Translations under genes and position numbers: made by a program | Shown: positions 1-64,000 of the stretch, piece by piece | Layout of the letters: every line of letters starts with the position of its first letter | Numbering within the stretch: the stretch's first letter is position 1 | Source: Ulota crispa | Taxonomy: Eukaryota > Streptophyta > Bryopsida > Orthotrichales > Orthotrichaceae | Direction: 5' to 3' | Assembly: GCA_963920765.1 (NCBI GenBank) | Contig: OY987242.1 | Span: forward strand, 25,692,002-25,756,001 | DNA: 64,000 nucleotides | The notes under the pieces: generated by a model | What the model was told of the DNA's origin: nothing | What the model saw: only the letters and a program-made list of their open reading frames with translations | The model's database searches: none

Positions 1-247
1 AGAAGTGTTTCAGCAACTCTTCTTCCTCGCCATTTCAAATGTCGGCGTTGCTCGAGCTCATCAGGTCTTCCCTTCATGCCACACATTGAGAGCCATTTCG
101 ATGAGTTCACTTTGAAGTGCAATTATAGCCCGCACAAAATTCAAGTGTGGAAGATGAGCAAGTCATATAGACAGCTCCTGCTCGATTCTGCAACGCATAA
201 CAGGGGAAAATTGCAGTAAGCAGTACAGATGTTGACAGCCGGCCTTG
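1..247 (-). other. Presumed 3' UTR and flank of the zinc-finger gene
   Basis: This stretch lies downstream of the stop codon of the YY1-like gene, which is read on the minus strand. It is moderately GC-balanced, unlike the AT-rich intergenic DNA further right, so it is probably untranslated transcript. I see no convincing polyadenylation signal and no other gene. The transcript end may lie outside the window. Confidence 0.4.
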
Positions 248-4973
<4,726 letters not shown>

Positions 4974-6880
4974 TGTGTCTCACTTTCTGTTCAGCGCCTG
5001 ATTTATAATTACAGTTACATTATATTCTGCCTCGAAAGGACCGCTGACAAAGTTCAAACCAAGCCGCCCCCCGGGTAGATACAATCGCCACCTCATCAGT
5101 AGTCTTCTTCACAGAAATATAGCCACAAATTTACAGAGTTGCAGACCGTTTCAATCAACTAATTGCCGGCTAAGAACGCTGTTCGAAGTAAGCTAAATAC
5201 CTAGTGCTGTCATTCGTTCAGGACAGCACTGGTACACTTGCACATGGCCAAAGTCGTTTTACAAATACGGGCACAATAATTGCTTCCCGAACATTTCAGT
5301 GCAGTTGACCAAATCTCGGAGAGACCTTTGATGGAAATTAATCAAAGCTTCTTGTTGATATACATATGTACGTTTGATAGGTACAAGGCTTCACATTCCT
5401 CCAAATATCCCAGCTGCACATGAGTAACCTTATTTACCTGCACAAACGCCACATATCTTCAGCGGCATAGAAATTGAGCTTTGATATCCAAGCTTATCTA
5501 TTGTGAGCAAAACTCTTTAGCGACAGTTCTGCACAGTCATTCATCGCTGCAACTGGCCTGCTCAAAGCAAAATAAAGGCGATTCCTGCCTCTCTAACACA
5601 CTCAGGTCAATTTAGACCAGTAACGTTACTGTCATTAGATTAGGCAGCTCTGTAGATTTAGTCACCACGTTCTCAGCTCTAACCGGCCTGCTGCAGCAAC
5701 AGAAACCCTACAGACAAGCGACTACAGCGCCAATTGAGCAGTGTCATCAGGACACACAAACCCTTGAAAAATCGATTCTACTCGCACTGTGGCATTCTGC
5801 TCAGCGAAGAATACAAGACAGAGACAAAATGTAATTTCTAAGGCTGCAGTATCCCCTTTCATGCACCTTCTTCATCCTCTGACAACTGAAGGTACTACTA
5901 AAGCTGCAAACGCCTGCTACTTCATCTTAAAATAACATCACAGCAGACTACAATAAACCAAAAGAGGCTAGTCCAGCAAGTCAGAGAAGCCGAACAAAGT
6001 TTCACGCTACCTAACAAAAAACCACCAGTGCCAGCCAATGCACATTTAGGTCACCACAAGCCACAAAAACGTCGTGTAACTTCGCTAGCACATGCATAAT
6101 ATCTATCCGTACGAGCACGCCGGCACGGCACAACATGAGCATACTCCCGATGCTCAAGTTCACAAAATCAATGTTCTTACTAAAAAATAATTCAACACGC
6201 TGGATGCAAGTTAAGTTCCGTCGAAAAACGAACTACATGACTTTATTCCTCACTCTCGTTATCACGTGTCAGCCAGCTCTCACGGCTTCCTCTCTAACTT
6301 ATTTCTAACAGTCACTCATTCCAAATGCACCTCACCAGAAAGCTCCAAACAAACACAAAGCACACCCTAGGTTCCCTTTCCGCAACCAAAAAAATACTAA
6401 CAACGAAACTAAGTACAAACAAACACAAAAAAAGCACAAAAAAAGGCAACAACAACAACAAACGAAACAATAACAAACAGCTACTTACAACCTTATCTAC
6501 AACAGGTGCTCTATCTAACGCACAGTACCGAGAATTCGATGAAGCCGTACACGCGCAACCAAAAACTAACGTCTAAAGCAACAACAACAACAACATCAAC
6601 CCCCGCGCCTCTCGTCCGTTAGTTACGAGAAACAAAAAATTGCGCACTAACAGATCTGCCATCCGCTTACTTCCTGAAGCCTCCTCCGCTTCCGCGTCGA
6701 AGCCTTGTAACAAGCGGAGAACAAGCTCTCTCGTTCTCTAAGCTTAACTCTGTGTCTGTTTGTGTCCTTTCCTCTGCCGTGTCGCCTGATGTTTGAGTCG
6801 CGTAACTTTTCCTGTTGTCGTAAATAGCACACAAGCACGGTACATCGACAGAGTGAGGGTCTGGCGATGGAGGTGAGGGG
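4974..6880 (-). other. Probable 5' leader and leader intron of the YY1-like gene
   Basis: This interval lies between the start codon of the YY1-like gene and the CT-rich tract near 7 kb. Its composition is more balanced than the intergenic DNA beyond 7.1 kb, and it has no long open frame of gene-like quality. I infer an untranslated leader, probably containing an intron, but I cannot fix its splice sites. Short A-rich and CAA-rich low-complexity runs occur near 6340-6600. Confidence 0.35.
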
Positions 6881-6884
6881 CGAG

Positions 6885-7055
6885 CGAAGTGATGAGGAGA
6901 GAGGGAGGGAGGGAGGGAGGGGAGCGGGGGAGGGAAAAGCGAGGAGAGCGAGAGCTACTACAACGGGCCGGGGCTGCAATGGCTGGCAGGGTGGAGAGTA
7001 GAAAGACGAGAGGAGAGAGGAGAGGAGAGAGGAGAGGAGAGAGAGAGATTAGAAG
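6885..7055. repeat. GA/CT-rich microsatellite at the presumed 5' end of the YY1-like gene
   Basis: The plus strand shows runs of GAGG and GAGAG repeats at about 6898-6925 and 7000-7048. On the minus strand, in the sense of the YY1-like gene, these are long CT tracts. CT-rich tracts are common around plant transcription starts and 5' UTRs, so the transcription start may lie here. That position is inference. Confidence 0.6.
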
Positions 7056-8122
7056 AGTGGGTTAGTGGAGACGCATTCAATTAGGATTAACTTAAGCTTA
7101 GAGGGGACCACACCCATTTTCACAAAATTCACTAAAAACAGGGGCTGTAAGCTTAGGTGTGCAATTAACTTGAATATGGACTCATTTTCAGTAATCCAAT
7201 TGTATAAATGGGAAGTACACCTTGTTCGCTTTGAAGCACCAAATCTTTATCTAGATTTATCGTTGGAAGAAGTGAAACATTATAATGATTGCACAGGCCA
7301 TATGCAGAAAATCTTTAATGTTTCATGCTTGTGTGGTTTTGAATGTTACCGCTTCATGCAAGTTTTGATTGAAAAAAGCCTTACATTTCTAAAAAGCAGG
7401 GTTTCCCATCTTTCCAACAAGACTAGTTTCACACAAAATAAACAAAAATAGCAATCATAAGGTGTAGCTAAGTGGACAAAAAGGGTCAAAAATCTCATTT
7501 TCTTTGCTACCCTACAACAATTCTACAAGAAATTTGATAACTGTTATTGAAAATCCAATTGGTGAAAGCAACCAAGAATTAGCCTTAAATGTAGGATGAC
7601 GTATTTTAAAGCCAAAATGACAACACCATTTTAGTAGATCTTCAAATACTACAATTATACTACTACCGTATAGGAAAACAATACAAGCATATTTCTTAAG
7701 CAATTTGAATTTTTTCATAATTGTGCAATTGAAACTTGACATTCTTCTTGGATGTTTGATGTATTGTTTTGTTGCTTTGATCCATCTTTGACAAAAAAAT
7801 GGATACTTATTTTGAAACCATGCCGTATAAACATCATTATTCATCAACTCACATACCCGATTGCATTGTTATTTTTTTAGATGGATGCAAAATTCTTGTG
7901 ATCACATGCATATTTCAAAACCAAATTCCAAATTATTGAGCAATTTCAACCTAGAGGCCAAGAACCACTCCCAGCGACCAAAATATGGTCTTGTGGTCCT
8001 TAAAAGGTTAAGTTAGCGAGCCTCCAAGCACAAGAGACAAAACACTCGACCAAGGGAAGGATGGAGAGTGTCATTCCATGCGTTTCCCTAGCAGCATTCA
8101 ACCCAACTGAGGTTAGACCACT
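7056..8122. other. AT-rich intergenic DNA, no gene seen
   Basis: Only short open frames without family resemblance occur. A lone TTAA-type element end (CTTAAAAGGTTAA) is at about 7999-8011. I could not find its partner. Confidence 0.5.
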
Positions 8123-8407
8123 TACACTGAATATTGCGTTTAGGTTGCCCCACACTAATTTTCTGACATTTTACACTACTAGCAAATTTCATCAATAATT
8201 ATTGCAAAAAATAAAGTTTAAAGGTCCAGACAACAACAATGATGTTGTGGAAAACCAAATTAGTTGTGTTTGGGCTCTAAACCACGTGAAATCCTAGAAT
8301 TAAGAGAGTTATATGAACCTCCAAATGACCAAACAATGAGACATGAGGTAACTTCCAAAGTACGGGAACCTAATTGTCAAGGCAACCTAAATGCAATATT
8401 TAGTGTA
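8123..8407. mobile_element. MITE family A, copy 1
   Basis: The element is bounded by inverted repeats of about 27 bp with few mismatches. The left end begins TACACTGAATATTGCGTTTA and the right end is its complement with about two mismatches. The internal sequence, including a CCTCCAAGT and ATGAGGTAA block near the right end, is shared with copies at 13852, 17491 and partly 56677. A TA dinucleotide at both ends may be the target duplication. No coding capacity. Confidence 0.8.
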
Positions 8408-8420
8408 GATGGCATGTTGT

Positions 8421-8727
8421 TTAGGAAAGAACGTTCATAAGAGTTAGTGTCCCCATAACTGTCACCTCTAAAATCTTGGAAAATTTGTAGAAGTAAGTAG
8501 ATGTAATTACAAGGATATACAACATGTGAACATGAAACCTTAGTGTTGGTTGGCAGTTTGCTCTTTAAGAATTCACAACTTATTCTCACAATATCCAAAT
8601 AATGCATTCAAAAGTGCAAACTCATTATTTTTCTGTTGCTAACAAGATCCTAGAATCTGCTAGATGTTTATTAACAGTCATCATGTTCAAAACCCTTAAA
8701 CTAACGCTTATGGGTGTTCCTACCTTA
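8421..8727. mobile_element. MITE family B, copy 1
   Basis: The right end is TTATGGGTGTTCCTACCTTA. The left end is degenerate but alignable to the family consensus TAAGGTAG followed by CACCCATAA. Internal sequence is shared with copies at 14272, 35211 and 36864. It sits 13 bp after the family A copy. No coding capacity. Confidence 0.7.
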
Positions 8728-8857
8728 TGTGGGGGCCAAGGTAGAAAATTCTAGCTTTCTCACCCTTCAAGAATTGTGAGCATTTGGATATTTACCATGA
8801 GGAGATTGAATTTGGGATATCTAAATTCAAATTTGGATTCAAAAACCATGGTTTAGT

Positions 8858-9738
8858 TTAACCCTTGAACGTCTGAGTGTGCCGTTGCAACTAGTAGAAT
8901 ACAAAGTGTTTTTTTTGTATTTGGAATAGATTCACGCCTTTACTACATTTGAGATTAACAAAGAAGTTGAAGAATATATCAAAGCGATTCTAGTGAGTTA
9001 TGTGAGATCCAAAATTAAAACTTCTTATTGGTAGCAAATGTCAATTATATGGCAATGTATTTACTATACCATATGATTATTTAAGAGTTAAATTTCAAAA
9101 AAAGGACACCATTGTACAATACCAAAATAGAAGGAAAATATTACTCTTACCATGGTTTGTAAAAATAACGGGATTTTGCCTCTCCAGTCCCACCATACTG
9201 CATTCCATCTAACCCCATCAGCATTCAGCCCCCTGCCCTGCCCCTGCCAACCCTCACTTTTTCCGTTTCATCCCCATAGCTGTTTTTTTCCCCTTTGGTT
9301 GGCTTCCGGTGGGTGCACCTAAAAGTGCCATTCCCATCGCACCCTTTTGCACACTCTGTTTCAAACTCATTGTCATGTATTGGTGGCATACATTCTGAAA
9401 CACAAATGTGTACATAAGGATGGAATTAGTAAATGGATGGTATAAAAATTAACACTTGAAAATGTTGCTCCTCATGGTAAACAAACTGGTTAATCTCTAA
9501 GCGCCTGGGCAACAATATAATGTCGCTCAAAAAGCTGGGTCAACTCAATTTTGACTGTTATAATTTCATTGCACGTCCGGTGAAACGATTTTCAATCAAG
9601 CCCAGCATGATGGAGACTCTTTCCATTAACAATTCATATGGTCGGATCTTGTGGATTGTATTTTTCATTCCACAAGGGCACTTTGATTGCACACAAGTCA
9701 TGCTTCTTTTGTTTCAACTCTGGACGCTCAGGGGTTAA
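8858..9738. mobile_element. TTAA-bounded element, long form
   Basis: Left terminus TTAACCCTTGAACGTC and right terminus GACGCTCAGGGGTTAA are inverted repeats with TTAA at both outer edges. The first 230 bp match the short elements at 56233-56466 and 22644-22885, so this is a longer member or one with an internal insertion. No transposase is visible. Confidence 0.7.
9362..9500. repeat. Dispersed direct repeat, copy 1
   Basis: A block running from TTTCAAACTCATTGTCATG to a GTAAACAAACT motif recurs in the same orientation at about 10870-11015, with shared words such as GTGGCATAC, ACACAAATGT and CTAAATGGAT. A weaker third copy starts near 11064. Confidence 0.55.
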
Positions 9739-10695
9739 CTCTAAAAGGCCCAAACCCTTTTTTGCATGAAAGCTACTAAAAACTGCCTCTTCTGGGGGAA
9801 TGAGTAGAAAAGAGGGAAAAGAGTTTTTTTTGGAAATCCAACCATAGGATCTTGCCTCAGACTATGGGAGGTACAAGCGAGAAAAAAACTAGTTCATTCT
9901 AGAAGTAAATGAGTGAGGTATTGACATTTGAAGTGAAAAAACAAAATTCCTTAATGCCCAAAAATTTCAAACGCCTTTGACTGCTCCTACATAGAAAAAA
10001 TGATGTACGCAAAGTTGAGGTTTATTTTTCCCATGTAGGAGACCAAGTTAGGTATGTGTGAGAGAATTTTCAAATGAATTGGAGGCGTAAAACATACTTT
10101 GTAAAATCTTGCCATGCCAGAAGGTCATGAAATTTGCATATATACTAGGCAAAATTGAATCCTTTATGTTAAACTCATAAATTTGAATTACAATGATCCA
10201 AATGGCAAAAACAAAGGGTTCTTAGCTTACTACAACTTGGGATAAAAACAAATCTAAAAAGAAATACTCAATCCGCTCAAAAAATCAAAGCACCAAATTT
10301 TACAACGGGCAAAAGGAATGGAGGTTTGGGAGTCCCATACCTACAGGCAAACTGAAACTTCTCACTCATCAATCAAAATTGGATGATTCAAAGCTTTCCA
10401 AATGTATAAAAATCTAAAGAACCAATTTCAGAATTTTATTTATTTTCAAATGTAATTTTTTAAAAGTTTTTTGGGATGCTCAAATTGCTTGCCCTCCCCT
10501 ATTTTACAGAAATTCATGGATAACTTCTTCAATAAATGTTGGAATGAAGAATTAATTAAATGCTCGCGTAGGTCTTGGAATTCCCTACCTTCAATAAAAG
10601 TTTCAAAAAATTACACAAACTAGTTTAATTATTAATAGGTACTTGCCCAAAATCCATTTGTCCCCTGAGGGCACAATTGAACCTTTAGGGGTTAA
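9735..10695. mobile_element. TTAA-bounded element abutting the previous one
   Basis: Left terminus TTAACTCTAAAAGG and right terminus CCTTTAGGGGTTAA are inverted repeats. The right half matches the element at 63328-64000 in reverse orientation, including the block around ATTTTGGGCAAGTACC. It shares its left TTAA with the right TTAA of the 8858-9738 element. No coding capacity seen. Confidence 0.65.
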
Positions 10696-13600
10696 GATAG
10701 GAAGAATTAAAAACGACCATGTTCTAAATGTATTACCTATATAGGAACAAGTGACATGTTCCTCTAGGTATATATTACTGTCATTAATGAGTTGGGTAGA
10801 CTTAAATGGTTGATTTATGGACCTCCTACCACACCCCGTTTCCACCTCATCCATTGATACATTCTTGTTAACACTCGATTTCATCATCATGTGTTAGTGG
10901 CATACGCTCTAAAACACAAATGTAAATTATTTATACATGAGAGCGGAATCACTAAATGGATATTGTAAAATACCAACATTTAATAATGCTGCTCCTGATA
11001 GTAAACAAACTCAGTATCCCATTTACTCCATTTCCTCTACACCGTTGGCACGTTCCAACCAGCACTAAATTTCATTGTCATGAATTGCTGGCTTACATTC
11101 TAATTACAATTGTAAATTAGCTAAGTTCTCAAAAAAGAATTATGACTACAGTATAAAGGTAGGAACTATGAGATGCAAACTTAGAAAAATACTTGAAAAT
11201 GAGAAATGCTAAATACTGGTTTATGAAACTTAGAAATCTTCCCAAATAATAAGTAGAGTAACGGATAGTTCATTCACAAACAATTTCAAAAAAGCAAGAT
11301 AGTAAAAATGGAAAATTATTGATTGCAATTGTTGTATAGAGTAAAACTAAGTGGTGATTACGTTGAGACTTTGGCAGAATTCAACATTTGCAAGTGAAAG
11401 AAACTTGAAAAGATTAAAATATTGCATACAAGTGTTGTTTGCATCAAACTGATGGACAATTTTTTGAAAATTTGTAGCCATTTGTAGGTTAATTAGCATC
11501 GGAGCAATTGAAGAAAAATGCTTGATTTCTTTGTTTGAAATGACATTTAAACTTCTGAATTCTTTATTTGAAACGACAGTCAACTTAAAGATATTTCTTA
11601 GAGTAGCAATAAATCCTTGTTTTGCACCTCGATTAATTATTCGCTTCGACGTAGAGGAATAAGTATTTGATTGGGTAATGGATATATTTATTTCTAGCTA
11701 ATAATTACTTTAGACTGAACCTAATTCTAAGATTGTTGCATTCTTTAAAAAAAACTCATTGTAATTACTTGCTCATTTCACAAATTTAATAGAAATAAAT
11801 TATATTTGCCTTATGGCACTTATATTGCAAAAGAGAAAAGGAAAGATGGAGAGGGTAGAAAAAGAGAATAGAGTTGCATTGCACAAATTTAATAAGTTTT
11901 TGAAAAAGACATACAAATATACCAAGTTGGTTTTTGTGTGCATCTTGGTGGTGTTCAAACTTTAGAGTTTGTTTTTTATTTTAGTCCACTTTGTTAGTTT
12001 TGAAGTTGGTTTTTCCATGACATTTTTATTTAATATCTCGAGTTGGATAATCTAAATGTGCTACTATACCTAATTGTGCATTATAATAACATCTTGTTGA
12101 TTTAAAACCCAAAGCACTTGTATTCAATATATTTAGCCTCTAATAAGGTGTCTTTTGTTTTAACCTTGATGGATATTTATCTACATAAATCACATTTAAG
12201 TTAATTGCAAGAGAACTAAATAAAACCAACACTTGAGAAGGGAGTAATTTTTTTATATTTATACTTTTACTTGTTTTGTTAAGTTTTTGTTATTAAAAAA
12301 AAGGCTACAAGAAACATTTACATGAGAAACTTAGAAGGCCATGGAATGAAACTGCATACTAGATTTTTGCAAAGTTATAAGGACTTGCATCATTTTTACA
12401 AAAAGTTTAAAGAAAAATATCTGAAAATTAGGAACATGTTAGAAATCATTATGCAATTATTACTTTCAGAAATGCATGTGGGGATGAAACTCTATGAAAA
12501 TGGACCCAATATTCAATCCAATCTCAAATTGAAAAAGAAACAAATGGCATAAAATTCTTGCAATTATTTAGTACCTTGTGCATGCATTTACAAGTATAGA
12601 ACAATACAATTACTTCTATCCACATATATTGAGTAGCATACAACTTATTTTTAGTAGGATTTGAACACAAAAGATATAAAAAACAAAAGGCTTCTTATAT
12701 ACTTTTTACTAAAATTATTTATTATAGATGATGAAACCCTTGTAAGTTTTGAATGAAGTTGTTATATGTACTGGTTTTAATCTCTTTTAGTACATACATA
12801 AGCAACAAGTTTTTCAGTTATTAAAATCAAGAGTGAGTTCTTTGCTTGGTTTTTTGTACACATTTGATATTTGCTCTTTATCTTTTAATAAAATTTAATG
12901 AATCTAGATAAATATATGGATCATGTCAACCATAAAATCTAACACCAAATTTTGTTTGAATGTAGACTATTTTTATAAACATTTGATGAACATTTTGTAT
13001 AGCATGTGTAGCTAAGGAAATGACATATCATTTCCATTTGTTTGCAAAATTTAGAATATATGGACTTTCAACTAATGTATTATTGTTTTCCAACAAAAAC
13101 GTATTTTGGAATCAAATAATGTTTTGTTGATATAGTGATTATGTATATTTGGATGGATGAAGCATTAGTGTCATTACCCAAAAACCAAAGGAGTAAAAAT
13201 GACATAACATAATTATATGTCAACAAGCATCAATTTAAATAAACCACAAAAAACTGAATGTCTTAAAAGAGTGTCACAAGCACTTATACAATCAATTGGT
13301 ATAGTCCGCAATGTCACATTGTATACATTGGTCAAATCATTCCATGGCAACAGCTACAATGGCCATACTCATGAATTATCCTAATAAATTGTGATCATAC
13401 CATAATCAATTGCAACAACTTTTTACAAGTTGTTGATCATACATTACTTTAGTATTCATCATGAAAAATTAATCTAACATTCACATCACCAAAAATCACG
13501 TTTCAACACATGGAAATGTCTTATTTCAAAACCTCAAGTTCTTTTGGATGTTTCAATTCTTGATGATTTGATTGAATGATATTAGCTATAAAAAATAGAA

Positions 13601-13851
13601 GCAATGACACTCATGTATAATTACAAAAAGTAAAATAAAAATATAATGAAAATAGTAAACCAACATGATATTTCAAAAAAAACTAACAAATTATTAAAAA
13701 GTACAAATTGGTTGATTCTTGAAAAAGAAAATCCAGTTTGTCAAAAGGTAATTAATATAAAAACCAAACAAGCACCTATGTTACAATCCTATGTGCTTGA
13801 TTTTCAAGTAAAGAACCTACTCAAACTTCTTCAACATAATTTCTTTGCTCA
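10696..13851. other. AT-rich intergenic DNA
   Basis: The second copy of the dispersed direct repeat lies at about 10870-11015. The rest is AT-rich with only short open frames that resemble no family I know. No gene or RNA recognised. Confidence 0.5.
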
Positions 13852-14150
13852 AAATGTTGCATTTAGGTTGCCCCACACTAATTTCTTGATACTTTTATCT
13901 ATATAAAGATTTTTTGATACTATAATAATTTTTATCAATAATTCTTGCAATAAATATTTTTATCACTATAATAAGGATTTAGCAACAACTTTCAAGTTGC
14001 AAAAAAACAAACTAACAATATCTAAATAGTAAATCATGTAAAACCCTAGTTAAAAAGTGCATGTGCCTCCAAGTACCCAAGCAATGAGCCATGAGGTGAT
14101 TTTTGAGGATAAGGCCACCTAATTGAACAAGGCAACCTAAATGCAATCTT
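13852..14150. mobile_element. MITE family A, copy 2
   Basis: Left end TTGCATTTAGGTTGCC and right end GGCAACCTAAATGCAA are perfect inverted repeats. The internal CCTCCAAGT and ATGAGGTGA blocks match copy 1. The outermost terminal bases are degenerate. Confidence 0.7.
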
Positions 14151-14271
14151 TAGTGGTGACGCAAAACCTCTTTCTCATTTGAACACTCAAAGAATCCAAC
14201 AATGGCAATGCTAACATCCACATTTCTAGCAAATGGGATGGAGAATGGTTCATGACAAACCAAAAAGGCCC

Positions 14272-14589
14272 TAAGGTAGGAGCACCCATAAGCGTCAGTG
14301 TCCCCATAACCATCACTTCTGAAATTTTGAAAAATCTGTGGAAGTGAATAGATGTAATGACAAGAATATATAACATGTGAACATGAATTCTTAAAAGTGG
14401 TTATGGGTGCAATGGCAGTTTGCTCTTTAAAAATTCATAACTTATTCTTATAATATCCAAATAATGCATTTGAAAATGCAAACTTATTATTTTTCTGTTC
14501 CTAATAAGATCCTATAATTTGCTAGCTGCTTATTGATACTCATCATGTTCAAAACCCTTAGTTTGACGTTTATGGGTGCTCCTATCTTA
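14272..14589. mobile_element. MITE family B, copy 2
   Basis: The left terminus TAAGGTAGGAGCACCCATAA and the right terminus TTATGGGTGCTCCTATCTTA are nearly perfect inverted repeats. The internal sequence matches copy 1 closely. It again lies just downstream of a family A copy. Confidence 0.8.
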
Positions 14590-14639
14590 TAACCGTTCGA
14601 TTTTCTTTTTGAAGTTTAAATTTAAACCTACCATTAGCC

Positions 14640-15015
14640 CCTAATGAAACCGCAATTAAGCTCTCTCAATCAGTCAGTCTGGCCTGCCTCTGACGTGCCT
14701 CCTGGTCCCACTCAGCTGCCAACCGACTGGGATGTGCATGGGGGTTAAATTAAACAAAACTTTACACTGGGTCCCTTTCTCTCAAAATAAACATAACACT
14801 ATTCTAGGGTTACTTTTTCTTTCATCCACTGAACTGGCTGGACGGGCCCATCCCAGACCGGGTCGAGCCAGGCCGGGGCAGTGCCAAATGGGTGGGCCAT
14901 TTCTCACGTGACGTATGTAGTTCCCTATCTAGAGCCAGCGTGTCACCGTGGCTCTTGTCTGGCTCTGCCGGGGAGAGGGGTTGGACCGGATCTCGAGACC
15001 GGATGCCCAGGTTAA
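14640..15015. other. GC-richer island of unknown nature
   Basis: The base composition rises sharply here, with runs such as ACCGGGTCGAGCCAGGCCGG near 14857. It contains no gene-like open frame. It could be a remnant of a different transposon or a pseudogene scrap. I cannot assign it. Confidence 0.4.
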
Positions 15016-15124
15016 AGCCCCTACAGTATATAGATTTTTTTTAAAGCATTTTTCGCAAGAAAAACGGAGGTTTTTCCCTGCAAAATTAGAATATAATATA
15101 AGGAGCTTGTGCACTTATAATATG

Positions 15125-15290
15125 TAAGGTAACATGCTCTAATCTCGACCATGTGTCTAATTCTGTGCAAATTTATACCTGTAGTAGATTTCAAATCTAA
15201 AGTCTAGGAGAATCCTAGATAGCTTATCTTCTGCAAGTGTAGGTTTATACAAGATTAGACACATGATCGAGATTAGAGCAGGTTACCTTA
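15125..15290. mobile_element. Foldback MITE, 166 bp
   Basis: Left arm TAAGGTAACATGCTCTAATC and right arm, ending GGTTACCTTA, are inverted over about 38 bp with few mismatches. The inner sequence also partly folds back around the CTAGGAGAATCCTAG palindrome. Termini resemble family B in their first six bases only. Confidence 0.75.
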
Positions 15291-15346
15291 GTGCATTTAG
15301 GTTGTGCCAAAGTAATGTCTAGATTTTTCACATGATTTAAATATTG

Positions 15347-15912
15347 AGAAAAAATAAAAAATGCCTCTCAATTCTTTCAAAATATCAAATATACCCCTAA
15401 ATTGTTTGAAAATATCAAAATTATCCATGGCATTGTGTAGGAATGTCAATTATACCCCTAGTTATCTTTGAGGATATCATTAATATTCTTAGTTTTTTGT
15501 GCCTCTTGATTGCAATTTTTTTATAAATATAAAAATGACAACAAAAATTACTATGTGATCATTGTAATGGCTTTGACCACAATAGACTTACATGTAAACA
15601 CCCTATATAGAACTTAAAGAGCTTGCTTCCAAGATTTGGCTTGCATTCAACTTAGTTTTTGTACTTTCCATTATCATCCATGTATCTACAAAAATTTGCA
15701 AAAAGGGGCACAAGAGAGTTAGGGGTTTTTTTTATGACTCAAATAATACAAGGGTATATTTGGTGTTTCAAAATAATTGAAGGTCCTCAAAACTAGGAGT
15801 ATAGTTGAGACTCCTAAATAAATCCAAGGGTATTTTTGATATTTCAAATAATATAAGAGCATATTTGATATTTTGAAAGATTTGAGGGGTATTTATGATT
15901 ATTTTCCCTTAA
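15347..15912. mobile_element. Foldback element, about 560 bp
   Basis: The left arm contains TTTCAAAATATCAAATATAC and the right arm contains its complement near 15858-15880. Pairing extends imperfectly over roughly 100 bp at each end, including a TACCCCT motif and its complement AGGGGTA. No coding capacity. Confidence 0.6.
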
Positions 15913-17490
15913 AGATTTATCAAGAATATAGTAACTTTTTTCAATAATTACTCTAATAAACAATGGAGGAAGCAAGTAGAGGTTGGGCATAGCAACACGC
16001 GGCAAAGCCAATGAGCAAGGAAAGTGGAATTTTAAATAGAATTATGAATTATTATATCATAAAAAGAGAGTTGCAGGCCCCTCCAAGTCCCTAAGGGTGG
16101 CTCATGAGTTAACTTTGTCAAGGTCAAGCAACCTAATTGTTGATGCAGCTGAAATGTACTACTTGTTGTAGCCAAGCTAGGGTGAATTGATCCTCTCATT
16201 GCCCCATTCTAGAAGAATGTAGAAGAATGGAATATGAGATTTTATATATTGCACATCCATGTTTTTAGGTCAAGGTGGAAAAGCTTTGTAATAATATAGA
16301 CAAAAATAAAAACAACGATTTGCCCCCTACTTCAATGTTGTTCAATAATATTCTCCTCACTAGTTTTAGACTTAGTTAGGATCTCTCAATTCACATGCAA
16401 AGTCATTTTGTCCAAATTCAAATTTTTGTTGGTAAAATTTCAAATTCTCACAAATTTTGAGATGTGCGGAAACAAATAGCTTTTTTACCTTGGCCCCACG
16501 TACTAATAGAGTGGTTGACCAACTCCTAGCCCCATTCATCAAGGCCAGGGCGGTGAAGGGGTCATTTCACTTTGACCACCTAGCTAAGTGCAAAAAGGTG
16601 CAAGCGTAGGCTCTTTTACATGAAAAAACAAGGTAAAAAACAAGAACCGGCTTTGAGACCATTGTACAAAATCAAGATTTTTATTTTTGAAATGAGAGCC
16701 AAAGAAAGAAAAATGTTTAGTTGAGAAATGTTTCAAGTTTTGAAATTCCCTATGTTAAGGGACTTGCACCCTAGAATGGATACAAGTAAAGGCAATTTCG
16801 TCCATTTTTCACCTATTTTTTCAATATTCAGGTAGCAAATGTCATAATGAGGTAAGGGATTGATGATAACTCATCTATAACAATCACACATCCCAACTCT
16901 ACAAGTTCCATTTCAACCTCATATTCCATCTTTATTGAATTGAAAAAACGTAAATTTAAATATTTCCTAATAAGCCCATGAATAATTTATAAAATAATAA
17001 AAAGTTGGCGTGCGATATCGAGCTGGGATGTTTGTTTTAGCGAGATCCAATAAAATTAACAAAGTTTCACTTTGCTAGCTCCTACTTCCCAAAAGTGCTA
17101 CCATGTAAGCATTTATATTTGAAATTGTGACTTGAGATGTAGTGTGGATGTACAAGTCCTATTTTATTTTTCTTAACGATTTTGAGGATCCCATGGGACT
17201 TAGGACACAGTGTGAATCTGTCCGTAGACACCTGAGTAAAGTCTATTGAGTAAAATATGATAAAACTGAAAAACTAAAAACTAAATAACTTGTTTCTATT
17301 CAGGAGCAAATACATTTTATATTCAGTGAAAAGATGCACTCTCATGATATCCCTGCCGGGCTCCCATCATCATTCGCTTGACTCCAATCAGTCAGCCCCT
17401 CGAAAGGCGTACAAATTATTGTATTATAAACCGGAAAGCCATGCCAATAATACAATTTAAAATGCAAAATATGACATCATTTAAATTCCT
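15913..17490. other. AT-rich intergenic DNA with repeat scraps
   Basis: A family A-like scrap lies near 16060-16150. A block at about 16480-16610 with GGCCCCACGT and CCTAGCCCCATTCATC resembles sequence at 45225-45600 and, more weakly, at 8735-8850, so it is a dispersed repeat. No gene seen. Confidence 0.45.
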
Positions 17491-17771
17491 TACACTGAAT
17501 AGTGCGTTTAGGTTGCCCCTCTCTAATTTCTTGACATTGTTTATATAAATACTTATTAATATTATAGTAATTTTCATCAATAAATTGCAATAAACAAGTT
17601 TTAACAATATTAAGGAAATGACAATAATAACAATAGCGTTATGGCAAAATTCATGTTGTAAAACATCTGAAATCTAGTATTTAGAGAGTTACATGTGCCT
17701 CCAAGTGGTTAAGTGATGAGTCATGAGGTAATTCTACAAGATAAGGCAACCTAAATACAATGTTTAGTGTA
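17491..17771. mobile_element. MITE family A, copy 3
   Basis: Left end TACACTGAATAGTGCGTTTA and right end, ending ATGTTTAGTGTA, are inverted repeats. Internal CCTCCAAGTGG and ATGAGGTAATTC blocks match copies 1 and 2. It is intact at both ends. TA flanks both ends. Confidence 0.8.
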
Positions 17772-18630
17772 GATATTCAAGGATTGTTTTCCTCATGTCT
17801 CAAGTAATAAATATATATTATAATGCGTGAATTGCTTGTCTGTCACAGATATTTAAAATTCTCCATTAACATCAAACGTTTGAAATTCTTTCTTATAAAG
17901 CATTGGGTATTTGTCACCAAATTTTGAAATTCGAAACAGAGAAGATTGAGAAGAAAAGGTAAGGAAATGGACAATAAAAAGTCATTGGAAATTGAAAGGG
18001 GAAGGAGCGGAAAAGGAATTTACAGGGCGGGTCAAAATTCACCACAGATTTGAGGGGCAAATGGAGAGAAAATGGCAAGCCTCTCTAAAAATTTCTTTTG
18101 AAATCCATCAAAGGTTCTATTGTGTATGCTTGGGATAAAAGATATTTGCAAGGGGTGATTATTTTGGTACAATCTACACGAAGATAACACTTGTGTAAGT
18201 TTTGGTCAGAATATTGTAATCGGAAATTCAAACATATATTAATACATCACTATCAATCTTTATTTATAGATGTTTCATAACTTCCAAAAACCTAGTCTCT
18301 AGAATCCGGTATTGTTTGTATATTCAAATGTTGCACTATTTCATTTAATTCCCAATTATTTCTTCTCTTTGAATGAATTTTAAGAAATAATATACAAAAT
18401 AACCGAGAAGTTCTATGTTTGTTTGACAGTATAAATACCCATCACATACAACCAAATAGTTAAAGATTTCAAGTACCTTTTGACAGGTAGCACTCAAAAG
18501 TTACAGGAGTAAAATCATATTTTTATTCAAATGCCAGTAAATTTTTATGGTAGATAAAAATTGTTGTGAAAAAGGAGATATGCAATAATGCTTATAGAAG
18601 TTCAAATCGGTACATGAATTATATATTTGG
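17772..18630. other. AT-rich intergenic DNA, nothing recognised
   Basis: No open frame of note and no repeat that I can match elsewhere in the window. Confidence 0.45.
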
Positions 18631-19042
18631 GGAATTGCTAAAGCCACACCCAAAAGTGCTAATGTCACACCCATGTGAGCATGTGATTTGAGAATTTAAT
18701 GCTATTTTTTTATCCAAGTAGTTCATCATTCACCCAAATCATTGCATTACCAAGTCTTTGAAAGAAAGAAGAACAAGAACAAATTTTTGTTGAAATATTA
18801 TTGCATCATTACTATTTTTTCATGTATTTTTTGCTTTAATTAATTCAAAGGTATTACATTTTTTAGTTTCAAATACATGCACCTCCATTTTTTCTTCAAT
18901 ACTACCTTAGAATGATAGAGGTGAAACAATTTTTCTGAACCAAAAATAAAAATAAAATCAACATTAAATACTCACATCCCATGCTCAAAGCACACCTTAA
19001 GATGTGGCATTAACAATTTTAAGTGTGACTTTAGCAGTTGCC
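18631..19042. mobile_element. Foldback element, about 410 bp
   Basis: The left end AATTGCTAAAGCCACACCC pairs with the right end GTGTGACTTTAGCAGTT. A second inner block (GCTAATGTCACACC with GTGGCATTAAC) extends the pairing. A solitary related left end (GGAATTGCTAAACCCACCA) occurs at 22073. No coding capacity. Confidence 0.65.
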
Positions 19043-19809
19043 TATGTTTATGTTTATCTCATGCGATTTTTATTTATAATTTGTTTTTACTTTTTTAAAT
19101 TGTTTTTGTTTATTTTCTAAAAGAATATTTTTTTGGAATAACTTTTATCGGTAATAATTTCAAAATTGAGAATTACATCTGTTGCTTTAAATCAAAATAA
19201 CTTCAACTTCAAAAATAAAAGACTCTAAAAGCAAGCCATCTATATCTACACAAGGAGTTGAAACTCTTGCCTGATACGATACGGAGCAACCTCATTTAAC
19301 TAATTATGTAAGAAAGTTTTCGAAATAAATATTTGAGCATTAAGTGGAATGATTGTAAATTTATTTGGATTTTTTTTTGAAGCATTGTGTTAATTGTCCA
19401 ACACACAAACCTTGGAGCATTCAATACATGAAAAAGTTGCACTACTGCACCTTAAAACAATCTAAGAAACCTTTTAGACATGTATTTATACTCAAACATC
19501 TTCACAATGTAATTTTGTATTATTTTTACTAACAGAATTACTGTGTTCATCGTCAACTTTCTCAATTGTCTCTTCTATTATTTGGAATAAAGTTTTAAAC
19601 TATAGAATTTTGATAAGAAAAAGTTTAGCCTTTTTTTGAGTCATAATTATTCTCAATCTCAAATCTGGAAGTAGCAGCAACGTCCTATGGATTTGCTTAA
19701 CTTCAAAATTTGTCAATAGTAAACTGCGGTATCATGAGAATCTAGGGTTGGGTACACTTTTATAGTACAAAATTCTTGTACTCATGATACCCAACCCACA
19801 TTTTTCAAC

Positions 19810-20057
19810 ACACTATAAATTATGTGAAAGTGTATATGGAATATAAACATTCAAGGATCCACATGTGTTTAAAGATTAACGGTGTTGTCTTTATCATTTT
19901 AAATAGTCAATTTCTAATTGACATAATATTGGTACACTATAAATTATATGAAAGTGTATATGGAATATAAACATTCAAGGATCCACATGTGTTTAAAGAT
20001 TAACGGTGTTGTCTTTATCATTTTAAATAGTCAATTTCTAATTGACATAATATTGGT
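19810..20057. repeat. Tandem duplication of a 124-bp unit
   Basis: The units 19810-19933 and 19934-20057 are near-identical. I see one substitution (TTATGTGAAA against TTATATGAAA). The unit starts ACACTATAAATTAT and ends ATAATATTGGT. Near-identity implies a recent duplication. Confidence 0.9.
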
Positions 20058-22643
20058 AGTAATGTTTAAGATTGAACATTGTATGCAATATTTTTGTGGA
20101 TCTTATGGGTGAAATTACATTTAATTGCAAAGCAATGCAACCATGAGATGTGCTCTTCATTAATTACACAAAATACAAAAATTATTTGTTTTGATATAGA
20201 AAATGATATAAATTGACAAATGGAGCCCAACTAACTACTTATTGTAGTTGTTGAATACAAAACAAGTAGTTATGCTACTAGATGCTCTATCTTGTAGCAC
20301 TTGCTCACCTTTTGAAAATGGTACCTATTCAAAACTCCTCAAAGTAACTTGGCTCAATGCAAAACTTGTGTTGTTTGAGTCAACACAAAAATGGGCAACA
20401 TACATTCTCAAAGAAGTGAAATTGGCAACAAAAGTGTTTGAAATGGTGGCTCCCTTCAAGTTTTGTCAAAAAAACTAAAAAATCTTTGACAACAAATTAG
20501 ACTCTATTTTATATCAAAGTACCACTTTTGTAAATGAGAGTTCTAGTATCACTAGATAAGACTCAACACCCCTAATAAACTCTCTTTATTCACCATGGTC
20601 TTTGAGCCAACATACTCTCACAAAGGTATAACTTAACAACAACTCCTAACAAAGCTAATGATAGGTATATAACTACTAGAGCGTGTTCAATAATAATTTG
20701 CATTTATTACAAAGTCTTCAAAGTAAGGAGTTGAAAGCACTATCTAAATTTAGAACATTTGCTAACTGACTATGGCTGCTTGTTGCTCTTGTGTACAATA
20801 CTCAAATGTCATTCTTGGGATTCATTCAATTTTGAAAAGAACTTAGCGTTATATAGCAAATTTTTTTTGGACTAAGAATCAAGGATGCAAGAAAAACTCC
20901 CTACCTTGATTTTTAAATAATGCACTTTTTTGAAGGCACTTGCACTTAAAATAGTAAAAATAAACATGGGTGCATGATTCATATCAATGAAAATCATGCA
21001 TTTCATAAAAGCTTTTGTTGGATCTCAATGGTAATTATAGTTGGGTTCTCTTGTTCTTTTATTGTATGTTTTTGAACTTCGCGTGAATAAAGATTGTGAA
21101 ATTATCTTTAAAGGGTTGATTATAGGTTTTATTAAAATTAAATTCTAAGCTCTTATGTTCAAATTGTATATATTACCGTAGAAACAAGACTCTAGATGTG
21201 TAGGTCTTGTGTAGGTCTTTTAAAAGACATGGCTAAATGTCCTCACTACATTTATTATTGCCACTAAGACGAAAAGAAACACATATCCAAAACCAAATAT
21301 TATACTTGGGAAAAATGGTGCCATGATTTAGCTTTAAATGAGACAAAAACTAAAAAAAATCTCAAAAAAATTGCATCAAAAGACAAATTGGTGTTTTCAG
21401 TAGAACATGAAATAAAAATGTTTTAACACACTTATGAACATAATAATGTATAGAACAACTCTTTAGAGGTAACTAAAAAAACATATTTTATACAAATGAA
21501 AAGTTGTGATAAACAATATAATTGGCCAAGGAGATGGATGCAAATAACATATCATACAAATGAAATTTGTGACATAGAAAAGAAGTAGTCAAGTTTCAAT
21601 TCAACTGGATTGGAAAAATTGTTTACAATGATTGAAAATTATCAACAATGACTCATTTGAAGTTGTTATAGACAAAGTTCAATAGTTTTAAATATATTTT
21701 CTGGTTGCGAGAGTTAGGTGAAAACCAATTTTAACACCAAAACAAAAAACCATTACATACACGAAATTCCACAAAAAAAATCCTCCATTCAAATTGTAGG
21801 GTAGATTATATTACAAAATTAGAGTTTTGAAAATGCTCAACATGGGAGCACTTTTATTTTGCCTCATATTTAATAGGACTAATAGTAAGCTATCCAAAAT
21901 ATCTTACAAAAGTTAGATGTGAACACCCTCATATACTCGTGAGAATCATGATGAACAAAATAACTCACCAAAATTAAATGAAAATAGGTACCATATACAA
22001 ATGAGCTTACAATTTCTATGGCAACCTTAGTTGAGTATACAGACATGTAACTTAGCCATAACATTTATTTTGGGAATTGCTAAACCCACCACATTTTTTT
22101 GCTAAGTTCACTATAATACACCAATTCTAAAACATAGTTGATAAAATTTGTTGTGCATGCATGTGTAATCAATGTCCCAAAAATTTATCTGCTATTCTCT
22201 TTCTTCTTTTTCTTACGTGGCTTAACTTCAGTAGCCTTGAGTATACACAATTTTGGAATAAATACATCTACCATGATCATTTAATAAATATGAAATTTGT
22301 CCTTTTTTTTTTTTTGTGAAACTTCTAAATTTGATGCAACATGATGAAATTAGCAAAAAGGAGTGGTGCACATTGTTTAATTTGTTGGCAAATTTTGCCT
22401 AAATCTTACCTCAAATCTCAATTGGCTATCATTACACTAAGATTTCCATTGAAAAGTTGGATGAAATTGTCAAATTCTTCCCAAAGAAAAATTCATTTTG
22501 CCAAATTTTGGATGAAAGTAGCTTATAATAGCAATTTTTAGATGAACCTCAACAGATCATTCATTTATTCCAATTTCAGCTAAATTTTCCTTACTCGCCA
22601 GCATTCTGGGGTGTGGGTTGCTCTACCCTGCTGAAAACAAAAA
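20058..22643. other. AT-rich intergenic DNA, no gene seen
   Basis: Several short open frames of 60-80 codons occur on both strands, but none resembles a known family and composition matches the flanks. A solitary foldback end lies at 22073 and a short poly-T run at about 22302-22314. Confidence 0.5.
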
Positions 22644-22885
22644 TTAACCCTTAAAGGACCAAGCTACTATAATACATACTATGTATGTTGCTATGCAACT
22701 AGCGTTTGCTATCAACAAAAAGTTTTAATTTGGGATCTTGACTACCTCACTAGAACAACATTGATCTATATTCTAACTTCTTTGTTGATCTCAAATATAA
22801 TAAAGGTGTGGATGCACTCCAAATACAAGAAAAATACTCCATATTATACAAGTCGCAAAGGGCTGCTCGGTCGTTCAAGGGTTAA
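22644..22885. mobile_element. TTAA-bounded MITE, short form, reverse orientation
   Basis: Left terminus TTAACCCTTAAAGGACC and right terminus GGTCGTTCAAGGGTTAA are inverted repeats, TTAA at both ends. The internal sequence is the reverse complement of the elements at 56233-56466 and 8858 onward (for example GACTACCTCACTAG against the GTGAGCTAC block). Confidence 0.8.
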
Positions 22886-23305
22886 ACCCTGACTGGTGCA
22901 TTTCACAATTCCCTTTGTTTTTCCCCATTCAAGCACTAGTGGTAGTCACGGTTGGTCTGAGATTCAGCTTTCCGTAATGATTGAGAAAAGGTAGAGTAAA
23001 AGTACGAGCCAATACAATGAGAGTAGCAACGCAAGATGAACCCAAAATTACGAGAAGTAAAAATTCTCTTGCGAAAACTTGAAGGACGCCATTTCTGCAC
23101 ACTTGGGCAAGGATAACTTTTTTTCTCAATCTTCACACAAAACCTCTCGCGCGAGTCGCAGACTGATTGCCACGTAAGTTTTTGTGAAGATTGAGAATGA
23201 TAAAAAACGAACCGTGACTACCGGAAGAATAAAAACAAAGATACACAAAGATGGCTTCCATGCACCACAAAAGCCAGGTGCCAAACTGGCGTCCCAAGAA
23301 CGTGA

Positions 23306-23311
23306 CACGTG
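23306..23311 (+). promoter_or_regulatory. G-box (CACGTG) upstream of the transporter gene
   Basis: The palindrome GACACGTGTG contains CACGTG about 140 bp upstream of the first in-frame leader ATG. G-boxes bind bZIP and bHLH factors in plants. Its role here is inferred from position only. Confidence 0.4.
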
Positions 23312-23379
23312 TGACCCCGCCGCAGAAAAGAAGCATCTAGGACAAACGAGAAGAATAACCCTTGTTTTATCGACCTGAC

Positions 23380-23512
23380 CAACCCGCTGCTCAGATTCCC
23401 TTGTTGAGCTTTTCGCCCCGCCTTCTGGTTCTGGAGTTCTGGAGTTATGGCGGCCACGGTCTCCACGAGGAATACCCCCTGCAATCTCTCGCACATTCTC
23501 TCCGCCTCTCTG
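23380..23512 (+). other. Non-coding first exon of the transporter gene
   Basis: The exon ends at a strong donor (CTCTG followed by GTAAGTTT). The next acceptor in the leader is at 25799. The 5' edge is a guess. It contains an ATG at 23447 that opens a frame of 30 codons. That frame runs across the splice and stops at 25826 in exon 2, so it is an upstream ORF and not the main start. Confidence 0.5.
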
Positions 23513-23579
23513 GTAAGTTTACACGACACTCTCCTCCATCTCTCTCTTTCGTAATTTCGCATTCAGGTAGATTCTGCTG

Positions 23580-25320
23580 TTTTCTTTTTTCTTTTTTCTG
23601 TTGCATGGTTTCTTGAATTAGCGAAAGAGTTTCTTGTGGACCACGTAACGTTGCTGTTGTTTCTGGCGTTGAGAAAAGAAGCGAGCAGGCCAAGACCAGG
23701 CCACGATTGGACTTCTTAGCAAAAACATCCGGGATTGTGTGTTTTTACGCTGTATGCATTGGCATGATTACAGAGTATGTCTTTAGTATTTGTCGTGAGA
23801 ATCTGCTATTCTGCATCCGTGTAGTTTTTTGACAAATGCGGAATCGACCGTGCTATGGCTCTTGTATTCGTGGTTTCGAATTCAGGTTCAGATTCTGGTA
23901 TTTTTGATTTTCTTCTGTTACATGATTTCACGAATTAGCGAACGAGTTTGGTCTTGTGGACCACGTAACGTTGCTGTTGTTTTTGGCGGTGAGCAGGCCA
24001 AGACCAGGCCACGATTGGACTTCTTAGCATAAATATCCGGTACATTGGCAAAATTACAGAGTATGTCTTTTCGGAATGCGATTTAGTATTTGTCGTGAAA
24101 AGCTGCTACTCTGCATCCGTGTAGTCTGTTGACAAAAGCGGAATCGACCGTGCTATGGCGCTTGTAATCGTGGTTTCGTGATTAGACTTTTTAGCAAAAA
24201 TATCCGGGATTTTATGTTTTTACGCTGTATGCATTGGCATAAAATTATAGAGTACGTCTTTTTGGAATGGGATTTAGTATTTGTCGTGAAAATCTGCTAC
24301 CTTGCATCCGTGTAGTCTGTTGACAAAAGCGGAATCGACCGTGCTATGGCGCTTGTAATCGTGGTTTCGTGATTAGACTTTTTAGCAAAAATATCCGGGA
24401 TTTTATGTTTTTACGCTGTATGCATTGGCATAAAATTATAGAGTACGTCTTTTTGGAATGGGATTTAGTATTTGTCGTGAAAATCTGCTACCTTGCATCC
24501 GTGTAGTCTGTTGACAAAGGCGGAATTGACCGTGCTATGGCGCTATTATTCGTGGTTTCGAATTCAGGTTCAGATTCTGGTGTTTTTTTTTTTTCTGTTG
24601 CATGAATTCGTGAAGTAGCGAAAGAGTTTGGTCTTGTGGACCACGTGACGTTATTGTTGTTTTTGGCGGTGACAAAAAGAAGCGACCAGGCCAATACCAG
24701 GCCGTGATTGGACTTTTGAGCACAAACATCCGGGATCGTATGTGTATGCATTGGCATAATTATAGAGTACGTCATTTTGGAAGGGAATTTGGTATTAGTC
24801 GTGAAAATCTGCTACTCTGCATCCGTGAGTCTGTTGCTAAAAGCGGAGTTGACCGTGCGATGGCGCTTGTAGTCATAATTGCGTATGTTGATGATATTTT
24901 AAGGAATTCGTAGGGTTTGGAGCGTGGTAAGTGAGATAGTTATAACTACCGGAGTGTTTTGATTCTTTTGGAAGACGTGGAGACGATGAATTTTCTTCAT
25001 GGAGTGCTTGAGGCTCGTATAATTTTTTTCATTCGTAAATTGTGCTGCTGTGGATCATGTGCCGTCGTTGGCGGTGAGAGAAGTGATTATGCCAAGATCA
25101 AGCCACGATTGGACTCATTAAACAACACATTCGGGATATTGTGCTTTTATGCTGAATGCATTTGGATGGTAAAATTATCGAACACGTCTTTTTGGAAGCG
25201 GATTTGGTATTTGTCTTGAAAATCTGCTACTCTGCGTCCGCGAGTCTGTTGAGAAAGAGAAAAATCGACCTTGCTATGGTGCACTTGTAGTCTTGGTTGA
25301 GAATGTTGGCAAGGTTTAAG
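23580..25320 (+). repeat. Tandem-repeat array in the first intron of the transporter gene
   Basis: About six degenerate copies carry the anchor GCGGAATCGACCGTGCTATG or a close variant, at roughly 23838, 24138, 24330, 24521, 24842 and 25260. Two adjacent units, 24112-24302 and 24303-24493, are 191 bp each and look identical by eye. Other units are longer and diverged. Several contain the block GGACCACGTAACGTTG or GGACCACGTGACGTTA. The array lies wholly inside the intron between 23513 and 25799. Confidence 0.85.
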
Positions 25321-25858
25321 GAATTTGTAGGGCTTGAAGCGCGGTAAGTGACAAAGTTATATTTCTCGGGTTCTTTCGTCTTTTTTAGATGTGGATTGAA
25401 TTTTCTTCCCCGGAGTGCTTGAGGCTTTAATATACTTTTATGAATTGTACTGTACAGTGTTCGTGAGGGATTTTATGATTCGATTTATTGAATCTTTTTT
25501 CTGTCCAAAGGAAATGGATAGTGAATTGTCGTGTGCAAAGGATCGGGGCAGCAGTAGAAGTGTAGCGAAGCGGGATACGGGACCTTTTTGCATTGGAACA
25601 CAATGCTGTGTAAATTTTTTTTCGAATTTTTTCCAGAATGTTTTTGGCAGTTTTTAGCTTCATGTATCGACATTATTTGCAGGGAGATGTCGTACTTTTT
25701 TGGTTTATTAATTAGTTTGCCTTGAACGATTGCGAGAAGGTATTCAGAAAAGCGGAATTGAGAGAGCATCTAACTGATTTTATGTATTTGGTGGTGCAGG
25801 GAGCGGAAGCCCTAGGTACAGCCTGAAGGATTGTACAAGGCGGGAGTTCCACGAATTG

Positions 25859-25927
25859 ATGACGAGGAGGCTTGTTTCTGGCCATGATTGGAGTGCTCGG
25901 TCGTTTGGGGTGACCATAGGATTGTAG
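25859..25927 (+). other. Upstream ORF in the leader of the transporter gene
   Basis: The second leader exon (25800 onward) contains an ATG that opens 22 codons and stops at 25925-25927, 45 bp before the main ATG at 25973. With the spliced uORF starting at 23447, the leader has two upstream frames. Such frames often lower translation of the main ORF. The effect here is inferred. Confidence 0.5.
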
Positions 25928-25972
25928 CACCAGCTGACTATATTCTGTTTCAATACTTCAGTTCTTTCAGCC

Positions 25973-28900
25973 ATGGGCCAGGAATTCAAGTCCGAGTATG
26001 TGGACAAGGAGGGAGCCATCTATCAGCAATCAGCACCCCGCGCCATAATCAGTCCAAATGCTCCTGTTTCCCCCTGCTCCTCCTCATCCTTCAATGCTTC
26101 GCCTCACTGGCCACAGAGTTTTGAACGCTCCATGGGAGTCTACTCTCGTTCTTTGTCCCGACGGCGCCGGTCCCTCCGAGCCGAGAGCATCACCAACGGT
26201 CTGGAACCGAGTGTGAGTGATCAGTTCGCCGCTGCGGTGGAAAGAGCAGAAGATTTGAGGGTGCCGCTGCTTAAAGACTCCGGACGCTTGGATTTAGAAA
26301 AGGCTTATGGCGATAGTGGAGACCACGATTCTAGAAAACTGCAGACGAAAGCATCCGGGCTTCCTGACGATGAGGAGGAGGAGGAGCATGAGCACGGAAG
26401 CTCTTTTCTTCAGGCTTCATTTAATGGAATGAATATCCTTGCTGGTAACCATTCTTCTATTTCGATTTCTGACATTGATTTACGGACTAATTATGTGATT
26501 ATAGATTTTTTTAATGTCCATGAACATTTGGAAATCTTCCAATGTTTTGGTTGTGTTTATGTTTTGTAAGTATTTTACAATAATATGCAATCAAAGCGGT
26601 TTTTGTATGATGACTTATGAACTTTGTATGATTTATAAATAGTTTGATATGGCATCAAGGAAAGATGGGAATATTCTTTTATGCGTTTAGGCAAATTTTA
26701 ACATGGCTCCACGGCCAATGTTTGTGCTCAGTACATGGAAGATATGAACTTGCGCTTGAAGTAGTCAGACCGCTGGATTTTGCCTTTCATCATATGAATC
26801 AAACGTAGTTGATACCATTTGCATTACTTTAAGCAAATTGAACCCAAATTTTGGAGTGTGCTGTTTGGAAGATCAGTGTAGAGCGTTGAAAATCTCCCCA
26901 TCACCTGGTGTACAAGACCCGAATCTATTGAAATCTTTGTTTTCATCTCTATGTATGAATTCTTGTACAATTTCAAAGTGGGAGGTTGTAGATGATTATA
27001 AATGACGGTAGAGCTCAATTTTGATGCTGTTCGTGGGAGTGTGGTTCTTATTTCCTTTGACGGTATGTGCAGGTGTGGGAATTTTGTCAACTCCTTATGC
27101 AGCTGCTAAAGGAGGCTGGCTAGGCTTAGGTCTGCTCTTACTGTTTGCAATCGTTATGTGCTACACGGGAATTCTTCTCCGTCGGTGTTTGGATTCTAGC
27201 CCATTCATCAGCAGCTTCCCTGACATTGGAGAGGCTTCATTCGGCAAGTGGGGGCGGTGGATCATCTCCATCATGTTGTATTTGGAGCTGTACGCTGTTT
27301 CCATCGAGTTTCTGATCCTGGCAGGCGATAATCTGGCCCGGCTTTTTCCGAATCTCAGCTTCACCTTCCTTGAACCCCAGCAAGCCTTCACTGTATGTGC
27401 TGCCTTGTGCATGTTGCCTACGGTGTGGCTCCGAGAGCTCCGGGTTTTGTCTTATGTCTCCGCTGGGGGAGTCTTTGCGTCGCTGTTGATAGTGCTGGCG
27501 GTCGGTTGGATTGGAGCGGTGGATGGTGTTGGGTTTCACCACCGGGGCTCCCTGGTGCATTTGGAAGGCCTGCCTGTGGCTATTGGCCTCTATTCTTTCT
27601 GCTACTGTGGCCACTCGGTTTTTCCAAGTATATACAGCTCCATGCAAGACCGCAAACAATTTTCATCTGTAAGTGATGCAACTCTGTCCACCTCTCTCAC
27701 TCTCTTGCAACGATAAGGCAACAGCACCACTTTAAGTAACTGACCTTGAAATTAGAGTTCTTAAGGTAACTTGTTTTGTCAAACTATTTAGCATCAGTTT
27801 ATCAATAGCATAACACAAGTCTATGCCCTTTAATATTTGATAATGGATTTGAGATACATTCTTATAGTTTTTGAGTGGTTTAGGTAGGTTTATTACAATG
27901 CTTTTTCTAACACACAAAGACAGTTAATAATAGTTTGTTTAAAAAACAAGTCGGTAGAATGCGGGCCTTTGTACCCAAGAATTTCACATCACTATAGCAT
28001 GTATTGTTTGGACATATTATGCACAGGTTATGATCTTTTTTTGTTTTCTTTGGTTGTCAGGGTGATGAAATTTATGGGTAGGGTTTGACTCGGTAGCCGT
28101 TGTACATTTCCATATTCACTTAATTGCCTGATAGCTTGGCCATCAAATATGCTCTAGAATACATCCTGAGGATATATTCTGACGACCATGATTGTTGCTT
28201 TAGAATGTACACAAAGGGTGCATTTTGGCCACGAAAGGTACATGTCCAGTCTACAGCCGCCTACCTTACCCACACCAAGAAGCTCTATAAGTAAGGGTTC
28301 CTGGATAACTGTTGCCCAGGTGACATCGTCCTTGACATGGATACCTTGGGGTACGTATTCTCCATAGGACACACACAAGGTGTCTTCTGAGTAGCACTCT
28401 TACTCATACAAGGAAGTTTGAGCTGGTTGCTACTAAAAATCTGAGCAGTTACTGTGACAGAGCCTCTTGTAGCATAGTTGTTAGTTTCTCCCACGTTCAT
28501 GTACAAAATAATCAATTGAGCCGTGTAATAGCAAGTCGGTTATCAGAAAAATTAGCTGCGTCTTATCTCAACTTAATCCTTAGCTGTGGATCTCTGCTTG
28601 GGGATCTATCGTCTTAGGACGCATGCAGATCTTGTGATTTTCACCTGATCGTTGTGGCGTATAACATTTGAGCTCATATTCAATTAGATCATGGCAATTC
28701 AAGCGATTGCTTCAACGATACGGACCTCACGTGCCATTCGTGTTCTTTTTGTTGGGGTGCAGGTGTTGGTCATCTGTTTTGCTCTGTGCACCTTCATGTA
28801 CGGAGGGATAGCCGTGATGGGGTACACAATGTTCGGCGACGAGCTGCAATCCCAGATCACGCTGAATCTGCCGAGGGATCTCCCAGCGTCGACGTTTGCC

Positions 28901-29290
28901 GTGTGGATCACCCTGATCAGCCCTCTGGCCAAGTACGCGCTCACGCTGATGCCTTTGGCAGTGGCCATGGAGGAATTTCTGCCGCACCCCTGGACGAGCT
29001 CTCACAAGGGCATCGTGGTGAGAGGTTGCATTCTCAGAACTTGCCTGGTTGCCAGCACCTTGGTTGTGGCCCTGGCTGTTCCCTTCTTTGGCCTTCTCAT
29101 GGCCTTCATCGGCTCGTTTCTCAGCGTGGCTGTGTCCGTCCACGTTCCTTGCATTTGTTACTTGAGAATATTCTGGGGCCAGTTGTCGAGATTAGAGATG
29201 GTTTTGATTGTGTTGATCGTTTGTATTGGATTTTTGGCTGGAGGTGTTGGCACATTCTACTCCGTGAAAGAAATTCTTGAAACTTCTTGA
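25973..29290 (+). CDS. AVT1-like vacuolar amino-acid transporter (AAAP family), 531 aa
   Basis: Coding exons are 25973-26444, 27073-27668 and 28763-29290, with GT-AG introns and continuous phase. The protein starts MGQEFKSEYV, followed by a Ser/Arg-rich cytosolic N-terminus of about 155 residues that includes an acidic DDEEEEEHEHG run. The membrane domain opens with NGMNILAGVGILSTPYA, the signature of the plant AVT1 branch of the amino acid/auxin permease family. About ten or eleven hydrophobic segments follow, with YCGHSVFPSIYSSMQD near residue 340 and GYTMFGDE early in the last exon. AVT1-type carriers exchange neutral amino acids for protons across the vacuolar membrane. That substrate and location are family knowledge, not seen here. 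The start is the first ATG in the long open frame. Two upstream ORFs and a repeat-filled first intron precede it. The length is typical for the family. Confidence 0.9.
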
Positions 29291-30222
29291 CGTGATTTGT
29301 TTTGGTTCTTTGGAGAGCAACACTTTTTGCAGCCTTGTTTTTTTTTGGTCTTGTTGCAAATGTTGGAAGTTATGCTTTAATTGCGTGGTTGGTGATCAGG
29401 CTCTAGTGTAACACATCTATTGATTCAGTTGATTTTGCACAGGTGAACCAATGATGTTGTTATGTTGTGCAAGATGCCATCTCCAAGATGGTGAGTTGTG
29501 AATGGGGTTCTAAACTAGGGGCTTCAAACATCAAGTTTTTCAGGTGACTCATGTTGTGATTCACCTAGGTGAATTCGCTAGTGAACAACAAGGTGAGTCA
29601 TCTTTGGAATTCACTCCTAACGTGATTCATGTTAGGACTGAATTTTAGAAACTCACTTTTGCACAGCTCATCCTCAAGAGTGTTTGAGATGTTGAGACCC
29701 CAACTTGTGCACAAAATCCTAATCACAAACTCATGGGTGTCTCAGACTTTGGACATGCAAGTGAACGAAAATAATTCACTAGTCTAGGGACCCTGGGATG
29801 TGAGAAACTTGTAGACCAGATTTTATGTTTGAAGCCTCCTATTGTTAGTTTGGTCACTTCATAGTGAATGGGGTTTATATTGTATACTTAAGGGTATGGT
29901 CAAAGTTGAGGATGCGATCATCAAAGTGAGGTGTTTGCAAACAATTTTTCCATGGGTTGATTTCTCTTTTGGAAGGGATAGATTTATCTTTATGAAGAGG
30001 GTTTAGTTAACTTTTTCTTGAAGGATAAATTGACTTTTTATCTGACTTACTTTGGTTCATGTTTTTGGAGTTAGGCAAGAAGTACTTTTCGAATTAGATA
30101 TGGATTTTTGGAGTTAAATTTTGTATTGTGGAAGTGCAATAAATGTGCTTAATATATTTAAAGGTCCATTGTTAGTACTTTGAAGAATCTAATGTCACCC
30201 GATGTATTTATTGTTGAATGAT
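29291..30222. other. 3' UTR then intergenic DNA
   Basis: The first few hundred bases after the TGA are probably the 3' UTR of the transporter gene. Beyond it, AT-rich DNA with a short inverted GGTGACTCATG/CACCTAGGTGAA cluster near 29540-29600 shows no gene. Confidence 0.4.
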
Positions 30223-31133
30223 GTACAGTACCCGGAAGTAAACATACGTACTGCACTTTTTATGGTAGTGAAAAACTTGCCTAAAATTTGTATGATATAA
30301 AGTATAATTGACATTTTTGTGTTGTGTATCGTAATTTTGTAATTCTTATGTAATCTCAAACAAGTATACCAAATTTTAGTTTCAGAAAACATGAATTTCA
30401 TTTTTAATGGATTTTTTTGTATCAAATTTATGGTTTGTACATGATAATTGATTGAAAAACATTGGTGATGAATTTTTCAGATTTAATTGCATGGGTGTAT
30501 AGGTAACATCCATATGCATATCCTCCATGCTAAAAAGAAGCCCCTTAAGCAACAAAAATGTGATCTTCAAACGATTTAGTCAATTTTTGTGTGACTTGTG
30601 ATATGTCCAAAATTTTGTAAAATAGTTTTCTTTATTTTTGAACTTTTTTCTCACCAAGTAAACATAGTATCATGTTCAAAACCACAAACTTAGTCACAAT
30701 ATATGAGTCAAACAACAAAAATTGATTGTCATAAAAATATCTTTTTTACAAAATTTTGGACATATTGCAAGTCACACTAAATCCTTTGAAGATCACATTT
30801 TTGTTGCTTAAGAGGTTTCTTTTTAGCATGGAGGATGTGCATATGGATGTTACGTATACACCCATGCAATCAAATCTCAAAAATTCATCACCAATGTTTT
30901 TCAATTAGTTATCATGTACAAACCATAAATTTGGTACAAAAAAATTCATTAAAGATGGAGTTTAGGTTTTCTGAAACTAAAATTTGATATGCTTGATAAG
31001 AATTGCATAAAGATTACAAAATTATGAAGCACAACAAAAAAATGCCATTTATACCTTGTATTATGCAAGTTAAAAGCCAAGTTCTTTGGCTGTCAAAACA
31101 GCTGGTGCGTGTGTTTACTTACGGGTATGGTAC
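30223..31133. mobile_element. Long palindromic (foldback) element, about 911 bp
   Basis: Two arms of more than 350 bp pair with each other. The left end reads GTACAGTACCCGGAAGTAAA and the right end reads its near complement, TTTACTTACGGGTATGGTAC. Inner blocks such as GCAACAAAAATGTGATCTTC and its complement near 30790-30810 keep the pairing going to a short spacer at about 30630-30730. A transcript would form a long hairpin. No coding capacity. Confidence 0.85.
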
Positions 31134-31323
31134 AATATGCATGGTGTAATGCCAATGGAAAAACTACAAGGGGTTTAAAATTTTAATCCTTGAGTACCCT
31201 TTAATTCTTGAAAAGTTGTACCCTTGAAAATTAATTTACTAGAGATGATTATGTTAGACAATCATTTTGGACCTTGCAACTTTGCACCATGTTTTGTTTG
31301 ATGGCACTATATAAGATTAACCC

Positions 31324-32660
31324 TTAATCCCTAAATGTCGAGGAGGACAAAAAATGACCTCTAGCTTTGCAAAAAAGATTCTGCGATTCAGAAAAAATTT
31401 GTTTTTCATCTAGTTTTTTCTGAGAAGTGATCACAAACGCATGGTCCATCATGGAAGACAAAAAATTACCTCTTGAGATGCATTCATTTTTTTTTGTAAC
31501 CCAAATTGTGATAAGATTCAAAAACATGGTGTTAGCTCCCAAGCTGCCCTTCTTGCAATTTTTAGGAGGGCACCATATACTGTTGACTTTTCCAACTTTT
31601 TGAAGCAATACTACTAGTGCTCATGTGCAAAACACTGTAGAATGCTACAAGCAGGGCAAGGCATGGTTATCCATCTGTCCTTTAAGGGTTAACCCCTAAA
31701 TGCCCAAAGCACCCAATTTGGGTGTCTGCAAAACTTTGAAGACAAATAAAATCTTATCAAATCACTATTTTTGGTATTTTTTTTTAGTACATAAGTTTGT
31801 TTTGAAATTTGTTTTCAACATCAAAAATCTGATTTTGAAAACGAATGTTCATGATTTCTATTCAAGATTTTGTACAGGTGTGTCCATTGCAATCTTGAGT
31901 TTTTTAGTGTTCAAAGATCTTGAAAATGAGCCTCAAATACACTAGAGCTTGGAGAAAAATTTGGATAAAAAATCCATTAAAAAAATACAAGAGTAGATTT
32001 TGAAAGTCGTAAATTGGTTGAAGTTAAACATGTAATTTGACATGTGAAATGAGGATTAGAAGAATTTAAGTCACTTTTGCAATTTTGCTACCCTCATGTT
32101 CAAACGTTATAATCTTTCAAACTATAAGGGATATTGTTGTGTTTTCTTTTTCCATGTAATCTCTAACATGTCAAGTTTAAATTTGTACAGTTACATTTAA
32201 AAAAACTTGATGAGATGATTGAAAATGTTGGTTGATTGTTCACTTTCTTGAAAATGCCAAGAAGTTTAGAAAGGCCTTGGGCATTTAGGGGTTAAATGTT
32301 GGGCTGGTCCCCACAACCAGCCCGCTATAGTAACTTCTACAATGTTTTTCGGGAATTTCAGTACTATGATTGGTGTAGCAAGTGTCCAGCTTTTATAATA
32401 TTGTTTCTAAAAGTTGCAAAAGTGAATAGTACAAGCTAATCTTGCAAGAATTGCAAGAAGGGCAGTATGAATCTTCTCACAATTTGGATTATCTAAAAAT
32501 ATGAATGTATTTGATGAAGTTGTTTTTTGCCTTCCATGATGGAGCATGTGTTTATGATCACTTTTGGGAAAAAATCAAATGAAAATCTGCTTTTTTTGTT
32601 ACACAAAATGTTTTTTCAAAGGCAAAGGACAAAATGTCCTTTTGGACGTTTAGGGGTTAA
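31324..32660. mobile_element. Palindromic TTAA-bounded element split by a nested insertion
   Basis: Left terminus TTAATCCCTAAATGTC and right terminus GACGTTTAGGGGTTAA are inverted repeats. The left part (31324-31688) and right part (32296-32660) are long reverse complements of each other, for example CATCATGGAAG near 31447 against CTTCCATGATG near 32532. Between them lies a second complete TTAA element. The right half also matches 59690-60051. Confidence 0.8.
31689..32295. mobile_element. TTAA-bounded element nested inside the 31324-32660 element
   Basis: The termini TTAACCCCTAAATGCCCAA and TTGGGCATTTAGGGGTTAA are a perfect 19-bp inverted repeat with TTAA on both sides. It interrupts the surrounding palindromic element, so it inserted later. 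Parts of its right half resemble the element at 47604-48584 (the TTATAATCTTTCAA block). Confidence 0.85.
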
Positions 32661-34498
32661 GAAATGCATTGTTGTTCATTTATCTAAAATTGTTCTTTTT
32701 GAATAATGGTAGTTACGTGTTCTTTGTGATTGAAATTTTTGAGTGAAAATAGGAGCAAATGGGATCACTTCTCCATGGAGAAGATGTGACACCCCTTTTA
32801 TAGAGAATGGAGAATAGTTTACCTAGAGAAAGAGTTTTACCCTAAACCACAAGGAGCAATGAGGGGAGTGCAAGAGGAGTAAAACAACAGAGATAAAAAT
32901 AGGAGGCTTGAGGTGAAAAGTTACCCGAGAACACTCTCCTTCTCCATTCTTTGTTACTGAGGCCGGAGACAAAATTTTCCCCAACCTCATGAAATCCTCC
33001 CCCCGTGAATAGCGCTATGACCACCATTGCAGCGTTCTCTGATCTTGGAGAAAACCAAAACCTTCTTGTGACTACCCCTAATATATAGAACTACTTCTTT
33101 TCCAATTCCTACCCTTTTGAGGCTCAAGCAGAGTTGCACTATATTAGATTTATTTGATCAAACTTTATTCTCTCCTATAAGATGTTTTTTTCTAGCATTG
33201 AATTGAACTTGTAAAAATTAAAACTCATTAAGTCTAATTGTTATTCATTTTCATGAGTCTTTAAGAATCTCAAATAGTGAGCATGTTACAGTATTTGTCA
33301 GTTTTGAAGGTCAAAGCATAAATTAAATTATTCAGTAATTTTGCTTTTCAAATGTTGAAGTGTAAATTTCATCTACTCAATACAAAATAAAATATTTTGA
33401 TAAATTTTAATTACAAAATCCAACCTAAAAGTGCTCATAGATTTTGTCACAACTAAGAAATCTAAGCTAATCATGTGTGCTTACTATGCATTAAATCTTA
33501 TGATAAATATGTTAAATTGCTTGTACTAGTGGCTTATTGCCAAACAAGTTCACTAGGGCTAAACTATAGCATTTTGAACAATGTCATTAAATTTCTATTA
33601 AAATTCTATTGAACTTCTTTTCAATCTCTAGATAATTGGAAGCAATCAAATTTGTGGTTGTGTCTTTAGTTCTAGATTTTTATTCTAAAAATAATATCCA
33701 ATTGAAGGTGTTTTATAATTCTAAACCAAACTTTTCAAGTACAAAAAGAGAAGACCTAGCAATATTGTTCAAACTTGCAAAGTTGGATTTTGTTTGGTTT
33801 ATGATTACTACTAAAACCATGCTACCTTTGTTTTGGAAAGGGTATAAAAATACAATATTAGATTTAAGCTCAAGCTTTCAAAATATAATTTGGGTTCATT
33901 TGTGGCAATAATTTCCAATCAAAATTTGTGACTACTAGATTCCCAATTCTTTTTAAAGTACCTAAGTGACTTCAATACACCTAAAATAAAATATAGTCAC
34001 AATAAAATAAAATAAGGTAAGAATACCATAAACCATTGCTCACTCTCTACAAGGAGAAGTAGACTATTATGAAGCCAACAATAGCTTACTCTGAAAAGGA
34101 TTCCAAAAGATTTTGAAAAGATGCTATTTTCTCGCATTTGATTGGTTCATAGTTGTTTTGGAACAAGGTTCTAGAGGTAACCATTTAAAATACACCTATG
34201 AAACAAGAATGGGGTCCCAATGAAGAATCCACATTTATATTGCATAAAATATTCATTCTTCAATAAATGTTTTTTTTTTTTTTTTTTTTTTCTTTTCATT
34301 CTTCCTTATCCTTGTTTCTGCACAAATTGAGCTAGATTTCTCAAGAAATACCCCATATCTTATGAGGTTTAATGGCTTATTTTAAGCGTTTATGGTATTT
34401 CTACCTTAGTAGATCCTAGAGACAATCAAGGTTTGACGCAGTTCAAGGCAATTCCGTATTTTAAGGAAGGCCAAAAAGGACCCTATAACCGCTGAATA
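32661..34498. other. AT-rich intergenic DNA
   Basis: There is no gene-like open frame. A pure T run of about 22 bases lies at about 34269-34290. A segment near 32780-33060 with GGAGAAG/CTTCTCC words is slightly GC-richer and unassigned. Confidence 0.45.
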
Positions 34499-34524
34499 AT
34501 GGCTATGCTGCTGAGTTGGCACGC

Positions 34525-34532
34525 CACGTCAC
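34525..34532 (+). promoter_or_regulatory. ACGT element (CACGTCAC) near the PSS leader start
   Basis: GCCACGTCACG reads TGACGTGG on the other strand. This fits the bZIP-type TGACGTGR element known from ER-stress promoters. The match is eight bases only. It may lie in the promoter or just inside the leader, because the transcription start is not known. Confidence 0.3.
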
Positions 34533-34539
34533 GATCTCT

Positions 34540-34735
34540 CTCTCCCAAAGGAAGACCAGTTACCGTCGAGCCTCCAAAGCCACCCTCACGGCCCATGCTC
34601 TGCTTCAAATCCTCACGTTCCTTTCACAAACCACTGCTCTTTTTTTGCTCTTTTCTCCAAACAAAAACGCTCTCTCACCAGCTGCCGACCATTACTATTT
34701 CCAGACAGTTCTTAATCCTCTCACAATTTTCTATC
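34540..34735 (+). other. Non-coding leader exon 1 of the PSS gene
   Basis: A relatively GC-rich, C-rich segment ends at a strong donor (TTCTATC followed by GTAAGTTC at 34736). It precedes the leader exon at 35768-35863. The 5' edge is not visible. Confidence 0.45.
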
Positions 34736-35210
34736 GTAAGTTCCACATACTATCCGTCCTGTTCATTCACCTCTCAAACTAACCTCTAAGATTTTGCATT
34801 TTGTTGCACAAAATTAGCAAAGTCTAGACGCTTAATGTGCGCTGCAGTACCGGATCCAAAATCTATTCAGGAGATGTATTGAAGTTCTTATTCTCATGTT
34901 TATTTTCTTATGATGTGAGCTCTGCGAGCTTTCTTGCACGGCTTCTAGGATTTCTAAGATTTTACATTTTACTTTAAAGTATAAGCAAATCTAGACAAGT
35001 GCTGTGCGGTGTAGTAAGTCGATTCAAAAGATGGGTTTAGTTTTTTTATTCTCGTATGTTCGAATTGGCTTAGCCTTACAATGTGAGCTCTTCACTTGAA
35101 ATCAGAGTAAAGCTTAAGCTGCGCGTTGTCGACTTGCACGATTTCTTAGGGTTTCTGATAATCATGTTTGATGTTGCTAGCTAGCAACTGCTTTGGAACG
35201 GATTTGATTG

Positions 35211-35587
35211 AAGGTAGCAGCGCCCATAACCGTCAAATTAAGGGTTTTGAACATGATAATTATTAATAAACATCTAGCAAATTATAGGATCCTATTAGGA
35301 AAAGAAAGATGATGAATTTGCACTTTTGAATGTATTATTTGGATACTGTGAGAATAAGTTGTGAAATTTTAAAGAGCGGACTGCACTTGCAAATAATACC
35401 AACACTAAGGTTGGTATCATGTTCACATGTTGTACATCATTGTAATTACACCTATTCACTTCCACAGATTTTTCAAAATTTTAGAGGTGATGGTTATGGG
35501 GGTTCGAATCCCTTTCCATCAGTAAGTAGGGTAATTAGTTAACCTTTTTTAAAACAAAATAGTGATGGTTATGGGTGTTGCTACCTT
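35211..35587. mobile_element. MITE family B, copy 3, inside a leader intron of the PSS gene
   Basis: Left terminus AAGGTAGCAGCGCCCATAAC and right terminus TTATGGGTGTTGCTACCTT are inverted repeats. It lies in the intron between leader exons 1 and 2. It is longer than the other copies because of a 61-bp insertion plus duplication at 35501-35575. Confidence 0.85.
35501..35561 (+). mobile_element. tRNA-like 3' fragment inserted into the MITE with a 14-bp target duplication
   Basis: GTGATGGTTATGGG occurs at 35487-35500 and again at 35562-35575. The 61 bp between are absent from the other family B copies. The insert opens GGTTCGAATCCCTTTCCATC, which looks like a tRNA T-arm and 3' acceptor strand. 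It ends in a T-run then AAAACAAAATA. This fits retroposition of a tRNA-end or SINE fragment. No full tRNA gene is present. Confidence 0.65.
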
Positions 35588-35767
35588 ACTTTGTTTTATT
35601 CACAAGGTTTTATTGTGACGTTTGTGAGTTTCTTTACGCGGTTGTATGAAAATTAAGAAATTCTGAGTATGCGTGAGATTGATGTCTGAAACCCTGGGTG
35701 AAGGTCTCATTCACACGCTCTTTGAATGAAGTATTTGATTTGAATTTTTTTGATGTTTGTTTTGCAG

Positions 35768-35863
35768 ATTCGTTTTTTTGCTTGTTCCATTACGACGATT
35801 GTGCACGAAAGAGGTGTTAATAACGGCAACAAGTGGCACCTAAGTTCTTGCGAGTATTAATCG
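35768..35863 (+). other. Non-coding leader exon 2 of the PSS gene
   Basis: It lies between an acceptor (TTTTGCAG) and a donor (TCG followed by GTGAGATG). It contains no ATG that could act as the main start. It is inferred from splice consensus only. Confidence 0.4.
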
Positions 35864-36180
35864 GTGAGATGGTAAAATATTGAACTTTCAACCTAGTCAT
35901 TTCTAGACTACTTATTTAGTTAAATCTGGTCTATTGACGGGCTGTTAGCCTTTATTCAGGTTGTGGATTTGGGATCAGAACCCTATGGTGAACTTGTTTT
36001 AAATTTTTGGTGTGTTTTATACGTGGATGCCGTTTGTTTTTTTTCATTTTTGTCGCTTATAAAAATAGTTTCTAATGATAGTTTAGAGTTAAGATGCTTT
36101 ATTGACGGCCTGACAGCTGCTTAACATTTGTGCTCTGTTACTTCTAGACAACTTCTAGACAATGATTTGGAGTAGGATTT

Positions 36181-36693
36181 CTTTAGGGAATTGATATGTG
36201 CACACCGGGAGGTTGATATATGCACACCCCCTGGGGTTAAATTACAGATTTCTACCATCAAAAAGCTGAATTTGAGAATTTTGAATTTCAGATTTGGACT
36301 TGGAGATCATGATTTAGTCTAGAACTATAGAAAAGGTTGCAATTGAACAACACCCAATGAAAAAGCTTATCTTTTTGTGCAAACAAAAGTAAAAGTAACA
36401 CTTTTCCTAGTCTAAAATCATAAAAAGGTTGCAATTGAACAACACCCAATGAAAAAGTTTATCTATTTTTACAAACAAAAGTAAAAATAATACTTTTCCC
36501 CCTAGCTAAGCTTTTGCATTGGGTGTTGTTCAATTGCAACTGTTTTTATGGTTCTAGACAAAATCATGGTCTCTAAGTCCAAATCTGAATTCAAAATTCT
36601 CAAATTCAGCTTTTTGATGGTAGAAATCTGTAATTTACTTCCGAGGGGGTGTGCGTATATCAACCCCGGTGTGCACATATCAATTCCCTAAAG
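36181..36693. mobile_element. Foldback element, about 513 bp, in a PSS leader intron
   Basis: The left end CTTTAGGGAATTGATATGTG and the right end CACATATCAATTCCCTAAAG are perfect complements. Pairing continues inward through AAAGCTGAATTTGAGAATTT and the CAATTGAACAACACCCAATG block. The centre carries an extra partial duplication of the GGTTGCAATTGAAC block. No coding capacity. Confidence 0.85.
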
Positions 36694-36863
36694 TTTTGGT
36701 GTTTTTAAACGTGGATATTGTTTGTTTATTTTTCATTTTTGGCGCTTCTAAAAAAATAGTTTCTAATGTTATTTTAGAGTTAAGAGGCTTTGTTGACGGC
36801 CCGACAGCAGCTTAACATTTATGCTCTGTTACTTCTAGAAAACTTGTAGACTATGATTCGGAG

Positions 36864-37178
36864 TAAGGTAGCAACACCCATAATCATCACTGTACCCATA
36901 ACCATCACCTCTAAGATCTTGAAAAATCTGTGGAATTGAATAGGTGTAATTACAACAATGTACAACATGTGAACATGAAACCTTAATGTTGGTATTAATT
37001 GCAATTGCAGTCGGCTCTTTAAAAATTCACAATTTATTCTCACAATATCCAAATAATACAATTGAAAGTGCAAACTCATCATTTGTCTCTTGGAGGATCC
37101 TACAATTTGCTAGATGTTTATTAATAATCATCTTGTTCAAAACCCTTAATTTGACAGTTATGGATGCTGCTACCTTAA
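36864..37178. mobile_element. MITE family B, copy 4
   Basis: Left terminus TAAGGTAGCAACACCCATAA and right terminus TTATGGATGCTGCTACCTTA are inverted repeats. The internal sequence matches the other three copies. It sits between two copies of the leader-intron direct repeat. Confidence 0.85.
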
Positions 37179-37321
37179 TGATATTTTAGAGTTACGAGGC
37201 TTTGTTGACGGCCAGACGGCAGCTTAACATTTGTGCTCTGTTGATTCTAGAAAGCTTATAGACAATGATTTGGAGTCGGATCTCTTAAATTTTAGTTCTT
37301 CTTTGAATATTAGGGCGAGGA

Positions 37322-37363
37322 ATGATCAGGCTGTTACTCCGTCGAAACAGAGCACTTTGGTAA
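37322..37363 (+). other. 13-codon upstream ORF just before the PSS start
   Basis: In the same exon as the main start, an ATG at 37322 opens MIRLLLRRNRALW and stops at 37361-37363, 15 bp before the main ATG. An intact uORF this close usually reduces initiation at the main start. The effect is inferred. Conservation has not been checked. Confidence 0.55.
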
Positions 37364-37378
37364 ATTGGCAAGATTGTT

Positions 37379-40300
37379 ATGGGGAGAGAAATCAGCTTCT
37401 CCGAGGATGAGGATTCAAGCGGCGGTGGCCAAGTCGGGATATTTTCCTTGGAACATCATGATGGGAGTGTCGATGCTCGGAGGGAAGCAGATGGAAATGA
37501 CGGTGCTGGAGTCAAGAAACTAGAGCGGGAGGACAGTGAATCGAAGGCGTGGAGTATCATGAGTGACCTGGATCCATGGACAGCCTGGTTTTACAAGCCC
37601 CACACAGTCACAGTTCTTATTGTTGGAGCTGGCCTTCTTGTGTACATATTCTATCCCTTTACCTTTTTTGATGGATACGGATTTGCGGTTATTTCGCAAA
37701 ATTTTCACTGTTATTGTGATTGTGGTAGAAGCCTCCTTCAGTTTTCCTTTTCCGTTGTTGCATGTATACAACCCATTTTTGGGCTAATTCCCTTCTCATA
37801 AGGTAGTGTGCTCGTAAACTTTCCATCTGAGGGCTGAAATTGAATTTTGGGGAGGTCAACTTCTTGAACTATTTTTCAGTAAATCTTCCTTGAAAGACAA
37901 GAAGAATTGACATCTAACCCGAGCTGTTTCATTTTTTTTGGAGCTTTGTGGAATTAGTTATGAAATTTTGAGGTGGAAAGGACATAGGTCTCTAAAACCG
38001 CCCACCTCCTCAAATGCACATTGTCTGTAGATTGTTGAGAGGCTATGAAAAACAGCATGTATCAGCATAGTACATTTGGTGAGGTGAGCAGTTTTAGAGC
38101 CTGAGCGGAATATGAGCAGACTATCTTACTACCAAAAAATGAAACTCTTGCCAAATCCAAGTTTGCTACTTCAACAATTATCAACCTAATTCCTTTTTTT
38201 TAATACTTTAGGTGCTTTTATGGCATATAATATAAATTTTGTAGCGAATCCATTTAACTTTTGCTTTGAAAACTAGTACTTTGGGTAATCGATGACCTAA
38301 CTCTAATTCAAAAACAACTGAAAGCAGTACTTTTAAGAGGGCTGAGAATAATTACTACTTTTAGAATAATCAGAATATAAAATCTCCTTGTTAGTAAATC
38401 AAAGAGGATTCTCATGCACCAGAGAATGCATTCTTTGGATACCATATGCAAAAGTTACAAGGGTTCAAACATTTATTGGTAGATGAATTAAACCTGACAT
38501 GAGTTCCGATGTTGAGGTGGTGTACATCCTCAAAATCAATATGTACCTCTTGTTCAATGTTTTGGAATGTGCATTTAGGTAGGTATAGCAATTAGGTACC
38601 TTTACCTTATATGTTTATGCTCATATGCTAAGTTTCTTTCCATCTTAACCTGTTCAAGCCTAAAATGTGGGGTATGATTACTTTTTTGATGATGATACAT
38701 TTTATTATCTTCTTTGAAGCTTTCTGAATGATTTATCTAAATTCTATAGGCATGAGAGCGGCCACTGTTGGCTATTTGGGCAGTTAGGGGCTGATATGTT
38801 ACTAGTATTTGCCTTATGTGAGCGGAATATGAATAATATCACGTAGAAAGCTGTTCACTCGAGGATTTTTATGTTTTGCCTTGGATATGATTGCATTCGT
38901 GAAGGAATGATTGCTATCTAATTCTGCAGGTGTTATTTGTAATATGCAGGTGGGCAAGCGGTGCCCTTCAGTCCGAAGAGAATGATTTAGACACAGTAAC
39001 TAATGGGAAACGGTAAGTATTTGACTTGATTGTTTTCTCGTTGAAAGCCTAACTAGCCAAGCTTCGTTCCATTAGCCAAGATACTTGTTACGTGGAGGAA
39101 AACCAGAGGAGACGGTGGTGTTTAGTGTTCTCAATCGATTTTAATGAATACTGGGTGTACAGGGGTGTTTTGGCAACAATTGCGGTTTTCTTGGGCTATT
39201 GTCTACTTCAGGCTCCATCCACGTAAGCGAGACATTTCTTATATCCTACGATATGCAGAGTCGTGCAGGGATTTTATTTTTATTTTTTAAGAAGTGTCAA
39301 AGTGGCGATTTAAAATGTTATAGTGGTGCTCCAAATTTCAATATTCATCCACCTATTGGATAGAAAATATCAGATTAACACATATTACATGTCTATAACT
39401 TTGTTTTCATCCACAATTTGGCGATTTCATCCAAGATTATTTTTTAAGTATGAAGCTTTTTTGGCGATTTCATCCAAGTATTTTGTCACATTTTTTAGCC
39501 AGATTTTTTTTTTGGGTGCAATTGAGCACCAAATCGCCAAAAATAAAAAATCACTGGCAGCAACGTTCACACCTGGTCGTGGCAAGACAAAACTGTCGGT
39601 TAGCTCTTGATGCTAATCAGTATTGGCCTTGACTTTTTTCTTTTCAGGGTTCTGATAAGACCGCATCCTGCATTTTGGCGATTCATTCATGGGATAGCAG
39701 TAGTCTATCTTGTCTTCCTCACTTTTCTGCTCTTTCAGGTCTGCTGTTCAATGCACACTCCTTATTACTGTCATGCAACTTTGCGTGTAATTGCATCTCA
39801 TGTTTCAAGGCACTGAATATAATTACTGGATAGCGGATGTCTCTCCTTTTGAGTCAAATGACCCTTTAAAGTAATGATTTAGCTTGATGTGATATATCTG
39901 GATATCGTGGGTAGGCTGCTCATGTTTCAATTAGAGATTTTCAATGTTATCAGCAAGCGAGAATGTACCATCTCGGCTATTCCTAATTTGATAAAGATGA
40001 GCTATTTGAGTTTTCATTCAGCAGTTTACTTATGTGTTGTCCAGAAGCGGGATGATGCACGACAATTTCTGAAGCATCTGCATCCTGACCTTGGTGTTGG
40101 TACTATTCATGATATGCCCTTAACATCTTTATTATGTATCCGTTTTGGAAGATTTGTTGTAAAGTTATGTTTGTTCAGAGGGGCTCTTCTGTTTCTCACT
40201 GATGATTGCTTGGAAGGATGTTTATACATGTTTCTGCTTTAGCACCGGATTTTGGTGCAAGCTGAAAAGCTTACAGAGAGTGACTGACAAAGTTAGATGG

Positions 40301-43300
40301 ATTGACTGGCTTGTATTTCTGTGTTTCGATTTGGAACTTGTTTTCTTTGAATTGTTGTTTTCAAATTGGTCTCACCACAGCAAACCCGCAAGTAGGGATG
40401 ATATTGATCTCTAACAGAACTTCTGTCATATTATCTGTGTCTCTGCCAGAGATGTATGAAAGATCGTATGGAGCAGATTGTCGAGTGTATACTCCAGAGA
40501 AATCTAACAAGTTTTCTAATATTTATGTGAGTATTCGCAAGCCATACTTTCTTGAATGTTCTATTTGTTAATCTGTGCAGCACGTGTGAGAAAGAATAAG
40601 ATGAGAAAGTTGTTTCCTTACCATGCATGGTATGTGTTATGTTTCTCTGTGCATTGTTTTAGTACATATTTGCGGGTTTTTGTCTGTCTAGTAAGGTTTT
40701 TACGCAACAACTATCGAAAAATATTTTTTATCAATTACTGAGCTCGTCACCAGCTTTAAGTAGCCATTAGTATGGATTGGTCGTTTCTATTGTTAGATGT
40801 CAATACTGTTTTCATGGATGGACTTCACTATTGAAGTGAAAGTTTCTGTCGTGTGATTTTGGACATGACAGTTATGGGTTTGTTAACACCAATTTCATCT
40901 TTTTCTTTGCATCGCAGAATACCTTGTTTGATGAGTTTGTGATAGCACATACATTAGGGTGGTGGGGAAAGGCCATAATGGTCCGCAACCTACCTCTCCT
41001 GTGGGTGCTGTCTATTGGGTTCGAGATGGCAGAGGTAGTTTTACCTTTTCATTTACCTCTTTGTCACCTGCATCATGTTGAAAGTTAAGAAAAGAATGCG
41101 GTGCTGATGTCGTTTGAGCTTTCTATTTTATGTTTAAGAATCCATTACTTTTGTCTTTGTTAGAATTGAAAGTCTTATTTACAAGTTGTAGAAGGCTTAA
41201 TGTGAGCAGTAAAGAACATATTGCTATTCATTTAGAAAGGCTTTAAAACTAATGCGCAATATTGGACTTCGTATGAATTGACCGGAAGATATTGCTGTTA
41301 ATTTCTAGGTAACTTTCAACCATATGCTGCCGAACTTCAACGAGTGTTGGTGGGATAGCATCATTCTTGATGTTTTCCTCTGCAACTGGATTGGTATGCC
41401 TTGTGATGCTCTGTGCGGAAAATCATTTGTAATTATCAGTTTACTTCTAGCTTTTTATTCAATGTTTTCATGAATGTTTCTAATACACAATGACAACGTG
41501 ATTATGGAATTTACAGGAATTTGGGCTGGAATGCAGACCGTGAAATATTTTGATGGAAAGCCTTATGCTTGGGTTGGTCTAAGTCGACAAAAGTCTATTC
41601 TCGGTAAGGTAGGAATTTTTCTTTTTCTTCCCATTCCATTTCAATTATATGATCTTCTTGCACAACGAAGAAGGAATCTCTTTGTGTTCTTTCACCAGAT
41701 ATAGACCATGAGAATCTGTCCATGTTGGCTAGCACCTATTTCGATTGTAGGTCACTATGCGGAGTTTGACTCCGAAGCTCTCAACTTTGATCTTTCTAAC
41801 AATTGTTTAGTGTTAAATCCTCCTTCTAAAAAGCCTAGTTGCGTTAAACCCTTCCAATTGTACCGTCATTTAAGGCAGTTTCCAACTTTGATAATTGTAA
41901 CACGACTAGATTTCTGAAACACCTCTTGGGGGTGGGCTTCTGTACTACTAGATCAGAATTTGCATTGTACTTTTCTCTCAGGAATTTTTTTGGATGTAGA
42001 AATTAGGGAAACTTTCATGGATACCCCTGAAGTTTGTAATATTTTCATAGATACCCCTTCTTTTCCAGAAATATCACAAATACCCTTGGACCAATAAATT
42101 TAGGCGTTTGTTTTGTTGTGCATGCCACTCCCCTTCTTCCTTTGTGCGCATGCATAACAAGAAAGAAGTAGTGTGCACACAAAGAAAGAAGGGAAGTGGC
42201 ATGCACAACAAAACAAACGCCTAAATTTATTGGTCCAAGGGTATTTGTGATCATTCTGAAAAAGCAGGGGTATCTATGAAAATATTACAAACTTCAGGGG
42301 TATCCATGAAATTTTCCCTAGAAATTAATGTTAGTTGTTTCCTATAGGAACATAGCATGTTGATTTAAAAACGTGGTGCAAGGTATTTAAACCACGGTGA
42401 CGTTGGAGGTTACAGGTCAAAAGATCGCTTTGGCAATTTACACCAGCCTACTGGGACAAAGACGAGTGGAATCCATTGCAAGGCCCTGTTCGGTTTGTGC
42501 AAGTTCTGATATTTTTGCTTATTGTGCTGATGGTTGAGGTGAATGCATTTTTCCTCAAGTATTGCCTTTGGATACCGCCTTTGAACCCACTCAACACATG
42601 TCGGTTGATAGTTTGGTGGCTAATTGCAAATCCTGCAATCCGAGAGTTCAATACTTTTCTGCAAACAAGGTGGGCTGTCATAACCCTGATCTCCATTTCC
42701 GACTGATTAATGAAGTGCCCATGACTGCCTATATCTCGATATGAGATTATTATTTTTAAACTTTTTTCACTTTTTTCTTGCTTTGCGTTTTTTTGTTATA
42801 TGATCCATGTGGTTTTTGTCGGATGATGTTACAAATGAAAGGGATTTTTTATATTCCAGTTTCTCATGTATTGGAGATTTTCTTTTTGAAAAATCTCAGA
42901 AAACCTATTAAGAAGCTGGGAGCTTTTTGCTGGCTGGCTATTGCAATCGCAATTGTGGAGACTCTCATCTGTATAAAATTCGGCCGAGGTAAGCTTGCTT
43001 GAATGTTTCTTGACCCTAACCTTGATTTCTCACATTTGTATGGCCTTTTTTTGTTGAAAGTTATCGTTTGTAAGTATTCTTATTCCTGCTTAGTGATATG
43101 GAAATCAAGGGAATTGTCTTGGAGAGTCATTATTATGGAACTCTTGGTACATACTAATACAAATTGTCGTGTGCATCCAGGCCTGTATCCCAAGCCGATG
43201 CCAGCTTTTGTATTCTGGTTCTGGACAACAGTGTCCACTACTCTTGTTTTGTTTTTGTCTACTTGGACAATTAAGGTATGTTTTGATCATAAGCAAGACA

Positions 43301-43341
43301 TGAAAGAGATTGAAAGAGTGGGTTTAAAGAAATCCCGGTAA
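37379..43341 (+). CDS. PSS1: Phosphatidylserine synthase, base-exchange type, 468 aa
   Basis: The twelve coding exons are 37379-37641, 38950-39012, 39163-39222, 39648-39738, 40045-40099, 40450-40526, 40918-41034, 41309-41393, 41517-41608, 42416-42669, 42900-42988 and 43181-43341. All have GT-AG borders and phases match throughout. The protein begins with an acidic Ser/Gly-rich head, then [81 protein letters not shown] and [12 protein letters not shown], in the order of plant PSS. It has multiple membrane spans. The enzyme works in the ER, exchanging free serine for the head group of phosphatidylethanolamine. The start is the first ATG of the exon's open frame. The length is somewhat above the roughly 425 residues of the Arabidopsis protein. 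The last exon could instead splice at 43275 (AAG followed by GTATGT), which would change the C-terminus. Intron 9 holds a Mutator-type foldback. The leader introns hold repeats and MITEs. Confidence 0.92.
42006..42318. mobile_element. Mutator-type foldback MITE in PSS intron 9
   Basis: The arms start GGGAAACTTTCATGGATACC and fold back over almost the whole 313 bp. The 9-bp flanks TAGAAATTA at 41997-42005 and 42319-42327 are identical, as expected for Mutator-like transposition. A second copy is at 60454-60765. It lies well away from the splice sites of the 41609-42415 intron. Confidence 0.9.
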
Positions 43342-44346
43342 TGGTGTTTATTTCAGCGTTTAGTTAGCTTATCTCAAGCCAGCTTTCGTGATTTATAAAG
43401 GAAAGCTCAAGAATTTTACTTTGTACCCAACGGAAGATGCTTTCAACTCTGGAACTCTGAAGGTACATACACTTGCTAGGCAACTGAGCATGGTTCGTCT
43501 TATTGGGTCAGCCGAAATTTTGGTGGACCTTGTTGGCTGTTGAATGAAGCTTGTAATACAGGATTAGCATATATTATTTGGTTATTGTGTGAATAAACTA
43601 TGAACCTTCAAAGTGTTGAGTATAGATATACCCAAAATTAACCATATACTTCTCGATTTTGGATAAGGGTCACAATTAGGTGTACTTTGCTTACTAGCAT
43701 GGGAGTTAACCCCTATGCTTGAGGGTTAGCACTTGAGCCTAGGTGCTAACCTTTAACTGCTATGTAATTCATTTTTTGCATGATGAACAATTTGTGCAAT
43801 GTTCCTTGCTCTATGCACGATGCATTTTTTTTCTTCTAAATTTTCTCTATTTTGGTGTTAAACTTCAACAACGCAAGGTCTACTATTACGCTATAAATTA
43901 AAGTTGGAAGCTCAAAGACATGTCGTTTGGAGTCCAAGAAGTGATCTTGAAAATACAAGCTTTGCAAGTTGAGTTCTCAAAAATCAAAGACTAACCATGG
44001 TTAGAGTTTTACAATTACAAATCCACTGCAGTAAATTTTCTTCAGAAGTTTTCAATATATGAGATCTAAATTACATTAGAAGGCATCAAGGGTTTAAACT
44101 AGCACCTTAGATGACACCCATTTTGAATTGCTCACAAAATTTATCATTGTTGTTACATGCATTTTATTTTTGAACTTGTAGCTCAAGTTTTTGACTCTCC
44201 ATCAATCAAGTTTTGAGATTTTAGTGGAACTTCAGATGTAGGATGTAGTGTGAATTGTCTCTTAGAGTAGCTTGCACAACAACACTTTAAAAAAAAGTTT
44301 TAGCACCAATCAAGTGGGATTTTGCGCAAGTGTTGGATGCTACAAA
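43342..44346. other. PSS 3' UTR then intergenic DNA
   Basis: The first few hundred bases after the stop are probably untranslated transcript. Near 43695-43760 is a small inverted GTTAACCCCTATGC/GGTGCTAACC cluster. No other gene seen. Confidence 0.4.
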
Positions 44347-44537
44347 CACTAGAAGAAAAACAAGGATAAACGACTCCACAAATCACAACGACTAGGTCAC
44401 TAGAACTGCCTTGCAACTCCACAAACAAATGCACAACTGCACAACTAGATTGTAAGTGTGCAAATGTTGTGGAGTTGTTGTGCAGTTGCAAGGCAGTTCT
44501 GGTGACCTAGTTGTTTATCCTTGTTTTTCTTCTGGTG
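44347..44537. mobile_element. CACTA-type MITE, 191 bp
   Basis: Starts CACTAGAAGAAAAACAAGGA and ends TTGTTTTTCTTCTGGTG, with long subterminal inverted repeats around AACTGCCTTGCAACT. It is flanked on both sides by AAA, which fits the 3-bp duplication of CACTA elements. Its ends match those of the 2.16 kb element at 56946-59107. A transcript would form a strong hairpin. Confidence 0.85.
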
Positions 44538-47500
44538 AAAGTAGAGAAAAAACTTGGGAGCCAAGTTGTGAAAGATTTTTGGTTAAAAACATTCAAGACA
44601 TTTTTGAAGTATTACATTTTGTCTTTTACAACTTGACAAATTTTAATACTAGCATTTAGTCAAGATTTGCAAAGATGGATGTGGAACATGGTATAACTAA
44701 CATTGAGTTGGAACTTGTTAAATACTAAATATGGTATTACTAATAGAAAAATGAATTCCTTACTACAATGTCAAAGATTCTTATTCTAAAGGCCCATTTG
44801 GACACCAAGCGCGTGTCTACTTTTACCTTTGGAATCAAGCTTTGTCAGTGTATCTTGGTTTCCACGACATTAATAATGATATTTGGTGTTCAAAATACTA
44901 TTACTAATTGTAACACTAAATGTCAACAACACAATAGTATTATCAACATTCAATGTCAACATGAACATTATTTTTCAACTAAATCTTCACCAAAAACTCT
45001 ACATTAGTACCATATTATTTTAGCTTGCACTAATCTTGTATCCAACATTAACACCAATTATGAACTAAATAACAATTAAAGTGAATTAAATGATAGAATA
45101 AAATAACAATGTAAATACCATAATACTAAATATCATTATTAATGTGGTGACTAATATGTGAACTACCCATAGGTGAAGCAAGATTAGAGTTTGGACGGTC
45201 AAGGTGAATAAACACCCTCACTGCCCTTTTCCTAGATGAATGGGGCCAAGAGCTTAGTCAAATGTTTTATGTGGTTGTGGGGCCAAGGTAAAAACCTCTG
45301 CTTTTTCACATTTGAAATTTCTTTATAGTTTGGAAATTCACCAACAAAAGGTTGAATTTGGAAATTTTGACTTCATATTCAAATTTCACTAAACCCAACT
45401 GTACTCTAGAACCTCAAAAGAGAATATAATTGAACATTACAAAAATAGGGGACAAATTATTACTTTTACCCTTGTCTGAAAACTATTTAACATTTTCACA
45501 ATGGCCTAAAAACATGGATTCATAATGTACAGACCCGTGAGGCCTCATTCATCCAAACAGGGGGCTTGAGGGGGTCAATTCACTCTGGGCAGTATGGACC
45601 ACAAGTTCAAAATTTCCAACCCTAAACCAATTGAATTTTTGAGAATTTAGTGAGACTTGGGCAGCAGTGTGAACTGCCCATTAGTGAATGGAATCCATTA
45701 TGGAATGCTTTGTGAAGTGATGTCCTCAGAACTTAGAAAGCTTTACAAGTGTGTATAAATATCCAAGGATATGTTCCTGGCACCAAAGCACTCCAGAATG
45801 CCGAGCAGGCCTTAGAGGAAAAGTAGGAAAACCCATGAGCTTTTTTTACATGTGGCCCTCAAAAGAGCCAGCAACATGTCTAGCATGAGGTTCCTTAGCA
45901 AAAGGTGGCCAACAAGCGGCCAAGTCTAGTGAATGGCCTCGACAACTCAACCTTGGGTCCCATGAGTCTTGATACTTCCCTTGCATTTGTGGTCGTGGTA
46001 ATTCGAACCCTTCTAACCCTCTCCTATTAATTCAACAAGTATGCCTTGCACATGCTTTGCGTTGTGTTTTTCTTAAATTTTGGTAACTTTTTAGCTAGAT
46101 TTTCACCTTAACTTTCCTTGTTTTTTACTTTTCCACCACTCCTTTTTGAATTTCAAATTTTGGGTGACAAACAAGCACCCAATGCTTGACACCTATTGCT
46201 TTGTCATAGAATTTTTTTGAGTTGATAAACGTTATTGAAAATCTTGTAAAAAATAAATAACCCACTCTTTGTAATATAGATATTTCTAAACATTGCTTTC
46301 ACATGGAGTCAAATTGCTAAAAACTACTACACAAATTATTTCATATTAGTGCAAGATTTTGAATAGTGCAAGAACAATATTTTTCTTAGTTTTTATCTAA
46401 TTAGTATGCAAAATTTGGCATGGCTCTTGTTCTTGTTTTCCAAATAAGGGTTTGGCCACAACCTTTCACCACCCCTCAAGTAGTAACTTTGGTGATAAAG
46501 CCTTTGTAACACAACACCCTTCACACATTCTCTTATTGGACTATGTGCTTGCAAAATCTCCTTGAAAGTTTGACCATTTGAGTTTTACTATTTGAGACGC
46601 TATCCATATACTATAATCCACAATATACTGAATTAAAATAAATTGCTAAAAGTTCATTTATAAGTGCTTCTTGTGAATTCACCTATTTCTTAAATTGATA
46701 CAAGTTTAAGTTATTAGTGCAAGGTGCAATAAATGAAATAACTTGTATACTAATCATGTTAAGAATACTGCTAAATGGGGTAAAATAATGCCAAATGTGC
46801 TAAAACCCTTTCTTTGGTTGTGTCATTTTCACACAAAGAATTGATAAAATGTTTGCTAAATTTAGCCACATTGGGGTATTATTTTTTACTGAAGGACGGC
46901 ATGGTAGATGCAATAGATCCGTATATGCACATTCAGCCAAAATTCTGTAGCCAGTCCATGGGATATAACTTTATGTTTACGGTGACAAAAAAAGAGAAAG
47001 AAAAGAAGAGTAAGGCAAGTTTCATATCCATATGATTATTCCCTTCGGGAGAATGTGTCCAAAATTTGAATAATGAGTGTAAAATTTGAAAGTCCCATGC
47101 ATAATGACACTAAATTATTTTTCATTTATTCATATGCTTTTAAATTCTTGTTAGTTTTCTAAAATTCATGATACATAGACTCTAAAAAAAACCATTGAAA
47201 GTATTTTGTAATTCAAAAAGCATGAGTGCGCTAAACCTCAAAGAACAAAATTTCTAAGTTAAAAAGCGACCTTTCAAGTATGACTAGCCTGTATGATTTT
47301 AAAAATCTAAAAATACCAAGACAACTAGAATTTCAAATGAGAACAAAAGAAAATCGATTCTTGTGAAAATCGTTATGTTTTCAATCTGTAATTCATTTCA
47401 TGAGGAATTTTGAAAATTTTATTTCAAAATTTGTTGATGAAAATAATGGTTTTAGTAACAGATTTAATTATGTGGATACGATCTATGGGTCATAGCATAT

Positions 47501-47603
47501 ACTTTTTTGTTTGAAAATCATTATTCATTTTTATTCCAGATTTGGTGTTCTAACACATCTTCACATCCTTTCAGGTTTGGAGTATCCCACATTGCTCCTA
47601 GGA
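44538..47603. other. AT-rich intergenic DNA
   Basis: The segment at 45225-45600 (ATGAATGGGGCCAAG and related words) belongs to the same dispersed repeat as 16480-16610. The rest has only short open frames without family resemblance. Confidence 0.45.
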
Positions 47604-48584
47604 TTAACCCTTCATTGCTGGAGGGGACAGAAAGTGTCCTCTTACTCTCTGCGTGTGTAATTCAAATTGTTGTAACTTTTGCATTGGTAGTCCAAATTCA
47701 ACAATTTCTCTAGATAAAGTTGCACATACAAATCTGTATTCTATGGAAAAAATTTCAGAACAACCTAAGATGTATTAAGTTTGTGAAAGCCATTCAAAGT
47801 TCACATGTTCAATTTGAGTTCACCACATTGCATTGTAATGGCTGCAACTTTGGGGACTTGTATCTTTTTCATCAAATATGTTTTTTCAATAAAATTTGTT
47901 GGATTTTGTTCCCCTTGAATTCTAATAATATTGGTAGAAGTTTCATGTCAATCCAAGTTGTTTTGAATGTTTGGGAGCAACTCAAATTTCAAAATCCACA
48001 CACTTTTTCATTATTGTGAACTTTGGTGGCTAGTAACTTCTTCATATAACTTCCATTTTTGATCCTTTATATATTGAAAGTTGCGCATGTTAGTCTAGTT
48101 GCTTTGGCTAAAATTTCATTTCAATCCAAGAAGTTAGGAGTGAATGAGAAGCATTCTAGTAGAGGGAGGATTGGCAATAGATGTGAATTTTTGCTACTTT
48201 TTTCACTATTTTTTGACATATCAAAACAATTTTGCAAACATAATGAGTCTATTAAGTTAATTTTTTTTCACCAATGTGTATGTATACTAGTTTCATATCA
48301 CCTTTTAATTTAAGTTTTTTTCATTTGAGCAAGTTTAGAAATCAACACTCACCTCCAAATGTGTTTTTTAGAAAATTTTAGCATCTTTTTTTAACACTAA
48401 AACATTATAATCTTTCAATCTATGTGGTCAAATGATCTTAAATTTGATCTACATGATTTGCAACAAGCACACTAAAAGATTGTACGATTGAGATTTTCAT
48501 AATTTATAAACATTTAGACTTACAGCAAATTGAATTGCAAAGAGAATGTTAAGGGTCTTTGAACCTCAGGCGATGAGGAGTTAA
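47604..48584. mobile_element. TTAA-bounded element, 981 bp
   Basis: The left end TTAACCCTTCATTGCTGGAG and the right end CTCAGGCGATGAGGAGTTAA are imperfect inverted repeats, with TTAA at both outer edges. Its right part shares an ATTATAATCTTTCAA block with the nested element at 31689-32295. Open frames inside do not resemble a transposase. Confidence 0.6.
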
Positions 48585-49314
48585 ACAATCTGGTGCACTA
48601 TTATAGTTTTCTTGCATACTTGGATGTAAGCATCTATTGAGGGAACTTTAGCTATCTATGTTTCATAGACCTTTGTATCTAAATATTAAAATCTAAGTTT
48701 TTATCAATGCATGTTGGAACTTGGGTTAAACAAACACAATAAATTTTACCATATTTAATGCTCAATTTATTGTTAGGAATGGTTACTATCAAACACAAAA
48801 ATAAATTACAACAATCAAATTAACATATTGACCACAACAAAAAGACCATCAACTAAAATATCTAAGTTGAATGTTTACAAATGTGTGCTTTTAAATTAGT
48901 AGTGTGAGTCAAACATGATATGTCATGCTAAATTCATAACAAGCTATATTTTTACATGTACATACAGAAAATAATTTATTATTAAAGGTACCATCTTTTA
49001 AATTTCATGTGTAAATATAAAATAATACATGATTTGTTTCTTTTTGGTAGCAATATTAATTTTTTTGCTCCATCAAATTATAATTAATAACTTTATTGTT
49101 CAAACAACAATATTTTCATAATGTTTAGCACCTCTTTCGTGTATAACGTAACAAAGTAAGATATCAACATCATCCTCATGAATACGAAAGTTCATAATAA
49201 TTTTCATCACGTTACAAAAAAAATCAACAAATTGAAATTGAGATTTTTGTTGGACCTGATTTAATCTTGTTAGGTGGCTCAATGTTACATCAAAAACATT
49301 TTCCATACCTTCGT
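48585..49314. other. AT-rich intergenic DNA, nothing recognised
   Basis: No gene or matched repeat seen. Confidence 0.45.
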
Positions 49315-50248
49315 TTAACCCTTTAGTGCGCGGTTAACCATTTTTGGGTTGATTTTGGTACTCCGTGGTTTTTGTCATCTTTGTTCTATTTAATTTGCAA
49401 ACACACAAAACGTAATAGAGTTGGGGGTTTAGTTTGTGTTCCTACTAAAACAAATTTCAAAGCAAGGCATAAACAAACATGGTAGTTATGCGTGTTTTAC
49501 ATATGAAGTTGGGAATCTCATATGGGTGCAACAAATGAAATACTAATTCAGTGCATCTATTATGTGGCCCCAAAGCCCACATATTGCACCCAAAGTATCC
49601 GGCGCTAACTCTCTAGTAGTTGCGCATAAGATGCATGGTTTATTTAGATGTTCTACTTGTGGCGTATTTTAGCTACAACATTGCGTATTTCATGAAATCT
49701 TAGGCTCCAAAGGTTTGCAATGCTAAATGTGGGACCTTGTACCTCAAATAACACCCAATGTAGACGATATTGACCAATCAGATTTTGTGAAAACATGTTC
49801 CATGCATGATGTATTCAACTGCATATGAGTGGCCATGTTTATATTCTTCTAATGCTCAATTTCATAAATCATGCTATGAAATGCATAGATTGATTCGAAT
49901 TTTGAATTTTTTTATAGAAGTGTAGTAATTTAGAATGGGGCAATAGCCTCTACAAATTTCACTACCATCAAAAGTTTCAATAGCACAATTGACACTAATT
50001 AGTTAAAGTGTTTCACGTTTTTGCACAACAAGTTTTTTTGGATCATCAAATTTCTCACAATCCTCATGTGAAATTGTTCCAATAGATCAACCTTTTTTTA
50101 TATATTCATGTTGCCAAAATTTATAATTTTGATATGTCCTATCCAATTTAATTTTAGAAACACAGATTTTATCCTTGGATGTGTTTTGCAGACCGTATAG
50201 TGAAAATTTGAGATGCCCTCAAATGATTGACGGGCACTAAAAGGTTAA
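49315..50248. mobile_element. TTAA-bounded element, 934 bp
   Basis: The left end TTAACCCTTTAGTGCGCGG and the right end CGGGCACTAAAAGGTTAA are inverted repeats over about 15 bp, with TTAA outermost. The interior shows no open frame of note. Confidence 0.7.
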
Positions 50249-51237
50249 CCGCTAACCATGATACTTTTAGCACAGTTGAAATTCTGTCATAAATGCACAT
50301 GATTGTGAGTGTTAAATCACAACATTTTTATTTATTAGGTTTCCATACAGGAAATAAAGCAGATAAAAGAGCCTCAATAGTGTACTTCCGTATTTATTCA
50401 TAGTCACAATTTATGCATTCAAAACGCTAATGTCTATACAAAAATATATAGTATTATTTAAGCAAATACAACATGTTCGCAATGCTTATAAAAATTGTCT
50501 AAAATTATATATTTACAATCATTGTGGACATGATATGAAAACACTTTTTTACAGATGTTATAATAATAAAATATTGCATATAAAAATGACATTATAAAAG
50601 AGCTTGAAGTCAAAAAAAATTCAAAAAGGGAAACTTTGTAGACAACTTCTTGTGCTATTGTAAAGAGAGTTTTGTATAAGAGCATCTTCATTGGTGCCTC
50701 CAACATGCTCTGTGAGCAAGGCTGGGGTTACTATTCATGCTCTATATCTCCACTGGTCACTTGCCTCACTCAAATTCTAAAGAAGAGTCATCAAATGAGT
50801 GTTCGGGGACGGTGACCTCCTGAGACATCCTTCTTTTGTAGCAAGCTAAATTTTTGGGTTATTCCAAGCTTACATCTATTTCTAAACCCCATTGACGCAA
50901 GATTCTATCCAGATTGGATGCCTTTACAATTGACCTGGCTTTTGAATTGCGTACTTGCATGGCAAAGAATTAATTGTTAGTTGAAGAGAGCTCGCCCAAA
51001 TAACTTGTCGCTTGTTTCCAAGAATATTGTGACACGTCTATGCTAGCATCAACTAGTGGAGAAATTGTGGTTTGCCCGAAGAAACCCCGCAAGGGCCACA
51101 CCAAACAGCTACGGTGAGTCTCAAATCCTCCGGACCAGTGGAGGGGACCAGTGGAGATGCCCTCAAGGGAAGTGTTTTTGGCGGACGGTGCGATATTAAG
51201 GAGGTAACGGCGCAGTCAGACGCGCTCAACTGCGCCA
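50249..51237. other. Intergenic DNA and CP12 upstream region
   Basis: AT-rich up to about 50690, then GC-richer toward the CP12 gene. I see no other gene. A TCAAGGGA/CCAGTGGAG cluster near 51130-51170 contains a small direct repeat (ACCAGTGGAG twice). Confidence 0.4.
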
Positions 51238-51300
51238 CCAATCGTCCCGTGTGAACAGGGTGGACGCACCAGAGCCAAGAGAAATGGGCTCCGGATAAGG
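51238..51300 (+). promoter_or_regulatory. Candidate CP12 promoter elements: CCAAT and I-box
   Basis: A CCAAT pentamer lies at 51238-51242 and GATAAGG at 51294-51300, about 280 bp before the start codon. GATAAG I-boxes are common in light-regulated photosynthesis genes, which fits CP12. No clear TATA box is visible between here and the ATG. Both are short matches and could be chance. Confidence 0.35.
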
Positions 51301-51580
51301 GCATCCATCCAAATTTTCCAACCCTGCCCGCCATCCTCCACAGCTCGCTTTGCTTCTGCTTCGCCCGCTTCTTCTTCGTCGTCCACCTCTAAACTCAAAA
51401 GGGGATCGATCCTTCTCGCGCAGATTCTTGTGATCCCTCGCAACCGCAGGCTCACGAGCTCCACTCCATTCCCTGCTACAAGTACCGCAAATCACCTCTC
51501 CAATTCGAGCATTTTTTATCTTTTCATTTCGCACTTCGCTGTTATTCTTTGTTAAGATTCTGCGTTGAGACTTTGTTGCA

Positions 51581-54335
51581 ATGGCTGCTGTTACCATGGC
51601 TGCGCCTTCGTTGGCGATGTTTGTCGCCGCTCCTTTGAACGCGTCGGCTTCGTACTCCACGTTCTCCAGCGTCCGGATGACCGCGCCTTTGAGCATCAAT
51701 CGGCGTCTCTCCATTGTGGCCATGGCGCAGAACGAGACCAAGAAAGGTGACTTGAATGAGAAGGTACGATATTCGCTTTTGCATGTTGTGTATGACTTTT
51801 TGAACTTCGTGAGTGATCTTGATGAGGTTTCTGTAATAGAATTCCGACTTGCATGTGTCTGGCGTGTGCTGTGAATTCGAGAAAACGATAAGTCGTCGTT
51901 ACAGAGAGCTATGGAGATTTGAGCTGAATGATATGCTCTGTGCTGCGAACTGCACGTAAATCCACAGCTCTCAAGATTTTCTTGCGCTATTCGCGAACGC
52001 CAAAACATGCTGTTTCTGGTTGTGTATGAGTGTTTCAAACTTCGTGAGTGATCTTGATGAGGTTTTTGTAAGTTTTTCTCGACTTGCATGTGTCCGGCGT
52101 ATCATATGAATTCGAGAAAATGATTAGTCGTCGTTATGGAGAGCTATGGAGGGTTGAGCTGAAGGATATGCTCTGTGCTGCGAACTGCACGTAAATCCAC
52201 AGCTCTCAAGATTTTCATTTGTATTTGCGAACGCCAAATCATGCTGTTTCTGGTTGTGTAGGATCATGTTAAACTTTTTGAGTGATCTTGATGAGGTTTC
52301 TGTAAAAGAATTCCGACTTGTATGTGTCTGGCGTATCCTGTGAATTCGAGAGAACGATAAGTCGTCGTTACGGAGAGCTATGGAGACTTGAGGTGAAGGA
52401 TATGCTCTGTGCTGCGAACTGCACGTACATCCACAGCTTTCAAGATTTTCTTGCGCTATTTGCAAACGCCAAAATATGCTATTTCTGGTTGTGTAGGATT
52501 GTGTGAAACTTCGTGCGAGATCTTGATGAGGTTTTTGTAAGTTCTTCCCGACTGGCATGTGTCCGGCGTATTATGCGATTTCGAGAAAATGATACGTCGT
52601 CGTTGCTGATGTTGTACGAGCTATGGGGACTTGAGCTGAAGGATATGCTCTGTGCTGCGAACTGCACGTACATCCACAGCTTTCAGGATTTTCTTGCGCT
52701 ATTTGCAAACGCCAAAATATGCTATTTCTGGTTGTGTAGGATTGTGTGAAACTTCGTGCGAGATCTTGATGAAGTTTTTGTAAGTTTTTCCGGATTTGCA
52801 TGTGTTCGGCGCATTATGTGAATTCGAGAAAAGGATACATCGTCGTTGCGGACTTTGTACGAGCTATGGAGGCTTGAGTGGAAAGGATATGCCCTGCGCT
52901 GAGAATTGCACGGAAATCCACAGCTCTCAAGATTTTCTTGCATTATTCGCGAACGCCAAAATATGCTATTTCTGGTTGTGTATGATTATTTGAAACTTCG
53001 TGAGAGATCTTGATGAGGTTTTTATAAGTTCTTCCCGACTTGCATGTGTCCGGCGTATTATGCGATTTCGAGAAAATGATACGTCGTCGTTGCTGATGTT
53101 GTACGAGCTATGGGGACTTGAGCTGAAGGATAATTATGCTCTTTGCTGAGAAATAGATCCACATCTCTCAAGATTCTCTTGCGCTATTCGCGAACGCCGA
53201 GACATGCTGTTTCTGGATATCATGAAAATACTGACGTATCAGGAAGTGCTATGTCATGCGTAAGTTACGTATTGATGTGCGTTCAAGATGAGGTCCTTGC
53301 TTTTCAAAGGCATAGGCCTAATATTCCAACATGCGGCCTTCCTTAGGCTACTCTTGTTTAATTGTGTTGTGATACGAACAAACTTGTGAGTGGTGTAAAT
53401 GACGGTTTCCCGTGGTGTATTCCTTCAAAGATCCTCAAGATCTTGACGTTTTCATTATCATTAGATGCTGTTTTCTGCATAGAAGTAATGGTGCGCCTTC
53501 ATTATTGCTTTGCTATATGGATCATAGAGTCCTGCCGACAGTTACGCTATGTGCTGTGCTTTCCATTTTATATCAGAATCGTGCTTTGTCTTCGTGCTGT
53601 ACGCAGTTTCTAAAATTGTCTTTCTTTAGATTGTATGAAGTTACTGTAGCACCAAGAATTGCAACTTTATATTCGAGTACGCTCAGGTTATTTTGAAGAT
53701 CTGAATGGATTTGGTGCTGTCAGTGTTAACTTTTGTCTAGATAAATTCTCTGTCCTCATTTTTATCCTGTATTGAAGGCTTTGGAGATGATTTAGAATCT
53801 CTTCTTTGCACTGCCGATTCGTGGAATTTTTCCATCCTAGGATGAATCTATGCCGAACATGATTACTGGGAGCTGCGTCCTCTATATGTAGTTAATGTTG
53901 TCATGGAATCGAGAAATACTGAAGAACGTTTGTCAAGTATTGGCTCCTCTTTTAAATGGCATACATGTATCATGTTGTTTCTAACTGACAAAATCCTATC
54001 AGATTATCTCGAATTCAGGATTATGATTCTAGAGAGAGTTTCCTTTTGACTTCGAGAAAATGATCGAATTTCGACTGGACGTTTTGAAGCACTAGTTTGA
54101 TGATGTGAATAATTCAAAATTTGTTTTTCTGCAGATCTCTGAAGCCATTGCCTACGCTCAGAAGGCTTGTGAAGATGACCCGACTTCCGCTCCTTGTGCC
54201 GTATCATGGGACGATGTTGAGGAGCTCTCCGCAGCGGCTGCTCACCAGAAGGCCTCAAAGAAATCAAGCGACCCTTTGGAAGAGTATTGTGCTGAAAACC
54301 CCGAGACTGACGAGTGCCGTGTCTACGAGGACTAG
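51581..54335 (+). CDS. CP12: Chloroplast CP12, Calvin-cycle linker protein, 127 aa
   Basis: Two coding exons, 51581-51763 and 54135-54335, are joined in phase 0 (GAGAAG to ATCTCTGAAG) by GT-AG sites. Residues 1 to about 48 are Ser/Ala/Arg-rich with few acids and end near RRLSIVAMA, a typical plastid transit peptide. The mature part has both redox Cys pairs, C73-C82 (CEDDPTSAPC) and C113-C122 (CAENPETDEC). It also has the core SWDDVEELSAA, where most family members have AWDEVEEL, and the C-terminal SDPLEEYC. CP12 is an intrinsically disordered stromal protein that, when oxidised, binds GAPDH and phosphoribulokinase and shuts the Calvin cycle in the dark. The start is the first of two in-frame ATGs. 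The second, six codons on, is possible. The 2.37 kb intron is largely a tandem-repeat array. Length and motifs are standard. Confidence 0.95.
51790..53220 (+). repeat. Tandem-repeat array in the CP12 intron, about six copies of 235-244 bp
   Basis: The anchor GCATGTGTCCGGCGTAT or a near variant recurs at about 51851, 52086, 52320, 52555, 52798 and 53042, giving spacings of about 234-244 bp. Each unit also carries GATCTTGATGAGGTTT, ATATGCTCTGTGCTGCGAAC and TCAAGATTTTCTTGCGCTAT, with small differences. The array starts just after the donor at 51764 and ends well before the acceptor at 54134. Open frames on both strands inside it are by-products of the repeats. Confidence 0.9.
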
Positions 54336-56232
54336 AGTCTTAATTGAAATTCTTTAACCTGGTAAGATGTCCTACCTTTTTACGTTTTCGATTCCATTCC
54401 TGAATTATTTTCCTTAACCATATTCATTGCTCCGTGATTACCAACTGTATTCGCCTTGCACTGCTTTCAAGCTATATATATTTTTTGAACTGCATTCATG
54501 TACGCGTTTGTTGGCATGTGCTTAAAGTAAACGTCCTCAAGTAAATTTTCGACTTTATTGAAATTGTGTTAGTAACGCAATGCTTCGTATGCCGGTGCTT
54601 GGTCTACTTTTCTGATGCATTTGTTGTCCCTTTCTGGCTGTGTTTGCAGTGTACTACCGAAACTTGTTGCTAGATTGTATACTACATGCGAGAGCTATTG
54701 TCGCACTTGATGTTGAGACTCATTGGAGTTCCTAAGCTGTAAAGCCCAAGTTTATTCAGTGGGAAAAAGTCTGTTGCAAGTCGCTTGTTGAGACGCTTCC
54801 CGTGTTTATTTATTCCGCATTGATTGTGATAAAATACTATTTGAGCTTTGTGGAACAAAAGATCGGATACGCAATTTTGTATATTCATCATATTTTGGAC
54901 GTTTGAATGACATCGAGATGGAAGTATGGATTTGAAATCGGATACTACTTCAAAATTTAGCCTCGGAAATATCTATTTAGAAGTAGAGGATTAAGGTGAC
55001 ACCTGAACTAGCAAATGGGACTTGTAATTGTATATTTTGGATTGATTAGAATTAGTAGGCGGTGAGTGTACTATGTCTCCCAACTTAGTGATACAGTAGC
55101 GACTATGCTTCATCTTCGATTTCATTATGCTTATGTGGTGACTGCGGACCTCTGTTTATTCTCCATTTCAGCAGTTTTGTGAACGTTTTTTCTAAAAGTA
55201 CACCATGTTTTATTAGTGTTGCATGTTAGACTGTAATACAATAAGCGTTTGATGCTGATCATCGGTATCACCGTAGTAAATAATAGCTTGAGGGAAGACT
55301 ACGAGACAGCCGTCAGGGTTCTTATAATGTAACTTTGACAGGTGCTGATTAAAATATTGACGGTTGTTTTGAATTTCTCATACTGGTCATGTGTCTTCTG
55401 TGAAGTCGCAGTTGTTAACTATACTCATTTTTTCTGTATGCGTTTGTTTGTTACTTTTGAATCATGAAGGCGGTTTGATGTGATAATTAAATATAGTTAT
55501 TCCATTTAGTTGGCTATAATAGGAAGGTAGATCCTAAAACCTCTATTCACATATTTCTAGTCTGGGAGGTGTGCGACTAAAGTAGGTTTTGTTGCAAATT
55601 GCTCTATTGGCATACCAGAGTGATGATTCTGCGAAACATTTTAGGAGGACGAAGATTTTAGCTTCTCGATGGTTGCGTTCGTGCGTGGAGCGAACATATT
55701 TCAGCCAGGAGTGCTGCAAAAACCTTATAAAGCTTTTAATCGATGCAACAAGAAGTAAGTGAATGTAACCAAAGAAAGAAGATGATTGCAAAACATACAT
55801 TATAAGTATAAGGGAGATGATGGAATCAAAGGCAAAGAATGGGGAGAGGGTGAAATGTTGTAAGGTAAAGGGAAGAACCTAGATGGAAAGGGAAGAAATA
55901 AAGTCTGTGCTTATTAGTGAGAATATTCATAATATTACTTTGGCAAAAGAGATGTAACATGCTCCTGAGATTAAAGTTCGATTTGAGAAAAGTGCGAAAC
56001 TATTTTGTTGGGTTGACGACATCATAATTTGTTGTTGAAATGTTGGCATTTAGGCGCTGTGTCATAATCATGTGCGTGATCCTAACTCCTAATGGCATTA
56101 ACAATTGATTTTTGGCTTTCTACTAATAGGATTGGTCAGTTTGTGAGTTTCTTGGTCTTGATACCTAGTGTATAGTATACTAAGACTTTAGTCCTAAATC
56201 CCAGGTCACAATAAACTTTTCAAGTTATTAAT
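54336..56232. other. CP12 3' UTR then intergenic DNA
   Basis: The composition stays gene-like for several hundred bases, so the 3' UTR or a flanking non-coding transcript may extend here. I see no further gene and no repeat match. Confidence 0.4.
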
Positions 56233-56466
56233 TTAACCCCTCAAGGACTAAGCGTGCCATTGTGACCAATACAATATGGGGTATTTTTCTTGTATTTGGA
56301 ATGAATCCTCACCTCTACTACATTTGAGATTAACAATGAAGTTGGAGAATAGATTAAAGCGGTTCCAGTGAGCTACTTGAGATCCCAAATTAAAACTTCT
56401 TACTAGTAGCAAATATTGATTATACGGCAGCGTATATACTATGCCCTATAGTCCTTTAAGGGTTAA
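56233..56466. mobile_element. TTAA-bounded MITE, short form
   Basis: The termini TTAACCCCTCAAGGACTA and TAGTCCTTTAAGGGTTAA are inverted repeats with two mismatches, TTAA outermost. Internal sequence matches 22644-22885 (reversed) and 8858 onward. Confidence 0.85.
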
Positions 56467-56676
56467 GAATTGAAGCTTGGAACTTGCCAATTCACACTGA
56501 TAACCCCCCAAGAATTTAAAGAGCCCAATATGGCCAAAGAAAATGCTTGGAGGTGTGAAAGAAGTCAAAAGAAGCATTTCAAGCTCAATTTTTGGTCTGC
56601 TACTCAAGTGCAAATGGAGTTGCTAGTTCAACATAAATTTCCAATTGGCTTGTTCCTTGAAGTGCATGTTTTGCTC

Positions 56677-56919
56677 TACATTGAATATTGCATTTAGGTT
56701 GCCTTGACAATTAGGTTGCTTACCATGATGAATTACTTCATGACTTATCACTTGGCCACTTGGAAGCACACGCAACTCTCTAAATACTTAGATTTCACAT
56801 GGTTTAGTAGGATGCAACCGGTTTATTTTCTTGCAACATCATTGTTGTTTAGCAGTAAATATTTATTTAGTGTAAAATGTCGAAAAACTAGAGTGGGGCT
56901 AAACACAATATTTAGAGTA
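56677..56919. mobile_element. MITE family A, diverged copy 4
   Basis: The left end TACATTGAATATTGCATTTA pairs imperfectly with the right end CACAATATTTAGAGTA. It carries the ATGACTTATCACTTGG and GGAAGCACA blocks of family A in reverse orientation relative to copies 1-3. It lies 26 bp before the CACTA element. Confidence 0.65.
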
Positions 56920-57257
56920 GATTCTACAAGGAATATGGAGAATATCACTAGAAGAAAAACAAGGATAAATGACTGCGACAAATTGCCACGACTAGGTCAC
57001 AATAATTGCATTACAACTGCAAGGTGATTGCAAGAAAGACCCTCAAGTAGATCACTTTTTGTATGTTTGGGTACCCCACGTGTGGCGAGGGGGTAATTTT
57101 TAGGGGGCTAATTACTTCCTAGGCAAGAATAATAAGACCTCTATAATTATATAATTTGAAAATTGGCCTATTTTAGGGTACTCTATAATTAATTATATAG
57201 GTTTAGAGATACCATTTTTTACTAGGCTATTTTATTTATAAAGGAAAAAATAAATTC

Positions 57258-57503
57258 TTAACCCCTAAAGGATGTTACCTACCAAAAGTGTTGTCTATAT
57301 TCATAAAAAGATCATTTAGTACTTGAAAAAATGGTTATATGACAATTGTCAAAAATTCTCCAAAAAATCCTAGCTTATCATAAAAATGTTTATGACTAGT
57401 TTAAAATTTACAACTCCAATGGGATTTATGTGTTACCCAGATACCCCATCTGTATACAACACAAGAGAGAGTACACAATACATCAACATCCTTTAGGGGT
57501 TAA
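57258..57503. mobile_element. TTAA-bounded MITE nested in the CACTA element
   Basis: The termini TTAACCCCTAAAGGATGTT and AACATCCTTTAGGGGTTAA are a 19-bp inverted repeat without mismatch as I read it, with TTAA outermost. It is 246 bp long and has no coding capacity. Confidence 0.85.
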
Positions 57504-57802
57504 GGAAAGTGATGAGATGAAAGGGAGAGCGTATTCTAACTAAAAAATACAATGGAATAAGAATATTTCTCAACCCGAAGAATTCACAAGCAACTACACA
57601 CAAAAGCAAATCATGTGAAAGGACTTCATGTATTAGATTTGAAAGGAAGACAATTCATAATCACTTGAAGAACAAAGAGCTTGAGCCCTAGCATCAATTG
57701 TTTATCTCCATAATCAACTTCAATTGCAACTTCAAGGGCATAGTGAACGTCTTATTAGATAGGGATTTAGGATGAGCCTCAAAAGTCCATACTAAATACA
57801 GC

Positions 57803-57932
57803 AGTCCCAACAGTATTGCATAGGATACTCTTACGGTATGTTAACACTTGCTGTTAAGAGGGGTATTAGTCCCAATAGTATTACATAGGATACTCTTACA
57901 GTATGTTAACACTTGCTGTTGAGAGGGGTATT
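57803..57932. repeat. 65-bp tandem duplication with a nearby inverted copy
   Basis: The units 57803-57867 and 57868-57932 differ at a few positions. Each includes TAGGATACTCTTAC and GTTAACACTTGCTGTT. A partial inverted copy (TAATACCCCTCCTAACACC) follows at about 57988-58010, so the whole may be one small foldback unit. Confidence 0.75.
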
Positions 57933-59107
57933 AGCAAAGGAAAATTGAATGGATTTAGACATACCTTTAGAGTACATTCATCACCCTAATACCCCTCCTA
58001 ACACCAAATGTGAACATACCCTTATATATCACCCCTATATTATATATATAAAAAAGAAATGTCCCATATTTCTAGGGATCCTATATTACTTATACTAAAT
58101 TTATCACTTTGAATGTTCCCTTTATTATTTGTAATTCTATTATAATTTTTATCTCTAATAAATAAAACCCTCCCTATATTATGACACACGAAATTTGTAA
58201 AATGTGGTAAGTGATCTACCCAGGGAATGACCTGTACTACTTTTTGTCCCCTTGGTGCAGAGCGGGTGGTTTTAGGGATGTATCTTTTGCTTACTAACTT
58301 CTCTTCACATGAACATTTAGAGGAAGGTTCACATTGAAGTTACAGATCTATTATATTTTTTTGGATTTTTAAAAAAATCATTCACTAGTTTTAAACGGTT
58401 TATGATAATATGTCTACCTTGGCCGTTTTGTGGGTTTTCAATACTGCATTGAGCCAAAAAAAAAGGAATTTGATGCCACAAATTTGGGAAGTTGTTCATT
58501 ATTCATCATTACACGTATTTACTAAGGGGTTTTAAGAAAATGTAAATTAAGTGCCCTCTACTTTCCCTCAAAGTGGGCATCCATTGGACAAGCATTAGGG
58601 TTTGGAAACAAACATTCTTGAAAAATTGTTTGCACGAGTTGATGCCCCTCTCAATGGACCAAAACTTATTTTTTTATTTTAATTTTTTGAATTTTTTTAC
58701 TATTTTCTAAAAAGCAAAAAGGAAATTGTCTTTTTGTTGGTGATTTTTGTCCCTTTATTTTTGTGCATAATGTTTAGAGTAAAATTTTTTTAGGTCTGAA
58801 TTTTCACTAGTATGCTATTTTAAGTGCTTTAAAAAATTTCCATATTTTATTTTACTTAAAAATAAATTATTTCAAAAGCTCATAATACTACATACTACTA
58901 CTAGTTTTAAGGGTGTTTGACACAAAACTGGCAGGTCATTCTTGCAACTACCCTGCAAAACAACTACACAACATTTGCACAACTACAATCTAGTTGTGCA
59001 ATTGTTGTACAATTGTTGTGCACTTGTTTGTGCAATTGTAAGGCAGTTATTGTGACCTAGTCGTGACAATTTGTGGTAGTTGTTTATGGCATGTTTTTCT
59101 TCTAGTG

Positions 59108-59689
59108 TATTCTATTTTTTCAACAATTAGGTGAAGAATGTCTTTGGGAAATCAAAGATAGCGGCTTAGAGAGCAGATGGGATGGGTGCTCCCATGTCCT
59201 ATACAATGCAAGGGAGAAGTTTGGTGATGTGTCACTTTTTCTTTTCTTGATTTGGGCAAGGTATTTGTGCCTTTGAAGTAATGAGGTAGCAAGATCTAGT
59301 TACCTTGAGCAACCATATCTTTTGGAGTCTTTTTTTTAAATTTGTGGAGTTTTTTTCTATCAAGTATAGCTAGACACAATCTCATGGGATCAACCATTAT
59401 ATAAATCTTTCTTTTGGGGAAAATTACATTAAAGTTGAAAATCCGTATTGTGAACTGTTGCCCAAATTGGCAAATATGATATTACATTCTCAATGGCGGG
59501 GATTTTGCAGTTTTACATGGACTTGAAATCAAATTGGTTGGAAACATTTGATTTATAGTTGGGTATGGAATGACTTTTTTGGATTTTGTGATTACTTGTT
59601 CAACTTTCCAAAGATTTAGAGACTATGTTGAAGGTTTCATACAGGAGTTATGTTTAATATTTTTAGCAAGACCGTTTAGGGTCCCTACT
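59108..59689. other. AT-rich intergenic DNA, nothing recognised
   Basis: No gene or matched repeat seen. Confidence 0.45.
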
Positions 59690-60051
59690 TGCCTGGTTGG
59701 TCATTTTGATTGCTCTTGTACAATACCTCTATAGTAATTTAAAATGATGTGACAAGTGCCCACCCATTATGATATTGTTTCCAAAAATTGCAAAAATCAA
59801 TAATGCACACTGCCCTCATAAAAATTACTCGAGGGGTAACATAAGACTTAACACTACATTGGTGAATCTTCTCACAATTTGGGTTACCTAGAAATATAAA
59901 TGCATTTGGAGAGATTGTTTCTAGCCATCCATGATGGACTATGTGTTTATGATCACTTTTGAAAAGAAGAAGATAAAAATCAACTTAACTTCCATCTTTT
60001 AGAGATTAATTTTGTTATGCAAGGATAAAAAAAAGTCCTCTTAGGGGTTAA
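59690..60051. mobile_element. Partial TTAA-bounded element
   Basis: The right end CCTCTTAGGGGTTAA and the interior (CTTCTCACAATTTGG, CCATGATGGA, TGTTTATGATCACTTTTG) match the right half of the 31324-32660 element. The left half is missing or too diverged to place. Confidence 0.65.
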
Positions 60052-60453
60052 AACTTCCAACCTTGATTAATTGAGAAGTGTTTACATGGTTATGTTTCTT
60101 GCAAGTTTGATTTCAAGAAGGGGAAACCTAAAACCTAAATAATAAATTTGGGTTGAATAGAAATAGAGATTAAACTTGGAGGATAAATTCCATCAACTTT
60201 TATGCTTCACTTGTTCGGAACTTTCTTTGGTTAATCATTTTGCTTTCTCAACTCAACAATGTTGAGAAGTCATGTTCAGGTGGCACTTGCAAATTTGAAA
60301 TACGAAACATGGAACACAATGTAAAATGCCTCTTGGTTAAATTTCACTTGCACACGCAATATTCTTTCAATAATTTTGAGTCTCCACACATCGCTGCACA
60401 GATGCGCTTGCGGCAACGTGCAAAATAGCAGCACGTTCTGTCCATAAATTTCA

Positions 60454-60765
60454 GGGAAAATTTCATGGATACCCCTGAAGTTTGCCATGTTTTCATAGAT
60501 ACCCCTGCTTTTTCAGAATTATCACAAAAATCCTTGGATCAAAAAATTTAGGCAATTGTTTTGTTATGCATGTCACTTCCTTCTTCCTTTGTGTGTATAT
60601 TACTTCTTTCTTGTTATGTGTGCGTACAAAGAAAGAAGGGAAGTAGCATGCACAACAAAACAAACACTTAATTTTTTTGGTCCAAGGGTATTTGTGATAT
60701 TTCTGCAAAAGCAGGGGTATCTATGAATATATGGCAAACTTCAAGGGTATCCATGGAATTTTCCC
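60454..60765. mobile_element. Mutator-type foldback MITE, second copy
   Basis: The arms start GGGAAAATTTCATGGATACC and fold back over nearly all of the 312 bp. The 9-bp flanks TAAATTTCA and TAAATTTTA differ at one position. The interior matches the copy in PSS intron 9. Confidence 0.85.
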
Positions 60766-61710
60766 TAAATTTTACTCCAAGATTGCACCTAGTGTGTTTG
60801 GAATGCTGGCGGACAATGCATTTAGGGAGCATAAAATGATGAGCCTATGAGTAGTGAGCTAAGATTTTGTGAGCAAGAACCAATTTTGAGCTCAAAATTA
60901 ATGGAAAAACTTTTAAAATAGCAAGTTTCTAAAGAAATGAATGTTTAGAATGCAAAATTGTAAGGTCTTTTGTACATATTTATACGTGAAATCAAATGTT
61001 TTTGATGAAAAATCTAGGTTCATAGCTCAAGGCTCATGAATCCGTGCTCACTATTTAGTATTCCCCCTCTATACATCATGGTTGTCATATTGGACAAATT
61101 GCCATCCACCCCATATGCTCAATTGAGCTCTTGTTTACCTAATGAAGTCAAACCATAATTGATTTCAAAAAATGGTAAATTTTTTTTCTTTATACATGAT
61201 GGTTACACACATGATTGCTAACATGAAATTGTGTCATAAATTTTAAGCCATGTCACTTAGTAAGGATAAAAAACAATAATTTTATCCTTCCTTTTTTAGG
61301 TCAAAAACCCTACAAAGACAACATTGAATAGACACACTTGCCTATGCTATGTGGACCACGTGTCCGCCTGTCTTGTCCAATGGCAAATCTTGCCCAAAGT
61401 AACGACCATGAATCATGGTAGGATGTGCCTTTCACTGCCTATGAGGCAGTGACCTCTAGCACCAACAATTCAACAAGCAAGATTTGGGAGCAATGTTACA
61501 TGTGGAATCAACAATGGCAGTAGTGCCGAATATGTTTGCAAGTGGCTTGGGAGCAAGAATAGAGTTGATTCCTTTTGGCAATTTGTCACTCAAGCACCCA
61601 GCCCTTGCTTCACAGCCTCAACGCCATAGTGGCTAGAATGTCATCTTCTAAGGTGACTCTTGATGCTAGGCTCTTATACTTATTCGAAAAATTGCAATTC
61701 TTTTGGTAGT
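60766..61710. other. Intergenic DNA
   Basis: No gene recognised. The stretch at 61360-61680 is less AT-rich but has no convincing open frame. Confidence 0.4.
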
Positions 61711-62333
61711 ACAGGTAGTTTACCCTATTATCACTCCGCCCCTATTATCATTTTTCCATTTTCAAAAATTCATATCATCCAAGGTTTAGTTTCAAATATA
61801 AATTCTTAAATATTGCAAGAAATATCTTAGAGTCCTTTACTGGTCGTGCAATTTTTGTTTCATTTGACCAAAATTTGCAAAAGATATAGTTTATTAGCTA
61901 TAAAGACCTTAGTTAGATATACAATTTATTACCCCAACGCCTTTGCTATAGCAACGTCTGTTGCAAAATACCAAAAACAAATGAAAAATTTCAGCTAAGT
62001 TAAAACTTATGTACGACCACAGAGGTCAAAGAAAGGAAGAAGTTCAAAGATGAAAATGACAAAATATTATCATGTATGTCAATGAAAACCTTTAAGAAAG
62101 TAATCAGGAAGTGATAATAGGGCAATTTCAAATTTGAGCGGAACCTTGACCTTACCTCACTGAAACCTTGATAACTAACTCATACTGCACTCATTTAAAA
62201 ATTTGAAACTTGACATAGAACCTTAACTTAATTTTCTTGTAAATGAGACCATAACCATGTCATTTGATATATTATAATTAAATTTTTATTGATTTTTTGT
62301 TTGAGGCCCAATGATAATAGGGTAAACTACTTG
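61711..62333. mobile_element. Inverted-repeat element, about 620 bp
   Basis: The left end ACAGGTAGTTTACCCTATTA and the right end TAATAGGGTAAACTACTTGT are inverted with one mismatch. A subterminal copy of GTGATAATAGGGC near 62112 repeats part of the terminus. No coding capacity. Confidence 0.75.
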
Positions 62334-62841
62334 TACCCATTGTTTCGGCTCTTCTCCAAAAAGAGCAATGCCTTCAATTTTTAACTTCTATTATTTATGC
62401 AAAAACAATAAGAAAGCTATGAATCTCACAACCACAGCCGGTTTCCTTACCCCAACATTCATGTGGAGGGTAGCCATGTAGACTTCCTTTCAAGCCTCGG
62501 GCCTGGCAAGCTCTTGGGTGGATTTTATCATTGGGATAACCCATTGTTACAATTCAAAGTTATGAATTATCAAACTAACTAGCCCACTGTTGCAACTCAA
62601 TACACAATACTTCCTCTCGCATGTTTGAAAAGATTTGTGAGTACTGATACTTGATTGTTGCAAGGCAGGCTTTGAGACGGAGCTTGGTTATGCCTACTTT
62701 GTAAGTTGTAAGTAGTGTAAATGTTGTCCTTCTCTTTGAGTGTAGTTTTGCATCCCATCTAAGAATGCCTTTGTAACCTGATCCTCCAAGATGCTTTTCC
62801 ATCAATTTTACCATGTTGGAATCTTTTGGGTGAATATTATA

Positions 62842-63246
62842 GGGGAAATTACAAATGGTGGCATGAAAACAAAAAATATTACAAACAAGGGCGCAGTTTC
62901 AAAATAATTAAAAATAGAGGCACAATTTCAAAAAAATTGTAAAATTTTGTAAATTTTTTTAGTTTGGACATTGGTTGATTTAGAAACATCACATTAAATG
63001 TTATCTAACTTTCAAAAAACTCAAAGGTCTCTCCAAATCAAGTCTAAATAAAGAAATTTTAGTAAAGGAAAGACAATTTTTGGAGAGACCTTTCAATCTT
63101 TTGGAAGTTAGCTAACATTTAATGTGATGTTACTAAATCAACCAATGTCCAAACCAAAAAAATGTACAAAAATGTACATTCTTTTTTTGGAACTATGCCC
63201 CTATTTGTAATTATTTTGAAATTGTGCCCCTATTTGTAATTTCCCC
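62842..63246. mobile_element. Foldback element, about 405 bp
   Basis: The left end GGGGAAATTACAAATGG pairs with the right end CTATTTGTAATTTCCCC. The arms continue inward, with AAAGGTCTCTCCAAA against TTTGGAGAGACCTTT. No clear target duplication. No coding capacity. Confidence 0.8.
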
Positions 63247-63327
63247 TATTTTTTTAGTAGTTTAGAAGAGTTTGTGTGTGAATTATAGTTTAGTTCTTGA
63301 AATAAATTTATTACAAACAATGGATCT

Positions 63328-64000
63328 TAACCCCTAAAGGACTAAGGGCCCTTTAGGGGGACAAATGGGATTTTGGGCATGTACCTATGGCTAAACTACT
63401 TTGTGTGATTTTTTGAAACTTTTTTGAAGGTGAGAAATTCAAAGATCTACGTGGGAAATGTAATTTATTCTTCATTTTGACATTTATTGAAGAAGTTAAA
63501 AATGAATTTCTAGAAAATGATGCTCCCCAGGCAGCCAAAAAATTCTTTAAAAATTTCATTTTTTTCTAATAAAATCAAAAATAGGTTCTTTAGACTTATA
63601 TAGATGTGGGGAACTTTGAATCATTCAATTTTGATAAATGAGATGAAATTTATGAGATGTTTTAGTTTGGGGGTAGGTGTGGAAAATCTCAAAACTATGC
63701 CTGCACGCAAACTAAAACTTCTCATAACTTTCATCTCATTTTTCAAAATTGAATGATTCAAAGCTCCCCACATCTTTATAAGTCTAAAGAACCTATTTCT
63801 GATTTTATTAGAAAAAAATGAAATTTTTAAAGAATTTTTTGGCTGCCCGGGGAGCATCATTTTCTAGAAATTCATTTTTAACTTCTCCAATAAATGTCAA
63901 AATGAAGAAAAAATTACATTTCCCACGTAGATTTTTGAATTTTTCACCTTCAATAAAAGTTTCAAATTATCACACAAAGTAGTTTAGCCATAGGTACATG
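63328..64000. mobile_element. Palindromic TTAA-bounded element cut by the window edge
   Basis: The left terminus is TTAACCCCTAAAGGACTA. The interior is a palindrome of roughly 310-bp arms centred near 63685. TGTACCTATGGCTAAACTAC near 63380 is answered by TAGTTTAGCCATAGGTACAT at the window end. The right terminus is outside. The 9735-10695 element shares its left arm. Confidence 0.8.

Follow-up and report, generated by a model that had tools for sequence, protein, structure and literature searches.

The piggyBac element of T. ni (IFP2) is known (PMC7351741 and PMC2874221) for a TTAA target, short terminal inverted repeats (TIRs) starting with CCC, two ends that differ internally and a DDD transposase of the PF13843 type carrying a C-terminal cysteine-rich domain, and the elements of Ulota crispa resemble it in each of these respects. 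The T. ni element measures about 2.4 kb, whereas those of Ulota crispa measure 5-7 kb, have a different TIR (CCCYTNARNGNC), encode a conserved upstream domain without Pfam match and are accompanied by very many short non-coding relatives. The statement in the first-pass annotation that piggyBac elements are unusual in plants is fair as regards scale, although plant relatives are mentioned in a 2010 review (PMC2874221). For the fern Ceratopteris, PMC6890710 gives 1,230 copies of piggyBac fragments, amounting to 0.00% of the assembly, against 10.7% for TTAA elements in a hand-made list from a 264-kb sample here, two figures that were not made alike. PiggyBac relatives in plants are already in print, and what is unusual here is the scale and the conserved upstream domain. 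The literature searched, which covers few subscription journals, yielded no description of a plant rich in piggyBac MITEs. Short non-coding TTAA MITEs are reportedly present beside autonomous piggyBac elements in coral genomes and in Daphnia (mPok); those described here are of the same TTAA non-coding type, but in a plant host and in many families.

The window, a stretch of 64,000 nucleotides of contig OY987242.1, contains what are very probably non-autonomous (MITE-like) elements belonging to the piggyBac superfamily. The host is a streptophyte plant, and its genome holds tens of thousands of such ends together with mostly broken, longer transposase-coding relatives. The TTAACCC motif occurs 23 times in the window against a shuffle mean of 8.7, a count reached in none of 100 shuffles. 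The extended motif TTAACCCYT gives 19 matches and 10 convergent pairs at 100-1500 bp spacing, compared with means of 1.5 matches and 0.01 pairs in 200 shuffles. Across the 275-Mb genome, TTAACCCYTNARNGNC has 39,965 exact matches (19,983 + 19,982) and the reversed pattern 26 (12 + 14). CCCYTNARNGNC is found at both element ends, in the manner of TIRs of about 13 bp starting with CCC. As to the host, the genome contains a SAM_LFY match (E 1.2e-27) whose sole PDB relative at E 0.001 is a chain named GinLFY, presumably a Ginkgo protein; LFY is not known outside streptophytes.

Nine complete elements running from TTAACCC to GGGTTAA had been proposed in the first-pass annotation, and seven of them stand as drawn (9735-10695, 22644-22885, 31689-32295, 47604-48584, 49315-50248, 56233-56466 and 57258-57503; Table 1). 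The other two were mispaired. In the supposed element 8858-9738, homology to 56233-56466 stops at 9091, and the joined flanks of 8858-9091 have one paralog that continues through the site, reading CTAG; the end at 9738 perhaps belongs to another element, the candidate 9490-9738, of which the 264-kb sample contains no second copy. The supposed element 31324-32660 consists of three back-to-back elements (31324-31692, 31689-32295 and 32292-32660), the middle one having one TTAA in common with each of its 369-bp neighbours, just as the TTAA at 9735-9738 is common to 9735-10695 and the neighbouring end. Back-to-back junctions with one common TTAA occur at 979 sites in the genome, roughly estimated at 2 to 4 times the expectation if TTAAs were used independently (background of about 1.75 million TTAAs, extrapolated), an excess that regional clustering could cause. 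Of the two further elements that had been called partial or cut, the first belongs, in decayed form, to the 369-bp family, and the second is palindromic and extends 51 bp beyond the window end. A member that had been missed, at about 7092-8011, resembles elements in loci L039 (82% over 912 bp) and L040 (81% over 914 bp). Interiors, which the first-pass annotation described as differing while ends stay alike, do not all differ: many group into families. The likeness of 22644-22885 to its relatives spans about 180 of its 242 bp.

Table 1. TTAA elements of the window, with their coordinates, strand and supporting evidence
Position	Strand	Element	Evidence or remark
7092-8011		Member of about 920 bp, missed earlier	Right end TTAACCTTTTAAGGACC, left end decayed
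8858-9091	+	234-bp element, right end decayed	79% to 56233-56466 along full length
9490-9738		Candidate 249-bp element, weak	Motif pair only, TIR 12/16
9735-10695		961-bp element	79% copy over positions 10-961; junction sequence
22644-22885	-	242-bp element	Similar to 56233-56466 and 8858-9091
31324-31692	+	369-bp element	Another copy in 264 kb, 90% over positions 1-362
31689-32295	+	607-bp element	81-87% copy, two pieces spanning 1-607; junction sequences
32292-32660	-	Second 369-bp element, left tip decayed	Flanked genome-wide query
47604-48584	+	981-bp element (E5), J33-type tips	Genome search without flanks
49315-50248	+	934-bp element (E6)	Flanked genome-wide query
56233-56466	+	234-bp element	79% to 8858-9091
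57258-57503	+	246-bp element (E8), evidence of TTAA duplication	Flanked query; places without element
59690-60051	-	Decayed 369-bp family member	Similarity within 264 kb; flank paralogs
63327-64000, continuing to 64051		725-bp palindromic element	91% self-complementary, full length

Element edges were tested by flanked genome-wide queries for 49315-50248, 57258-57503 and 32292-32660, and in all three the TTAAs lie at or close to both limits of the homology with other copies. When 49315-50248 was queried with 100-bp flanks and 40 of 209 candidates were scored, each of the 39 other copies listed had its start between 89 and 105 and its end between 1026 and 1041. For 57258-57503, with 40 of 1,296 candidates scored, the match runs from 63-90 to 321-340 in 28 rows, and 11 of the copies listed include the flanks as well. 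For 32292-32660 (481-bp query with flanks, 40 of 3,613 candidates scored), the start falls at 13-15 and the end at 380-382 in 23 of the 41 other rows. The search with 47604-48584, whose query had no flanks, returned 17 of 40 other rows spanning exactly 1-981, and eight others starting at 62 and reaching 979-981 (40 of 346 candidates scored).

In the comparison of filled and empty sites, which the first-pass annotation had proposed in search of a clean TTAA duplication, all empty places compared are paralogous repeats within this genome rather than one locus across plants. The repeat around 57258-57503 occurs without the element at seven places, four reading TTAA, one TTGA and two TCAA; the sole place spanning both flanks is the one that reads TTGA, while the other six pass the junction by some bases. 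Duplication of a TTAA target on insertion, as expected of the piggyBac superfamily, is supported by the paralogs that read TTAA. Elsewhere, empty paralogs read TTAG, TTTG or CTAG, not TTAA, and an 844-bp insert in the element at 218320-220084 (264-kb coordinates) was rejected as an empty-site case for want of a TTAA boundary. Pairing by chance of a common short motif, rather than true elements, might be suspected from the abundance of bare TTAACCC (47,126 matches genome-wide, the reversed motif having 32,572) and from the two mispairings among the nine, but it conflicts with the shuffle tests, the ratio of 39,965 to 26 for the longer pattern, the homology edges at the ends of many copies and the places without element. 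Its probability is negligible overall, and for the elements tested with flanks it is already refuted.

Long transposase-coding elements of the kind that the first-pass annotation recommended looking for exist outside the window. A first-look screen of the genome yielded 528 PF13843 candidates. A genome search with the PF13843 profile, made at the curated cut-off and ignoring introns, gave at least 120 matches, every listed one above the cut-off (best E 1.3e-73), compared with none in 14 control genomes. The frame at locus L030 matches the transposase of T. ni piggyBac (6x67) at 4e-20 and that of piggyBat (9c0f) at 6e-17. Motifs with the three catalytic aspartates, read by eye, are present in seven of the eight loci fetched, L030 having Asn at the third position, and a C-terminal Cys/His pattern is present in four (L029, L033, L034 and L035). 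Paired TTAACCC-type ends surround the PF13843 domain at three of these eight loci, that is, at three of the four extended upstream (J33, J35 and J31), all outside the window. J33 (5,027 bp) and J35 (5,102 bp) have convergent TIRs, and in each of them 2,525 bp separate the left end from the domain. In two copies of J33 (C8 and C10), homology ends at the TTAA position at all four ends, the left one of C10 reading TTCA. In the search for a counterpart of the T. ni palindrome (bp 17-33), bp 25 ranks first among all centres, but the window statistic (0.515) is lower than the highest control (0.521), so that such a counterpart is weakly supported. No end pair was found for L030, L029, L032, L034 or L036 within the DNA examined around each, and L029, L032, L034, L036 and J30 were accordingly discarded as bounded elements. 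Lone downstream ends near transposases were also discarded as proof of linkage because such ends are so frequent (66 of TTAACCC type in the 264-kb sample) that a single one proves nothing.

Stops interrupt 110 of the 120 listed PF13843 matches, and some may be intronic since introns were ignored in the search. Given that most listed copies contain stops, present-day transposase activity appears doubtful. The ten matches free of stops, and the possibly intronic nature of part of the others, could be taken to mean that the host has domesticated its piggyBac transposases as genes of its own and that the short elements were moved by something else. This is highly improbable, as the stops in the 110 remaining matches and the dispersed copies of J33 with TIRs indicate that the transposases behave as transposons.

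Upstream of the transposase domain, a conserved domain, some 80-95 residues long with the core WRYLCYRQIAKLLGW, is encoded 1.3-4.5 kb 5′ of PF13843. It has 52 matches in the genome. Of these, 29 precede a listed same-strand PF13843 match by this distance, none lies within 7 kb of one on the opposite strand and one is in the wrong order. Against Pfam, 12 members of the domain gave only two weak matches, at E 0.079 and at E 0.27, each with a single member, and its profile gave nothing convincing against PDB (best E 0.31). The domain may serve as an additional module for binding DNA or the target. As judged from this genome alone, it is about as likely as not that there is a plant piggyBac lineage characterized by a transposase with this extra N-terminal domain and by an exceptionally large MITE load.

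The piggyBac assignment itself is firmer than any tie between one window element and a given parent. From tip and subterminal similarity, J31-type parents are suggested for 7092-8011, whose right end is identical to the J31 left end at 29 of 40 positions, and for 49315-50248. Similarity of the same kind, although mixed, points to a J33-type parent for 47604-48584: for three of the six ends of three J33-type copies it is the best or joint best match in the 264 kb, while for the other three a different end matches better. Outside the window, a 408-bp element has both J31 ends as its two best matches (39 bp at 87% and 41 bp at 83%). No parent was identified for the AAAGGACC and AAATGCC families, nor was one found for the commonest window families.

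TTAA duplication is common to piggyBac, Kolobok and Sola3, and TTAA is reported in connection with Kolobok. The elements might thus belong to Kolobok or Sola3 and resemble the piggyBac ends of this genome only superficially, the more so as the commonest window families are without parent and the remaining links consist of tip similarity. It is nevertheless unlikely, because PF13843-coding elements bear tips of the same type, one short element matches both ends of such an element over about 40 bp, and the tips in this genome (CCCTT and CCCCT) compare with CCCTT, described in PMC10813416 as the best-conserved tip among the TIRs of animal piggyBac elements. Of piggyBac and Sola, offered as inference in the first-pass annotation, piggyBac is favoured by transposase elements with paired ends and by element-free places carrying one TTAA or a variant.

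Direct observations concern the tips, the families, the TTAA homology edges of three window elements, the element-free places with one TTAA or a variant and the same-type tips of the transposase elements. For piggyBac elements of this kind, the transposase would bind the TIRs of the element that encodes it as well as those of derivatives that have become shorter, each window family having probably been mobilised by a piggyBac transposase. By analogy with the work on T. ni piggyBac, excision would proceed through TTAA hairpins and would be seamless, and reinsertion at new TTAA sites would leave one TTAA on either side of each copy.

PiggyBac is a standard engineering transposon and comes from an insect; abundant natural members in plants are not described in the literature searched. 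The finding that such elements make up about 11% of the 264-kb sample suggests that plants can be hosts in which piggyBac elements thrive. The elements form a record of insertions in a plant genome and supply natural TIR variants for comparison with transposase structures, while the extra upstream domain provides a concrete, testable feature.

Short non-coding elements bounded by TTAACCC and GGGTTAA, described as a family in the first-pass annotation, are borne out by tips and convergent pairs far more frequent than in shuffled sequence or with a reversed pattern. The window contains 23 TTAACCC motifs, against a mean of 8.7 in shuffled sequence, while the longer tip TTAACCCYT gives 19 matches and 10 convergent pairs there, against 1.5 and 0.01 in shuffles. 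In a surrounding 264-kb region that contains the window, a looser tip form marks 71 ends, and the printed pairs (at least 11 of 16 positions of the terminal inverted repeat, TIR, alike; overlapping alternatives counted in) mostly have lengths of 230-370 and 600-1,000 bp. Across the genome searched (274.8 Mb, 157 contigs, with the window at C1:25692002-25756001), TTAACCCYTNARNGNC as an exact tip is matched 39,965 times, both strands counted, and the reversed pattern 26 times, which gives an estimate of roughly 20,000 elements if each carries two such ends. By a list of 45 intervals that was compiled by hand and counts partial copies in, elements occupy 28,141 of 264,000 bases (10.7%) of the 264 kb and 7,142 of 64,000 (11.2%) of the window.

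Boundaries were examined in genome-wide comparisons, each scoring about 40 candidates. All 39 other listed copies of 49315-50248, searched with 100-bp flanks (best 40 of 209 candidates scored), begin within 89-105 and stop within 1026-1041 of a query in which the element spans 101-1034. For 57258-57503 with 80-bp flanks (best 40 of 1,296 candidates scored), homology in 28 listed rows begins at 63-90 and stops at 321-340, the element spanning 81-326; one more copy is cut at 252, and eleven align over the full query, since there the element lies within a second repeat and was copied with it. These eleven copies of the host repeat (57178-57583; identity 89-95%) imply that it multiplied after the insertion. 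For 32292-32660 (best 40 of 3,613 candidates scored), 23 of 41 other listed rows run from 13-15 to 380-382, the element spanning 13-381. The query for 47604-48584 had no flanks, so that the 17 of 40 other listed rows matching exactly 1-981 (78-90% identity) and those beginning at 62 or 113 reveal complete copies and a related form whose left part differs, rather than the outer edge. Local comparison divides 31324-32660, previously taken as one element, into three lying end to end; of the interval 8858-9738, local comparison and a joined-flank paralog retain 8858-9091 as an element and make the end at 9738 a separate one.

When the flanks of 57258-57503 are joined with one TTAA, one copy runs straight through (C1:28762747-28762992, 81%) and other copies extend only a few bases beyond the junction. 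The surrounding repeat also occurs without the element at seven fetched places, reading TTAA (4/7), TCAA (2/7) or TTGA (1/7), the last being the one full-length copy without it. Downstream of the window, at a distance of about 61 kb, a 955-bp element sits in an element of the 369-bp family, paralogs of which run through reading TTAG or TTTG, and one paralog of the flanks of 8858-9091 runs through reading CTAG. The single TTAA expected at an empty site is read at four of the seven places, with variants elsewhere; since these sites are old paralogs, the variants are compatible with TTAA at insertion but no proof of it. At 979 genome sites one TTAA has an intact TIR on each side (reversed control, 0), and in the window a single TTAA joins two elements at 9735-9738, 31689-31692 and 32292-32295. 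Such back-to-back arrays are simply explained if a new element inserts into the border TTAA of one already present.

The piggyBac transposase domain PF13843 has 120 listed matches, all above the cut-off (116 of 528 candidates scored), and none in 14 control genomes. Ten of the 120 lack internal stops, in a search that ignores introns, so part of the stops may be intronic; most listed copies look broken. Eight loci were fetched, picked for high score or few stops, and three of the four extended upstream have convergent TIRs around the domain. These three long elements (J33, J35 and J31; see table) favour piggyBac in the earlier question of piggyBac or Sola, for which a long member with a transposase had been sought. 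The frame of locus L030 matches solved piggyBac and piggyBat transposases; the first aspartate motif is present in all eight loci, the second and third were read by eye in translated frames (the third is lost in L030), and a cysteine-rich tail occurs in four of eight. Judged by its sequence, the transposase is of the piggyBac kind. J33 has relatives on contigs C10 (90%) and C8 (89%), and in their four end regions homology ends at the TTAA position with nothing matching beyond, apart from one end reading TTCA and another where one base extends past.

Long elements with a transposase domain, and the upstream domain
Feature	Location	Length	Ends	Remark
J33		5,027 bp	TTAACCCCTCATCGCC and TTAACCCTTCATTGCC	PF13843 domain starts 2,525 bp from left end
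J35		5,102 bp	TTAACCCTTGACCGCC and TTAACCCTTCACCGCC	PF13843 domain starts 2,525 bp from left end
J31		7,089 bp	convergent TIRs	PF13843 locus
Upstream domain	L033:2-310 (+), L035:2-199 (+), L047-L060	~80-95 aa		no Pfam match

The upstream domain, conserved and encoded ahead of the transposase domain, is common to J33, J35 and, weakly (E 1e-4), to J30, a locus with no end pair found. An 83-aa query gives 52 genome matches, and for 29 of them a listed PF13843 match follows 1.3-4.5 kb downstream on the same strand; one more (C11:4439092) is followed after 1.5 kb by a match to J33-like DNA, and the other 22 have no transposase near in that order among the matches listed (part of the candidates scored). 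Alignments of twelve and thirteen sequences share a core. This domain may be part of the transposase, in a putative single protein.

End similarities over 40 bases, measured against ends in the 264 kb, suggest parent types for single window elements, short of proof. The closest end to the left end of the C8 copy of J33 is the left end of 47604-48584 (31/40), and the closest to the right end of the C10 copy is its right end (25/40; next 24), which also matches the right end of J33 itself (25/40, tied with another end). For the remaining three J33-type ends some other end is closer. The left end of J31 matches the ends at 8011 (29/40) and 49315 (28/40), its best match being an element outside the window (31/40), and the two best matches of a separate 408-bp element are the J31 ends (39 bp at 87%, 41 bp at 83%).

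In the T. ni piggyBac structure, binding is symmetric over the first 16 bp of the end, and at one end the cysteine-rich domains contact a palindrome that spans bp 17-33 (PMC7351741). Several Ulota crispa ends have a 13-bp TIR, then 3 bp, then a palindrome. With one representative from each of 48 clusters, the palindrome score is highest of all centres tested at bp 25 (0.363; mean 0.271, sd 0.034), but a windowed statistic falls inside the range of control positions, making a T. ni-like palindrome suggestive only.

Other repeats share the window. Self-complementary fold-backs of ~320-370 bp (81-90%) at 41990-42330, 60443-60780 and 62878-63240 are perhaps a different MITE-like type. A ~290-320-bp family (8436-8728, 14272-14590, 35207-35501, 36864-37179; 81-88% alike) has inverted ends TAAGGTAGGAGCACCCATAAGCGTCA in one copy. 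Tandem units of ~235-240 bp at 51785-53216 are overlapped by an open frame without Pfam match (51226-52101, minus strand); further tandem repeats (23548-25426, the best stretch having units of about 190 bp) lie shortly ahead of a gene for an amino acid transporter (Aa_trans, 27012-27713 and 28688-29287). Elsewhere, a SAM_LFY domain lies at C4:16275377 (E 1.2e-27; sole PDB relative, the LEAFY chain GinLFY), with five weaker matches (C1:33973746, C3:21851572, C10:3335821, C5:13921926, C2:25193267); the strong match points to a streptophyte plant as host.

No description of the scale of the element load or of the upstream domain was found in the literature searched. Relatives of piggyBac in plants are mentioned in a 2010 review (PMC2874221), and 1,230 annotated piggyBac fragments are given for the fern Ceratopteris (PMC6890710); the present elements are therefore new families of a known kind.
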